Positions 1-64,000 of a DNA stretch of 64,000 nucleotides are shown piece by piece. Every line of letters starts with the position of its first letter. The first letter of the stretch is position 1. Made by a program: the position numbers and the translations under genes. The notes below the pieces were generated by a model, which saw nothing but the letters and a program-made list of their open reading frames with translations, searched no databases and was not told the DNA's origin. This DNA is from Campylobacterales bacterium (GTDB lineage: Bacteria > Campylobacterota > Campylobacteria > Campylobacterales > QNZT01), in contig JAJRSK010000029.1 of the NCBI GenBank assembly GCA_024278835.1, positions 91,031 to 155,030 of the forward strand, read 5' to 3'.

Positions 1-1080
1 GGAGATTATGAGAGTGCGCTTGCGCTTTATGACAAAGAGATGATTCTACATCCCAACAATCATCTCGCCGCTTTAGAGTACGCTAGAACACTTTATATGC
101 TAGGCTTTTATAAACAAGCAAGAGAAGTGTTTGTAAACGTGTTAGCCCAAAATCCCCCTGCGCAGGTACAACACAATATCCATCTCTTTTTGGAAAAAAT
201 TGAGAACAAACTCACTACGCATAGCTTTACGGGGACTATCATGATAGGTGCCACCTATGATGACAATCTAGGCTACACCACTTCTTCCCCGACATTTAAC
301 TATGGTGGATTGACCTTAGAAAACGATACCAACAAAACAAAAGGATTTTACAACACACTCAATCTTCTCCTCTCACATCATTATCAAAAAGAGCATTTTT
401 CTTGGGAGAGCAGTTTTTATACCTACAACGAATTTCAACAACAAAACAATATCTCAGCACTCAACCTACTACATCTTTCAACAGCTATCTCAAAAAGTTA
501 CAATAACTTTAAAATCACACTACCCGTAGCTATATCACACACATGGTTTGCACAAAAAAGAGACACACTTAGTCTCATGACACAGCCTAGCTTCATCTTC
601 AAAGTATCCAACAAAACACAACTTGCACTACAAACACTCTATCGTCATAGTAAAAATGAAACAGATGATGAAAAAAGTTACGGCACTTGGGGCACTAGCA
701 TCATAACAAGTAGCGTTTTTAAACAAAGCAGTATACAAACCAAGCTAGGATATGAAAAGGATAAAAAAGAAGAGGGGGAGAGAATCGACATCTCAAAAGA
801 AAATTTTTATGCAGGCGCGACACTAGGTTATGATGTGTTAACAGATAGCCAACTATTTTTACGCTATTTATATCTAGAGAGCCACTATAGCGATAGTGAC
901 CCAACTCTAGCCTATGCGAGAGAAGATAAGAAAAATCAACTCACGCTAGGCATGAAACAGGGCATCAGCAAAAAAAGTGCACTATCACTCATATATACCT
1001 ATCTCAACAATCACTCAAACATCAACAGTTACAGCTATAAGAAAAATGCCTACACGCTAAACTATAATTATGACTTTTAG
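1..1080 (+). CDS. TPR-containing outer-membrane beta-barrel-like protein, 5' partial
   Basis: Frame is open from base 1 (GDYESALALYDKEMILHPNNHLAALEYARTLYMLG...) and reads as a TPR upstream of the ORF-track Met at 40; the rest has alternating aromatic beta-barrel-like strands ending in NYDF, typical of an OM protein C-terminus. Confidence 0.65.
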   Translation, partial: GDYESALALYDKEMILHPNNHLAALEYARTLYMLGFYKQAREVFVNVLAQNPPAQVQHNIHLFLEKIENKLTTHSFTGTIMIGATYDDNLGYTTSSPTFNYGGLTLENDTNKTKGFYNTLNLLLSHHYQKEHFSWESSFYTYNEFQQQNNISALNLLHLSTAISKSYNNFKITLPVAISHTWFAQKRDTLSLMTQPSFIFKVSNKTQLALQTLYRHSKNETDDEKSYGTWGTSIITSSVFKQSSIQTKLGYEKDKKEEGERIDISKENFYAGATLGYDVLTDSQLFLRYLYLESHYSDSDPTLAYAREDKKNQLTLGMKQGISKKSALSLIYTYLNNHSNINSYSYKKNAYTLNYNYDF

Positions 1081-2282
1081 TGCAAGTCCGCGTTTAGCTT
1101 CACTTCTCTCGTACTTCTAAAAGCTTTTATAGCACCAGTAAGAGAATCTTCTCTAAAATGAATCCCATTTAAGCCCGCCAAAACAGCCCCTTTGAAAACA
1201 TCTGTATCAGCAGAAGTCCATTCTGGATTTGCCTCTTTGATTTTGTTAAATTCATCCGTATTGATAGAGATTTTAGTCCCTGCAAGGATAGAAACACCTG
1301 CATCTACGATACAGCCGTCCCCTAGAGGGATACCTGTCACAGAGTTGGCACCTAAGAGTGTATTTTCACCGATAGAGATAGGGTTTCCATCTGTTCCAGA
1401 AAGCACACCAAGTATACTCGCACCACCACCTACATCAGATCCTGCTCCTACGATAGCAGATGAAGAGATACGCCCCTCTACCATCACAGGCCCCGTCGTT
1501 CCAGCATTAAAATTGATATAAGAAGCACCTGGCATGACCGTCGTACCAGCGTGTAACTGTGCACCCATTCGTACTTTTGATGCATCAAGGATTCTTGTAT
1601 TATCTGCTGGGATAACATGCTGTAAAAATCTTGGGAATTTATCCACAGAAGAAATCTCAGGATACATGCCATCTAGTTTTAACGAAATTTCATTTTCTCT
1701 TAACCAGTCAAGTTCGATAGGCATATTGCCAGACCATGCGACATTTTCAAGCTTTCCAAATGCACCATCAAGATTGACTGAGCGAAGGGCTACTTTTGCC
1801 TCAGAGAGTCCATAAAGCTTGAGGTAAATTGCTTCTACACTTTGAGGCGCACTATCTTCAAAAAGAAATACTATTTTAAAAGAAGTCTCGTCAACTTGTT
1901 GTGACATAAATAGCTCGGAAAGATGCTTAATCACTTGTACATTTTTATGATCATTGCCTGCTGCTTCTTCAATATAAGGAGTAAAAATATTCATAGCATT
2001 TTCAACAAAATCACGAGATACTTCTGTGACAAACTCACTTGCTGAAAAATCAACATTTACACCAGCATCTGCTAAAGATGCTGCAAAAACTGCTGCTGAA
2101 CCAAAGTTTTCGTTCCAGTTAGTTAAGGCAAATGTCGCCTGTAAAATCTTGTCTTCATTTTTTTGACCACGATCAATTCTAGTAATACCAAATGCAATTG
2201 GATCTCTATAACCAGAAACTGTTTTAGCTGACTCTACAAACGAAGCAAATGCTTCTTTACTCATTACCTTATCTATTGCCAT
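1077..2282 (-). CDS. dapD: 2,3,4,5-tetrahydropyridine-2,6-dicarboxylate N-succinyltransferase
   Basis: Left-handed beta-helix hexapeptide region (GAQLHAGTTVMPGASYINFNAGTTGPVMVEGRISSSAIVGAGSDVGGGASILG) of the DapD family. Confidence 0.9.
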   Translation of the reverse strand: MAIDKVMSKEAFASFVESAKTVSGYRDPIAFGITRIDRGQKNEDKILQATFALTNWNENFGSAAVFAASLADAGVNVDFSASEFVTEVSRDFVENAMNIFTPYIEEAAGNDHKNVQVIKHLSELFMSQQVDETSFKIVFLFEDSAPQSVEAIYLKLYGLSEAKVALRSVNLDGAFGKLENVAWSGNMPIELDWLRENEISLKLDGMYPEISSVDKFPRFLQHVIPADNTRILDASKVRMGAQLHAGTTVMPGASYINFNAGTTGPVMVEGRISSSAIVGAGSDVGGGASILGVLSGTDGNPISIGENTLLGANSVTGIPLGDGCIVDAGVSILAGTKISINTDEFNKIKEANPEWTSADTDVFKGAVLAGLNGIHFREDSLTGAIKAFRSTREVKLNADLH

Positions 2283-2285
2283 ATT

Positions 2286-3806
2286 TTATCCTCTATTACT
2301 GTTGTTACTTCTATTTCCGCCGCTGTTACCACCACGATTGCCACCGCTATTTCGACTACCACCACGGTTTCCGCCACCGCTATTTCGATTGTTATTGCCA
2401 CGGTATCCACCACCGCCACCACTTCTATTTCTTCCGCTACGGTTTCTACCACCACGATTTCTTCCACCATCGCCACCACGACCAGCATTTGCCATGAGTC
2501 TGTCAACTTCTGCGATAGTTTTACCGATACGGTCACTTCCTTGGATATCGTTTTCACTATAGAGCATAGAAGCTAGTTTAAGCGCTATATCTTCATCTGA
2601 AAGTTCAGTTTTCAGATTTTCTACTAGTTCACGTGCTAAGTCTGAAATCTCTTGTTTTTTAAGATTATCTATCATCTTGTCTTTTTGTTGCATCTGTACA
2701 TCACGAATCGTAGGAATCACTTTTGACTCTAGCGTAGAGCCTACATCTTTTTGAATTTTTTTAAGTGAATTAAACTCTCTTGGTGTCACGATAGAGATAG
2801 CCATGCCATCTTTACCCGCACGACCCGTTCGTCCGATACGATGCACATAAGACTCAGAATCAAAAGGAATATGATAGTTAAATACATGAGATACATCTCT
2901 CACATCTAAACCACGAGCCGCAACATCAGTCGCTATCAATGTCTCAAAGCTTCCTCTTTTAAAAGCACGGATAACATCTTCACGTTGACGTTGTTCCATA
3001 TCACCATGTAAGCCCTTAGCACTCTGTCCTTGTGCCATCAAATAATCTGCAAGTCTATCTACTTCTCTTTTTGTACGACAAAAAACGATACTTTTCACTG
3101 GATTTTTAAAATCCATCAAACGAATAAGTGCGTCATCTCTTTCTCTCTATTCAACCACATAATAAAGTTGTTTGATGTTTTCATTGGTGGTGTTTGTTTT
3201 AGTGATAGTCACAAACTCAGGACGATACAAAATCGTCTCTGCCAACATCTTGATAGGCTTAGGCATCGTCGCTGAGAAAAGAAGCGTTTGACGTGTACTT
3301 GGAAAATACGTAAATATCTCTTTGATATCATCTAAAAATCCCATGTCCAACATCTCATCTGCTTCATCCAAAACCACATACTTAGGGTTGATGCTAATTT
3401 CACCTTTGTTTAAAAGATCCAAAAATCTACCTGGTGTCGCTACGATGATACCTGCACTGTTGATGTGTTTGATTTGTCTACTATACGATGAACCACCATA
3501 AACAGTCGCTGTGGAAGTGTTAAAGTTTCTAGCAAATCTAAACAGTTCATCACTCACTTGTGTGGCAAGTTCTCTTGTTGGCACGATAACGACCATCTCA
3601 ACATCACCATTGTGTTCCATCATGTTGATGATAGGCAGTCCAAATGCCGCTGTTTTTCCTGTACCAGTTTGCGCTTGTGCTACGATATCTTTTCCCTCAA
3701 GTACGATTGGCATCGCATCTTGTTGTACGGGGCTAGGTTCTGTGAACCCTGCATCTTTGATAGCGCGCGCTAAGGGTGCTTTAAAATTAAAGTCTTCAAA
3801 AGTCAT
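2286..3806 (-). pseudogene. DEAD-box RNA helicase with RGG-type tail, interrupted by an in-frame TAG at 3147-3149
   Basis: N-terminal half (AQTGTGKT, PTRELA, DEAD, SAT) at 3147-3806 and C-terminal half (HRIGRTGRAG, Gly/Arg/Asn tail) at 2286-3119 are in the same frame, separated by one TAG codon. Confidence 0.8.
2290..2500 (-). repeat. Low-complexity Gly/Arg/Asn/Ser-rich tail-coding region of the helicase
   Basis: Translates as GGRNRSGRNRSGGGGGYRGNNNRNSGGGNRGGSRNSGGNRGGNSGGNRSNNSNRG. Confidence 0.8.
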
Positions 3807-4011
3807 ATATTTTTCTTTATGTTAGTATCATAAACACTACTAAGAACCAACATCTTTCAGTTTTTATCTTTCTATTAACCGACGATTCTCACGAAATTTT
3901 ACCTTGATAAAGAGTGTGAAGTGTGTTGGTTATTGGGAGTATTTATGTAGACGCGATGATAGCGAAAGTAAGCTTCATAAAAACTTACCTTCTCATACTA
4001 TCATGATAGCG

Positions 4012-4905
4012 TTAGTTTGCAAGCAAGTCTTTGAGGCTCTCTTTGGGATTTTTTCCTTTTATAATGGCATTGACTTCTATAGCGATAGGCACATAGATAT
4101 CTTCTTTTTTGGCGATTTTTACGATGGCTTCAGCGGTAGGTACACCCTCCGCCACTTCACCTAAATCTTCCAAAATAGCATCCATACTTTTTCCCTCAGC
4201 TAGTGCTAACCCGACACGATAATTACGTGAGAGTTTAGAAGAAGCAGTTAAAAACAAATCTCCCGAACCACCAAGTCCTATAAAGCTATCTTTTGATGCG
4301 CCAAAATGTTTTCCAAAGCGCATCATCTCTACTAAACCACGTGATATCAAAGATGCCCGAGCATTATTGCCAAGTCCCAAGCCTTCACAAATACCACTCG
4401 CAATCGCAATGACATTTTTGTACGCCCCACTCACCTCTGCTCCCATTACGTCAGTAGAGGTGTATGTCTTGATAAAAGAGGGGAAAAAAGTGCTATATTT
4501 TTCTGAGAGTTTATTATTGGTTGAACTGATGACCAACGCACAAGGAAGCCCCTGTATTACCTCCGCAGCAAAAGAAGGTCCAGAGATAAACGCCATATTT
4601 TCTTCAGGGACAAAGGCAGAAAATACTTCATTTAAAAACTTCCCAGAACTGACTTCTATCCCTTTTGATGCGACCAAAATCTTCTGATTGTTAAAGACAA
4701 AGTTATTTTCTAACCACGCTCTTGCATGTTGGGCAGAAATCGCAAAAACTAAGTATTCCAAAGAGAGTATCTCATCCACAGAGACAAAGTGTGGAATCTC
4801 TTTTTGCCTTCGTGAGGTAATAAATACTTCATTGTCAGGATTTTTTGAAAAAGCATACTGCAAAGCTTGACCCCATTTTCCCGCACCTATGATTCCTATC
4901 TTCAT
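4012..4905 (-). CDS. gpsA: NAD(P)H-dependent glycerol-3-phosphate dehydrogenase
   Basis: MKIGIIGAGKWGQAL Rossmann start, SGPSFAAEV, GLGLGNNARASLISRGLVEM, LGGSGDLFLT motifs. Confidence 0.93.
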   Translation of the reverse strand: MKIGIIGAGKWGQALQYAFSKNPDNEVFITSRRQKEIPHFVSVDEILSLEYLVFAISAQHARAWLENNFVFNNQKILVASKGIEVSSGKFLNEVFSAFVPEENMAFISGPSFAAEVIQGLPCALVISSTNNKLSEKYSTFFPSFIKTYTSTDVMGAEVSGAYKNVIAIASGICEGLGLGNNARASLISRGLVEMMRFGKHFGASKDSFIGLGGSGDLFLTASSKLSRNYRVGLALAEGKSMDAILEDLGEVAEGVPTAEAIVKIAKKEDIYVPIAIEVNAIIKGKNPKESLKDLLAN

Positions 4906-5576
4906 TTTAGCCCCTTTTTGAGTTTTGCTATATTTTTCTTATCACCGATTACGACCAAAATATCACCCTCTCGCATCTTACGATAAATCTTATGCGTATT
5001 ATAATAAAATTTACCACCCTCTTTTGCTGCATGTACCCCTATCATGATGATATCATACTCCGATTCTAAAGTAAGTTTACGAAACTGTTCCCCGATGATA
5101 CTTGTCTCTTGGGGCACGACAACCTCTGCTATCTCTATAGAGAGATCACTATAAATGATTTGGTCAAAGACATCAAAAATCTTCGGCTTTTGCAAAACCC
5201 TAAAAATTCTATGAGAACCCAAATCATAAGGGTTAACCGTATAGCTAGCCCCTGCTAGTAGCATCTTTTTTTCATCATTGACTGTGGCAGCCAGAGAGAT
5301 AATTTTAAGATTTTGATTGAGTTTGCGCGCAGAGAGTGTGACAAAAAGATTATTATTGTACTCTTCATGCATACAAAAAAATGTCTCAATCTCCTTTTCT
5401 ATGCCTATCTCTTTGAGATATATATCTTTTGTGATATCCAAGCAGCGCGCACCAAATCCATCCCCAAGAGCACTCTCTACATCTTCTTCGCTACAAGAGA
5501 CGATAAAAAATGCTATGCTCCGTGCTTTTAACATCTTTGCTAACTCTCTGGCTGTTTTTCCATATCCATATATCAC
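4902..5576 (-). CDS. TrkA-N/RCK NAD-binding domain protein, probable second RCK module of the upstream K+ channel
   Basis: VIYGYGKTARELAKML Rossmann motif and TrkA-C-like end (EGDILVVIGDKKNIAKLKKGLK); same frame as the preceding ORF across a single TAA. Confidence 0.75.
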   Translation of the reverse strand: MIYGYGKTARELAKMLKARSIAFFIVSCSEEDVESALGDGFGARCLDITKDIYLKEIGIEKEIETFFCMHEEYNNNLFVTLSARKLNQNLKIISLAATVNDEKKMLLAGASYTVNPYDLGSHRIFRVLQKPKIFDVFDQIIYSDLSIEIAEVVVPQETSIIGEQFRKLTLESEYDIIMIGVHAAKEGGKFYYNTHKIYRKMREGDILVVIGDKKNIAKLKKGLK

Positions 5577-5591
5577 TAACTGTTTGATGGC

Positions 5592-7142
5592 TTATCCTTT
5601 AAAAAGAGTCAGTTTAAATGCAATGATATCTTCTCTATCCCCAATCACCATCAAGACATCATGCTCTCTTAATATAAATATCTCATCTTTAGGGTGAAAA
5701 TAAAACTTATCCTGCTCATTTGCCCGCACCAATCCCAAAAGCTTGAGGTTAAAATGCTTTAAGTTTAACTTTTTTAAAGATAGATGATACGCTTTTGACT
5801 CTTTGGCAATTTCTATCTCTTCGAGGATAGGGTCTTCTCGCTCTAAAAGTATATTATCAATAGCCCCATAGGCAATCGGTGCTTCCAGATACTCCATAGC
5901 TGCAATAGCCGCACTTTTATAAGGGAAAATCGCCTCTTTAGCACCTGCAATCTCTAGTTTTAACTTTGCCTCTTTTTTATTGACCCTGGAGTAGACGACA
6001 GTATCGCTATTAAGTGATTTTAAAGATAAAATGATAGAGAGGTTAAGGGCATCATTATCTGTTAAGGCCACAGCATGTTTAAGTTTACTATCACACCTCA
6101 GTAATTCCAAAACATCCATATCAGAGGCATCTGCATGTAAGGCTAAAAATTTCTCTTTTTTAGCTTCTTCTATCTCTCCAGCATTCACATCAAGTACCAC
6201 AAACTTTTCACCTGCACGATATAATTCTCTGGCTAACTCTTTCCCCATCTTACCATATCCACAGATAAGCACATACGATTTTAATTTTGCTATCTCATTG
6301 AGCACATGTTGTTCTTTCACCTCTTCTAACTTCTCCGTCATGGAGGTCGTAATGATAGAGGTCATAAATGAGATGATAGCAATCCCTCCCATGATAAGAA
6401 ACATCGTGATAAAACGCCCTGCCGATGTTTGTGGTGTGATATCTCCAAAACCCACGGTAGTGATAGTGACGACTGCCCAGTAAATCGCGTCAAAAAAGGT
6501 ATCTATCTTTTCATTGCCCCCCGCCCCTTCAAAGATATAAATCACCGTTGAAGCAAAAAATACCATAAAAGAGAAGATAACAAGTAAGGTAACAAACTCA
6601 TAGCGTTTCTCAGTAAAAACCCGCAGTAAAAAATTGAGATTTTGTGTATATCTAAAGACTTTAAAGAGCCTAAAAAGTAGTAAAAAACGTAGTACTCTTA
6701 GTGGTCGATAAGAAGGAAGAATTGCTAACAAATCAATAATAGACATAGGAGAGATAACGAAGCGAAACTTCTCTAAAAGGGCTGGTTTTAAAAGCATCCA
6801 TGCCGTTGAATTCTTCTCCTCTACCTCATATTGTTCATGTGTTTCAATGATAGACATATGGGCATTACTACTCACCCAAAAACGTCCCAACCACTCTAGT
6901 ATAAAGATAACAACAGCCACCATTTCAAAGATGTAGACGATAGGAGGCAAGGCATGTTTTATCTCTAAAATCAGGATTAAAATAGTACTTAAGACTAAAA
7001 AAATCATAAAAATATCAAAATATTTTTTTTTAACAGAGGCTTCTCCTTCTAAAATTTCAAAGGCAAACCTCTTTATCTTTTTATAACGCTTAGAGGCTTC
7101 TAAGGCATAAGAAAATGTTAAAAGCCACCTTTTAAATGTCAT
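5592..7142 (-). CDS. Voltage-gated-type potassium channel with TrkA-N/TrkA-C (RCK) domains
   Basis: Selectivity filter TTVGFGD, transmembrane helices, VLICGYGKMGKELARELYRAGEKFVVLD RCK motif. Confidence 0.88.
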   Translation of the reverse strand: MTFKRWLLTFSYALEASKRYKKIKRFAFEILEGEASVKKKYFDIFMIFLVLSTILILILEIKHALPPIVYIFEMVAVVIFILEWLGRFWVSSNAHMSIIETHEQYEVEEKNSTAWMLLKPALLEKFRFVISPMSIIDLLAILPSYRPLRVLRFLLLFRLFKVFRYTQNLNFLLRVFTEKRYEFVTLLVIFSFMVFFASTVIYIFEGAGGNEKIDTFFDAIYWAVVTITTVGFGDITPQTSAGRFITMFLIMGGIAIISFMTSIITTSMTEKLEEVKEQHVLNEIAKLKSYVLICGYGKMGKELARELYRAGEKFVVLDVNAGEIEEAKKEKFLALHADASDMDVLELLRCDSKLKHAVALTDNDALNLSIILSLKSLNSDTVVYSRVNKKEAKLKLEIAGAKEAIFPYKSAAIAAMEYLEAPIAYGAIDNILLEREDPILEEIEIAKESKAYHLSLKKLNLKHFNLKLLGLVRANEQDKFYFHPKDEIFILREHDVLMVIGDREDIIAFKLTLFKG

Positions 7143-8560
7143 TAAGCGAGTTTGTTCTTTAAAATTTCATTGACTTTGGCAGGGTTGGCGCTTCCTTTGC
7201 TCTCCTTCATCACTTGCCCTACAAAGAAACCAAGCAACTTCTCCTTGCCACCTCTGTACTGTTCAACCTTATCAGGGTTTGCAAGCAATATACCATCAAC
7301 AAGTGCTTCAATAGCCCCATCATCACTCATCTGCTTTAGACCAAGTTTATCGATAGTTTCATCAATACCCATCTCATTTTCCATCACATAATCCAGTACC
7401 TCTTTAGCCGCTTTTCCAGATATAGTACCATCATCTATACGCTTGACTAGTGTCGCCAACTTCACAGCATCTACAGGATTACTTTCAGCATTTTTTAAAC
7501 GTCCTTGAAGTTCAACAGTGAGCCAAGTCACAGAATTTTTCGCACTTGCTCCCTCTGCTAACATCTTTTCAAAAAAGTGCGCCATCTCTATATCTGCCGT
7601 AATCACTGCCGCGTCATATTCTTTGATAGCATGTTCTTTGACAAAGCGTGCCTTTTTGGCATCGGGCAATTCAGGGATGTTTTTTCCCTCTTCTAGCATC
7701 GCATCACTCACGATTACTGGCTCTAAATCAGGCTCAGGAAAGTAGCGGTAATCTGCTGCATCCTCTTTACCACGCATAGATTTTGTCTGTCCACTCTGCA
7801 CATCAAACAGTCTCGTCTCTTGATACACTTCTTCATCAAAAACGCCATCTTCCCAAGCCTCTATCTGACGCCCTATTTCATACTCGGTGGCTTTTTGGAT
7901 AAATTTAAACGAGTTCATATTTTTAATCTCGACCCGTGTATTGAGGTTTGTTGCTCCTTTTGGACGGATGGAGATATTCACATCACAGCGAAATGATCCC
8001 TCTTGCATATTGGCATCAGAGATGTCAAGGTAACGCACAATGGCATGTAACTTTTTAAGGTATCGTATCGCTTCATCGCTACTGCGCATGTCAGGGTCTG
8101 ATACGATTTCAAGTAGTGGGGTACCTGCACGGTTTAAATCTACCTTACTCTCTGCTCCATCATGGATACTTTTCCCCGCATCTTCTTCGAGGTGCGCTCT
8201 TGTAATACCGATACGCTTGCTTGAGCCATCATCAAAATCAATAATGATTTCACCACCCTCCACGATAGGAATCTCAAATTGCGAGATTTGATACCCCTTT
8301 GGGAGATCTGGATAAAAGTAGTTTTTTCGGTTAAAAATAGACTTTTTATGGATAGTTGATCCTACAGCATTACCAAAATAAATCGCCTTTTTAACCGCTT
8401 CAAAATTCAGTACCGGAAGTGCGCCAGGAAGTCCTAAACAAACAGGGCAGACATTGGTATTTGGTGCTTCACCAAAAGAGGTGGGACAGGAACAAAAAAT
8501 CTTTGTCTTGGTATTTAACTGGATATGGACTTCTAAACCGATGATAACTTCAAACATCAA
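7142..8560 (-). CDS. gatB: Aspartyl/glutamyl-tRNA amidotransferase subunit B
   Basis: [58 protein letters not shown] motifs. Confidence 0.96.
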
Positions 8561-8648
8561 CTAAACCTTGCGTAATTATTTTTTTCATTTTACAACAATT
8601 TTCATTAGAGCAATAGAAGTTATCTAAGGAGAATAAATGCTATACGTA

Positions 8649-9908
8649 CTAGCAACAGACCCTATTTTTCCCTTGCTTTTTTGCTTGATACAGATGCACA
8701 TCTGTCCCTTGTATAAAAACATCAGAACTTAAGTCATCTTCATACTCTTTAACGCCGAAACTACAAGTAAGTTTAAAGCCTTCTGCAAAACTTAAGGCTT
8801 CAACATTTTTACGTATTTTTTCAGCCAATTCTATCGCTTCTGGTTTTTTTGTTTGGGGCAATATGATAGCAAATTCTTCACCACCCCAGCGCGCAAAGGT
8901 ATCACTCTCTCGTATACTTTGAGAGACATTATTTGTAAGTGCTACAAGTACTTGATCTCCTATATGATGTCCGTAGGTGTCATTCACTCTTTTAAAGTCG
9001 TCTATATCATATAATATAAGTGAAAATGGCTCCTTATATCGCCTTGATAGTGCTATCTGTTGCTCCAGTATCGTATTAAATTTCAATCTATTGGCGATAC
9101 CTGTCAAGGCATCTGTAGAGGCTGCCACTTCAAATAGCTTGCGTTCATTTTCAAGCTCTGTGATATCCGTAAAGGAGAGCACAAGATGCCCGCTTTTACC
9201 ATCTTCTACAGGTGCAACATCCACAACAAACACATAAAGTTCATTGTTGCTTTTAAGTTTCACTTTATGAATCATCGTAGGATTATTGATGACAAATTCT
9301 TTCCATTCACTATCATCAAAACGACACTGTAAATATCCATCATCTTTCATAAAAGTATCGCATACTTTTTCATATTTGTTATAAAAATCCGTGATACTTT
9401 TAACAGAAAAAAACTCTAAAAACGCTTTGTTTACACTGACTATCTCTGACTCTTCCATAACAAAGACGATATTTCTTTGCGACTCCAACACCGCTTGCAG
9501 ATAAGACTTATGCTTTAAAACCTCTTCTTTGGAGTTTTGTATATCATCCACCATCTCATTGACTGAGAGTGCTAACTCTTCAAACTCTCTAAAATATAAC
9601 TTATTAGTATCAATCTTTTTTAATTTTTTAGAGGCATCCTGAAAGTAGGCATTAAAAAGGGCAAAATGCTTTTTTAAATCTCTAGCAATCAATCGCGTCA
9701 CGATAAAGGTAGTGATGATGGCAAAGATAAAAACCAAAAGTAGTTCAATACTTGAAATAGTTGCTAAGTAGTGAAAAAAAGAATTAGCCCCACCCCTATC
9801 AAATATCAGGCTATAAAGCCATAAGGTGAGCAATATAATCAATGAAGAGATAATTACAATAGTAATGTTGATAAAGAAAGTGCCAATAATACTTTGCTTA
9901 GTTTTCAT
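8649..9908 (-). CDS. Membrane-anchored PAS-GGDEF diguanylate cyclase
   Basis: Two N-terminal TM segments, PAS-like region, TDALTGIANRLKFN and RWGGEEFAIILPQT (GGEEF) signature. Confidence 0.9.
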   Translation of the reverse strand: MKTKQSIIGTFFINITIVIISSLIILLTLWLYSLIFDRGGANSFFHYLATISSIELLLVFIFAIITTFIVTRLIARDLKKHFALFNAYFQDASKKLKKIDTNKLYFREFEELALSVNEMVDDIQNSKEEVLKHKSYLQAVLESQRNIVFVMEESEIVSVNKAFLEFFSVKSITDFYNKYEKVCDTFMKDDGYLQCRFDDSEWKEFVINNPTMIHKVKLKSNNELYVFVVDVAPVEDGKSGHLVLSFTDITELENERKLFEVAASTDALTGIANRLKFNTILEQQIALSRRYKEPFSLILYDIDDFKRVNDTYGHHIGDQVLVALTNNVSQSIRESDTFARWGGEEFAIILPQTKKPEAIELAEKIRKNVEALSFAEGFKLTCSFGVKEYEDDLSSDVFIQGTDVHLYQAKKQGKNRVCC

Positions 9909-10020
9909 AGTGAAACATTATAGTTAAAAGAGTCTAAAAAAGTTAATATTTTATACTAGATTTTACCAAAAAAGGTGTTTAGCTAGAAAAAAGTCCTTTC
10001 TAGATAAAAAAATAGATGTT

Positions 10021-10278
10021 TTATTTGTTATCTAAAAGTTCTCTTAAGAGTTTGGTTTGTTCTTTGGCTTCTAAGAGTGCTTCTTCTTGGGTGTGTGCCA
10101 TCTCAAAAAAGACCACCATAAAAAGGCCGATAGTGGCACCAAAAAAACCACCAATAAGCGCGACAATAAGTCCAAAAGGGTAAAAAAGTGTAAAGAAAAG
10201 GTAAGCCCCAACGATAACGACACCCCAAGAGGCACCCTGCATGAAGCTTACCAAAGAATCAAAATTCTTACGTATCAT
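10021..10278 (-). CDS. Small two-TM membrane protein upstream of atpB (AtpI-like position; family uncertain)
   Basis: Hydrophobic two-helix protein MIRKNFDSLVSFMQGASWGVVIVGAYLFF...; start codon lies inside a TATCATGATA palindrome. Confidence 0.65.
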   Translation of the reverse strand: MIRKNFDSLVSFMQGASWGVVIVGAYLFFTLFYPFGLIVALIGGFFGATIGLFMVVFFEMAHTQEEALLEAKEQTKLLRELLDNK

Positions 10279-10284
10279 GATAGC

Positions 10285-10983
10285 TTAGTGACCCTCGTCA
10301 ATTTGCACAGCACCTGCTAGATACACATAGGTCAAAATCATAAAGATAAAGGCTTGTAAAAGTGCTGAAAATGTTAAAAGCGCAAATGGTGCGAGAGGTG
10401 CGATAAAAGGCACAAGCATCAAGATAACAGCAAGAAAGAGATCATCACCCTTGATATTACCAAAAAGTCTAAATGAGAGTGAAATGATTCTTGAGATATG
10501 AGAAACCACTTCGATAGGAAACATAAATAGTGTCATGATAAACTTCACAACAGGGTTCATATCACCTAAGTGTACAAAAGATGAAAAGTACTTGATAACA
10601 CCATGATTCTTGATACCTTCATAGTTATAGTAAACAAATACAATAAGCGCTAAAGCAAGCGTAAAGTTGATGTTACCCGTAGGTGATTCAAAACCAGGAA
10701 TGATTCCCATCACATTGGCGATAAAAACAAAGATACCGATAGTTGCAACGATTGGTAGGTAATGTCTAGCCTTCTCTTCACCGATGACATCTTTACCCAT
10801 AGCGATAACGCCTTCTAAAAAAGCCTCCATTACATTTTGCGCGCCTTTTGGTACGATTTGCAATGATGATGTAGCCAATTTAGCGATCAAGACAGCGAGA
10901 CCTGCAGCTAGAAGCGTATGTGTGATTAAAATATAAGCGTGATTGTGGGAGATAACCCCAAAGAAAGTAAAAATCTCATTCAT
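10285..10983 (-). CDS. atpB: F0F1 ATP synthase subunit A
   Basis: [24 protein letters not shown] and [17 protein letters not shown] signatures. Confidence 0.94.
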
Positions 10984-11044
10984 GGTACGAGGATTCCTTT
11001 TGTAATTTTATGCGTGATTTTATCTAAAAAAAGATTAATTATCG

Positions 11045-11788
11045 CTAAATTGTGCGTTTTTCTTGCCCTATTCTATAGAGTGCGAAGTCGTACTTAATGG
11101 GGTCATTTTTATCAAAGGTGCGCAATTTTTGTGTGAGTTCCATAACCGCTTTTAAGTCATACTGCTTTCTTTTAAGTAAGCCTAAAGTACGTGAAACTTT
11201 GAAAGTATGGGTATCCAAAGGCAAGAGCAAATCCTTTTTATCGACAGATTTCCACAACCCCATGTCGATATTGTCTTCTCGTACCATCCATCTTAGATAC
11301 ATATGCCACCTCTTATAAGCAGAGGTGCTCTTTTTACTAGGTACTTTACCTAGTAAAAAATCATATCCATGGCTATCATAATAGTTCAGTTCTCGTAACG
11401 CCTCTATCAAAGAAACAAGTCCCTCCATCACATCCTCTTCTTTTTTATAACCCTCATAAAACTTCTCTTCTAAAGAAAATGCCTCTTTAGCCCGTTTAAG
11501 AGTGATAAAAAACGCTGCTACATCTGCTGATTTTTGAAAGCGATAGTAGTATGAAGATAAAGCTTTTTTAATATCTTCATCACTCTCTTGAAGTAATGTA
11601 AAATCTAGCGAATCCAAAAACTTAACGATTAAACCAGCATTCCCATAAGCAAAAAGCGCACAGACAAGAGAGATAGTCTCATCATTGTGCCGCTTTGCTA
11701 TCATGATAGGGTCAGGTTTAGACGCGCTAAGTTCTTCTATGTCGTTTCGTTTTGCAACTTCGATATCTAACTTCTCTTTGAGCCACAC
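11045..11788 (-). CDS. TIGR02757 (DUF2400) family protein
   Basis: NRxYYRFQ-like region, PLDTHTFKVSRTLGLLKRKQYD and KYDFALYRIGQ typical of the family. Confidence 0.75.
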   Translation of the reverse strand: MWLKEKLDIEVAKRNDIEELSASKPDPIMIAKRHNDETISLVCALFAYGNAGLIVKFLDSLDFTLLQESDEDIKKALSSYYYRFQKSADVAAFFITLKRAKEAFSLEEKFYEGYKKEEDVMEGLVSLIEALRELNYYDSHGYDFLLGKVPSKKSTSAYKRWHMYLRWMVREDNIDMGLWKSVDKKDLLLPLDTHTFKVSRTLGLLKRKQYDLKAVMELTQKLRTFDKNDPIKYDFALYRIGQEKRTI

Positions 11789-12595
11789 CTAAAGGACTTT
11801 CTCTTTTTGATTGGTATATGATTGCAAAAAATCAGAGATATTGGAGAGTGCATATATCACCAAAAATATCATAAGCCCAGGGAAAAAACTAAGCCACCAA
11901 GCGATATCGACTACATCTTTCCCCTCACTCAACACCGAACCCCACGAAATCTGTGGTGGCATGATACCAATTCCCAAGAAACTCAGCCCACTCTCTGCCA
12001 ATATCGCCCCACCTACCCCAAAGGTAAATGAGATAAAAAAGATAGGCGCAAGCAGTGGTGTAAAGTATTTTAAAATAATCTTCAAACGACTCACACCTGA
12101 GAGTTTCAGTATCTTGATAAAGGGTTTAGAAGAGATAGCAAAACTCTCACTTCTAATGAGCCTAGCCATCCCCATCCATCCTGTTATGGAGATGACGATG
12201 ATGAGTATCATGATAGAGGCATTCATATACGAAATCAACGCTAAAAGCAGGAAAAAGGTAGGAAAGGTAAGAAACAAATCTATCATGATAATGATACCTT
12301 TATCGACATTGCCCTTGAAAAAACCCGCTGACACCCCGATAATCAAGCCCAAAAATGAGGCTATCATCGCAGAACCTACACCAATAAGTAGGGAGACTTT
12401 TCCACCCTCCATCATCCTTGCAAGCACATCACGCCCTAGCCTGTCTGTCCCCATAAAGTGCTCACTAGAAGGGGGTAAAAGTATAGACGTTTTGTCCAGT
12501 TCAAACGCAGAGAGGGTATAAAAGTAGTCGCCAAAAAAAGAGAATAGCACGATGAGTAGTAGTATCATGATACTAATATAAGGAACTTTCAACAC
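11789..12595 (-). CDS. ABC transporter permease, DppC/OppC-like
   Basis: HFMGTDRLGRDVLARMMEGGKVSL and AESGLSFLGIGIMPPQISWG motifs of dipeptide-type permeases. Confidence 0.88.
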   Translation of the reverse strand: MLKVPYISIMILLLIVLFSFFGDYFYTLSAFELDKTSILLPPSSEHFMGTDRLGRDVLARMMEGGKVSLLIGVGSAMIASFLGLIIGVSAGFFKGNVDKGIIIMIDLFLTFPTFFLLLALISYMNASIMILIIVISITGWMGMARLIRSESFAISSKPFIKILKLSGVSRLKIILKYFTPLLAPIFFISFTFGVGGAILAESGLSFLGIGIMPPQISWGSVLSEGKDVVDIAWWLSFFPGLMIFLVIYALSNISDFLQSYTNQKEKVL

Positions 12596-12681
12596 TTGCC
12601 TTTATCTGTTTTGCTTATTATAGCAGTCAAAGGGTTAAGAAAAAAAGTGTATGATGAAGGCATTAAAATTTAGGAGAAAAA

Positions 12682-12813
12682 ATGAACAATGCTGTAAAAT
12701 TTATCATCGCTGCTTTGGTTATCATCGCAGGTGTTTTTATGTTTAAGACATACCAATCAGGCGGATTTGAAGATATCAAACCAGATACATCCACACAACA
12801 AGAGGCACATTAA
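12682..12813 (+). CDS. Small single-TM protein, 43 aa (below the ORF-track cutoff)
   Basis: MNNAVKFIIAALVIIAGVFMFKTYQSGGFEDIKPDTSTQQEAH*, preceded by TAGGAGAAAAA Shine-Dalgarno. Confidence 0.6.
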   Translation: MNNAVKFIIAALVIIAGVFMFKTYQSGGFEDIKPDTSTQQEAH

Positions 12814-12825
12814 TTAAGCCTATAT

Positions 12826-12908
12826 GGAGGTGTTTGATTAGAGTGCTTTACGAGGGCAAATCCTCCCTATGGTCTGAGCCTCTACAATCACTCTAATCAA
12901 ACACCTCC
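12826..12908. repeat. Perfect 20-bp inverted repeat (GGAGGTGTTTGATTAGAGTG / CACTCTAATCAAACACCTCC) with a 43-nt loop
   Basis: Arms 12826-12845 and 12889-12908 are exact reverse complements; lies between convergent ORFs. Confidence 0.92.
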
Positions 12909-12917
12909 GCCCCTACT

Positions 12918-13631
12918 TCAAAGATGCAAACTCTTTCCCTTCTCATCTGTTATCTCAAAGGTCAAACTCATCGCATATATCCACTCAAATAGTGGCAGTA
13001 AATCTTCATATATCTTAAACGCTTTCTCTATCAGTTTATCATGATAAATCATCTCAGGCTTAACACCCTTATAAGCAAACATAGCAGCATAAAGACTCAA
13101 ATGTGCATAAGACATATCTTTATCAAAACCTCTTGGATAGCGTTTATAGTGGGGTTCAGGAAAAGAGTAGCCCTTTGCTTTGAGGTCTATCATGATAGTC
13201 TCCAACTCTTTGGCATGTCCTTCATCCTTGATATATTCACGATAACCAGCCAAGGAGTCTTTAGAAAATCCCCGTATACCAGAAGCGATAAGTAATTCAT
13301 CAGGAGAAAAATGCAGATAAAATGAAGCACTTTGAAGCCTCTTGCCACTGCCTCGCCAAAAGACGATACCAATACGACTTTTAAGGGGTGTTTTGTCTTT
13401 ACTCAAACGCACATCCCTAAAGATTCGAAACAGAGAACCATTGATTTTTGGGATAGCATTGATGTTGGGAACAAGGGCTTGGAGATGCTCACCAAACTCC
13501 ACAACAAAAGCACGGCTAGGATTTAAGATATAATCATCATAACGATAGCGGTTATCTTCAAACCACTCTTTGTTGTTGTTTTCTCGAATATCTTGTAAAA
13601 AGTCTACACTCTCTTTAGAGAAAAACCGCAT
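12918..13631 (-). CDS. DUF2461 (TIGR02453) family protein
   Basis: FLQDIRENNNKEWFEDNRYRYDDYIL, RIFRDVRLSKDKTPLKSRIGIVFWRG family motifs. Confidence 0.85.
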   Translation of the reverse strand: MRFFSKESVDFLQDIRENNNKEWFEDNRYRYDDYILNPSRAFVVEFGEHLQALVPNINAIPKINGSLFRIFRDVRLSKDKTPLKSRIGIVFWRGSGKRLQSASFYLHFSPDELLIASGIRGFSKDSLAGYREYIKDEGHAKELETIMIDLKAKGYSFPEPHYKRYPRGFDKDMSYAHLSLYAAMFAYKGVKPEMIYHDKLIEKAFKIYEDLLPLFEWIYAMSLTFEITDEKGKSLHL

Positions 13632-13634
13632 TGA

Positions 13635-14468
13635 CTAAAAAATCACCGTCTTGTTTTTATAGACAAAAAGTCTATCATCAAGGGCTAAGTCAATCGCTTT
13701 TGAAAGAACAATTTTTTCTACATTTCGCCCTGCTTTTTGCATATCTCTCCAGCCATATTCATGTGTCACACCCACCACATCTTGCGCGATGATTGGTCCT
13801 TCATCCAAGTCATCATTGACATAGTGTGCGGTGGCGCCGATGATTTTAACCCCTCGTTGAAAGGCTTGCTTATAAGGATTTGCCCCGATAAAGGCTGGCA
13901 AAAATGAGTGGTGAATGTTGATAATCTTCCCAGCAAAAGGCTTGACAAACGACGGAGTAAGGATACGCATATACTTAGCAAGCACGATGATATCAGGGTT
14001 AAACTCATGCAATAGTGCTTTAACTTTATCTTCATGGTCTTCACGTTCTAGATTTTCAGCAGAGACATAAAAGTAAGGGATATCAAACTTACTAGTTAAA
14101 TCTCTCAGGCTATCATGATTGGAAATCACCGCCAAGATATTGGCATCCAATTCACCACTATGATATCGAATGAGAATATCTCCTAAACAATGTGACTCTT
14201 TTGTTGCCATAAGTACTAGATTTTTTTTGCGTCTTGCACCAAGTGCGATATTGGCATCTTCAGGGAGCATACTTGTCAAATCAAATCGCAACTTTTCCAA
14301 GTCCACATCACCACTAATCACCGCGCGAAAGAAAAATCTATCATACTCTTTATCCACAAATTCAGAGTTTTTCTCGATGTTCATCCCATGCTGATAAATC
14401 ACCTCTGAAAGATGGTAAATCAAGCCTGCCTTATCCGAACAATCCACTTTTAATATATAATGACTCAT
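13635..14468 (-). CDS. purU: Formyltetrahydrofolate deformylase
   Basis: N-terminal ACT domain, VLAKYMRILTPSFV, INIHHSFLPAFIGANPYKQAFQRGVKIIGATAHYV. Confidence 0.94.
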   Translation of the reverse strand: MSHYILKVDCSDKAGLIYHLSEVIYQHGMNIEKNSEFVDKEYDRFFFRAVISGDVDLEKLRFDLTSMLPEDANIALGARRKKNLVLMATKESHCLGDILIRYHSGELDANILAVISNHDSLRDLTSKFDIPYFYVSAENLEREDHEDKVKALLHEFNPDIIVLAKYMRILTPSFVKPFAGKIINIHHSFLPAFIGANPYKQAFQRGVKIIGATAHYVNDDLDEGPIIAQDVVGVTHEYGWRDMQKAGRNVEKIVLSKAIDLALDDRLFVYKNKTVIF

Positions 14469-14831
14469 CTACTTTTTTTCTTCCAATCTCTCTTCTATGG
14501 TTGCCAGATAATACTCCAAAAAATTGAGCGTGATATCTAGTTTTGCTTCGATGTTTTTTGTCTCTTCAGCTTGCAAGCCTTCAAAAAGTACCAATAATCT
14601 CTCTTTAGAGTGTTCTAAAAAAACGATTTCATCACTATCACTCTCTTCACACTCCTTGGCTTCTTCTTCTGGATTTTCCGCTTCTATGCGTGAGAGTATC
14701 TCTGCTTCGACTTTCTCTTCTTGTGCTTTGAGCATCTCTTGGGCTCTTACACCATCTTCAACAATTTTCTCATCTAGTTCTTCTAATGTAGCAAGAATCA
14801 ACTCTTTTAGTTCCATGGTTGTGCTAGCCAC
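14469..14831 (-). CDS. Small acidic coiled-coil protein (possibly CiaD-like); likely start at the internal MELKE
   Basis: Glu-rich helical protein [35 protein letters not shown]; in a tight operon. Confidence 0.55.
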   Translation of the reverse strand: MASTTMELKELILATLEELDEKIVEDGVRAQEMLKAQEEKVEAEILSRIEAENPEEEAKECEESDSDEIVFLEHSKERLLVLFEGLQAEETKNIEAKLDITLNFLEYYLATIEERLEEKK

Positions 14832-15055
14832 CTCTCAAATTGGATATATTGCTCTTTTTTACTCATCCGTGCAAAATAGTACTTTTTCTTTTGATTCACA
14901 CCTGTAAAAACACGGCGACTTTGCGTCAATCGCTTCAAGCCCAAAATCGCCGCTTCATTTTCAGGATCTTCGGCTAAGATATCTTGATAGATTTTGATAG
15001 CATCGGCATTGTAGCCTTGCGATTCGTGGATGTTGGCAAGTGTGAGTGTTTTCAT
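14807..15055 (-). CDS. Small TPR-like protein
   Basis: [38 protein letters not shown] is one TPR. Confidence 0.6.
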
Positions 15056-16125
15056 CGGTGTGAACAGACGATATCCGCGATGATAGAGCCCATCTCTGTA
15101 GTAGAACAGACTTCACTAGCCCCAAAAGCAGCGATATCTTTTGTACGATATCCCTCTTTTAAGACTTTCTCGATAGCCGTATCTATTTTATCCGCTGCCT
15201 CCACCTCACCTAGGGCAAAACGCAGCATCATAGAAGCAGAAGAGATAGTCGCCAAAGGATTGGCAATCCCCTGCCCTGTGATATCAGGAGCAGACCCATG
15301 AATCGGCTCATACAAGCCTACCTTGCCACCCACAGAGGCAGAAGGAAGTAGCCCGATAGAGCCAGAAATCATGCTTGCTTCATCACTCAAAATATCTCCA
15401 AAGATATTGCCCGTGAGCATCACATCAAACTGTTTTGGATCACGCACAAGTTGCATGGCGGCATTGTCCACATACATGTGCGTTAGGGCTACCTCAGGAT
15501 AATCCTTCGCGACCTCTTCTACAGTATCTCTCCATAATTGACTCACTTCCAAGACATTGGCTTTATCAATAGAGCAGACTTTTTTGCGTCTTTTCATCGC
15601 TGATTCAAAGGCTTCTTTGGCGATGCGTACGATTTCTTCTTTTGTGTAAATCATCGTATTATACGCTCTGTCTTCCCCTTTTTCTCGAGGCTTTCCAAAG
15701 TAAATCCCGCCAGTAAGTTCACGCATCACAAGCAAATCCACACCCTGTACCACTTCAGGCTTTAAAGTGCTCGCTTCTATCAACTCATCATAGACTTTAA
15801 CCGGACGGTAGTTCGCATACAATCCAAGTGCCGCGCGTAGTTTCAAAAGTCCACTCTCAGGTCGTTTATCCCGTGGCAATTTATCCCACTGCTCCCCACC
15901 AATTGCCCCAAAAAGTATCGCATCAGCACGCTCACAACCATCAATAGTCTCTTGAGGAAGAGGATCACCTGTGATATCATAGGCATTGCCACCCATGAGG
16001 TACTCATCATATTTTAGTTCAAAATCTGCATTGACTGCTACAGCGTCCAATACTTTTATCGCTTCATCTATGATTTCTGGGCCTATGCCATCGCCTTTGA
16101 TAACGGCTATATTGTATACTTTCAT
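15052..16125 (-). CDS. leuB: 3-isopropylmalate dehydrogenase
   Basis: [48 protein letters not shown]. Confidence 0.96.
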
Positions 16126-16126
16126 C

Positions 16127-16627
16127 TTAGTTTCCTTCGGCTATTTCAGCTTTTGCGTAGTTTATCAAGCCACCTACATCTATCAACTCTTGCATAAAAG
16201 GAGGAATAGGGGTAAATTTATAATTTTTACCCGTCGTGATATCTTGTATCTCACCCTTTTGCATATCTATCATGATAGTGTCTCCTTCGGCTATCTCATC
16301 TGCTTGGGGTAGTTCAAAGATAGGTAGTCCCATATTAAACGCATTGCGGTAAAAAATCCGTGCGAAGCTCTTGGCGATGATGGCTGAAACGCCCACCGCT
16401 TTGAGTGCGATAGGGGCATGCTCACGCGAAGAGCCACAACCAAAATTTTCTCCAGCGACGATGACATCACCCACACCCACTTTAGTGACAAATTCAGGAT
16501 CAGCATCTTCCATAGCGTACTTTGCCAAGTGTTCAGGATCTGAACTATTTAAATATCTAGCAGCAATAATCAAATCGGTATCGATATTATCACCAAATCT
16601 CCAAACTTTTGCGTTTGTGTTACTCAT
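16127..16627 (-). CDS. leuD: 3-isopropylmalate dehydratase small subunit
   Basis: [42 protein letters not shown]. Confidence 0.95.
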
Positions 16628-16693
16628 ACTCTTTTCCCCTATATTGGATAATTTTGAGGTATTTTATCTAAAATTTTCCAAAGTTTGGTAAAA

Positions 16694-17650
16694 CTAAGAA
16701 AATAGCGGTGTCTGATTTTCCTCATGCCATGCGAGAATGCCTTCCCATGCCTCCTTGGCATCCTTGGCAAACCAAAAGAGTTCTCTATCCTCCGCATCAA
16801 TCACACCCTCAATCTCCAACACCTCAAAATCAATCACCCTCTCCCAATACTCCTGCCCCACAAAAACCACAGGAATAGGCGCAATCTTTCTTGTTTGTAT
16901 CAAAGTCAATGCCTCAAAAAGTTCATCTAGCGTACCAAATCCACCAGGAAACACAACCAAAGCACAAGAGCGTTTCAAAAAGTGCATCTTACGGATAGCA
17001 AAATAGTAAAAGAGGAAACAGAGTTCTGGCGTGATGTAGGGATTGGGGAACTGTTCATGTGGCAGGGTGATGTTTAAGCCTATGGACTTTGCCCCTACTT
17101 CATACGCTCCACGATTAGCCGCTTCCATGATACCTGGGCCTCCACCTGTCATCAGGGTGACACGATTGTCATTTTTCCCCTTTCCTGCTTTACCAACCAA
17201 TGTGCCAAACTCTCTAGCCATGGCATAATAACAAGACTTTTCAAGTACCCTCTCGGCTACTTTGAGTCTCTTTAAAAACACCCTAGAATCAGGCTTATCA
17301 TGATAGGCTTTCTGCGCCTCTTCTAGCTGTTTAAACGCCCTCTCATGCTCTACGATACGTGTACTACCATACACGACTATTGTCCGTTCTATACCATTTT
17401 TCACCAGAGTATTTTCAACTTTAAGATAATCTAATTGTAAACGTGCAGGAAGTGCCGCATCATCAAGTAAAAAATCACTATCTTCTATCGCCATCTTATA
17501 CGAAGGACTTTTCATGATAGCATCAAGATTTTTCTGGGCATTGGGGTCTTCAGACGTTGGCTTGGGGTGTTGCCATGGGAGTTCACAGTGACGCGTGGTT
17601 TTGTTGGGTGGTTTTTTGAATGGTTTTTTCATCATACATACCTCTATCAT
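16694..17650 (-). CDS. LOG family (TIGR00730-like) protein; true start probably the ATG at 17635 or 17632
   Basis: VTLMTGGGPGIMEAANRGAYE and VVFPGGFGTLDELFEALTL (PGGxGTxxE) motifs. Confidence 0.85.
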   Translation of the reverse strand: MIEVCMMKKPFKKPPNKTTRHCELPWQHPKPTSEDPNAQKNLDAIMKSPSYKMAIEDSDFLLDDAALPARLQLDYLKVENTLVKNGIERTIVVYGSTRIVEHERAFKQLEEAQKAYHDKPDSRVFLKRLKVAERVLEKSCYYAMAREFGTLVGKAGKGKNDNRVTLMTGGGPGIMEAANRGAYEVGAKSIGLNITLPHEQFPNPYITPELCFLFYYFAIRKMHFLKRSCALVVFPGGFGTLDELFEALTLIQTRKIAPIPVVFVGQEYWERVIDFEVLEIEGVIDAEDRELFWFAKDAKEAWEGILAWHEENQTPLFS

Positions 17651-17664
17651 TTTATAGAGGTATG
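17637..17664 (-). promoter_or_regulatory. Hairpin overlapping the Shine-Dalgarno of the LOG-family gene
   Basis: CATACCTCTAT (17637-17647) / ATAGAGGTATG (17654-17664), 11-bp stem with 6-nt loop; in minus sense the downstream arm holds AGAGG just before the ATGs. Confidence 0.55.
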
Positions 17665-17686
17665 CTAGCTAAATGTTTCTTTTCCT

Positions 17687-20600
17687 TTACCAATCTATTT
17701 TATCACCATGCCTTTTAGAAGATTTTAAATCCACACCCAATCCTTCTTCACCTCGTCCTGTCCACTTGGCTTTGTCTGGCGAGAGAGAAAGTTTAAATTT
17801 ATGATAATCCACAGCACCATTGTATGGGTCAAACTTCAGATACTCTGTAGATGGTTTATAAAGTACTGTATCCCTAAATGGTAGTTTTGGCACTTGTATC
17901 GTCATCGTGCTAGAGCTTGTATGCCCAAGGTAGGTAGTTCCCGTACTTGGACCCGCAGTATTTGTCGTACTACTCGCACCAAAGAGCAACTTCATCGGCT
18001 CAAAATCCAAATCATTACTTAACCCGGCAGAAATCTTAAACCAGCGTATCATATCTTCACTCTCTTTTAAGTTCTCTAATCCAAAAGCATTCTTAGTGAC
18101 ACTGTCTTCCATATAGACTTCATAAGAGACGGTTACATTTGCCTCTTTTCCTATGAAGGCTTGTGGTGATGGTACATTAGCGCGTAGGTAGATGAAGTTT
18201 TTAACGGCATCACTATCATTTGACTTATTTTTCGTCATTGTCACCCCTCCCTGCGTTGCAGTAACAGAATACAATTTTAATTGCATAGGGTTTTTTGGTT
18301 CATTCTTCGCTCTTTCAAAGTTTATTTTAACTGTCATATTTCCTTCACCATTACTTACAAACTTAGAACTGTTCATATCATACGCTAGTACTTTAGTATT
18401 CCAGTTTAATGCACCTGGCACTTTTTTACCATCATAGACGACAACTGGTACCAAATCATCTTCACCCACACCACTAAAAGTTGCCTTTATAGAGACATCT
18501 TTGGCATAACAGCCCTCTTTAAAGTTACTAAGAAGATTTCCATGTGCATCTTGCATGCTTACGGTTGCTTTTAGCTTTGCTGCCATCTTATCTGTTTCAT
18601 CTCCTGCGTAAAAGACATACTTTTGATCTTGAGAGTCTGACTCAAATGTCGCATCTAACACTATTTTGCTTGCAGTAAACTCTACTGAATTTGTTTGGTA
18701 TGGAGAGATAAATCTAGCACTATCAGCTGTGTCATCCTTATCTACAAGTGCAAACTCTTTTCCATCTACTTCTTTAACTTTAAATGTCAGTGCTCCTACA
18801 TCGTCATACTTTGCGGCAATTATCTTTGCCTCACCATTAACAAATGGGACTTTTGAGAAGCTTAAAGTACCAAGTGAACAGGTACTACCACTCACCACCT
18901 TGGTATCATTATAATCTAAAGCATAAACATCTGCTGCTTCATTGTAACTTGTCACTACATTGCCACTCTCATCTTTTGCCTCTATAGTGATGTTAAAATC
19001 CTCTCCTGCTTTGAGGCCTGTTGATGGCGTTAATGTAATCATATAATTTTTTGGACGGATTGAAAAACTATCTGATGAACATGATTGTCTATAGACATTT
19101 TTTAACTTGTCATACCAGTAGAGTTGCACTCTCTTCTCTTTTGATGCTTGTGATTGTGCTGGAAAATGCACTAGCGTTGCACTAAATGGAACATACCCCG
19201 CCTCATTGCTCAATCTGGCACTCAATTCACCCTCGACACAATCACTATTTTCTACAATTTTTGCTTTAGTCTCATTGACATCATCAAAACTACTCCCTGT
19301 TATCATAGAGATATTTAAATCAAATGCCCTACCGACTATCTGTGTAGTGATTTTTCTATCGCTTTCTTCTATCACTTTATTGTAAGCATCAAACTTTGTA
19401 TAATCATTATCAAGGATATGACAAATGCCAAAAATTTCCTCTTCTTTAGAGTGTGCACCATAAATTTTTGAGAGCTTAATTAAGAATTCTTCATTTGCTT
19501 CTGTAACAAGGTCTCCTACGACTTCAACACCAACAACTGTTTCGGACTCACCTTTTTTGATAATTCCACTACCCTCGTTATACACATAATCACTCCCTTT
19601 GCTCGCTGAACCTTCTAGAGTTTCATAATAAAATGTCACATCTTTAATCGCAGGTTTATCTAACTTGATGCGGATATTTAAGGTTTTTGTTCCACTATCT
19701 CCTTCAGTGATAGTTAAATTATCATCGATAGAGATATCTGGTCGCATAGCAGCATCCGCACACCTTGCACCATCACCTGAACCAGGACCTGTAAATTTTT
19801 GATAATATTCAGCATCCAGACTGATACTACTTCCATCCCCTATAAAGAGTTTGTAAATATCCATCTCTTCACCATTTTGTTGTGAAAAGTAAAAGTTTCC
19901 ATCTTTATCAAAAAAGGTAATAACAGCATTGTCAGCATTTTTGTCCACATTGTCTATAAAATTTATCTTTCCAAGAAAATCAATCTTTTTAGTCTCAAGG
20001 TTGATACGAACTAACTCATGAGAGGTTCCATCAACACCATAAAGCTTCTTATCTTTTATATTAAAAGCAAAATCTGAAATGACAGTTTTGCTTTCTGAAG
20101 TCATCTCTATAGGATCTAAAAATCTATCATTTTTAATATCATAACGATATAGATAATCTGTTTTTTTAAGTAACCATCCAAAATAGAAAATACCATCTTG
20201 CACATCACCATCTGCAAAAGCATTCGTGCTGTACGCTTCAGGTAGTGCTATACGCTTGACAACATTGTAGTTTTTATCTATCTTTACAATAGAGTGAGCT
20301 TCACCGCTTTTACCTTCGATACCATAAAGAAAATCATCATCAACACTATATCCAGCCGCATTGATATGGGCTTCTCCTACTTTTGCCAAAAAATCGATTG
20401 ATCGATTTTCAAAGTTGACTAAGCTTAAATTTACATCATTATCTGTTTTCCAATTATCACTCGCACTAAACAAGTATGCGTTCTCTTCACAAGTGAAAGA
20501 ATCTCCATCATCATTAAGTATCGTTCCCACTGCACTCAAACTATTATCATGATAGAGTGCCCCTTTGACATTTGATAGCACCACTTTAAACTGCTCATCT

Positions 20601-23197
20601 GGCTCTACTTCTGTATCACCTTTGATAGGCACATTGATAATATTACCCATACCCTTTGTATCAATTTTTTCATAATCCTCACCTTCTTTTGCAGAAATAT
20701 CTACGGTTTTAAAGTCATAAGTGACATCATTAGGCTTTCCACCACTTATATTTACACTGAAGACCATATTTTGTGTACCACTATCACCCTCTGTTTTCGA
20801 AACATCACCAATAGAGATAATCGGCAATAAATTCACCGTGGCATTTGGACACATCGCACCATCGTTTAAGTTCGTTGTTACTGGAGCATTGGATATCGCT
20901 TTTCTCTCTCCTGTACTTGCATCAAACTCATAAAAGCCATCTTCATGATAAAGCACATAAAGCTTTCCATCCACATCACAAAAGATAGTATCTGCCAAAG
21001 ATTTTTGAAATTCATCTCCTATTGTCTGGACGCTACCATCTGCTATTTTGATTTTAACTAACTGTTGTGCACCTGTATCTTTTTCATCTGCCCCTTTATC
21101 ATAGAGCCAATCTTTTCGTATAGCATAAATATACTCTCCGCTTTCATCGATAGTCATATCCACAAATCGCATCGTTTTCTTAAGATAAATAGTTTTTATA
21201 ATCTCTCTTGTCTCTACATCTATCTTGTACAGATTACTTGGTGATGCAAAATCTGAGAGGTAATAATAGGCTTTATTCCCCTCTTTATGTCCAAAAGTCG
21301 CGGCATAGTGTTGTGGGTTATTTGTATGTTTATCAGCTAGTTTATTTATCTTACCCAATTCAGACACTTTTCCTGTTCTATCAATCTTTATCAATTCATC
21401 TTTATAAGTCGCATACAAAAAGTTATCGACCGGATTATATGCCAAAGCATTGTAGGTTTTATTATAAACATCCCCAATCACATCAAATGCAAATGGTGTC
21501 TGCTCACGATTAATCTTATGTAACCACATTTTAGACTCATCTGTACCTTGCTCTGTTCCCATTCTGGAAGCATTTGAAAAGTACATTGTATCATCACAAG
21601 TAAAAGGCACACCACACTCTACCGCATCTCTCTCGCTACCATCTGCATTTTTACCTGCTTTTTCATTGTTATGTATGGTAGAGATATCTTCATCACTCAA
21701 TGCACTATTATATATTTTGACTTCATCTATATTTGCTTTTGTATTAAATATCCCATTGATACTATTTCCTACCCTAAGCACGCCATTAAAATCATCCAAT
21801 ATTCCTAAGTTTGAGACACCAGATACACCATCGACAGGATGAATCATATCTCCCTGGGCAGAATCTACAAAAATTTTCATATTTTCATTTGTATAGGTAA
21901 GTACGATATGATGCCACTTAGCATCATCCATATCTACAGTCACCGTTTGTGAATAGCCATTGACGCTACCATCTGATTGTTTTCTCTCCCCTGAAATTCT
22001 CAATTCATTGTCACTTTCTCTATATCGTAGTTCCACAACGCCACCATCTCCATTCCTAGTGTTGTTTGCATTGACATTGCCTAGTTTAATCAGTTCATGT
22101 GTGGTAGAACCACCTTGAGAATCTATTTTTGTCCAAAAAGAGAGTGTAAAATCATTGGAATCAAGTCCTGTTATTCCTTCTACTTTCATAGCATCATAAT
22201 CACCTGTAAAGTTACCACTTCTATTTATCTGCCCAGTACTCTCAGTTTGAGCACCATTTATTATATTACCATCAAAACCATGACCACTACTATCTTTTAC
22301 TTCGCCACTTGTACCGTCCCATATACACGCATCAAAACGATATTCAGCTATAGTCACTACTGGTGTCGGTTCCGATGCACAAAAAGCGTGGGTTGTTGTA
22401 GCACCACCCGCCTCACCACTCTTATAATTGAGCGTATGTGAAAGCGTAGCTGTCCCCGTGGTTTTATCAAGATTATAGATACTATCTGCCGCAGCAAAAT
22501 AGAGATTTCCTTTGGAATCATTAAAGAGCGCATCAGCATTGGTGAACGTTGCACCTGTTGAAGTCTTTATCATGATAGAGGAGACATCACCACTATCTAC
22601 ATCTATCTTCACCAATTGCGAAGGATTTCCCTGTGCTGTTGTCGCTGTCCAATAAAGAAATCCATCACTCCATGCCAAATCCCCTTCTCCAGCTACACCT
22701 AGTGTATCTACGTAGGCTACAAGTGTAGTCGTTGCAGGTGATGATGGCAAAAACTTCACAACTGCTTTTCTCCCACCTGCCGCATCAACCGTATATAGAT
22801 ATCCTTCTTGGTCGCCTACTAGTTCAAAGTTGGGATGCGCCATATAGTCACCATCACCTATCGTTTCAAAAGAGAGAATTTTACCATTGACAGGATCTAT
22901 CTCAGCCAATACATTAAAGACAACCCCATAAAGTTTTCCATCACTAGTATATGAGATATCCCAAAATGACTCTCTCGTATAGTTACCCAAATTTGAATAG
23001 ATAACAGATTCATTACTGCCACTCTCAGTCTCAGCATCCCAATCAAAAAAGACTAAGCCATTACTTGGATCTACATACTTGCTAATGACTGTTTTTTCTT
23101 GCATTGTTGAGGGAGAACAAGAGAGCGTAATAGCTGAAAGTTGACTCATTGTAAAGATCAACAAAAAGAAAAGAGATGTTATATATTTTGCTATCAT
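17687..23197 (-). CDS. Giant secreted modular protein: signal peptide, DUF6923-like repeats, LamG, two Calx-beta modules, DUF6701/MshQ-like C-terminal region
   Basis: 1836 aa; signal MIAKYITSLFFLLIFTMSQLSA; LamG-like FTLSFWTKIDSQ...DEVKIYNSALSDEDI; Calx-beta-like SVTEGDSGT.../ITEGDSGTKTLNIRIKLDKP...; C-terminal RPKNYMITLTPSTGLKAGEDFNITIEAKD. Confidence 0.85.
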   Translation of the reverse strand: MIAKYITSLFFLLIFTMSQLSAITLSCSPSTMQEKTVISKYVDPSNGLVFFDWDAETESGSNESVIYSNLGNYTRESFWDISYTSDGKLYGVVFNVLAEIDPVNGKILSFETIGDGDYMAHPNFELVGDQEGYLYTVDAAGGRKAVVKFLPSSPATTTLVAYVDTLGVAGEGDLAWSDGFLYWTATTAQGNPSQLVKIDVDSGDVSSIMIKTSTGATFTNADALFNDSKGNLYFAAADSIYNLDKTTGTATLSHTLNYKSGEAGGATTTHAFCASEPTPVVTIAEYRFDACIWDGTSGEVKDSSGHGFDGNIINGAQTESTGQINRSGNFTGDYDAMKVEGITGLDSNDFTLSFWTKIDSQGGSTTHELIKLGNVNANNTRNGDGGVVELRYRESDNELRISGERKQSDGSVNGYSQTVTVDMDDAKWHHIVLTYTNENMKIFVDSAQGDMIHPVDGVSGVSNLGILDDFNGVLRVGNSINGIFNTKANIDEVKIYNSALSDEDISTIHNNEKAGKNADGSERDAVECGVPFTCDDTMYFSNASRMGTEQGTDESKMWLHKINREQTPFAFDVIGDVYNKTYNALAYNPVDNFLYATYKDELIKIDRTGKVSELGKINKLADKHTNNPQHYAATFGHKEGNKAYYYLSDFASPSNLYKIDVETREIIKTIYLKKTMRFVDMTIDESGEYIYAIRKDWLYDKGADEKDTGAQQLVKIKIADGSVQTIGDEFQKSLADTIFCDVDGKLYVLYHEDGFYEFDASTGERKAISNAPVTTNLNDGAMCPNATVNLLPIISIGDVSKTEGDSGTQNMVFSVNISGGKPNDVTYDFKTVDISAKEGEDYEKIDTKGMGNIINVPIKGDTEVEPDEQFKVVLSNVKGALYHDNSLSAVGTILNDDGDSFTCEENAYLFSASDNWKTDNDVNLSLVNFENRSIDFLAKVGEAHINAAGYSVDDDFLYGIEGKSGEAHSIVKIDKNYNVVKRIALPEAYSTNAFADGDVQDGIFYFGWLLKKTDYLYRYDIKNDRFLDPIEMTSESKTVISDFAFNIKDKKLYGVDGTSHELVRINLETKKIDFLGKINFIDNVDKNADNAVITFFDKDGNFYFSQQNGEEMDIYKLFIGDGSSISLDAEYYQKFTGPGSGDGARCADAAMRPDISIDDNLTITEGDSGTKTLNIRIKLDKPAIKDVTFYYETLEGSASKGSDYVYNEGSGIIKKGESETVVGVEVVGDLVTEANEEFLIKLSKIYGAHSKEEEIFGICHILDNDYTKFDAYNKVIEESDRKITTQIVGRAFDLNISMITGSSFDDVNETKAKIVENSDCVEGELSARLSNEAGYVPFSATLVHFPAQSQASKEKRVQLYWYDKLKNVYRQSCSSDSFSIRPKNYMITLTPSTGLKAGEDFNITIEAKDESGNVVTSYNEAADVYALDYNDTKVVSGSTCSLGTLSFSKVPFVNGEAKIIAAKYDDVGALTFKVKEVDGKEFALVDKDDTADSARFISPYQTNSVEFTASKIVLDATFESDSQDQKYVFYAGDETDKMAAKLKATVSMQDAHGNLLSNFKEGCYAKDVSIKATFSGVGEDDLVPVVVYDGKKVPGALNWNTKVLAYDMNSSKFVSNGEGNMTVKINFERAKNEPKNPMQLKLYSVTATQGGVTMTKNKSNDSDAVKNFIYLRANVPSPQAFIGKEANVTVSYEVYMEDSVTKNAFGLENLKESEDMIRWFKISAGLSNDLDFEPMKLLFGASSTTNTAGPSTGTTYLGHTSSSTMTIQVPKLPFRDTVLYKPSTEYLKFDPYNGAVDYHKFKLSLSPDKAKWTGRGEEGLGVDLKSSKRHGDKIDW

Positions 23198-23229
23198 GAT
23201 ATACCTACTTAATAAATTTACTAAGTGTA

Positions 23230-23256
23230 ATATCGACCAAAATCAGGAAAAGTTTA
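23230..23256 (-). promoter_or_regulatory. Predicted sigma-28 (FliA) promoter for the 17687-23197 gene
   Basis: Minus strand TAAACTTT-N11-GTCGATAT against consensus TAAAGTTT-N11-GCCGATAA; ATG at 23197 follows with AGG SD. Confidence 0.75.
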
Positions 23257-23340
23257 ATAAAAAGTAAATAAAAGTTATCTTTTTCTTGGGAGAATACACA
23301 GTAGAAGCACAAAAAGTGCTTCTATACATGATAGGGAAGT

Positions 23341-26300
23341 TTACCAGTCTATTTTTTGTTCACCATTGCCTTTATAGGCTTTTTGGTCAACTATCATTCC
23401 AAGGTCACCTTTACCCGTCCATTTGGCAGAGTCAGGATTAAAGCGTATTTTAAAATGTTGGTCTTTAACTATCGTACTATATCTATCATAGCGTAGATAG
23501 CCAAAGCTTGGTGTATACCGGATGATATTACTATGGGGCAAGGTCTCAACCTCTATCGTTATCATATCTCTACTGGTGTGTGCAACTGTGACACCAGTAT
23601 CAAAAACACTTTTGGCATCATGATAATCCATGTTGGTATCAGGAGTGATGATATACCAATTGATACTATCTTTGCTCTCTGGTGCACTGGCTAACCCAAA
23701 TAACGCACGATCACTCTCTTTACTATAGACCTCGTAGTCTACATGTGCTTGCATACTTTTTCCTATCACACTTTGATCACTCACATGTGCCCGAAGGTAG
23801 ACAAAAGTCACACCTTTATCTTCATCATCAGCACTAGATACCCCTCCTGTGGTTGTCGTATTGATATCGGTGATTGTAAATTTCATAGGCTCTAGTGCCT
23901 TGTTGTTCACTCGTTGAAAGTTTATGCGTACTGTCTCGTTTCCTTCACCATCACTAAAACCACCCTTTAATACTTTAAAAGAAAATGTCTTAGATGCAAC
24001 ATCAGTCAGTGGCACGGTGTAAGCTACAGCACTATCTATCTGTGGTGTGATACTCTGTGCAACGCCTTCTATGTCAAAGTCTATTTTTACTGTTACATCT
24101 TCTGCATAACAACCATCTCTAAAGTTTGTGACTGTGACATTGTTTTCATCTTGCGCTTTTATCTTTACAGTGAGAGGTGCTGCCATCTCTGAGAGGTTTG
24201 AGTCATAAAATGTATAGAGACTTGAGCCATTTTTAAAATCCCAACTCATCGCTATATTTGACGGTGAAAACTTCGGTGTTTGTAAGGAATCATCGACTAT
24301 ATATCTATGCTCATTAGAACCATCATTTTTATCTACTACTGCAAACTCTGTATCAGCATCTTTTACTTCATACGCTTTTAAATCTAGCTGTCCCACATTG
24401 TCATACTGAGAAACGATAGTAGCAACACCATGCGTAAATGCCACATTAGGTGCAGTTAGTATCCCACGCACACATCCATGACCATTGGCGATCAATGTCT
24501 CATTATAGTCAAGCTTATAAACTGAGACATTTTCATCATAATTTGGTACTGTGCCACCCAAGGCATCTAAGGCTTTTATCGTGATATTAAAATCCCGTCC
24601 TGCTACCAAGCCTCCAGGTGTCTGAATCGTCATATCATAGCGTTTTGGGCGGATAGCAAAGGCATCTGTGGCATTGACCTCTTTAGTGATATTGGATTCG
24701 TTGAGATAGCTTATCTTCACATAAGTATATTTACTCGCTTTAGAAATCTTACCAAAATCTACCGTATAAGGGTTTGCTTTAGTGAAGTTTACATCTACAA
24801 AATCATGTAGCATACTATTATCATCTTTTGAGAAGAGCCCCGCTTTGATATTGGTGAAAACATTCTCTGTCAAATCACTACCAGTTCTATTGACACTAGC
24901 GATATGGAGTGAGATATCTTCATTGACGATTTTAGTACGTATATTTCGACTCGTTAGATTGCTATCCATATCCCAAGCATCATAAAGGCTACCACGCTTG
25001 ATAATGATTTCATAATCCTCGACTTCTCCATCATTTTTGATACCATAAGAGTCACTCTCTAAAGTAGCCATATCATCTGTAGTCACTCGAAATCTTGCGT
25101 ATGTCACACCCTCTTGGATATCATTTGGAACAGACCACGTAAGTGTCAAAACTTGACTATTTTTACGAAACACACGTTTGCTAACACCCTCAACCATCTC
25201 AAAACGACCATTTCTATTGAAGTCTATCCAACCCACCACATTGGCAGTTTTATTTGTGTCATTTTGCACAGCCATTGTGAGGCTGTAATGATACATCGAA
25301 GTAAAGAGAGGTTTAATGCCCCCTACAATGCCATTGTCATTATCCAGATTTCCCTCTTTTGCATCACTTTCAGAGGAGACATTATCTGCCCAGAGACCAG
25401 CGCCAAAAAAGAGTTTTGCACCTGTTTGTGGAATCTTATGTCTTGGACCATTATCACTAGTGAGGGTTTTGTAGTTGAGCATACTTGTGCCATCCCCACT
25501 ATTATAGGTACTTGTATCGGGGGCATCTCCATAATCTATATAAATAGGTTTATCATTACAACGTCCACCATCGATGTTGACGTGCTTGACATCACTATTG
25601 ATTAATGAAGAAAATTTTAATGAACGAATATTTTCTTTGTCACTCAAATCAATTCTATAGATATCACGAGAAGTATTTTTAATCGCATAAAAGAAACCAG
25701 CGGCATCAAAGAAGCTTGACCCAAAAGTATCAGTCGCTGCATCCACCGCATTGTTTTTTATCAATTTTGTATGCTTAGACGTTAAATCAATTTTATACAA
25801 ATCATTATCTTTTTCTATCGCATACAACTGCTTATCGATAGGATTAAATGCCATATCAGCGATAGCGATAGAACCAACAGAAAAGTTATCAAGCAGAGAA
25901 AGAAAAGTGTCTGATTGGGGGTCAATATCTATGATATAAATACGCCCCCCTCCATAGAGATAAAGTTGACCATCATCATCTATATCTCCAACATAAAAGC
26001 CCTTTCCTTTTAACGCGTCGATAGGACCAAAAACTTCTTGGGCATAATCCCCCGCTTTGGTTTTACCCACACGCAGTAAGGTTCCATCTTTTTTAGTCTG
26101 ATTATAGCCCCAAATGTAACCATCTTTTTTATTCATCCCAAAACCATTGATACCACCAGCACTTGCATCCATCTCATAACGTTGATTGGTTCCTGTCGCT
26201 AAATCTACCTCAAAAACATACTTATTATCATCTATAATAATCGCTTCTTCTTTACAACCTATAGGTGCCAGACAAGTTTTTTCAACCCTCGGGCTACCAT

Positions 26301-29300
26301 CATAGTTTTTACCGGCAAGTTCATTGTGGTAGAGTGCATCTCGTTTCGTCTGATCTATTGCCATAGTAAAAAAGAGTACTTCATCTATCTTACCCTGAAA
26401 TAACGCCGCGCCATCCCAGTTAGTTTTGCCTATCATGATATCATCTAGTCCATTCTCTGTTAATGAGGAGATGGACGTATCACTATCTTTGCTACCATTG
26501 ATATACCAAGTGATTTTATCAGCATTTTTTTGGAGTATCACATGACTCCAACTATCTGCAACCAAAGCATGTTGACTAGTGAGTGAGTCAGGGTTTATGC
26601 TATCGTTTTTTAGATTGACATTTAGTTTATTGTCCTTAGTTAGATACACTTCTATCTGTTTACTCAAAACTGCCATATAGGATGTAGTTCGCTCTACCGA
26701 TGCTGGATTTATCCAAAAAGAGATCGTAAAATCATCTCGAAGATTAAAATCACTCTCTGCTTTGATATACTCTTTCCCTGAAAATAATGCATAACGACCT
26801 ACTTGTCCACCCTCATCAGTTTGCGCACCATTTAAAGCTTGCCCTGCACTATTGCCTATAGTATCTATAACTTCACCCTCTTTGCCATACCATGCACAAC
26901 TCTCAAAACGGTACTGACTCGTCGGACACGCTGAAACATCTCTCTCACTTCCATCACTATTTTTAGCACTTTTCTCATTGTGATAAATGCTTGTCACATC
27001 GCTAGCATTTAAAACTGTACTGTAAACTTTTACTTCATCAATGCCACCTTGAAAATAGTTATTGATATGTAGTGACGCACCTATCGTAAAAGGACTTCCC
27101 TTCGCTTGATCTAGTTTTCCACCATTCTTCCAAGTTGTTGTATCAGTAAAGTCATTTTCATCAATAGTGACTTTTAAACTATTTCCATCATAACTGACTG
27201 CTACAAAATGCCACGCATCTACACTAATACCATTTCCGATATTTACTTGCGTATCTCGCCCCTTTGTGTCTAAATAAACATGCAAGCTTCCATTTGGGTT
27301 TATCCCAATTTCCAGATTGTCATTATGACCATCAGATGCCTTTGCAAATAGTGTGTTTTTTGTCTTGTGATTTGTTGCATCATTTGTTAATTTTGAGGGT
27401 TTTACCCATGCGATAATCGTAAAAGTATCATTAATGTCATTGAGTATATCTCCTGCATCAATATAACTTTCACCTGTAAAATAACCACTTCTATTGACAA
27501 TCGCATCATTATCTGTTCTTGCATTATTTTTCGCCGTTGCATGATGACCGTTTAACTCTTTGACTTCATCAACTATGCCATGCCATGCACATTCATCTAA
27601 ACGATATTCCAACTTTGCTTCTGGTAATGATTGAGCATAATTTAGTGGATAATTACTACCAAATTCTGAACTATTGTTGGCACTATCTCTGGCAATAGCT
27701 GTTAAGATATCTGTACCTTCAACGTTCACAACTGCGGGGACATCAACATCAACACTAAATGTACCATCATCTTTTGTAACAAATTCATTGATATAGTATC
27801 GCCCTTCACCATGTGCAGTATCTTGACCATCTCCTTCTTCTATTTCACCTACATTGTTAGCATCATTATCTGCCTTATACAGTTCAATATGCATTTTCTC
27901 TTTAATCTTTTTCCCAATAGTCCCCACATATCCTTCTAAATGGAGAGTCGAAGCATCCTTACTTATATGTGTAAACACAGGATAATCAAGTTCTTCATTA
28001 GCTTTAGAACCTTGTTTTACACCATCATTGGCATTCACCCCATCACCATTTCTATTTCCACTTGTTCTCTTATCGATATCTATACTCAAACCACCATTAT
28101 TATAAGTGACATTTTTAGAGATTTTATTTTGATTTTTGTCACCTACTAATACTATTGCTGCTGCTGAATGATTTTTAATCACATTTTTTTCAATAGTATT
28201 ATTTTCACCATAAATACGTATTGCCCCATTTTCACCAAGATTTTCTTCAGAGTTATCCTGACCATTGGCAATCAGCGTATTATTGCGTATCGTCACTACA
28301 CTAGGAGAGTTCCAACTCTCTATTCCATATGCTGCAGCGCCTTCTATTCTATTGTTTTCAATGATGATATCGGAACCTTGGCTCTCTTCAGTTGTGATAG
28401 CATCACCTGTGGCAGTCATGGAAGCTTTATAAAAATCATTTCCTGCGATATAGGCATTATTTCCAGCCCAAATACCACCATAAACTGTATAAGCGATATA
28501 ATTATCCCTCATCACGGTAACATTGGTTGTATTTTGAAAGATTGCATTATTAAGTCGTTTTCCAGCCCCTGCATCGCTACCATCAGCACGCACACCAAGT
28601 AGATTTTCAGAGATAACACTATTTGCACCACTATTGACTAAAATACCAGCAACTTTACTTGCCCCTTCTTGATTATCTTTTGTACCATTAAAAAGTGCTA
28701 TGTGTCGAATATGTACATTATCTGCATCTATCACAATAACACCACCCAGGGTACTATTTACCATCTCAATTTTATCATTTGCATCAATCTCTAATTTTGT
28801 CGTTTTATAGCTAGGTAAATGATTTTCATCACCACTAGCTTCGATACCATCATCACCCGCACCAACAACATCACCGCTATGTCCTACCGTTGTATCAGCA
28901 ACCAAACCATCCAAAACCAATCCATCATCACTAATACGAGGCAAAGGACTTTCTAGTCTTATTTTTAATACCTTGCTATCAAGTGGCATCACAAGAAGGT
29001 GGTTTTCACCAGAAATAGCATTAGCATTTTGGATAAATTGTCGAAACGTTCCCTGAGAAGAGTGATTTTGACTATTATCATCATCGTTATCTTTATCTGT
29101 CGTCATGACATTAAAAGAGAAACCAAAATCTACATCACTAACATCCGCACCGATAAGATGCACTAAAGCAATATGCTCCGCATTTTCAATATTTGAGATA
29201 TCATCGGAGATGCCACTTCTTCTACCACCATAACAAGCTCCCGCCACACCTAAGACTTTTGTACCACCATGGCCATCAGCACAGAATCCACCCTTAGGTC

Positions 29301-30294
29301 CCCATGTCTGCTCTGCCCAGACATCTCCTTGTGATTTGTTACTATTATAGGTGTGTTTTGCAGGAAAAGTTTTGGAATCCACAATAACAAAATAGTCACC
29401 ATCTTCGACATCAAAATGATACTTTCCATTACCTATGCTGTTTTCATCTGCTGAATCGACTAAGGTATCTAATTCATCTATCTGCCCATTTCCGTTATCT
29501 TTATAGAGATAAACATTTACTTTATTTTTAGAGACTTGATCACCTGAAGCATTGTTGATATGCTCATCACCATCGGCAAATAAGTCACCAGAAATATCTT
29601 CAAAGATAGTCCCTTCTATACGGTGCGTTGGCGCAGCTATTATATTTTCATCATTATAAGAGACATTTTTAAAATATAAAGAGTTGTATCTATCCCGTCC
29701 ATAAGCATTTTTTGCTCCGATACGATAGACTATTTTTGAGACATTATCATAAGTGGCTGTGATGATATTTCTAGTCTCTGTTACAGTAATACCCGATACA
29801 TTTGCTGTATTTTCGGGAATGACATATAAGCCAACGTCATCATTACTTACACGCAACCTAGTAGGGTTTTCTAAACTATATGAAGAAGGAGATGATAAAG
29901 AAATATACTCTTTAATACTGCCACCATTTCCATCGATATCTGCACCTGTAGCTTTAAATGAGATTGATTTAAGATTCGTTGTGCCTGCTTCTACAAAAGA
30001 GATTTCAAAGTCAACACTTGAGTTACTATTATATCCTGATTTTAGTGTTGGCTGAAACGCATCACCTAGACCTAAATTATCTTTATCGAGTTCTTTAACA
30101 CTTGCACCATGATTAAACTTTAGTATTTTGACTAAAGCATCTATATTTGAAGTAACATTCCTAAATCTATAAACCGCACCCACGCTCTTAGAAGAACCGG
30201 ACTCTAGACTCGGATTTTTAAAGCTAAGTTCTGTTGCCAAGGCTTGCAAGGAAAAGAACAGCAGTAAGAGTGGAATAAGAAATATTTTTTTCAT
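23341..30294 (-). CDS. Giant secreted modular protein: SdrD/Cna-B-like, right-handed beta-helix, two LamG, DUF6923-like, GEVED, DUF6701/MshQ-like C-terminal region
   Basis: ORF track starts at 30342, but SD AGG plus ATG at 30294 gives signal peptide MKKIFLIPLLLLFFSLQALA; GEVED-like WIDFNRNGRFEMVEG...DGEVEDYEI; beta-helix NSVISENLLGVRADGSDAG; LamG FTIIAWVKPSKL and FTISFWINPAS. Confidence 0.85.
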   Translation of the reverse strand: MKKIFLIPLLLLFFSLQALATELSFKNPSLESGSSKSVGAVYRFRNVTSNIDALVKILKFNHGASVKELDKDNLGLGDAFQPTLKSGYNSNSSVDFEISFVEAGTTNLKSISFKATGADIDGNGGSIKEYISLSSPSSYSLENPTRLRVSNDDVGLYVIPENTANVSGITVTETRNIITATYDNVSKIVYRIGAKNAYGRDRYNSLYFKNVSYNDENIIAAPTHRIEGTIFEDISGDLFADGDEHINNASGDQVSKNKVNVYLYKDNGNGQIDELDTLVDSADENSIGNGKYHFDVEDGDYFVIVDSKTFPAKHTYNSNKSQGDVWAEQTWGPKGGFCADGHGGTKVLGVAGACYGGRRSGISDDISNIENAEHIALVHLIGADVSDVDFGFSFNVMTTDKDNDDDNSQNHSSQGTFRQFIQNANAISGENHLLVMPLDSKVLKIRLESPLPRISDDGLVLDGLVADTTVGHSGDVVGAGDDGIEASGDENHLPSYKTTKLEIDANDKIEMVNSTLGGVIVIDADNVHIRHIALFNGTKDNQEGASKVAGILVNSGANSVISENLLGVRADGSDAGAGKRLNNAIFQNTTNVTVMRDNYIAYTVYGGIWAGNNAYIAGNDFYKASMTATGDAITTEESQGSDIIIENNRIEGAAAYGIESWNSPSVVTIRNNTLIANGQDNSEENLGENGAIRIYGENNTIEKNVIKNHSAAAIVLVGDKNQNKISKNVTYNNGGLSIDIDKRTSGNRNGDGVNANDGVKQGSKANEELDYPVFTHISKDASTLHLEGYVGTIGKKIKEKMHIELYKADNDANNVGEIEEGDGQDTAHGEGRYYINEFVTKDDGTFSVDVDVPAVVNVEGTDILTAIARDSANNSSEFGSNYPLNYAQSLPEAKLEYRLDECAWHGIVDEVKELNGHHATAKNNARTDNDAIVNRSGYFTGESYIDAGDILNDINDTFTIIAWVKPSKLTNDATNHKTKNTLFAKASDGHNDNLEIGINPNGSLHVYLDTKGRDTQVNIGNGISVDAWHFVAVSYDGNSLKVTIDENDFTDTTTWKNGGKLDQAKGSPFTIGASLHINNYFQGGIDEVKVYSTVLNASDVTSIYHNEKSAKNSDGSERDVSACPTSQYRFESCAWYGKEGEVIDTIGNSAGQALNGAQTDEGGQVGRYALFSGKEYIKAESDFNLRDDFTISFWINPASVERTTSYMAVLSKQIEVYLTKDNKLNVNLKNDSINPDSLTSQHALVADSWSHVILQKNADKITWYINGSKDSDTSISSLTENGLDDIMIGKTNWDGAALFQGKIDEVLFFTMAIDQTKRDALYHNELAGKNYDGSPRVEKTCLAPIGCKEEAIIIDDNKYVFEVDLATGTNQRYEMDASAGGINGFGMNKKDGYIWGYNQTKKDGTLLRVGKTKAGDYAQEVFGPIDALKGKGFYVGDIDDDGQLYLYGGGRIYIIDIDPQSDTFLSLLDNFSVGSIAIADMAFNPIDKQLYAIEKDNDLYKIDLTSKHTKLIKNNAVDAATDTFGSSFFDAAGFFYAIKNTSRDIYRIDLSDKENIRSLKFSSLINSDVKHVNIDGGRCNDKPIYIDYGDAPDTSTYNSGDGTSMLNYKTLTSDNGPRHKIPQTGAKLFFGAGLWADNVSSESDAKEGNLDNDNGIVGGIKPLFTSMYHYSLTMAVQNDTNKTANVVGWIDFNRNGRFEMVEGVSKRVFRKNSQVLTLTWSVPNDIQEGVTYARFRVTTDDMATLESDSYGIKNDGEVEDYEIIIKRGSLYDAWDMDSNLTSRNIRTKIVNEDISLHIASVNRTGSDLTENVFTNIKAGLFSKDDNSMLHDFVDVNFTKANPYTVDFGKISKASKYTYVKISYLNESNITKEVNATDAFAIRPKRYDMTIQTPGGLVAGRDFNITIKALDALGGTVPNYDENVSVYKLDYNETLIANGHGCVRGILTAPNVAFTHGVATIVSQYDNVGQLDLKAYEVKDADTEFAVVDKNDGSNEHRYIVDDSLQTPKFSPSNIAMSWDFKNGSSLYTFYDSNLSEMAAPLTVKIKAQDENNVTVTNFRDGCYAEDVTVKIDFDIEGVAQSITPQIDSAVAYTVPLTDVASKTFSFKVLKGGFSDGEGNETVRINFQRVNNKALEPMKFTITDINTTTTGGVSSADDEDKGVTFVYLRAHVSDQSVIGKSMQAHVDYEVYSKESDRALFGLASAPESKDSINWYIITPDTNMDYHDAKSVFDTGVTVAHTSRDMITIEVETLPHSNIIRYTPSFGYLRYDRYSTIVKDQHFKIRFNPDSAKWTGKGDLGMIVDQKAYKGNGEQKIDW

Positions 30295-30325
30295 CGATTT
30301 ACCTAAAAAAGTTTTATTGAAACTA

Positions 30326-30352
30326 ATATCGACAATTTTCAAAAAAACTTTA
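30326..30352 (-). promoter_or_regulatory. Predicted sigma-28 (FliA) promoter for the 23341-30294 gene
   Basis: Minus strand TAAAGTTT-N11-GTCGATAT; -35 exact, spacing exact, -10 at 6/8 of the E. coli consensus. Confidence 0.8.
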
Positions 30353-30369
30353 ACAAAGGTAAAATATTT

Positions 30370-31632
30370 TTATACAGCTAAAGTATAAAGTTTTTTCCTA
30401 TCGCTTGAGCTTGAGAGTCCTAGTGCCATGCGGTACTTGGTGATGGTGCGTCGTCCTAGTTTGATATCAAACTTAGACTCGACAAGGGAGAGTATCTTGT
30501 TGTCTGAGAGAGGTTTTGCAGTATCTTCTGCTTTGATGACTTGGGCTATGTACTCTTTTATCTCTGTATTTGAGGTGTCGTTGTCTTCATTGACAGCAAG
30601 GGCAAAAAAACTTTTTATGGGAAAGACACCACGCGAACATGAGATATATTTGTTAGAGATGGCGCGAGATATGGTAGAGTGGTGACGATCTAACTCCCCT
30701 GCCAAGTCATCTAACTTCATCGGTTTTATCGCACCCCCTTGGAAAAACTCATACTGATATTCTACTATCATGATAGCGATCTTTGTCAGTGTCGCCTTAC
30801 GCAAATCTAGGGCATCTACTAGGGCTGTTGCCTCTTTTATCTTGTTTTTCACAAAGTCAAACTTCTCATCCAAGCCACCCTTGTCGATGATGATTTCAGG
30901 GTAGTAGGCATCATTGAGTCGGACTTTTATCTCGCTATTTTTCTCTTCTATGAAGATATCTGGGATGATTTGATACTGTTCTTTATGGTAGTGGATGGCT
31001 GGGGGATTATGGAACTTCTTGATGACGCGAAGGGCATCATTAAAGTGTTCGTGCTTTTGATAAATCTCCAAATTTTCAAAATCTTCAATCATCATGATAG
31101 AAGTTTTATAGACAGCATCATCCAAGTCAAAATTATTAAGCTGAAAAAGAAAAGATTCCAACAAGTCCGTCGCCCCAACCCCACTTGGTTCTAAGTAGGC
31201 AAAACGCTGACGCACCCGCTCAAATGTCGCCACATCCACACCCAACTCTTTTGCTAAATCTGCAGAATCCACATCAAAGTAGCCATTGTCATTGATGTTT
31301 TCGATGATAGCATAAGCGATATCTTTAGACTTTGATGTGGGAAATAGTGGTGAAACTATCTGTTCGTAGAGTTTATCATACAGAGATTGCGTCGAAGTCG
31401 TCAATGCTTCTATCTCTGCAGAGATAGAGTTTTTTGTACTTTGGTGTTCTGACTTTTTCTTGTGACTTTGGGGGACTTCTTGTCCTGCTTTTATCTCGAC
31501 AAAGGGATTCTCTTTGGCGAATTTATCTAACTCCTCTTTGAGCGACTCGATATCGGCTTGTAGGATAGGAAGCCAATTTCGCATCGTCTGAGAAAGTTTT
31601 CCCTTTTGAGTAACACTCTGTCTTAATTTCAC
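30370..31632 (-). CDS. rpoN: RNA polymerase sigma-54 factor
   Basis: N-terminal Q/L-rich activator region, [15 protein letters not shown], and C-terminal RpoN box region ([10 protein letters not shown]..., [22 protein letters not shown]). Confidence 0.93.
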
Positions 31633-32354
31633 AGTTTAAAATCCTCACCCAGATAATGTTTTTTAACAAGTGGATTTTCAAATACTTCCCTAGAAGTTCC
31701 CTCCGCCAACAGTGCCCCAGACTTTATCACATAGGCTCTATCACAGATAGCCAAAGTTTCTCGGACATTATGATCAGTGATAAGCACACCAATGCCAAGT
31801 TCTTTTAAATCTCTCACGATACTCTGTATATCATGTACAGCCAGAGGATCTACACCCGCAAAAGGCTCATCCAAAAGGACAAAATCAGGCTCTATCGCTA
31901 GACACCGTGCTATCTCACAACGCCGTCTTTCCCCACCAGAGAGGCTCACCCCCAAGCGGTCACGAATTGGTTCGATATTGAGAAGTTGCAAAAGCTTTTC
32001 TACTTTTTTATGCTGATCTCTTCTGTTTTTGGTGAGAAGTTCTACTGCTAACATGAGATTGTCTTCAACACTTAGTTCTTTAAAGATACTAGACTCCTGT
32101 GGTAGATACCCTATCCCTCTCTTGGCTCTCTTATGAAGAGGCATACTTGTGATATCTTCACCATCTAAAAATATCGTCCCACTTGTAGGCGCGATGAGCC
32201 CACATATCATATAAAAGGTGGTCGTTTTTCCTGCACCATTTGGACCTAGTAGTCCTACAATTTCACCCGAATTGACCTCCAAGGAAAAGTCATGAATGAT
32301 TTGCGTCTTTTTGATTGACTTGACTAAATTTATCGCTTTGAGATTATGCTGCAT
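31629..32354 (-). CDS. lptB: LPS export ABC transporter ATP-binding protein
   Basis: [60 protein letters not shown]. Confidence 0.95.
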
Positions 32355-32748
32355 GGATAATGTACTCCCTTTTATAAGAGGCAGGTTTTATCTCTATCAT
32401 GATAGAGTCAAATCCATATGTTTGTAAAATTGTTTCCAACTTCTCATCTGCCCACTCAATGAAATGATACCCCTTCTTTTCGAGATTTTCCAACAAGCCA
32501 CTCTCGATAAACTTTGCTGTACCTTCATTGTAGATATCATAGTGATAGACCCTATCCCCATAGACATTCATCACAGAAAATGTCGGTGAAGTCGCCTCCT
32601 CATCCAGTCCCAAAAACTTTACAAACGCCTTGACAAGTGTCGTTTTGCCACTTGCCAAATCTCCTTTTAAAAGCACAATTCCCCCCTCTGGTAAATATTC
32701 TACGATGCGATGAATCACATCATCTAAAGAGTCTAAATCTCTTATCAT
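32344..32748 (-). CDS. tsaE: tRNA threonylcarbamoyladenosine biosynthesis ATPase TsaE
   Basis: [49 protein letters not shown]; start placed at ATG 32748 overlapping the trpD stop. Confidence 0.9.
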
Positions 32749-33734
32749 GATAGTTGATTTGATATTTTGATGATTTTTTCTAGATGCGCCCAAGCCTTGC
32801 CCGTATCAAGCGTATCTCTTGCTATCTCTAACCCCTCTTGTATATCTCTTGCTTTGCCATCAACTATCAAAGCAGCAGCACTGTTGATAAGTACGATATC
32901 TCTTTTGGCATCTTTTATCGCCCCCTTAAGGATACCCTGCGTGATGATGGCATTCTCTTTGGCATCACCCCCCTCAATCGCTTCTTTAGGCGCGATGTTT
33001 AAGCCATACGCCTCTGGGTCAATGATGATATCTTCACTTCGTCCTTCTTTAAGTACCGTAGCATAAGAGATGTCGCAGATAGATATCTCATCCATCCCAT
33101 CACGAGAACTTACGACCATTGCACTCTTACTGCCCAAAATCTCCAAAGCAGAAGATATCTTATGGATATAGCTATCTGAAAATACCCCAATGAGCTGTTT
33201 TTTTACCCCAGCAGGATTGGTCAAAGGCCCCAAGATATTGAAAATCGTACGATGGGGAAGTGACTTTCTTATCGGCATGATATACTTCATCGCAGGATGG
33301 TGATTTTGCGCAAACATAAAGGTAAACCCTACCTCTTCTAGCATCTTAACTTGCGCTGTTGGTGAAAGATTTAAGTTGATATCTAACACTTCTAACATGT
33401 CCGCTGAACCACTTTTTGAGGTGATAGAGCGATTTCCATGTTTGGCGACATACGACCCACTCGCAGCAAGTAGCAAAGAGACTGTCGTAGAGACATTAAA
33501 ACTATTGCTTTTATCCCCACCTGTGCCACAGTTATCAATCAGTTTATCTTGCAACGCTTTACTCACAGGGAGTTTGACAGCGTGTTCTCTCATCACTTTT
33601 GCCGCTGCTGCTATCTCTGCCGCACTCTCCCCATCATGATAGAGTGAGACTAAGAGTTCTTTTGCCTCATTCTCTGCCATCTTCCCCTCAAAAAGTTTTT
33701 CAAAGGTCATCACCGCGTCATTGTAATCCATCAT
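32745..33734 (-). CDS. trpD: Anthranilate phosphoribosyltransferase
   Basis: DNCGTGGDKSNSFNVST, KHGNRSITSKSGSADMLE, ILGPLTNPA. Confidence 0.95.
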   Translation of the reverse strand: MMDYNDAVMTFEKLFEGKMAENEAKELLVSLYHDGESAAEIAAAAKVMREHAVKLPVSKALQDKLIDNCGTGGDKSNSFNVSTTVSLLLAASGSYVAKHGNRSITSKSGSADMLEVLDINLNLSPTAQVKMLEEVGFTFMFAQNHHPAMKYIMPIRKSLPHRTIFNILGPLTNPAGVKKQLIGVFSDSYIHKISSALEILGSKSAMVVSSRDGMDEISICDISYATVLKEGRSEDIIIDPEAYGLNIAPKEAIEGGDAKENAIITQGILKGAIKDAKRDIVLINSAAALIVDGKARDIQEGLEIARDTLDTGKAWAHLEKIIKISNQLS

Positions 33735-33979
33735 GATAACTCCTTGACATACTCATCTTTTTTGCTTTTTGGGATAGATTTTGTCACTGGGATTTGTAAT
33801 ACTTCGTATCTAACTACCTTTTCTAAAAAATTGATGGTGATAATATCGCCCACTTTGACATCCTTGGCTGGCTTGCAAACAACATCATTGATATAAACTA
33901 CTTTACTTTTGCACATATCTTCACTTACAGCGCGACGCTTGGTGATGTTCACACTGTTTAGAAACTTATCAATTCTCAA
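33731..33979 (-). CDS. S4-domain RNA-binding protein
   Basis: MRIDKFLNSVNITKRRAVSEDMCKSKVVYINDVVCKPAKDVKVGDIITI. Confidence 0.88.
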   Translation of the reverse strand: MRIDKFLNSVNITKRRAVSEDMCKSKVVYINDVVCKPAKDVKVGDIITINFLEKVVRYEVLQIPVTKSIPKSKKDEYVKELS

Positions 33980-34166
33980 TTTTAAAACCTAATCTTTTTA
34001 TTTAAGCTTATCTTATAATTAAAAGTTTTAAATCTTGTTGAAAATTAGCTAAAAATTAAATTAATTAAAGCTTTTAAAAATCCTATCATGATATAAACTT
34101 TTTTAGATAAAATACGCACAAAGGGCACCTCTAAAAACCCTAAATTATAATGAAGGCAGATTAAAG

Positions 34167-35369
34167 ATGAAAAAAGAAGTTAAAAAAGTCGTTCTCGCTT
34201 ATAGTGGTGGACTCGATACAAGTATCATTCTCAAATGGCTCCAAGATGAGTATCACTGTGAAGTCGTCACCTTTACAGCAGACATTGGGCAAGGAGAAGA
34301 GGTAGAACCCGCACGCCAAAAGGCTCTAGACTTGGGAATCAAGCCAGAAAATATCTTTATTGAAGATTTAAGAGAAGAGTTTGTCAAAGAGTATGTTTTT
34401 CCTATGTTTCGTGCCAATGCCATTTATGAGGGAGAGTATCTCCTAGGTACTTCCATCGCCAGACCACTCATCGCTAAGCGTCAAGTAGAGATAGCACACA
34501 AAGTTGGTGCAGATGGTGTCAGTCATGGTGCGACGGGAAAAGGAAATGATCAAGTACGTTTTGAGATAGGATATCTTTCTCAAGACCCTAGGCTTGTTAT
34601 CATCGCTCCATGGAGAGAGTGGGATTTAAATTCTCGTGAAAAACTCTTGGCTTACGCAGCAGACCACGGTATCAAAATCGATCAGAAAAAAGGGAAGTCT
34701 CCCTACTCTATGGATGCAAACCTTCTTCATATCTCCTACGAAGGACTCTTGCTAGAAGACCCAAATGCCGAACCAGAAGAGAGTATGTGGCGTTGGTCAG
34801 TAAGTCCAGAAAATGCCCCAGATGAAGCAGAATATATCGAAATCGGCTATGAAAAAGGTGACCCAGTCACACTAAATGGCAAAGCACTCTCGCCTGCTAC
34901 AATGCTAGAGAGTCTCAATGCCCTTGGAAACAAACACGGTATTGGACGTATCGATATCGTAGAAAATAGATTTGTCGGGATGAAAGCCAGAGGGTGTTAT
35001 GAGACACCAGGTGGGACTATCATGCTAAAAGCACACCGCGCTATTGAATCTATCACGCTTGATCGTGAAGCAGCACACCTCAAAGATGAGCTCATGCCAC
35101 GATATGCAAAACTGATTTACAATGGCTTCTGGTTTGCCCCTGAAAGAGAGATGTTACAAGCAGCTATCGACAAAAGCCAAGAAAATGTCTCAGGTACCGT
35201 AAGACTCAAACTATACAAAGGCTCTATCATGGTAGTAGGTCGCACCTCACCAAATACTTTATTTAACGAAGAGTTTTGTACCTTTGAAGAAGATGAAGTT
35301 TATGATCAAAAAGATGCCGCTGGGTTTATCAAACTTAATGCATTACGATTTATGATAAACAAAAAATAA
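34167..35369 (+). CDS. argG: Argininosuccinate synthase
   Basis: [43 protein letters not shown]. Confidence 0.97.
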
Positions 35370-35405
35370 CCTTAAAGTAGAGGAGAAAGAATAACTCTTT
35401 CTCCT

Positions 35406-35903
35406 CTACGCTGCCTCTTTACTTTTTAACTCATCTTCCATTCTAATCGTAAAACTATCTGGCGTATCATCATTTTCATGAATCGTGATAGCATAATTGA
35501 GCGTCGCTCTCATATTGACAAAACTTTTACTCTCCACGATACTTTTTATCAGGTGAGATATCTTTTGTGCTGACTCTAGGCTACATTCAGGAAGGAGTAT
35601 CAAAAACTCGTCTTCTTCCCATCGTAAAAGAACATCATGCTCTCGAATCTCATACTTGATACTCTCAAGCATCTTTGCATTTGCTTCTCTTACGAAAAAA
35701 GCATCATCTTTATTCCACTCTACTTTAAAGAGCAGCCCAGCCAAATTTTTTTCATCAATTCTATCGTTATGTATGTCAGAATTGGAAAATGCCGTTAATT
35801 TCTCTTTAGTATATGTTCCTAAGAAGTCATCAAAAGAGATTTGATCTCTTATTTTCTCTGATCTTAAAAACGCCTTTAAGAAAAACATCTTTTTGCCAAT
35901 CAT
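35406..35903 (-). CDS. Degenerate GGDEF-domain protein
   Basis: VLLRWEEDEFLILLPECSLESAQKI aligns with the RWGGEEFAILLP signature but has EEDEF in place of GG(D/E)EF. Confidence 0.6.
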   Translation of the reverse strand: MIGKKMFFLKAFLRSEKIRDQISFDDFLGTYTKEKLTAFSNSDIHNDRIDEKNLAGLLFKVEWNKDDAFFVREANAKMLESIKYEIREHDVLLRWEEDEFLILLPECSLESAQKISHLIKSIVESKSFVNMRATLNYAITIHENDDTPDSFTIRMEDELKSKEAA

Positions 35904-36198
35904 TTTTTACCACCCTATATATTTTTATTGAGACATCTAAAAGTCATACTCTTAGTGCCGCTTCAAAAATTAAATCGGTCATTCTATTTTTTTGTTAAGT
36001 AAATTTGTACTTTTTTGCTTTTTTTTATCTTTATGTTACTTTTTTGCCATTATAATAAATATAATTTTACAAATATACAAATAATTACTCTTTTTTCTAT
36101 AAAACATCAATATTTTATAAAGTGACCTATTTTATCACGATTAAGAGTAATAAAACTAAAAAAAAATTATTAATTCCTATTAAGAATTTATTTATCCT

Positions 36199-36271
36199 GT
36201 CGATATAGTGTTAAGACTTTGTAACACTTATTTTTAACTCCTCCTCTTTTTGGGTGTTACAAAGCTCTTTT
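36199..36271 (+). ncRNA. Candidate small stem-loop RNA exposing CUCCUCC, behind a sigma-28-like -10
   Basis: GTCGATAT at 36199-36206; stem CTTTGTAACACTTA (36217-36230) with TGGGTGTTACAAAG (36251-36264), 14 bp including 2 GU; loop TTTTTAACTCCTCCTCTTTT; followed by CTCTTTT. Confidence 0.45.
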
Positions 36272-36274
36272 CAC

Positions 36275-36991
36275 TTAGCTCCCAAATCTTTTTAATGCTA
36301 ACGCTAAATCCTCTTTGGTATCAATCCCAAAACTTTTGCTATCTACTTTTACCATCGCTACCTTTTTACCATAGTAAAGTGCGCGCAGTTGTTCAAGCTT
36401 TTCGATATCTTCTAGTGGAGATTTACCCAAGGAGCAAAAAGCAGCAAGATTTTTCTTGGTAAATCCATAGATACCTAAATGCCCAAAATAGTTATGATGT
36501 TCTTCTCTATCAAAGGGGATTTTTGAGCGTGAAAAGTAGATAGCATTTTCATACGCATCCATAATCACCTTGACATGATTGGGGTCAGTAGCAAAGGAAG
36601 GCTCTATCTCTTTATAACAAGAGACTATCATGATAGAGGCATCTTCTGCTACTTCTTGGGTTCTTTGATGTACCTTTTGTACCACTTCTGGCTCGATAAA
36701 AGGTTCATCGGCTTGCACATTGATGATGATTTCATCTTCCGCTATGCCCAGTTTTTTTGCTGCTTCATTGATACGATCAGTCCCACTTTGATGCACCACA
36801 GAGGTCATCACCGCTTCAAATCCATACCCCTTTACCATTTCTACTACCTCTTGACTGTCTGTTGCGATGGCTACTTTGTCGATATCTTTTACGCGATTTG
36901 CTGTGGCAATGACCATCGGTACTCCTTGGATATCGGCTAAAATCTTTTTAGGGAAACGAGAAGACTCTAATCTTGCTGGTATGATTATCAT
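36275..36991 (-). CDS. kdsB: 3-deoxy-manno-octulosonate cytidylyltransferase
   Basis: IIPARLESSRFPKKILADIQGVPMV, INVQADEPFIEPEVV, HLGIYGFTKK. Confidence 0.95.
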   Translation of the reverse strand: MIIIPARLESSRFPKKILADIQGVPMVIATANRVKDIDKVAIATDSQEVVEMVKGYGFEAVMTSVVHQSGTDRINEAAKKLGIAEDEIIINVQADEPFIEPEVVQKVHQRTQEVAEDASIMIVSCYKEIEPSFATDPNHVKVIMDAYENAIYFSRSKIPFDREEHHNYFGHLGIYGFTKKNLAAFCSLGKSPLEDIEKLEQLRALYYGKKVAMVKVDSKSFGIDTKEDLALALKRFGS

Positions 36992-37044
36992 GCGTGACCT
37001 TTTACTATAGTTTGCTATAATGATAACAAAAAGGGGTTTATGCC

Positions 37045-37740
37045 TTGTTTTTATATCAAAATGAAAATGGCTTTTTATTTAACTCTGATAGCCATTTTTT
37101 ATACGATTTTATTGGACAATTTCAGCCAAGAGGCAAACTCTTAGATATCGGTTGTGGTTGTGGGATACTTGGTTTGCTAGTAGCGCGAGACTTCAAAGTA
37201 CACCTTCACAGCATCGATGAACAAGAACACAACATCTTCTTAACAACACAAAACGCAAGGATCAATAAACTCCCTATCCACATCTATCATGATAACTTTC
37301 TCAGCCAGAACTTTAGCGATAAGTTTGACTTCATCATCTCCAATCCACCCTACTATCATGATGGTGTCAGTAAGTCTGATAATAGTGTGATGCATATCAG
37401 CCGCTACAATGAGCATCTGCCTTTAAAATCCATGATACAAAAAGTCAATCAAATCATCACACCAAGAGGACACTTCATCTTCTGTTACGATGCTAAGCAA
37501 ATCCAAGCAATCATGGTAGCGTTAGATTATTTTAAATTTAATGTCGAAGATATCCGTTTTGTGCATGGTACAAAAGGGAAACCTGCGCAACTTATCATGA
37601 TACACGCCAGAAAAGGCTCTAAGGCACTTACGTCCATCCACCCTCCTCTTATTCATTTTGAAGATGGAGAAAATACAAAAGAAGCAAAAAATATTTACCA
37701 AAAGACAAGGACATATAGTATAAAATGCAAAATAACATGA
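37045..37740 (+). CDS. Small-domain SAM methyltransferase (tRNA1(Val) A37 N6-methyltransferase-like)
   Basis: LLDIGCGCGILGLLVARDF and FIISNPPYYHDGV (NPPY) motifs. Confidence 0.8.
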   Translation: MFLYQNENGFLFNSDSHFLYDFIGQFQPRGKLLDIGCGCGILGLLVARDFKVHLHSIDEQEHNIFLTTQNARINKLPIHIYHDNFLSQNFSDKFDFIISNPPYYHDGVSKSDNSVMHISRYNEHLPLKSMIQKVNQIITPRGHFIFCYDAKQIQAIMVALDYFKFNVEDIRFVHGTKGKPAQLIMIHARKGSKALTSIHPPLIHFEDGENTKEAKNIYQKTRTYSIKCKIT

Positions 37741-38105
37741 CAAAAGAAGGCTTTAACTTCACATTTAATCCAAATGCCTGTGAGACCTGCGAAGGTAACT
37801 GTTGCATCGGAGAGAGTGGCTATATCTGGGTGACACCTACAGAGATAAAAGCGATAGCATCACATATAGGGTTGGACGAAGAGACTTTTCGACTTTCTCG
37901 CCTACGTAAAGTTGGGTATCGTTATTCTCTCAAGGAAAACAAGCTGGATGAAAGTTATGAATGTGAGTTTTTTGATAAAAGCAAACGGCAATGCACTATT
38001 TATGATGTGCGCCCTAGCCAGTGCAGGACTTTCCCATTTTGGGATTATTTTAAAGAACATATGAGAGAGGTAGAAAAAGAGTGTCCAGGTATTATGCGTT
38101 TATAA
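37725..38105 (+). CDS. YkgJ-family cysteine cluster protein
   Basis: CETCEGNCCIGESGYIWVTPTEI ... CEFFDKSKRQCTIYDVRPSQCRTFPFW. Confidence 0.9.
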   Translation: MQNNMTKEGFNFTFNPNACETCEGNCCIGESGYIWVTPTEIKAIASHIGLDEETFRLSRLRKVGYRYSLKENKLDESYECEFFDKSKRQCTIYDVRPSQCRTFPFWDYFKEHMREVEKECPGIMRL

Positions 38106-39367
38106 TTTTTATACTATTTTTTACGGGTTGTGCGGTCAAAAGTGCTAGTGATTTTATCGCACCAACTCTCACACCAAATAGTATCAACAACAACTTTAAT
38201 GAAGCTGATCTCTACCTACTCTACGCCCTCGATGCGCAGTATAGGCAAGAGCATGATAAAGCATCTATCTATTTTGAAAAACTCTATGATGCCAACAAAG
38301 AACCTCTTTATATGCATGAAGCCATCAGAAATCGTATCCTCTTAAAAGATTATAAAGAGATAAAAAGACTATTAGACAAGTCCCTTCCTTTACATCCAAA
38401 CGATGCCACGCTTAAACGGTATTTAGCCGCTTATCATATAGATATGCACCACTACAAAGAGGCACAAACCATCCTTAAAAGCCTTATCTCTCAAGAGAAC
38501 GATGCTAGTGACAAAGAACTTTTAGCCTCTACACAACTAGGACTTGGTCAGACAAAAGAGGCGTTGCAGTATTACGAAAAAGCATACAAAAAAGAAAAAT
38601 CTGCCAAAGCCCTTGTCACCTTAGTCAATATCCTCTATTATAACTTAGACAAAAAAGAAAGAGCCAAAAAACTACTGCATTCACATATAGATTTTATAGG
38701 ATGTGACGAAGCTGTCTGCTATAAACTTTTAGAGATTTATCAGAAAGAGAAAGATATCAAAGGGCTTGTGAAAACGGCTGAAAAGCTACATGCCAAAACA
38801 GGAAAAATAGAATTTGCCAAGATGATTTTGGAGATTTACTCTTATGAAAAAAATTATGATGGAGCTATTGCATTTTTAGAAAAGTCTAAAATCGATGATG
38901 GGGCATTGCTAGAACTCTATGTCTTAAAAAAGAAGTTTAAGAAAGCGGCAAAGTTGGCCAAAAAGCTCTATAATGAGACTCAAGACTTGCATTTTCTAGC
39001 CCAAATGGCGATGATAGAGTATGAAACAGGTCCACATCCTAGCTCAAAAAAAGTTTTAAAAAGTGTACAAAAAAAGTTTCAAAAAGTAGTCAAAACCTTA
39101 GATGACCCCTCTTACAATAACTTTTATGGCTATATCTTGATTGATCAGGATATCAATGTGACTGAGGGTATGAAACTCATCCAAAGGGCTTTAGTAAAAG
39201 CACCAAATGCCCCTTACTACATAGACTCTTTAGCTTGGGGGTATTATAAACAGGGTGAATGCCAAAAGGCTTACGATACCATCTACCCTATCATGATAAT
39301 GGTCAAAGAGCCAGAGATAAAAGAACACTATGAGAAAATAAAAGCATGCAAAGAAGGAAAAAAGTGA
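38081..39367 (+). CDS. TPR-repeat lipoprotein
   Basis: Signal with lipobox FTGC and multiple TPR-like helices ([24 protein letters not shown]...). Confidence 0.75.
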
Positions 39368-40149
39368 TACTTGATGATATACTAAAAAAGACAAAAGAAG
39401 ATGTAAAAAAGAGAGAAAAAGAGTTTTCTCTTGACTGGTTAGGACGCTCCTTAGCCTTTAACCCCTACGCCCCACGCGATGTCAAAGAGTACCTCGCTTC
39501 TACAAAAGAAGACCCTTACAAAATCATCGCCGAAGTAAAAAAAGCAAGCCCTAGCAAGGGAGTCATCCGAGAAGATTTTGATCCTCTCTTTATCGCACAA
39601 GAGTATGCCAACGCCAATGTTGATATGATTTCAGTCCTTACAGAACCTCACTTTTTTCAAGGAAACTTAGAGTACCTTACGGGGATTAGACGTTATGTAC
39701 CTACGCCTCTACTTCGTAAAGATTTTATATTTTGTGAGTATCAACTTGTTGAATCACTAGCCTATGGTGCAGATTGTGTCTTACTCATCGCCAAGATGCT
39801 TAGTAAAAAAGAGCTCAAAGATTTACTCAACTATACATGGCACTTAGGGATGAATGCCCTTGTTGAAGTGCATGATAAAGAGGATTTAAAAAAAGCTATC
39901 TATGCCGGTGCTGATATCATCGGTGTAAACCATAGAAATCTTGATACCTTTGAGATGGATATGAGCCTCACTGAAAAGCTCATGCCACTCATTCCAAATG
40001 GTAAAATTATCGTCGCAGAAAGCGGTATCAATGACAAAGAGACTATCGTGGAACTACATAAAATCGGTGTTGATGCCTTTTTGATTGGGGAGCATTTCAT
40101 GCGCCAAGAGAATATCTGTGAAAGTGTCAAAACACTCAAAGATGTCTAA
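39364..40149 (+). CDS. trpC: Indole-3-glycerol phosphate synthase
   Basis: [52 protein letters not shown] start at 39364. Confidence 0.94.
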
Positions 40150-40642
40150 ACTCGTTAGCCTCATTGAAGCAGTAGTACGATTTTTTGCACGCCTTTCAGG
40201 GGTACTAGTGATATTTTTAAGCCTACTTATCCTCTACCAAGCTATCAACCGCTACCTCTTTAACGACTCTTCTATCATGATAGGGGAGTTACAATGGCAT
40301 CTCTTTGATATCATCTTTTTACTCGGACTCTCTTATACACTTCAAAGTGATAAACATGTCCGTGTTGATATCTTTTATGCCCATTTTTCACCAAAAACAA
40401 AAGCCATCATCAACATCGTCTCGCAACTCTTTTTAATCCTACCCTTTGTCGCTATCATCCTCTATAGTGGCTATACCCTCGTTGAAATGTCTTATCTGCA
40501 AGGTGAAATCTCCTCAGATCCAGGCGGACTCACGCACCGCTACCTTATCAAGGCGATGATTCTTGTAGGGTTTGTGCTTTTGGGCTTACAATCTCTTGCA
40601 GAAGTTTACAAAAATATCATGATAATCAAGGATAAAAAATGA
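40142..40642 (+). CDS. TRAP transporter small permease (DctQ family)
   Basis: Four-TM protein with [32 protein letters not shown]. Confidence 0.88.
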
Positions 40643-41925
40643 TAGGTATCTATATGTTTGTGACTGCCTTGATACTCTTGCTTATCGGTTTTCCTGTGGC
40701 TTTTGCCTTTGGTTCAGCAGCTATTTTCACTGCCTATTTTGCCCCTGATGTAGGGATAGAAGTCTTTAATCTTCTCCCTTCTCGCATCTATGGCATCATG
40801 CAAAACTTCAACCTTATCGCCGTGCCACTCTTTATCTTTATGGGACTGATACTTGAAAAAAGCAAAATAGCCGAATCGATGCTACTCTCTATCGGGAAAC
40901 TTTTTGGTTCTGTGCGTGGTGGGTTGGCTATCTCTACGGTATTGGTTGGGTCGGTGTTGGCAGCAAGTACAGGGATAGTTGGGGCATCCGTTGTGATGAT
41001 GAGTGTGATTTCTCTTCCTATCATGATAAACCACGGCTACGCGAAATCCCTCGCCTCTGGTACCATCGCCGCCTCAGGCACCCTCGGACAAATTGTGCCA
41101 CCTTCTATCGTCTTAATCATACTCGGAGATGTGATGAGTGTGGATGTTGGTTCACTCTTTCGCGCTGCCTTAGCACCTGCTTTGCTACTCATAGGACTCT
41201 ATATCCTCTATATCCTCATCGTCTCTCAGCTAAATCCCAATATCGCGCCTGCTATCATCGATAAGAGCAGTAAAAAAGAGGTGATATTCTCTGCTATCAA
41301 AGCACTCATCGCCCCAACCCTGCTTATCATGATAGTGCTAGGTAGTATCTTTATGGGGATTGCCACGCCTACAGAGTCAGCTGCTTTTGGGGCGATTGGG
41401 GCGATTGTTTTGACCTTGCTAAATGGCTCTTTTCACTTTGACACCCTACAATATGCCGCGATGGAAACTGTCAAGATGACTGCGATGATATTTATGATTC
41501 TCATCGGAGCAACGGCATTTTCACTGGTTTTTAATGAGTCGGGTGGTGCCGATGTGGTGTTAGCATTTTTCTCAGAAGATATCGCTAGTAAATGGAGCTT
41601 TATCTTTATCGCGATGCTTGCTATCTTTATCTTGGGATTTTTTGTCGATTTTTTAGAGATTACCTTTATCATTATCCCTATCTTGGTTCCTATCCTTACT
41701 CACTTTCATATCGACCCACTTTGGTTTGCTATCCTTGTGGCGATGAATCTGCAAGCCTCTTTTCTCACCCCACCCTTTGGCTTTGCCCTCTTTTACTTAA
41801 AAGGTGCTGCAGGAGATAAGGTAAGTACGGGTGATATTTACAAAGGGGTCTTGCCATTTATCGCATTGCAGTTATTGGCACTTGGCATATTGATGATGTT
41901 TCCAGAGATTGTGAGACTTTTTTGA
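40639..41925 (+). CDS. TRAP transporter large permease (DctM family)
   Basis: Multi-TM; VPLFIFMGLILEKS, GTIAASGTLGQIVPPSIVLIILGDVM, TPTESAAFGAIGA. Confidence 0.93.
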   Translation: MIGIYMFVTALILLLIGFPVAFAFGSAAIFTAYFAPDVGIEVFNLLPSRIYGIMQNFNLIAVPLFIFMGLILEKSKIAESMLLSIGKLFGSVRGGLAISTVLVGSVLAASTGIVGASVVMMSVISLPIMINHGYAKSLASGTIAASGTLGQIVPPSIVLIILGDVMSVDVGSLFRAALAPALLLIGLYILYILIVSQLNPNIAPAIIDKSSKKEVIFSAIKALIAPTLLIMIVLGSIFMGIATPTESAAFGAIGAIVLTLLNGSFHFDTLQYAAMETVKMTAMIFMILIGATAFSLVFNESGGADVVLAFFSEDIASKWSFIFIAMLAIFILGFFVDFLEITFIIIPILVPILTHFHIDPLWFAILVAMNLQASFLTPPFGFALFYLKGAAGDKVSTGDIYKGVLPFIALQLLALGILMMFPEIVRLF

Positions 41926-41939
41926 TATTTATATAAATA

Positions 41940-42188
41940 CTAACTGTCAACTAACTCACTTACTGTCACATCTAGTACTTTGGCTATTTTGTAAAGTTGC
42001 TCCAAATTAAAATGCTTGCCATACTTGCTTAATTCCGCTTTGGCAATATGTCCTACAGAATTATGTTCTATAGATAGTGCTAATGCCATTTGTGTAAAAT
42101 TCTTTTCTTTTCTAATTCTCTTAACATTTTCACCAATTTTTTTATAAAAAGTATTTAATTCTTCATCAGAAAAATGCACTATCTTCAT
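41940..42188 (-). CDS. XRE-family HTH transcriptional regulator (ORF extends to 42260; internal ATG at 42188 has a better SD)
   Basis: IGENVKRIRKEKNFTQMALALSIEHNSVGHIAKAE...LYKIAKVLDVTVSELVDS HTH. Confidence 0.85.
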   Translation of the reverse strand: MKIVHFSDEELNTFYKKIGENVKRIRKEKNFTQMALALSIEHNSVGHIAKAELSKYGKHFNLEQLYKIAKVLDVTVSELVDS

Positions 42189-42241
42189 TAATGTCCTAGA
42201 GGGTAATTTTAATGTAAGTTTATAATAGATAGAATTCTTAT

Positions 42242-42263
42242 TAAATGTCCTATTGGACATTTA
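42242..42263. promoter_or_regulatory. Palindromic operator candidate for the XRE regulator
   Basis: TAAATGTCC-TATT-GGACATTTA, 9-bp arms with 4-nt spacer; half-site AATGTCCTAG recurs near 42188. Confidence 0.6.
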
Positions 42264-42535
42264 GGTATTATTTAAAGGAATATGTCTTGAAAAATAAAAT
42301 TTTGAATGATTTAAATTTAAAGAAAAACTTGTGTTTTAACCAAATAGTAGAAACTGACAGCACTATACATATTACTAAATCAAAAATACAAGTTGGTTCA
42401 ACAGTTGAAATTAGAGAAATCTGTAATATACAAAAAATATTAGCAAAATATCAAGATAAAAGTAGTATCGCCATTTCATTGGATGAAGTAATCATCACAT
42501 TTATTACTCCACAAACTAAATACCTCAATAGTTAA
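42245..42535 (+). CDS. Small hypothetical protein divergent from the XRE regulator (start uncertain, perhaps near 42287)
   Basis: Open frame with soluble beta-rich sequence ITKSKIQVGSTVEIREICNIQKILAKYQDKSSIAISLDEVIITFITPQ. Confidence 0.5.
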   Translation: MSYWTFRYYLKEYVLKNKILNDLNLKKNLCFNQIVETDSTIHITKSKIQVGSTVEIREICNIQKILAKYQDKSSIAISLDEVIITFITPQTKYLNS

Positions 42536-42647
42536 CGATTTGATTTTGCTTCATATCGAGGCAAAATCATGCAGGACTAACTGGTTAATTCAAATGATTT
42601 TAACAAAAAGATGGAGCAAAAGCAAATCGCCATAGGGAAGCTGAAAG

Positions 42648-43685
42648 CTACTTCCCCTTGGCTTGTTGAATCGAGTGAATATACTGATAATCAATCGCGA
42701 TTATCTTCTCTTTTGGCAGATATTTTGAGAGTGCTTTTAGCACCTCAGAAAAATCATCAAAAAGATAGTTTGCCATGCTCCCTGGAATAGGATTTATCTC
42801 ATTGAGTAAAATCTTTCCATCAACAACAAAAAAGTCACATCGTATCAATGCCCCTTCAAAAAGCTTCCCATAGACGGTTTGAAACGTTTTTTTGAGATTC
42901 TCTTCTAGGTAAGCATCAATATCCGCAGCTTGTACTCGTGAAGTGCGTGAAAAATCTAAATACTTTTTATCAAAGTCTAAAAATTCCTCTTTTTGTGGCT
43001 CTTCCACCATCGAGAGGATAAATTCTCCCGCTTTACATCCAGCAACATTATACTCTTTGACACCCTCGATAAATGGCTCCACCAATACCTCATCATCAAA
43101 TTCATACGCCACATCAAGTGCATACTCTAACTCACCTTCACTTCTGACGATACTCACACCGATAGAAGATCCCAAGCGAAGGGGTTTGATGATAACAGGA
43201 TAAGAGAGTGATATCTTATAAGCACCTTTTTTCAAGACTTCATAGTCTACAGTTTCAACGCCGATTGACTGTGCATATAACTTGGTATAAAGTTTATTAA
43301 AACTAAGCACGCCAGCATCGGTGCGAGGGCCGATAAATGGCACGTTAAAAAAAGTAAGCATCGATGCCAAGACACCATCTTCGCCATCCCCACCATGCAC
43401 AACATTGAGAAGGAAGTCAAAGTCAAGTTTTTTCTCTTTCATGAGTGACTTTTGAAAAAAACCACCATTTTTCAGGGTAAGTTTTGGAGACTTTTTATAC
43501 GCTCCTGAGGAGAAAAGCTTAGAGGTTATCTCTTTTGTTGATATGAGATAAAATTCACGATGCTTGTCACAAAATATATACGAGATAGGCATATCCAGTA
43601 CATCTTTTAGTGCGATAGCACTCACGATACTTATCTCATGTTCATAACTCACGCCGCCAAATAGTATTGCACATTGTTTGCTCAT
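42648..43685 (-). CDS. ddl: D-alanine--D-alanine ligase
   Basis: AILFGGVSYEHEISIVSA, NVVHGGDGEDGVLAS, VIIKPLRLGSSIGVS, LNEINPIPGSMA. Confidence 0.95.
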   Translation of the reverse strand: MSKQCAILFGGVSYEHEISIVSAIALKDVLDMPISYIFCDKHREFYLISTKEITSKLFSSGAYKKSPKLTLKNGGFFQKSLMKEKKLDFDFLLNVVHGGDGEDGVLASMLTFFNVPFIGPRTDAGVLSFNKLYTKLYAQSIGVETVDYEVLKKGAYKISLSYPVIIKPLRLGSSIGVSIVRSEGELEYALDVAYEFDDEVLVEPFIEGVKEYNVAGCKAGEFILSMVEEPQKEEFLDFDKKYLDFSRTSRVQAADIDAYLEENLKKTFQTVYGKLFEGALIRCDFFVVDGKILLNEINPIPGSMANYLFDDFSEVLKALSKYLPKEKIIAIDYQYIHSIQQAKGK

Positions 43686-43693
43686 TCTTACCC

Positions 43694-44251
43694 TTACTTG
43701 CTTAGTTTTTTTAATGCTTCTTTGATGAGCGTGGAAGTATCACCCGCCTTGATACCAGAGAGTGCCTTTTTGATACTCTCTTTTTTAAAGCCCAAACTCT
43801 CTAGTGCCATCGTCGCTTCACCCATCGAGACAGAAGTGCTATCTTCATCCACACCCAAGTTAAAATCTCCTAATTCTACCAAAATACGCTTAGCACTCTT
43901 AGTACCAATACCCGGCACCATTTTTATCGCGGCCACATCTTGCCCCATGACAGCCGCTTGGAAACTCTCAGGCGTAAACGTTGAACAGATTGCCAACGCG
44001 GTACTTGGTCCCACGCCATTTATCTTTATCACCCTATCAAACATGGTTTTTTCATATTCTGAGATGAAACCAAAAAGTGTGTGTGAATCTTCTTTGACAA
44101 TGAGTGTTGTATGTAAAGTAATTTCTTTAGTATCGATAGAAGCGGAGCAGTGAAGAGAAATTTTAACAGCGTATGTCAGACCAGAAGGGGTTTTCAAATG
44201 TAAGAGAGTGGGTTCTTTTTTAACCACCTCTCCTGAGATTGCGATTATCAT
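43694..44251 (-). CDS. ruvA: Holliday junction branch migration protein RuvA
   Basis: MIIAISGEVVKKEP..., INGVGPSTALAICSTF, VPGIGTKSAKRILVEL. Confidence 0.93.
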   Translation of the reverse strand: MIIAISGEVVKKEPTLLHLKTPSGLTYAVKISLHCSASIDTKEITLHTTLIVKEDSHTLFGFISEYEKTMFDRVIKINGVGPSTALAICSTFTPESFQAAVMGQDVAAIKMVPGIGTKSAKRILVELGDFNLGVDEDSTSVSMGEATMALESLGFKKESIKKALSGIKAGDTSTLIKEALKKLSK

Positions 44252-44261
44252 GATAGAGGGT

Positions 44262-46157
44262 TTATCCTTGTCGTTTTACTTGAAACTCCCCATCTTCCGT
44301 TGATTGTAAAGACAATGTCTCCAACATATCACCCTCTTTGGCTAAAAAAGAGACTTCGACTGGAGGATCCAGTAACTTATAGATGACTTCGTTGAACTCT
44401 TTCCAAACAGATTTATTGATAACTTTTGCCTCATATACAGAAGCGTTGAGTTCTGTTAACAACTCTTGAAGTGAAGTTTTTTGTATCTTAGCATCTTTTA
44501 ACTCTTTTAATAATGAATTGTGCTTTTTGATACGCTCTTGATGATCTTTAAGTTTCAAAATCAATCCCGAAGGTGGTTTTACACCAGCGGCCTTCAACTC
44601 TTTTACCTTCAAATTGATATCTCTAATATTTTGATCTTCTTGCAGTATCTTATCTCTATATCTTTTGACCTCTTTGGCATACTTTTTCACCTCACTATCA
44701 AGTGCTGTAATCTTTGAGATATAAGATTCATTTTTTTCATGATAACCCCGTTGTACTCTGGCATCGATGATAAATTTATTACCATTTCCTTCAACTTCAT
44801 CTATCTCTATATGATGAGAGGCATAGACCATGGCATTGGAGAGTACTTTTTCTATATAGACTTCTTTTGCTTCTATCTCACCGCCAAAAAGTTGTTTAAC
44901 ACGTACGATATCTCCCACTATTTTTCCACCTTCTAAGATATCCACTTCTACTACATCACCCTCTGCATACCCCTTATGGAGATTGATTTTGATATCGCCT
45001 GCGATAATTTTTGCGCTTTGGTGTGTTTGACCCTCTATCTCTACTTTATTGGCTTTGATTTCTGCGCTATTGGCGACATTGCCCACTACTTTTATCTCGG
45101 ATGTGTCTATCTTCATCCCTGCCCCAACTGCATCAGATGTTGAATCACTCTGCTTAACGGTGATTTTAATATTTTTATCTTGTCCTACATTGATAGAACC
45201 TGTTGATTTTAAGCTCACTGAATCCACGATATATTCATCTTTTATCTCAAATTCATGCTCTTTTTCTTCATAGACATAACCATCTATTTTTGCGATATAA
45301 AGGATACTATCTTCATTCTCTTGTATCTCAAAATCATCACTTACTTTGATAGGCGCCATCTCAGTTGAGAGCTCCACCATCGCTTCATCGATAAGTTCAC
45401 CCTTGCAGTTTCGTCCTTTTCTTGCTTCAACTTTTTTCCTCACTTCGATAATCACCTTGCCACTCTTTGCACCCATCATGGCAGAGTGTTCATCTAGCTC
45501 ACCTTCCGTATTTTCACGGTAGTGATAAATCACCTCTTCACCACCTGCATTGATGACATCATATCCACGACAGATATCAAAAGTGATATTTTCCGTGATA
45601 GCGCCATTCACTCTTATCGCTGATACTATCTTATGGACACCCTCTTTTATACCGCCTTCCATACAACCTAAGATGAGCCCTATTTTTGCTTTTTTTCGGT
45701 CTAATTCTGCTAATATCTCACCTTCTAAACCATCAAAGTACTGTAAATCCTCCTGAGGTTTCACCCTGGCTTGAATCCGTGTCAATGCCTTGTTGCCCCC
45801 AATAGCGATGGAAATAGGGAATTTTGAAGAGGCATCTTTTTGAAAAACTTCAACTTTTAACTCTTGATAAAGTGCCATATCTGGATGCGTAAAATGCACT
45901 TTTGTATATATCTCATTTTTGTTGAGTTCTGTCACCTCTTTATAGACATCTCCTTTAGCGAGTTTATAAAAAGTTTTATAGGAGAGGATTTTAAAATCTA
46001 GTTTTTTCACCGAAATACCATTTTTCTTTGCAAGTTCGGCCAAGTCTTTAGTAAGGTTTTGCGTTGTTAGTGTTTTTTTTTCAAAAGAGGCAGCTGCCTC
46101 TGCAACGACTTCTTCTTCAACAGCCGCAGCTTTTTTACCTTTAAATAGTTTAAACAT
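44262..46157 (-). CDS. DUF342 / FapA-type protein (flagellar assembly protein A family)
   Basis: Internal start MFKLFKGKKAAAVEEE; FapA-like GSINVGQDKNIKITVKQ...KVVGNVANSAEIKANKVEIEGQTHQSAKIIAGDIKINLHKGYAEGD. Confidence 0.82.
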   Translation of the reverse strand: MFKLFKGKKAAAVEEEVVAEAAASFEKKTLTTQNLTKDLAELAKKNGISVKKLDFKILSYKTFYKLAKGDVYKEVTELNKNEIYTKVHFTHPDMALYQELKVEVFQKDASSKFPISIAIGGNKALTRIQARVKPQEDLQYFDGLEGEILAELDRKKAKIGLILGCMEGGIKEGVHKIVSAIRVNGAITENITFDICRGYDVINAGGEEVIYHYRENTEGELDEHSAMMGAKSGKVIIEVRKKVEARKGRNCKGELIDEAMVELSTEMAPIKVSDDFEIQENEDSILYIAKIDGYVYEEKEHEFEIKDEYIVDSVSLKSTGSINVGQDKNIKITVKQSDSTSDAVGAGMKIDTSEIKVVGNVANSAEIKANKVEIEGQTHQSAKIIAGDIKINLHKGYAEGDVVEVDILEGGKIVGDIVRVKQLFGGEIEAKEVYIEKVLSNAMVYASHHIEIDEVEGNGNKFIIDARVQRGYHEKNESYISKITALDSEVKKYAKEVKRYRDKILQEDQNIRDINLKVKELKAAGVKPPSGLILKLKDHQERIKKHNSLLKELKDAKIQKTSLQELLTELNASVYEAKVINKSVWKEFNEVIYKLLDPPVEVSFLAKEGDMLETLSLQSTEDGEFQVKRQG

Positions 46158-46195
46158 TCCATTCTCTCTTTTACTATATAATAATCTATCCACTA

Positions 46196-46222
46196 TTATC
46201 GTCAAAAATGAAATTATCTTAA
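46196..46222 (-). promoter_or_regulatory. Weaker sigma-28-like promoter upstream of the DUF342 gene
   Basis: Minus strand TTAAGATA-N11-GACGATAA; -10 matches 7 of 8 FliA consensus positions, -35 only 5 of 8. Confidence 0.45.
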
Positions 46223-46262
46223 ATGCGCACCCCTTAAAGCAGATTTTACTATACTCACATTT

Positions 46263-47681
46263 ATGATAAAGTCTATATTTACCAACTCTTTTGGCATACT
46301 CTTTTCTCGTATATTAGGATTTATCCGTGATATGCTACAAGCTTCTATCCTTGGTGCAAACATCTATACCGATATCTTTATCGTTGCTTTTAAATTGCCC
46401 AATCTTTTTCGCCGTATCTTCGCAGAAGGTGCTTTTACCCAGAGTTTTTTACCCTCTTTTACCGCCTCAAAACAAAAAAGGATATTTTCAGCCTCTATTT
46501 TTAGAAAATTTGCCCTATTTTTACTCTTTTTCTCCCTCTTAGTCACCCTCTTTTCAAACTTTTTCACGAGGATTATCGCTTCAGGATTTAGCAGTGATAT
46601 CATCCAAGAGGCAGCACCTTTGGTGGCAATTAACTTTTACTATCTACTCCTTATCTTTACCGTCACTTTTTTAGCGTCACTTTTGCAGTATAAAAACCAC
46701 TTCGCGACCACCGCTTTTTCTACCGCACTTTTAAATATTGCCCTTATCTTTGCCCTACTCTATTCAGGTGATATGGAGAAAAAAACGATTATTTACCATA
46801 TGTCTTATGCCGTCGTCATTGGGGGTATTATGCAAGTCATTGTACATGTTATCATGATAAAGAGACTACACTTAGATAAATTTTTACTGGGTGGATTTGC
46901 TGCATTAAAAAAGAAAAAGAGTCGCGTTAGTGAGGAGATACACTCTTTTAATAGCAAGTTTATAGCTTCTACCTTAGGCTCTTCCACGGCGCAAATATCT
47001 GCATTTTTAGATGGATGGCTCGCCTCTTTTTTACTCTCAGGGTCTATCTCCTATCTCTATTATGCAAACCGTCTTTTTCAATTTCCTTTAGCACTTTTTG
47101 CTATCGCAACATCCGTAGCCATTTTTCCAAAAGTAGCTCGCTATCTAAAAAATGAAGACTTTGATAAAGCCCACAGAATCTTACATAATAGTTTTTGGTT
47201 TTTAGCCTCCATTCTTACCGTCTCTACTATAGTAGGTATGCTCTTTTCCAAAGAAATTGTCTGGTTATTATATGAGCGGGGAGAATTTTCAGCACTTGAT
47301 AGTCACAATACTGCTTTTATCTTATCAATGTATCTTGTAGGGCTACTCCCTTATGGACTCTCTCGTATCTTTTCCTTGTGGCTCTATTCTACCCATAGAC
47401 AAAAAGAGGCTGCCAAGATTTCTGCTATCGCACTAGGGGCAAATATCCTCCTCTCTTTAAGCCTTGTCTACACCTATAAAGCAGCAGGATTGGCACTTGC
47501 TTCCTCGCTGAGTGGTTTTATTCTTCTCTTTTTAACGATTCGTGCCTTTGGCACACAAGCCTTTTTGGATATAATAAGATCAAAAAAATTGGTATACCTG
47601 TTGGTATTTGCCATACTATTTACTATCATGATAGTTTCACTAAAGGATTATTTCGGTGCTTATTTACAATTCTCAAAGTAA
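46263..47681 (+). CDS. murJ: Lipid II flippase MurJ (MviN)
   Basis: SFGILFSRILGFIRDMLQASILGA, PNLFRRIFAEGAFTQSFLPSF, multi-TM. Confidence 0.94.
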   Translation: MIKSIFTNSFGILFSRILGFIRDMLQASILGANIYTDIFIVAFKLPNLFRRIFAEGAFTQSFLPSFTASKQKRIFSASIFRKFALFLLFFSLLVTLFSNFFTRIIASGFSSDIIQEAAPLVAINFYYLLLIFTVTFLASLLQYKNHFATTAFSTALLNIALIFALLYSGDMEKKTIIYHMSYAVVIGGIMQVIVHVIMIKRLHLDKFLLGGFAALKKKKSRVSEEIHSFNSKFIASTLGSSTAQISAFLDGWLASFLLSGSISYLYYANRLFQFPLALFAIATSVAIFPKVARYLKNEDFDKAHRILHNSFWFLASILTVSTIVGMLFSKEIVWLLYERGEFSALDSHNTAFILSMYLVGLLPYGLSRIFSLWLYSTHRQKEAAKISAIALGANILLSLSLVYTYKAAGLALASSLSGFILLFLTIRAFGTQAFLDIIRSKKLVYLLVFAILFTIMIVSLKDYFGAYLQFSK

Positions 47682-49056
47682 GAAAAAAGAGCTTTTTATC
47701 CCTCTTGAAGAAAATGTCGTTCGCATCTATGTATGTGGGCCTACCGTCTATGATGATGCCCATCTAGGACACGCCAGATCTGCGCTAGCTTTTGATCTTT
47801 TGCGTCGTGTTTTTAAAGCGGAGGGTTACAGAGTCATCTTTGTGAAAAACTTTACTGATATCGACGATAAAATCATCAACAAGATGAAAGAGACAGGCAG
47901 AAGCTTAGAGAGTATCACTGATGAATTTATCCAAAGTTATAAAAATGACATGCACGCACTGGGAATAGAAGATGCGGATATCGAACCCAAAGCGACAAAA
48001 AACCTTGACAATATCATCCACTATATAGAGACACTCATCAAAAAAGATTTTGCTTACGTTATAGATGATGGGGTTTACTTTGATGTTAGCCGTGATGAGA
48101 AATACTTTTCACTCTCCCACAGAGAGGTAGCAGATGAGCAGACACAAAGTCGTGTAGAATCAAACTCTCAAAAAAGAGATCCTAAAGATTTTGCGCTTTG
48201 GAAAATTTATCATGACAACTCCCTGACTTTTGATAGCCCATGGGGAAAAGGCCGTCCAGGCTGGCATATAGAGTGTTCTGCGATGATTAAACATCATTTA
48301 AGTGTAGCGGATAAAGCGTACCAGATAGATATCCATGGAGGTGGTGCGGACTTACTCTTTCCTCACCATGAAAATGAAGCATGTCAAAGTCGCTGTGAAA
48401 GTGGTCATGAACTGGCACGCTACTGGATGCACAATGGTTTTGTCCAGATAGATGGCACCAAGATGAGCAAATCCCTTGGAAACTCTTTTTTCTTAAAAGA
48501 TGCCCTTAAGGTATATAATGGCGAAGTCTTACGCTTTTATCTGCTTTCCTCTCACTACCGCGCCAATTTTAACTTCAATGAAGAGGATTTAATCGCTTCT
48601 CAAAAACGTCTTGACAAACTATATAGGTTAAAAAAACGTCTTGGCACTGAGAAAATATCGGCTGTCAACAAAACTTTTAAAAAAGAGATTTTAGAGAGTT
48701 TAAATGATGATTTAAATATCTCATCTGCCCTTGCTACACTTGATATCATGATAGCCTCTAGCAACGAACACTTAGATGCAAATCCAAAAGATAAAGCATA
48801 CAAATATGAAGTAAATGCCAACCTTGACTTCATAAAAGCACTTTTAGGTATCGGAACAATGGATGCGTTTACCTATTTTCAGCTAGGCATACCTGCAAAA
48901 GAGATAGCAAAGATAGAAGCACTTATAGAAAAAAGAGATAGCGCAAAAAAAGAGAAAAACTATGCCCTTTCAGATGAGATACGAGATACGCTTCTAAGAC
49001 AAAATATCAAGATTATGGATACTCCTAGCGGCACGCAGTGGGAGAGAGGCGAATAA
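47656..49056 (+). CDS. cysS: Cysteinyl-tRNA synthetase
   Basis: VCGPTVYDDAHLGHARSALAFDLLRR, WHIECSAM, DIHGGGADLLFPHHENEACQ, KMSKSLGN. Confidence 0.96.
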   Translation: MLIYNSQSKKKELFIPLEENVVRIYVCGPTVYDDAHLGHARSALAFDLLRRVFKAEGYRVIFVKNFTDIDDKIINKMKETGRSLESITDEFIQSYKNDMHALGIEDADIEPKATKNLDNIIHYIETLIKKDFAYVIDDGVYFDVSRDEKYFSLSHREVADEQTQSRVESNSQKRDPKDFALWKIYHDNSLTFDSPWGKGRPGWHIECSAMIKHHLSVADKAYQIDIHGGGADLLFPHHENEACQSRCESGHELARYWMHNGFVQIDGTKMSKSLGNSFFLKDALKVYNGEVLRFYLLSSHYRANFNFNEEDLIASQKRLDKLYRLKKRLGTEKISAVNKTFKKEILESLNDDLNISSALATLDIMIASSNEHLDANPKDKAYKYEVNANLDFIKALLGIGTMDAFTYFQLGIPAKEIAKIEALIEKRDSAKKEKNYALSDEIRDTLLRQNIKIMDTPSGTQWERGE

Positions 49057-50772
49057 GTGGAAGGTTTTACATATCTTATCAATCGCTTTTTACCCTACTT
49101 TAAAGATTATAAGTTCCAATTTTCCTTAGCCATCCTGGGGATGATACTATCTGCTGTTGGTACGACCGCCACGGCATATATCATCAAACCTGTTCTTGAT
49201 AAAATCTTTATTGAGCACAATGAAGGCTTACTGACACTACTTCCTTTTGCTGTGGTGCTTGTCTACGTCATTAAAGGAGGAGGAGGATTTTTACAAGTTT
49301 ACTACGCCTCTTTTATCGGACAAGATATCGTGCGACGTATCCGAGATAAACTTTTAGGAAAAATTCTCTCTTTTGAGATGGGATTTTTTCATGAATATCG
49401 AAGTGGTGAACTTATCAGCCGTAGTATCAATGATATAGAACGTATCCGCCAAGTTGTCTCCACTATCATTCCTATGATGATACGTGAACTGCTGACTATC
49501 GTAGCCCTATTGGGTTATATCTTTTATCTCAACCCTCAAATGGCAATTCTAGCTATCATCTTTCTGCCAGTAACCGGATTTCCACTCTCTTATCTTTCAA
49601 AAAAGATGAAAAAACTCTCTCATGCGTCTCAAGAGAAACTCTCAGATCTCACATCAAGGCTGAGTGAAATCTTCAATAACATCGAAATTATCAAAGCCAA
49701 TGCTACTGAAAACTATGAGCATCACCGTTTTGAAATGGAAAATAAAAAGATTTTTGATATCAACATTAAAGCGACCAAAACAACCGAACTCGTCAGCCCT
49801 ATGATGGAGATAGTCGGCTCTCTTGCCGTTGCCCTTGTCATCATGTATGGAGGAAAAGAGGTCATCGAAGGAAACATGAGTGTAGGAAGCTTCTTCTCCT
49901 TTCTAGCAGCTCTTTTCATGCTTTATACCCCTATCAAGAGAGTTTCAAAGATGTATAATAATATGCAAGATGCCATCGCTGCAAGTGAGCGTATTTTCTC
50001 TCTACTTGAGCGAGAAAACAAGATAGTTGGCACGGCATTGGACTTAGAAGGAGAAATATCTGAGCTTACATTTAAAAATGTAGACTTATATTATAAAGAC
50101 AAGAAAGCTTTAAGTGATATAAATTTTGAGATAAAAAAAGGAGAGAGTATCGCCCTCGTAGGCAATAGCGGTGGAGGAAAAAGCTCCATCGTCAACTTAT
50201 TGCTACGTTTCTATGATGTCAGTAGCGGTGAGATATGCTTTAATAACCAGAATATCAATAACTATAGCTTAGATTCTATCCGAAAAAGTATCTCAATCGT
50301 CACCCAACGCATCTATATCTTTAACGACAGCGTCGCTGCAAATGTTGCTTATGGTGAAAAAATAGATGAAGAAAAAGTGATAAACTGCCTCAAACAAGCC
50401 AATACTTGGGACTTTATTCAAGAGTTAGATGATGGTATTCATACAAAAATCAATGAATTTGGCACCAATCTTTCAGGTGGACAGCGCCAACGCATCGCCA
50501 TTGCAAGAGCTATCTATAGAGATCCTAAAATCCTCATTTTTGATGAAGCAACCTCTGCACTCGATACCAAGAGTGAACAAGAGATTAGCAAGGCTTTAGA
50601 GGCAATCTCTAAAGACAAAATCACCATTATTATAGCCCATAGATTGAAAACGATTGAGAAAGTTGACAAAATAATCGTCTTAAAAGAAGGCAAAGTGCGT
50701 TGTATTGGATCAAAAAGTGAACTTTTGAAACACTGTGATGAGTTTATGCACCTAAATGGTTTACAAAGGTAA
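49057..50772 (+). CDS. MsbA-like ABC transporter (ATP-binding/permease)
   Basis: Six-TM domain then VGNSGGGKSSIVNLLLRFYD, LSGGQRQRIAIARAI, LIFDEATSALD; GTG start. Confidence 0.92.
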   Translation: MEGFTYLINRFLPYFKDYKFQFSLAILGMILSAVGTTATAYIIKPVLDKIFIEHNEGLLTLLPFAVVLVYVIKGGGGFLQVYYASFIGQDIVRRIRDKLLGKILSFEMGFFHEYRSGELISRSINDIERIRQVVSTIIPMMIRELLTIVALLGYIFYLNPQMAILAIIFLPVTGFPLSYLSKKMKKLSHASQEKLSDLTSRLSEIFNNIEIIKANATENYEHHRFEMENKKIFDINIKATKTTELVSPMMEIVGSLAVALVIMYGGKEVIEGNMSVGSFFSFLAALFMLYTPIKRVSKMYNNMQDAIAASERIFSLLERENKIVGTALDLEGEISELTFKNVDLYYKDKKALSDINFEIKKGESIALVGNSGGGKSSIVNLLLRFYDVSSGEICFNNQNINNYSLDSIRKSISIVTQRIYIFNDSVAANVAYGEKIDEEKVINCLKQANTWDFIQELDDGIHTKINEFGTNLSGGQRQRIAIARAIYRDPKILIFDEATSALDTKSEQEISKALEAISKDKITIIIAHRLKTIEKVDKIIVLKEGKVRCIGSKSELLKHCDEFMHLNGLQR

Positions 50773-50845
50773 AGTATTATTGTATACTAATTCTCTAAGC
50801 GTAAATTAATTTTACTTTTAAATTAGAGACGGAGTAGTTGTTACA

Positions 50846-51610
50846 ATGGATAGTAAAAATTTTATCTGGCTAAGTTCATTTTTTGCACTCTTGTTTATCA
50901 CTTTTTGTGTAACAAGACATTTAGATGACTTAAATCCACATATTATCAGTATGCCACGTGAATCCCAAGAGATTAATGCTGAACTTGCCGTCGTCATTTT
51001 AGATAATGACATTCAAAATAGTTTCGTACCAAAACTAGAAACACCAAAACTAGAAACACCAAAACTAGAAACACCAAAACTAGAAACACCAAAACTAGAA
51101 ACACCAAAACTAGAAACACCAAAACTAGAAACACCAAAACTTATCAAAGAAAAAACTGAGCTCTTTACTAGTGAAGAGATGAAAAAAGTTGTTACAAAAA
51201 AAGAGGAAGCCATTGTTAGCGTGCTCAAACAGCCTCTCAACAAAAAGCAGCCTCAGGATATAAAGAAAGCCAAGAAAGTTAAAAAGCCAAAAGTTATTAT
51301 CACTAAAGCGAAAAGAATCAAGCGAAAAACCACTAGAGGTAAGGCTTATACCATCGGGGCTATCAACTTGGACTCTATTGCTATGCAAGCTATTTTAAGC
51401 CGTCAAAACAACAATGAGCTGAATAAACTAGCCTATATGCATAACATAAATAAAGGTAGTACTATACAAATATCTACAAACGATACAAAAGCAGCAAATA
51501 GCTTGAAAAAGTATTTACAAAAACAAAATGTTCACAAGAAAGATATACACATAATTAGCAATGAGAAAGCAAAGAATCTCATTAAAATCACACTTATAGG
51601 AAGGAAATAA
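50846..51610 (+). CDS. Bitopic membrane protein with PKLET tandem-repeat linker and C-terminal OmpA/BON-like fold region
   Basis: N-terminal TM IWLSSFFALLFITFCVT, seven PKLET units, Lys-rich region, C-terminal STIQISTNDTKAANSLKKYLQKQNVHKKDIHIIS. Confidence 0.7.
   Translation: MDSKNFIWLSSFFALLFITFCVTRHLDDLNPHIISMPRESQEINAELAVVILDNDIQNSFVPKLETPKLETPKLETPKLETPKLETPKLETPKLETPKLIKEKTELFTSEEMKKVVTKKEEAIVSVLKQPLNKKQPQDIKKAKKVKKPKVIITKAKRIKRKTTRGKAYTIGAINLDSIAMQAILSRQNNNELNKLAYMHNINKGSTIQISTNDTKAANSLKKYLQKQNVHKKDIHIISNEKAKNLIKITLIGRK
51029..51141 (+). repeat. 15-bp tandem repeat CCAAAACTAGAAACA, 7 identical units plus a partial eighth
   Basis: Exact 15-nt periodicity read directly; encodes (PKLET)7-PKL. 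Confidence 0.97.
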
Positions 51611-51612
51611 CA

Positions 51613-52338
51613 ATGTTATGGATGATAACTAAATTCATTTTGTGTCTACTTGCCGCGGGCGTACTGGGGTTCATCATAGGATGGATGCTCTCATCTTTGG
51701 TGAGAAATGAAAAACTCGAAGAGAAATACAGAGCCATCAAAGATGATTTTGATACTAAAAGGGCTGAACTTAACCAAGCCTACAGCGACTTAGATGCTAA
51801 AGAAGAGGAACTTAACTTATCCTATAGAAATACCCAACAGATACAAAAAGAGTTGCTTATGAAAAACATGGACTTGGAGGAGTATGAAAAAAATGGTTTT
51901 GTCTCATCTGATACCAGCGCTCTAGAGTTAGAGAACAACACACTAAAAGAAGAGATTTCAGAGTATAAATACCTTGAAAATGAAAATGAATTATTACATA
52001 ATGAACTCAAAGAACTTAGTGCGGAGAAAGAAAAGTTATTGGAAAGAATAGATAAAAATCAAGATTTTCCCATAGAAACACCTATCAGCCATAAAAAGAA
52101 AAAACAGATAAAAACTGAACCACGTATTCAAGATAATCATATAAAAGTGCTTCAAAAAGATTTAAAAAGAGCCAAAAGAAAGCTTCAAAACATGACAAAA
52201 TATCTCGAAAAAATCAATCAGCCTAGGCAAAAACAGAGAAAGAAAAAGGTGCCAAAAAAGGGTGACGATATCATGATTTTTGACTTCAGTAAAGAGCCAT
52301 TAGAGTCAACTATCAAGAACTCTTTACAATCCAAATAG
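51613..52338 (+). CDS. Membrane-anchored coiled-coil protein
   Basis: TM FILCLLAAGVLGFIIGWMLSSLV followed by a long heptad-rich Glu/Lys region. Confidence 0.7.
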   Translation: MLWMITKFILCLLAAGVLGFIIGWMLSSLVRNEKLEEKYRAIKDDFDTKRAELNQAYSDLDAKEEELNLSYRNTQQIQKELLMKNMDLEEYEKNGFVSSDTSALELENNTLKEEISEYKYLENENELLHNELKELSAEKEKLLERIDKNQDFPIETPISHKKKKQIKTEPRIQDNHIKVLQKDLKRAKRKLQNMTKYLEKINQPRQKQRKKKVPKKGDDIMIFDFSKEPLESTIKNSLQSK

Positions 52339-52411
52339 ACAACAAATCGTATTTTTAGCTAATTAGAGTATAATATCTCTTCAAATAGAGATAGCTCTAA
52401 ACCTAAATAAA

Positions 52412-53482
52412 ATGCGAGAATCTATGCAATATAGTAATTTCAAAAACATTATTTTCAAACTTAACCCTGAGGCAGCCCACAACCTTGTTGAATCAAGCCT
52501 CACTACTTTAGCTAAACATGCCCCCGCTGTTTTGGAAAAAGTAGCAAAAGCCTACTGTGTCAAAGATGAAAAACTTTCACAAACGCTGTTTAATGTCACT
52601 TTCCCTAATCCTGTCGGGTTAGCCGCTGGATTTGATAAAAATGCCACGATGTTAGAGGGATTAGCTGCCGTAGGATTTGGTTCCATTGAATTTGGTACCG
52701 TAACGCCTATGCCACAAGAGGGCAATGCAAAGCCAAGGCTATTTCGTTTCCCTGAACATAACAGCGTTCAAAACGCTATGGGCTTTAACAATGAAGGATT
52801 AGTAGCCGTTAAAAAACGTGTCAGCGCCTACTACCCTTACAAAGTACCACTAGGTGCCAACATCGGTAAAAACAAAACCACTACACCACTCAATACCCTA
52901 GATGACTATAAAAAACTCATCCACGCTTTTCATCCTATCTCTGACTATATCGTGATTAATATCTCTTCCCCCAATACCCCAGGATTACGAGACTTACAAA
53001 ATGAAGACTTTATCTCTTCGCTATTTGACATGGCACTTCGTATCACAGACAAACCAATTTTACTTAAAATTGCACCTGATTTAGAAGTCCAAGATGCCAT
53101 CGACATGTGCCAAATCGCACTTAAACATGGCGCCGCTGGTATCATCGCCACTAATACCACGATTGATTATTCCCTTCTTCCAGAGGCCAAAGACTTTGGT
53201 GGTATCTCTGGGGAGGTACTTAAGGAAAAAAGTTTCAGACTTTTTCAAGCCTTGGCAAAAAAGTTTTATGGCAAAACAACGCTTATTTCAGTAGGTGGCA
53301 TTGATAGTGGAGAAGAGGCATATCGTCGCTTAAAAGCTGGTGCTACACTTGTACAAGTATTTAGTGCTATTATTTTTGAAGGGCCTTCGCTGGTTAAAGA
53401 TATCAACACCACAATCTTAAAACTGATGGAAAAAGATGGCTATAATCACATATCAGAGGTCATAGGATCGGACTTATCATGA
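52412..53482 (+). CDS. pyrD: Dihydroorotate dehydrogenase (quinone)
   Basis: NPVGLAAGFDKNATMLEGL, GFGSIEFGTVTPMPQEGNAKPRLFR, NISSPNTPGLRDLQ, ISVGGIDSGEEAYRRLKAGA. Confidence 0.96.
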   Translation: MRESMQYSNFKNIIFKLNPEAAHNLVESSLTTLAKHAPAVLEKVAKAYCVKDEKLSQTLFNVTFPNPVGLAAGFDKNATMLEGLAAVGFGSIEFGTVTPMPQEGNAKPRLFRFPEHNSVQNAMGFNNEGLVAVKKRVSAYYPYKVPLGANIGKNKTTTPLNTLDDYKKLIHAFHPISDYIVINISSPNTPGLRDLQNEDFISSLFDMALRITDKPILLKIAPDLEVQDAIDMCQIALKHGAAGIIATNTTIDYSLLPEAKDFGGISGEVLKEKSFRLFQALAKKFYGKTTLISVGGIDSGEEAYRRLKAGATLVQVFSAIIFEGPSLVKDINTTILKLMEKDGYNHISEVIGSDLS

Positions 53483-54783
53483 TAAGAATATTTTTACTAA
53501 CTATATCAACACTAGGCATACTAATGAGTTCTACACTTCCAAAACACTTTACGAAAACACTTGAAAATGGCTTACAAATAGTCGTCATACCTATGGAAAA
53601 TGGCTCCAACGTTATCACAACAGATATCTTCTATCGTGTGGGAAGTCGTAATGAAGTGATGGGGAAAAGTGGCATTGCCCATATGCTTGAACACTTAAAC
53701 TTTAAATCAACAAAGAATCTAAAATCTGGTGAATTTGACACCATCGTCAAAGGTTTTGGTGGGGTTAACAATGCTTCAACAGGTTTTGACTATACACAAT
53801 ACTTTATCAAATCTTCTTCCGACAATCTCTCTAAGTCGCTAGAACTTTTTGCCGAATTGATGCAAAACTTAAATTTAAAAGATGAAGAGTTTCAACCAGA
53901 ACGCGATGTTGTTTTAGAAGAGCGCAAATGGAGAACAGACAATTCCCCTATGGGCTATCTCTACTTTAGACTCTTTAATAACCTTTACCTTTATCACTCA
54001 TACCACTGGACACCTATTGGTTTTAAAGATGACATTAAAAACTGGAGTATTGAAGATATCACTAGTTTTCACAAAACTTTTTATCAACCACAAAATGCTA
54101 TCCTCATCGTAGCAGGAGATGTCAAGCCTGACACAGTCTTCGAAGAAGCAGAAAAACAATTTAAAGATATCAAAAATAGTGGAGATATTCCCATACCACA
54201 TCAAATAGAACCTGTACAAGATGGGGCAAAACGCTTGGTTGTACATAAAGAGACAGAAGTAGAAATGCTGGCAATTGCTTTTCACATACCAAACTTTCAA
54301 CACGCTGACCAACCAGCACTTTCTACTATCTCTGAGCTTTTAAGTTCTGGGAAAAGTAGCCGATTAAATGCCCTTTTGATTGATCAAAAAAACTTAGTCA
54401 ACTCTATTTCAGCCTACAACATGGAAAACAAAGATCCAGGTGTATTTCTTTTCCTTGCCGTTTGTAACCCTGGTGTCAAAGCTGAGAGCGTAGAAAAAGA
54501 GATTTTAGCAGAGATTGAAAAACTAAAAACAACAGAAATCACAGCAGCAGAGTTAGAACGTGTGAAAATCAACACAAAAGCAGACTTTATTTTTGAGATG
54601 GAAAGTTCAAGTAACTTAGTAAGTATCTTTGGTTCTTACTTAGCCCGTGGCGATATCAATCCTCTCCTTAACTACGAAAAAGATATCTACGCACTCAAAC
54701 CTAACACTATCAAGGAAGTTGCAAACAGATACTTTAACACAAAAAATTCAACAACACTTATACTAAAAAAGGAAGCAAAATGA
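53479..54783 (+). CDS. M16-family zinc peptidase
   Basis: [11 protein letters not shown] (HxxEH), secretion signal, insulinase-type architecture. Confidence 0.93.
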
Positions 54784-55670
54784 AATACCCTCAAGGTGCC
54801 ACAACTGCCCTTATCACACCATTTAAAAATGGAAAATTAGATGAGGAAAGTTACGCCGCACTCATCAAAAGACAAATCAATAACGGTATCGATGCCGTTT
54901 GTCCTGTAGGAACCACAGGAGAGAGTGCCACACTTTCTCATGATGAGCACAAACGATGTATAGAGATAGCAGTCGAAGTGACCAAAGGTACAACGACCAA
55001 GGTTTTAGCAGGGGCTGGTAGCAATGCTACACACGAAGCTGTAGATATCGCAAAACATGCTGAAAGTTGTGGGGCTGACGCACTCTTTTCAGTGAGCCCT
55101 TACTACAACAAACCTTCACAAGAAGGACTATACCAACACTATAAAGCTATTGCAGAGGCAGTAGAACTACCCGTAATGCTCTATAATGTGCCCGGCAGAA
55201 CAGGCGTAGATATCTCAGCGGATACTGTCTGCAGACTTTTTGATGACTTACCCAATATCTACGGTATCAAAGAGGCAACTGGTTCATTGGAGAGAACTGT
55301 TGAATTACTTTCACGTAGACCTGAGCTAGTACTTCTCAGTGGTGATGATGCGATTGATTTTCCTATCCTTGCCAATGGTGGTGCTGGTGTCACATCAGTC
55401 ACGGCAAACTTACTACCTGATATGAAGAGTGCTTTAGTGCACGCTGCACTTAAAGGTGACTTTAAAGCAGCAAAGAAGATGAATGACACTCTCTATCCTA
55501 TCAATAAAGTGATGTTTTGTGAAAGTAATCCTATACCTATCAAAGCAGCAATGTATATCGCGGGACTTATCCCTACTTTAGAGTATAGATTGCCGCTTGT
55601 TCAGCCTTCAGCTGATAATATGAAAAAAATAGAAACAATATTAAAACAATACGAAATAAAAGGATTATAA
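54780..55670 (+). CDS. dapA: 4-hydroxy-tetrahydrodipicolinate synthase
   Basis: [55 protein letters not shown]. Confidence 0.96.
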
Positions 55671-55671
55671 T

Positions 55672-56448
55672 ATGAAGGGTAAAACTCTTGTCATAAGTGG
55701 CGCAACTAAAGGAATCGGAAAAGCGATTGTATATGAATTTGCAAAAGAAGGTGTGAATGTCGCTTTCACTTACAACTCAAATGAAGAATCAGCAAAAGAG
55801 ATTGCTACAGATGTAGAGAAAAAATTTGGCATAAAAGCGAGATACTATCCGCTCAACGTACTAGAACCAGAAGAGTACAAAGATGTATTTAAAAAAATAG
55901 ATGAAGATTTTGATAGAGTGGATTATTTTATCTCCAATGCGATGATTTATGGCCGTCCAGTTGTGGGTGGTTTTGGTAAGTTTATGCGTCTTAAACCTCG
56001 CGGTCTCAACAACATTTATACAGCCACAGTCAATGCCTTTGTCATAGGTGCGCAAGAAGCGGCTAAACGGATGGAAAAAGTGGGTGGTGGTTCTATCATC
56101 TCTATGAGTTCAACAGGAAATATCAACTATATCCCTAACTACGCAGGACACGGTACGAATAAAGCGGCTGTTGAAGCGATGGTGCGTTACGCTGCTATGG
56201 AACTTGGTGAGAAAAATATCCGTGTCAATGCTGTTAGTGGTGGACCAATCGATACAGATGCACTCAAAGCATTTGTCAACTATGATGAAGTAAAACAAGC
56301 TACTATTGACATCTCTCCACTAGGTCGTATCGGTCAACCTGAAGATATCGCGGGGGCATGTCTCTTTGTCTGTTCAGATAAAGCAGGTTGGATGACAGGG
56401 CAAACACTACTCATCGAGGGTGGAACAACTTTTAACACTAAATCATGA
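55672..56448 (+). CDS. Short-chain dehydrogenase, enoyl-ACP-reductase-like
   Basis: LVISGATKGIGKAIVYEFAKEGVNVAFTYNS, YAGHGTNKAAVEAMVRYAAMELG, GQTLLIEGG; conserved place between dapA and pgsA. Confidence 0.88.
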   Translation: MKGKTLVISGATKGIGKAIVYEFAKEGVNVAFTYNSNEESAKEIATDVEKKFGIKARYYPLNVLEPEEYKDVFKKIDEDFDRVDYFISNAMIYGRPVVGGFGKFMRLKPRGLNNIYTATVNAFVIGAQEAAKRMEKVGGGSIISMSSTGNINYIPNYAGHGTNKAAVEAMVRYAAMELGEKNIRVNAVSGGPIDTDALKAFVNYDEVKQATIDISPLGRIGQPEDIAGACLFVCSDKAGWMTGQTLLIEGGTTFNTKS

Positions 56449-56972
56449 ATCTACCAAACCTCTTAGCCAGCTTTCGTATCCTACTAGCACCTCTACTCTT
56501 TTGGTTGCTAGTAGATAGAGACAATACTCTTTTATCAGGAATTCATCTCTCTTGGTTAGATTATGCAGCTGCACTCGTTTTTGTTATCGCTTCTGTGACT
56601 GATTTTTTCGATGGATTTATAGCAAGAGAGTGGAATCAGATGACGAAACTGGGAGGCGTTTTAGACCCCTTGGCAGATAAGCTTTTGATGTTAGCTGGAT
56701 TTTTAGGCTTGATGTACATCGATCGGACTAGTCCATGGGCAGTGCTTATCATACTCTCTAGAGAATTTTTCATCACAGGCGTGCGTGTTGTGGCCGCAGG
56801 AGAGGAAAAAAGTGTAAACTCTACCTTTGCGGGTAAAACCAAAACCGTGGCACAAATGTTTGCTATCGGTTTTTTACTGATGAATTGGCCTTATGCCGAT
56901 ATACTACTATGGATTGCCGTAGCACTCACACTCTACTCAGGATATGAGTACATCAAAGGATATTTAAAATAA
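56445..56972 (+). CDS. pgsA: CDP-diacylglycerol--glycerol-3-phosphate 3-phosphatidyltransferase
   Basis: DFFDGFIAREWNQMTKLGGVLDPLADKLLM CDP-alcohol phosphotransferase motif. Confidence 0.94.
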   Translation: MNLPNLLASFRILLAPLLFWLLVDRDNTLLSGIHLSWLDYAAALVFVIASVTDFFDGFIAREWNQMTKLGGVLDPLADKLLMLAGFLGLMYIDRTSPWAVLIILSREFFITGVRVVAAGEEKSVNSTFAGKTKTVAQMFAIGFLLMNWPYADILLWIAVALTLYSGYEYIKGYLK

Positions 56973-58048
56973 TGGGAATTTTTGTTTCGTTTATGGTGCT
57001 CTCTGCACTCATCATCTTTCACGAATGGGGGCATTTTCTTGCCGCTAGATTTTTTAAAGTAAAAGTAGAAGAGTTTGGACTTGGTATGCCAATCTTTGTG
57101 ACAAAACCACTTATCAAAAAACAGTGGGGTGACACACAATATTCATTCTACCCTGTTTTATTAGGTGGATTTGTCAAAATGAAAGGTCAAGATGACTTTG
57201 ATCTCAGTAAAAAAAGTACGGATGAAGATTCTTACATGTCTAAAAAACCATGGCAAAAAATCATCATTTTATTGGCAGGTCCTTTTGCCAATTTATTATT
57301 AGCTTTTTTACTTTATATTGCAATAGCTTACCTAGGTGCGGATAAACTAGCCCCTGTGATAGGTGGCATAGGAGAAAACTCTCCCGCCCAACAATCAGGT
57401 ATCATGATAGGCGATAAAATACTCTCAGTCAATGGTCAACATGTCGTCACATGGGATGAAATGGGAAAAATCATCAAAAACTCTGAAGGTTCACTTTCTC
57501 TTAACATTGATAGAAATGGAACACTTAAAGCCCTCTCCCTCATTCCTCATATCGCTGAAAGTAAAAATATGTTTGGTGAGACTATCCAAAAGAGGCTCAT
57601 TGGTATCGCCCCTAAAGGTGAATTTGTCACATTGGAATTTAATGGTGTTGGTGAAGTACTCAGCTATGCATGGCATGAAACCGTCTGGGCAACAACACTC
57701 ATCGTACAGAGTGTAAAAAAATTGATACAAGGCATCATTCCAGCAGATCAGATGGGTGGTATCATCTCTATCATGGATGTGACTTCACAAGCACAATCTA
57801 TCGGTATTGCTACACTTTTAACCCTCATGGCACTCATCTCAGTCAACCTAGGAGTTCTAAACCTCTTACCTATCCCAGCCCTTGATGGAGGGCATATCAT
57901 GTTTAATCTTTATGAAATTATTTTTAAGCGTGTTCCAAGTGAAAAAGCATTTTATTATATGACTGTGGGTGGTTGGGTATTTTTACTCTCACTTATGGCA
58001 TTTACAACTTATAACGATATCATACGACTTATAGGAGGTTCATCATGA
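56972..58048 (+). CDS. rseP: RseP-type site-2 zinc metalloprotease (M50)
   Basis: FHEWGHFLAARFF (HExxH), PDZ region ENSPAQQSGIMIGDKILSVNG, NLLPIPALDGGHIMF. Confidence 0.92.
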   Translation: MGIFVSFMVLSALIIFHEWGHFLAARFFKVKVEEFGLGMPIFVTKPLIKKQWGDTQYSFYPVLLGGFVKMKGQDDFDLSKKSTDEDSYMSKKPWQKIIILLAGPFANLLLAFLLYIAIAYLGADKLAPVIGGIGENSPAQQSGIMIGDKILSVNGQHVVTWDEMGKIIKNSEGSLSLNIDRNGTLKALSLIPHIAESKNMFGETIQKRLIGIAPKGEFVTLEFNGVGEVLSYAWHETVWATTLIVQSVKKLIQGIIPADQMGGIISIMDVTSQAQSIGIATLLTLMALISVNLGVLNLLPIPALDGGHIMFNLYEIIFKRVPSEKAFYYMTVGGWVFLLSLMAFTTYNDIIRLIGGSS

Positions 58049-58716
58049 TAGATTATACAAAGAATTTTGACGAGGTTTTAGCCCGCGTAGAAGCGGCAAG
58101 ACTAGAGGCTGATGAGTATCGCATCATCAAGATTATCGCAGCAAGCAAATATGTAGGTGCCCCTGAGATAGAAGCGATGTATAAGATAGGTCATCGCTCT
58201 TTTGGAGAAAATCGCGTACAAGAGTTGCGCGAAAAAAATAAAGTCTTGATAGAGTATCCTATCGAATGGCACTTTATTGGTCGATTGCAGAGCAATAAAA
58301 TCAATCATCTCTTAGAAGCAAATCCTTTTTTAATTCACTCTGTTGAAAGTTTAGAGATGGCAAAAGAGATAGATAAAAGAGCAAAAGTAAAAGGTATGAA
58401 AGCCAATATCCTCCTTCAAATCAATTCAGCCAATGAAGAGAGTAAAGCGGGTGTGAGTGTTGATGCAGCACACGACACCTATCTAGATATAGCCCAAAAC
58501 TGTCCAAACCTTAACTTAAAAGGGGTGATGAGCATCGGTGCACATACAAGTGATGAAAATGTTGTGGCTAAGAGTTTTGAAAAAACTTACAAAATTTTTG
58601 AAAAGCTTCAAAATGATGGTGCAAAGCATTGTTCTATGGGTATGAGCAATGACTTTGAACTCGCTATCAAATGTGGTTCAAATATGGTTCGTTTAGGTTC
58701 GGTGTTATTTAAATAA
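58045..58716 (+). CDS. YggS-family PLP homeostasis protein
   Basis: IIAASKYVGAPEIEAMYKIGHRSFGENRVQEL, WHFIGRLQSNKI, SMGMSNDFELAIKCGSNMVRLGSVLF. Confidence 0.92.
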   Translation: MIDYTKNFDEVLARVEAARLEADEYRIIKIIAASKYVGAPEIEAMYKIGHRSFGENRVQELREKNKVLIEYPIEWHFIGRLQSNKINHLLEANPFLIHSVESLEMAKEIDKRAKVKGMKANILLQINSANEESKAGVSVDAAHDTYLDIAQNCPNLNLKGVMSIGAHTSDENVVAKSFEKTYKIFEKLQNDGAKHCSMGMSNDFELAIKCGSNMVRLGSVLFK

Positions 58717-58728
58717 CACCCAAACCTA

Positions 58729-60000
58729 TCACTTAACATTGACTGTAAAATTTCTTCCATTTGAAGGAGTAATAAGCAATTTTCCCGCACTTTTTGCAGT
58801 TATCATGATAGTATTAGCGTCATAAAACGCTATATCTGCAAGTAGCCCAGTCGCTGAAAATGTTGTCAACTTATCATTACAATGGGCAGGTGATAGATAA
58901 AAAAGTGTTGTTTTATTCACCCCTACTTCAAATATTTCTCCACTTGTTGTGACATTAAAATAAGGATATGGCAACGAGGCTGTTTTAAAATCAACTGTTT
59001 CTATTTTCGATATATCCCCATCATGATAGGCTATCTCAACATGGTATTTACTATCCCACTCCAATCGCTTCATCGGGAAAAGGGCAAACTCAAACTCTGT
59101 AAAATGTTGGTTTGGATCATTTTTTTGATCCATCAATTTTACATCTGTTACTTCTTGATTATTACTGTCATACAATTTAAAGTTATCTATGGTGATAGCC
59201 CCATTTTTGAGGGAATTAAAAGAGATACTGACAGGATATCCACTCACTGAACATTCAGGTAAGGGATCTGGACTCTCCTCATAAAATACTGGAGAAATAT
59301 TACTCGCTCCATGATAAGGCCAAATAACACGGGCTGGATTTTGTAACTTATTTTCCTCATAGGCGATGGTAAAACTAGAAGCAGCTATCTGCTTAGTACT
59401 ATCTAAACAGATATTTTCATAATATGCACCTCCATTTATTTGCTCTGTCCCCTCACACAGTATGCGTAGTGGTGAAATACCCATATTGTAGTTGTACACA
59501 TTACCATAAGTATAGACATCACTTTGTGAAAAACCAATTCCCAATTCATCATAATCATAGTTTAAAAAACCAAAACGATGATAAATAGCAGAGAAAAGTG
59601 TATCTATTGACTCTTCAACACCCCGGTTGGATGAAGAAATATTTTCCCCCACAATGGCATGTTCATATCCTGTATAGCGTGTTCTATCGGATGGAGTAAC
59701 TCCTGTAAATCCACTGTTATCTGCTGATTCGATATGTGCAAAAAGATTATTATTTGTGAGATAAGTTGCGTGATTTTGAGACGCTTCTTCCAAATGTACT
59801 TCATATTGCAGTGGTATCATATCTACATATGTCCGCAAAGTATTAAGATAAGATAGTCCCCCATCTCGTATCTCAATCAAAGACGATTCATTAGTCACTC
59901 TTTCAATTTTTGAATCAACGCCTACAGTACCAGACTCTCCACATCCTATCAGAAAAGTCGTTAGTGTCAAACTTATAGTTATATATTGATAATATTTCAT
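58729..60000 (-). CDS. CAP-domain (SCP/PR1-like) lipoprotein with C-terminal Ig-like region
   Basis: Lipobox LIGCGES; SYLNTLRTYVDMIPLQYEVHLEEASQNHATYLTNNNLFAHIESADNSGFTG CAP-like core. Confidence 0.75.
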   Translation of the reverse strand: MKYYQYITISLTLTTFLIGCGESGTVGVDSKIERVTNESSLIEIRDGGLSYLNTLRTYVDMIPLQYEVHLEEASQNHATYLTNNNLFAHIESADNSGFTGVTPSDRTRYTGYEHAIVGENISSSNRGVEESIDTLFSAIYHRFGFLNYDYDELGIGFSQSDVYTYGNVYNYNMGISPLRILCEGTEQINGGAYYENICLDSTKQIAASSFTIAYEENKLQNPARVIWPYHGASNISPVFYEESPDPLPECSVSGYPVSISFNSLKNGAITIDNFKLYDSNNQEVTDVKLMDQKNDPNQHFTEFEFALFPMKRLEWDSKYHVEIAYHDGDISKIETVDFKTASLPYPYFNVTTSGEIFEVGVNKTTLFYLSPAHCNDKLTTFSATGLLADIAFYDANTIMITAKSAGKLLITPSNGRNFTVNVK

Positions 60001-60233
60001 GATATCTCCTTAAACTTATCTAGCAGTATAAAGATATATTGTTAAGCAATTGTTACCTAGTGATATAATTCAAACAATCACACTTTCAAAAGAGAGTAAA
60101 AAGCATATCGTTTGAAATAGTTTAACTCACCTATAAAGTGGCAAGTAATACAACCCTGCCAACAGCTAATAACTTTTTAAGCATACTTAAGCTAATATAC
60201 CCGACAAAATTTTTTAATATTCAAGGAATAAAA

Positions 60234-60422
60234 ATGTCAAGAAAATGCGCAATTAGCGGAAAAGGTCCAATGTCAGGGAACAATGTTTCTCACGCTCACA
60301 ACAAAACAAAGAGAAGATTTCTTCCAAATCTTAGAACGGTAAGAATTACCTTAGAAGATGGGACAACAAAGAAAATTAGAATCTCTGCAAAAGAACTTAG
60401 AACAATGAGAAAAAACGGATAA
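60234..60422 (+). CDS. rpmB: 50S ribosomal protein L28
   Basis: [45 protein letters not shown] upstream. Confidence 0.96.
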
Positions 60423-60456
60423 TCATTCACTTATCCTAAACCCCATAGGAGGATAG

Positions 60457-61587
60457 ATGCAACTTTTAAAAAAGATACAAAAAATCCTCCACTGGCGTCG
60501 TCCAGTAAAGCCTGAAATAAACCTCAATACACAGCTCTACACTCAATTAGCCCCTTTTAGATTACCTCTTATCCTTACCGTCTTAATGATGATGTTTGGT
60601 ACACTTGGTTATATCGCTATAGATGGTTTTACGCTCATGGATGCTATCTACCAAACAGGGATTACCTTTACCACAGTTGGTTTTGGTGAAATAGCCCCTA
60701 TCTCAGATGCTGGTAGGATTTTTACTATCACCCTAATCATCTTGGGATTTGGTGTTTTTTCATTTGCAGTAGGTATCTTGGTCGAGGTTTTAAACAAGGG
60801 TGATCTCATCAACACCATCAAGGAGAGAAAGATGTTATACAATGTTGCAAGGCTTAAAAACCACTATGTTATCTGTCATCATAATGATTATACGGTGGAA
60901 CTTACCCAACAATTTCGAGCCAACCATATTCCATTCGTGGTTGTTGACCCTGATGAAGACCTAGATAAGATAGCCAAAAAGCATAACTACCCTTATTTTA
61001 TCAAAGAAGAACCTCACACAGAAATTGCCCTAGCAAAATCACATCTCTCTTCAGCCAAAGGCATCATCACCCTTAGTAAGAATATCGCTGATAACATTGC
61101 TGTTATCGCTTCGGCCAGGTTGCATGAAAAAGAGATAAAAAGACGACGTCCCTACTTTATCATGACCAATGCCGCTACACTTTCAGATATCGAAAAATTA
61201 AAAAAACTAGGCGCTGATTCTGTCGTTTCTCCTACAAAACTAATGGCACAACGTATGAGTGCAGTGAGCCAAAGACCAGAGATGGAAAATATCTTAGAGG
61301 AATTTTTATACAAAAAAGACACCCCTCTTGATATCGAAGAGATTAAAATCCCCTCTCATTCATGGTGTATCTTTAAGAAGTTAAAAGAAGTTAATTTAGC
61401 AGGGTTTACAAAAGTCAATATCGTTGGTATTCGCGATGACAAAGATAGATTTGTTCCTATGCCGGATGGTGATACCTTAGTCATGCAAGGGTCAAAACTA
61501 CTTCTTATTGGTAGTGGAGAGAGTATCAGGGCCGCTAAAAAAGTTGTTAGAAAACGAGAAAAACCACGGGAGTTACAATATGTTTAA
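60457..61587 (+). CDS. Two-TM potassium channel with NAD-binding (RCK) domains
   Basis: TGITFTTVGFGEIAPISDAG pore and NHYVICHHNDYTVELTQQFRANHIPFVVVDPD. Confidence 0.9.
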   Translation: MQLLKKIQKILHWRRPVKPEINLNTQLYTQLAPFRLPLILTVLMMMFGTLGYIAIDGFTLMDAIYQTGITFTTVGFGEIAPISDAGRIFTITLIILGFGVFSFAVGILVEVLNKGDLINTIKERKMLYNVARLKNHYVICHHNDYTVELTQQFRANHIPFVVVDPDEDLDKIAKKHNYPYFIKEEPHTEIALAKSHLSSAKGIITLSKNIADNIAVIASARLHEKEIKRRRPYFIMTNAATLSDIEKLKKLGADSVVSPTKLMAQRMSAVSQRPEMENILEEFLYKKDTPLDIEEIKIPSHSWCIFKKLKEVNLAGFTKVNIVGIRDDKDRFVPMPDGDTLVMQGSKLLLIGSGESIRAAKKVVRKREKPRELQYV

Positions 61588-62773
61588 TCTTATCTCATTA
61601 AAAAATTCTCTTGCTAATGTAGAAGGTTTCTTTTGTGATGGTGTCAATGTAGGCATGCGTACAGATAATCCAGACCAAGGTGATGTTGCCTTTATTCGTA
61701 GTGACATAGCTTGTGATGTCTCTGCTGTTTTTACGAGTAATAAATTCCAAGCAGCCCCCTTGCAACACTATCAACGCTACCCTAAAGATTTTCAAACTGA
61801 TTTTATCCTCATCAATGCAAAAAATGCCAATGCCATGACGGGGGAACGCGGTATAGACGATATCAACACGATATTTAAAACCTTAGCGAAAAAACGAAGC
61901 GTTTTAAATCCTATCATGTCTTCAACAGGTGTTATCGGCTACCCACTTTCTATAGAAAAAATCACCTCTGCATTTGAAAAGTTTGATTTTGACGCAAAAC
62001 ATGCAGACAAAACAGCCAAGTCTATCATGACAACCGATAGTTTTCAAAAAGAGCTTTGTTTTAAAGTAGAGTTAGAAAATAGTAGCAGTTTTACCATCGC
62101 CGCTATCTGCAAGGGAGCTGGCATGATAAATCCAGCGATGGCAACAATGCTCTGCTTTATCATTACCGATGCCAATATCCCAAAATCAGACATGGATGAA
62201 CTCTTGACTAAGAGTGTTAATCAATCTTTTAATACTATCAGTGTAGATGGAGATACATCCACCAATGACTCTGTTATCATGATGGCAAACAGACAAAGTC
62301 AAGCTTATGATAAAGAAGCCTTTGAAGTGGCCTTAAATCGCCTCACCAAAGAGTTATCTCAGCTTATCCTTCGCGATGGAGAAGGATCCAATAAAGTAGT
62401 CGCTTTTGAGGTAAAAGGAGCACAAAGTTTAGCAGATGCGAAACAGGCATCTGCAGCTCTGTCAAACTCTCTTTTAGTAAAAACAGCACTTTTTGGAGAA
62501 GACCCCAATTGGGGACGTATCGCTTCTACTATCGGGGCTAGTGGCATAGCCTGTGACGCGGATAAACTTATCATAAAATATGACAATTTGCTTATCTATT
62601 CAAAAGAATTTCCTGTCCTTGATGAAGAGAGAGAATCCAAAGCAAATGTCATCATGAAAAAGGAAAGCTTTTCTATATCTTGTGATCTTGGATTAGGTGA
62701 TTTTAGTTTTACAAGCTATGGATGTGATTTAAGCTACGAATACGTCAAAATTAATGCTGATTACAGAACATAA
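61580..62773 (+). CDS. argJ: Bifunctional glutamate N-acetyltransferase/amino-acid acetyltransferase
   Basis: NAKNANAMTGERG, MSSTGVIGYPL, ICKGAGMINPAMATMLCFI, GEDPNWGRIASTIG. Confidence 0.95.
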   Translation: MFNLISLKNSLANVEGFFCDGVNVGMRTDNPDQGDVAFIRSDIACDVSAVFTSNKFQAAPLQHYQRYPKDFQTDFILINAKNANAMTGERGIDDINTIFKTLAKKRSVLNPIMSSTGVIGYPLSIEKITSAFEKFDFDAKHADKTAKSIMTTDSFQKELCFKVELENSSSFTIAAICKGAGMINPAMATMLCFIITDANIPKSDMDELLTKSVNQSFNTISVDGDTSTNDSVIMMANRQSQAYDKEAFEVALNRLTKELSQLILRDGEGSNKVVAFEVKGAQSLADAKQASAALSNSLLVKTALFGEDPNWGRIASTIGASGIACDADKLIIKYDNLLIYSKEFPVLDEERESKANVIMKKESFSISCDLGLGDFSFTSYGCDLSYEYVKINADYRT

Positions 62774-62810
62774 ATGTTAAAATATACTTTCAATATAAAA
62801 GGAGAAAATA

Positions 62811-63029
62811 ATGTTACACGAATATAGAGATGTTATTGCTACACTAAAAGCACAAGATGCACACTTCGCAAAAATGTTTGAAAAACACAATGAATTGGAT
62901 AACCAACTTGAAAACAAAGGTGAGCACTTAAATGATTTAGAAATGGAAAAACTTAAAAAAGAGAAACTTGTACTTAAAGATACGATTTATGCACAAATTA
63001 TGAAATTTAAGGCGGATAATAACTTCTAA
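62811..63029 (+). CDS. YdcH-like DUF465 protein
   Basis: HEYRDVIATLKAQDAHFAKMFEKHNELDNQL ... EMEKLKKEKLVLKDTIYAQI. Confidence 0.88.
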   Translation: MLHEYRDVIATLKAQDAHFAKMFEKHNELDNQLENKGEHLNDLEMEKLKKEKLVLKDTIYAQIMKFKADNNF

Positions 63030-63082
63030 GATTATCTTTATAAAGTATAACTCTCCCGCAGTGAAGAGTTATGCACGAATAC

Positions 63083-63838
63083 TTAGCCTTTAGCCTTCTC
63101 GTAGGCTTTTGAAATGGCTTTTATCAAACCATCCCTAACTTTCCCCTCTTCCAATGCAGCATACCCAGCAGCCGTCGTACCCCCTGGGCTCATCACTTCA
63201 TCTTTGATGATAGCAGGATGTTTCTCATTGAGTAGTGGAGAGAACCCTTCAAAAAGCCCTCTCACAAGCGTATAAGCATCTTCTCGTTTTAATCCCTCTT
63301 TTACGGCACCATCACTAAGTGCTTCTGCCACAAGTGCTAAAAATGCTGGTCCACTTCCTGCCACAGCCGTGGCAATATCTATCTCTTTTTCGCTCGAGAG
63401 CCATAAAGCAGTACCAATACTTTCACAAATAAGCATCGCCTCTTTTTTAAAAGTCTCATCTCCAAAAACTGTTGTCATAGATTTTTGATGTGAAGCGGCT
63501 AGATTTGGCATAGTACGTACATAAGATTTTGCTTTGATATGTTTCTTGAGAGAGGATAATGAGGTTCCTGCTAGTACGGAAAGAAGTGCATTTGCTTCTC
63601 CTGTGAAATGACTACTTACAGATTCAAGTGCATAAGGTTTCACACAAAAGATGAGATTTTTTCCTTCGATATCAAATGAGTTTTCAAATCCACCTGCACT
63701 TTTTATCTTGGGATAACGCGTCACAAGAGCTGCTAATTTTGCACTATCTCGCCCAGCAACTTCTATATCATGATAGACAATCGCGCCTTGTATGATAGCC
63801 TCAGCCATCTTTCCTGTACCAATGATAGTTAATTTCAT
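63083..63838 (-). CDS. proC: Pyrroline-5-carboxylate reductase
   Basis: MKLTIIGTGKMAEAII, AVAGSGPAFLALVAEALSDGAVKEGL, VMSPGGTTAAGY. Confidence 0.93.
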   Translation of the reverse strand: MKLTIIGTGKMAEAIIQGAIVYHDIEVAGRDSAKLAALVTRYPKIKSAGGFENSFDIEGKNLIFCVKPYALESVSSHFTGEANALLSVLAGTSLSSLKKHIKAKSYVRTMPNLAASHQKSMTTVFGDETFKKEAMLICESIGTALWLSSEKEIDIATAVAGSGPAFLALVAEALSDGAVKEGLKREDAYTLVRGLFEGFSPLLNEKHPAIIKDEVMSPGGTTAAGYAALEEGKVRDGLIKAISKAYEKAKG

Positions 63839-64000
63839 AGATACTCCGAAATTGGCTCTGCCATACCAAAACTAGAATCATCTAGTGCCACTTGCACTAA
63901 CAAACTTTTGGTATGATTTAAAATCATTGGTGCCGCAAAATTGACCCTTGAATTTTCAATTACAGAATCCACTATCATCGTACAATACACACGCACATTA
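63835..64000 (-). CDS. fliW: Flagellar assembly factor FliW, C-terminal part (runs off the window edge)
   Basis: My translation of the minus strand: NVRVYCTMIVDSVIENSRVNFAAPMILNHTKSLLVQVALDDSSFGMAEPISEYL*; proC-fliW adjacency is known in Campylobacter. Missing from the ORF track. Confidence 0.75.
   Translation of the reverse strand, partial: NVRVYCTMIVDSVIENSRVNFAAPMILNHTKSLLVQVALDDSSFGMAEPISEYL

Follow-up and report, generated by a model that had tools for sequence, protein, structure and literature searches.

A palindromic 10-mer expanded in one genus of Campylobacterota is preserved as DNA and not for the encoded protein

What keeps a short palindrome recurring, within genes and between them, along a bacterial chromosome? 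The question is raised by the window, a stretch of 64,000 nt (G000:C41:91031-155030) of the campylobacterotal study genome G000 (assembly of 2.51 Mb in 77 contigs, 99.99% complete), in which we counted 35 exact copies of the 10-mer TATCATGATA (Table 1), while dinucleotide-preserving shuffles gave a chance count of 0.16 and a largest count of 2. The first-pass annotation had listed 34 of these copies, all of them exact, had missed one at position 237 and had guessed a chance count of about 0.2 per window, close to the shuffled value. Its proposal of a HIP1-like enrichment was borne out genome-wide: the assembly holds 1,549 copies versus 7 of a control, the reversed, non-complemented 10-mer, at a chance expectation of approximately 6-30. 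This amounts to 618 copies per Mb or one per 1.6 kb, and the enrichment noted in the window is both real and understated. In 377 kb of the genome, TATCATGATA, with a GC content of 20%, led all palindromic 10-mers in enrichment, far ahead of the rest (232 copies, runner-up 20), and also ranked first among all 10-mers by z-score. The suspected preference for a longer flank was confirmed in the same 377 kb, where position -1 is C in 57% and T in 27% of the copies, giving the extended consensus YTATCATGATAR, with background composition further out. The window also contains a 16-nt perfect palindrome, CTCTATCATGATAGAG, which lies at 32392-32407 and not, as first listed, at 32393-32406.

Table 1. 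Exact copies of the palindrome in the window (positions counted from the first nucleotide of the window).
Feature	Position	Strand	Remark
TATCATGATA copy	237..246	.	exact match; absent from earlier list
TATCATGATA copy	3999..4008	.	exact match
TATCATGATA copy	10273..10282	.	exact match
TATCATGATA copy	11699..11708	.	exact match
TATCATGATA copy	12206..12215	.	exact match
TATCATGATA copy	12281..12290	.	exact match
TATCATGATA copy	12563..12572	.	exact match
TATCATGATA copy	13037..13046	.	exact match
TATCATGATA copy	13188..13197	.	exact match
TATCATGATA copy	16268..16277	.	exact match
TATCATGATA copy	17296..17305	.	exact match
TATCATGATA copy	20545..20554	.	exact match
TATCATGATA copy	22568..22577	.	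exact match
TATCATGATA copy	23192..23201	.	exact match
TATCATGATA copy	26431..26440	.	exact match
TATCATGATA copy	30766..30775	.	exact match
TATCATGATA copy	32395..32404	.	exact match; within 16-nt perfect palindrome 32392-32407
TATCATGATA copy	32743..32752	.	exact match
TATCATGATA copy	34084..34093	.	exact match
TATCATGATA copy	36626..36635	.	exact match
TATCATGATA copy	37285..37294	.	exact match
TATCATGATA copy	37593..37602	.	exact match
TATCATGATA copy	39289..39298	.	exact match
TATCATGATA copy	40273..40282	.	exact match; codes SIMIGE in TRAP-type small permease
TATCATGATA copy	40615..40624	.	exact match
TATCATGATA copy	41019..41028	.	exact match
TATCATGATA copy	41325..41334	.	exact match
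TATCATGATA copy	44246..44255	.	exact match
TATCATGATA copy	46850..46859	.	exact match
TATCATGATA copy	47624..47633	.	exact match
TATCATGATA copy	48744..48753	.	exact match
TATCATGATA copy	53475..53484	.	exact match
TATCATGATA copy	57400..57409	.	exact match
TATCATGATA copy	58801..58810	.	exact match
TATCATGATA copy	63766..63775	.	exact match

The sole congener in the genome set, G001, carries 1,009 copies versus one of the control in approximately 2.3 Mb, or about 440 per Mb. Among the 397 Campylobacterota genomes counted, the 1,549 copies of G000 were followed by 166 in G062, a member of another family, and each remaining genome held at most 23; within the family of G000, represented by 22 genomes, the other genera contain 3-88 copies. 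In one of these, G414, two of four contigs account for the nine sampled copies, a pattern compatible with contaminating or acquired DNA. Strong enrichment is thus limited to G000 and its congener, and the expansion of the palindrome belongs to the genus. A paired-motif search of 85,000 genomes returned, among the matches listed, mostly isolated conserved pairs in unrelated phyla, and among the listed genomes counted whole only G398 was strongly enriched, with counts and contigs matching those of G001. No phage with a high density of TATCATGATA was found among the viral contigs searched, and no description of the motif was found in a search of 5.39 million open-access papers.

Subsequently, we asked whether the protein or the DNA carries the pattern, using sequence samples of 701 kb (G000) and 1.12 Mb (G001) with genes defined by simple ORF calls. 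In the G000 sample 324 of 421 copies (77%) lie wholly inside predicted genes, as would be expected if the motif were a by-product of a favoured Ile-Met-Ile (IMI) or Tyr-His-Asp (YHD) peptide. Both tripeptides are indeed in excess over the expectation from amino-acid composition, IMI 6-fold (218 versus 35) and YHD 13-fold (141 versus 10.6). The first-pass annotation had itself set codon or dicodon usage as the explanation to be refuted, and synonymous spellings proved almost absent: out of nine possible spellings of IMI, ATC ATG ATA accounts for 210 of 218 occurrences, and TAT CAT GAT for 136 of 141 YHD. A peptide origin would also have to account for two unrelated peptides read in two frames (the third frame holds a TGA stop and is unused) and for an intergenic density above the coding density, 0.86 versus 0.51 per kb in G000 and 0.89 versus 0.38 in G001, where IMI and YHD behave in the same way.

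Comparison of a single species pair, G000 and G001 (214 kb alignable at 74% identity), led to the same conclusion, and conservation of the sites was found to follow the DNA and not the peptide. Out of 115 G000 sites, 56 are identical in G001, compared with 8.2% of background 10-mers, while the flanks of the compared sites are only 70% identical. All 31 sites with a conserved IMI retain the 10-mer exactly (10.6% for other windows), as do 10 of 13 with a conserved YHD (16.1%); among 17 intergenic copies, 7 are retained (background 10%). Tripeptide conservation at the sites is unremarkable (55-68% versus 57%); therefore selection or drive acts on the DNA. The palindrome is preserved as DNA, not for the encoded protein, and the codon or peptide origin, ruled out by spelling and conservation, has a probability close to nil. 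Hence a signal in the DNA can impose amino-acid sequences on proteins throughout a genome. The high copy number and the recent, genus-level expansion could also suggest a dispersed mobile or short interspersed element, but conservation ends at the 12th base, where the flanks return to background composition, and orthologous positions without a site mostly align gap-free. Gaps at coding sites amount to fractions of 5% and 10%, close to the 5% background, implying that sites arise by substitution in place. With the flank unconserved and insertion gaps absent, we ruled out such an element and regard this origin as extremely improbable.

The unit itself is sharply bounded. Against a Markov model with the motif masked, sequences with zero, one and two mismatches occur at 54x, 1.9x and 0.96x expectation in G000 and at 63x, 2.45x and 1.04x in G001. 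The one-mismatch excess in G000 consists mostly of transitions at positions 1, 2 and 4 (T1 to C, 69 versus 11 expected; A2 to G, 31 versus 5.0); transitions at the outer positions 1-2 reach 6x, and position 5 is at chance. Near-matches had been described as common, which holds for CATCATGATA (other strand TATCATGATG) at 6x, but TATCATGATT occurs at chance (12 versus 9.0 in 701 kb). The hexamer TCATGA had been put forward as the core target; outside the masked motif it occurs at 1.08x expectation in G000 and is ruled out as the unit, which is the 10-12 bp palindrome. An apparent depletion of alternative IMI spellings, suggestive of conversion of near-sites, was not borne out by the motif-masked Markov model (TATCATGATC 2 versus 1.7 expected, TATTATGATA 19 versus 6.6).

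This profile bears on a role in DNA uptake. The USS of Pasteurellaceae and the DUS of Neisseriaceae spread by transformation-driven molecular drive, and competent cells of the genus might in the same way favour palindrome-bearing DNA. The density of 618 per Mb and the unit of 10-12 bp resemble these signals, which occur about once per 1-2 kb with a 9-12 bp core, form dialects of genera or families and are denser between genes; likewise, TATCATGATA is limited to one genus, is found inside and, more densely, between genes, and is missing from islands. ComEC is encoded in G000, but also in all six relatives checked, including those without the motif, so natural transformation is possible and the gene does not discriminate. 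In contrast to the perfect palindrome described here, known uptake signals are not palindromes and are surrounded by one- and two-mismatch halos (PMC1939737). Their one-mismatch forms reach approximately 3x, 6x and 11x expectation in three genomes and the excess continues at two mismatches (PMC1939737), compared with 1.9-2.45x and no two-mismatch excess (0.96-1.04x) for TATCATGATA, a comparison that is approximate, the published expectations being based on base composition and ours on a Markov model. Uptake is thus an unlikely explanation, albeit the foremost of the alternatives considered here.

A methyltransferase acting on the motif had also been suggested, and a solitary one does exist. 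G000, G001 and G062 each encode exactly one methyltransferase of the D12 type (PF02086), and a search for intact PF01555 methyltransferases found none in any of the three. The G000 and G001 enzymes are 78% identical and occupy the same locus, convergent with selO, their neighbours being exonuclease III-like and SelO genes. In G420, of the same family, a homologue 64% identical to the G000 enzyme is directly preceded by the gene of an ICEA-family protein (PF05315, E 2e-115), recalling the iceA1-hpyIM pair of Helicobacter pylori, an NlaIII-like endonuclease and a CATG methyltransferase (PMC2749054 and its references). In contrast to that arrangement, no ICEA (PF05315) gene was matched in G000, G001 or G062, and therefore their D12 methyltransferase is solitary. 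Neither the methyltransferase nor the IceA-type protein had a match in a search of PDB sequences. Judged from these homologies, the predicted target is CATG, the centre of the motif, and not TCATGA, and the enzyme could methylate each site at its centre; in the G000 sample 421 of 2,520 CATG (17%) fall in the motif. Nevertheless, approximately 100 of the 397 genomes have a homologue (identity about 47% or higher) and yet show no enrichment of the motif, among them the family member G410 (62% identical, 4 copies), and five homologue-bearing relatives sampled showed no TCATGA excess, the methyltransferase-negative sequence compared amounting to about 79 kb. The methyltransferase is therefore at most one component, and is ruled out as the sole cause. 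G000 and G001 share genus-specific changes after the catalytic DPPY motif, reading SNYT, most homologues having S-x-Y-C.

The same data weigh on a non-adaptive origin, in which mismatch repair directed by methylation, or biased repair of some other kind, would make and keep a sequence without function, as proposed for HIP sites (Elhai 2015, PMC4390886). A solitary methyltransferase is present, and the one-mismatch excess lies mostly in outer-position transitions, as expected of decay products. Such a process would however have to span 10-12 bp and not only CATG or TCATGA, and would have to override protein sequence to the extent of the IMI and YHD excesses, and relatives with the methyltransferase lack the enrichment. 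We hold this origin to be improbable, more so than uptake.

The closest analogue is HIP1 (GCGATCGC), which together with alternate HIPs is found in cyanobacteria (Robinson 1995; Elhai 2015, PMC4390886). In this class, a perfect palindrome recurs across the genome in strong excess, with about 500-2,500 copies per Mb, has 75-100% GC except for TCGATCGA at 50%, is gained together with a cognate methyltransferase specific for part of it that the genome encodes, and shows one-base deviations at the outer positions, rarely at the central methylated bases (Elhai 2015, PMC4390886). The palindrome described here is likewise short, perfect, taxon-limited, genic and intergenic at hundreds of copies per Mb (G001 falling slightly under the range of the class), and has its one-base deviations mainly at outer positions; a cognate enzyme may exist in the solitary D12-type methyltransferase, whose putative target is the central tetranucleotide. 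In contrast, it is GC-poor and 10-12 bp long, methyltransferase presence does not track it across the relatives, a second methyltransferase was not identified in G000 or G001, and near-neighbours reach 1.9x, compared with 11x for HIP1 in its 10-mer form in Synechocystis (PMC1939737), an approximate comparison for the reason given above. The motif does not belong to HIP1 proper. Since the features of the HIP class are found here in part and two are not, it is a HIP-like variant and not a member: the genus has a chromosome-wide signal of its own, in another phylum and with another sequence.

Our preferred reading is that YTATCATGATAR is a genus-specific iterated chromosomal signal with a methylated centre and a dimeric reader, kept by DNA-level selection or drive, and we consider it about evenly balanced against all other possibilities. 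A two-fold-symmetric DNA-binding protein of the genus would read the 10-12 bp palindrome, and the D12 adenine methyltransferase would mark the centre of each site, following the logic of HIP1 with GATC/CGATCG methyltransferases. The sites form by point substitution in place and not by insertion and are kept once formed; as a methylated mark of "own" DNA they might serve chromosome maintenance in recombination, repair or segregation. That this is a HIP-type signal that arose outside cyanobacteria, within one genus, and for which more than 1,000 sites were rewritten, placing Ile-Met-Ile and Tyr-His-Asp in hundreds of proteins, with a putative genus-specific dimeric reader or a retuned solitary CATG methyltransferase, we put somewhat below even. 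The enrichment, the genus restriction, the sharpness, the synonymous-level conservation, the change of the proteome and the lack of sites in two long stretches that resemble acquired DNA are observed directly. Work on HIP1 goes back to 1995, yet its function has still to be settled; its age, its presence in most cyanobacteria and its link with phylogeny are part of the reason. A palindrome limited to one genus, with hundreds of sequenced relatives without it, is more tractable: its gain is datable, presence/absence comparisons can point to candidate reader genes, and synonymous sites offer a measure of selection.

Placement along the chromosome provides a further view on the putative reader. 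Other over-represented short motifs, each with a dedicated reader protein, differ from the symmetric, abundant and near-randomly placed TATCATGATA: Chi and KOPS lack symmetry and show strand bias, and parS, matS, SlmA and Noc sites occur regionally and in small numbers, with tens of clustered sites. Perfect two-fold symmetry and the strict 10-bp core imply a dimeric binder, as for the palindromic operator of a nucleoid, segregation or replication protein organising the chromosome, the kind to which parS, matS, SlmA and Noc sites belong, and close pairs are in excess, approximately 6-fold at 18-25 bp in G000 (12 versus 2.0) and 7-fold at 18-21 bp in G001. However, these pairs are mostly genic in G000 and mostly intergenic in G001, where they may be hairpins, and some 1,500 sites are spread almost at random. 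Counts per 10 kb in G000 are Poisson-like (variance/mean 0.93) and spacing is irregular (CV 1.07 and 1.02), which ruled out even spacing and leaves a structural ruler role unsupported; helical phasing modulo 10.5 gave nothing clear. Such a chromosome-organising site is thus doubtful, placed between uptake and biased repair in probability.

In the sequence sampled, the two longest stretches free of sites are a CRISPR-Cas operon of type I-F (14 kb) and a 12-kb polysaccharide cluster of low GC content (31.5%). Loci of both kinds are commonly acquired, and the two stretches look like acquired DNA, against which the palindrome would mark the genus's own. This resembles HIP1, which is scarce in the acquired genes of Synechococcus elongatus and thereby marks them (PMC3025956).

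In G062, a genome from another Campylobacterota family (L145-L152), TCATGA occurred at 1.9 times and ATCATGAT at about 3 times the expected frequency, both with the motif masked. Genome-wide, the full palindrome TATCATGATA was present in 166 copies versus 2 for its reversed, non-complemented control, and a solitary CATG-type methyltransferase (CATG target predicted) was also found. The G062 pattern is a weaker, more diffuse relative. In the sister-genus MAG G414, all nine motif copies sampled were located on two of four contigs (L159, L160), a confinement suggesting that the motif-bearing genus was the source of these copies, either as contaminating DNA or as DNA acquired from it.

The palindrome was also encountered in unrelated phyla. 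The 60% GC genome of Candidatus Lindowbacteria nzgw232 carries 80 copies (control, 0), which sit in closely spaced groups (L027, L056, L068, L088, L117, L126) and are therefore probably a different repeat. Pairs of TATCATGATA with a fixed start-to-start spacing of 37 bp in Nitrososphaeria (L079, L099, L100, L113, L114, L125) and 27 bp in Rhodobacterales (L033, L035, L045, L107, L108) recur, among the matches listed, across many related genomes of these groups; they are probably conserved operators or gene segments with no relation to the motif finding in G000, the genome under study.

Within G000, the longest motif-free stretch sampled holds a CRISPR-Cas operon, and a polysaccharide cluster contained zero copies (see table). 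The 1.6-kb contig G000:C75 (L241), with a GC of 0 and no G or C letters, is probably sequence that was read as N, and it was left out of the mismatch-profile, pair-spacing and pair-location analyses.

Locations of features in G000 and the window
Feature	Location	Details
Type I-F CRISPR-Cas operon	G000:C45 (L227), about 54.3-68.7 kb	Cas1, Cas3, Csy1, Csy2
Surface-polysaccharide biosynthesis cluster	G000:C1 (L002), 19.4-31.6 kb	low GC, 31.5%
Pair of very large ORFs	window 17687-30342	1,836 and 2,333 aa
ORF with tandem ETPKLETPKLE repeats	window 50846-51610	DNA repeat CACCAAAACTAGAAA

Among other ORFs of the window, the two very large ones have similar C-termini and a common repeated segment, ending in NEKAGKN or NEKSAKN, and encode probable large secreted or surface proteins. 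The ETPKLETPKLE repeats form a proline-rich linker like those of TonB-type or envelope-spanning proteins.
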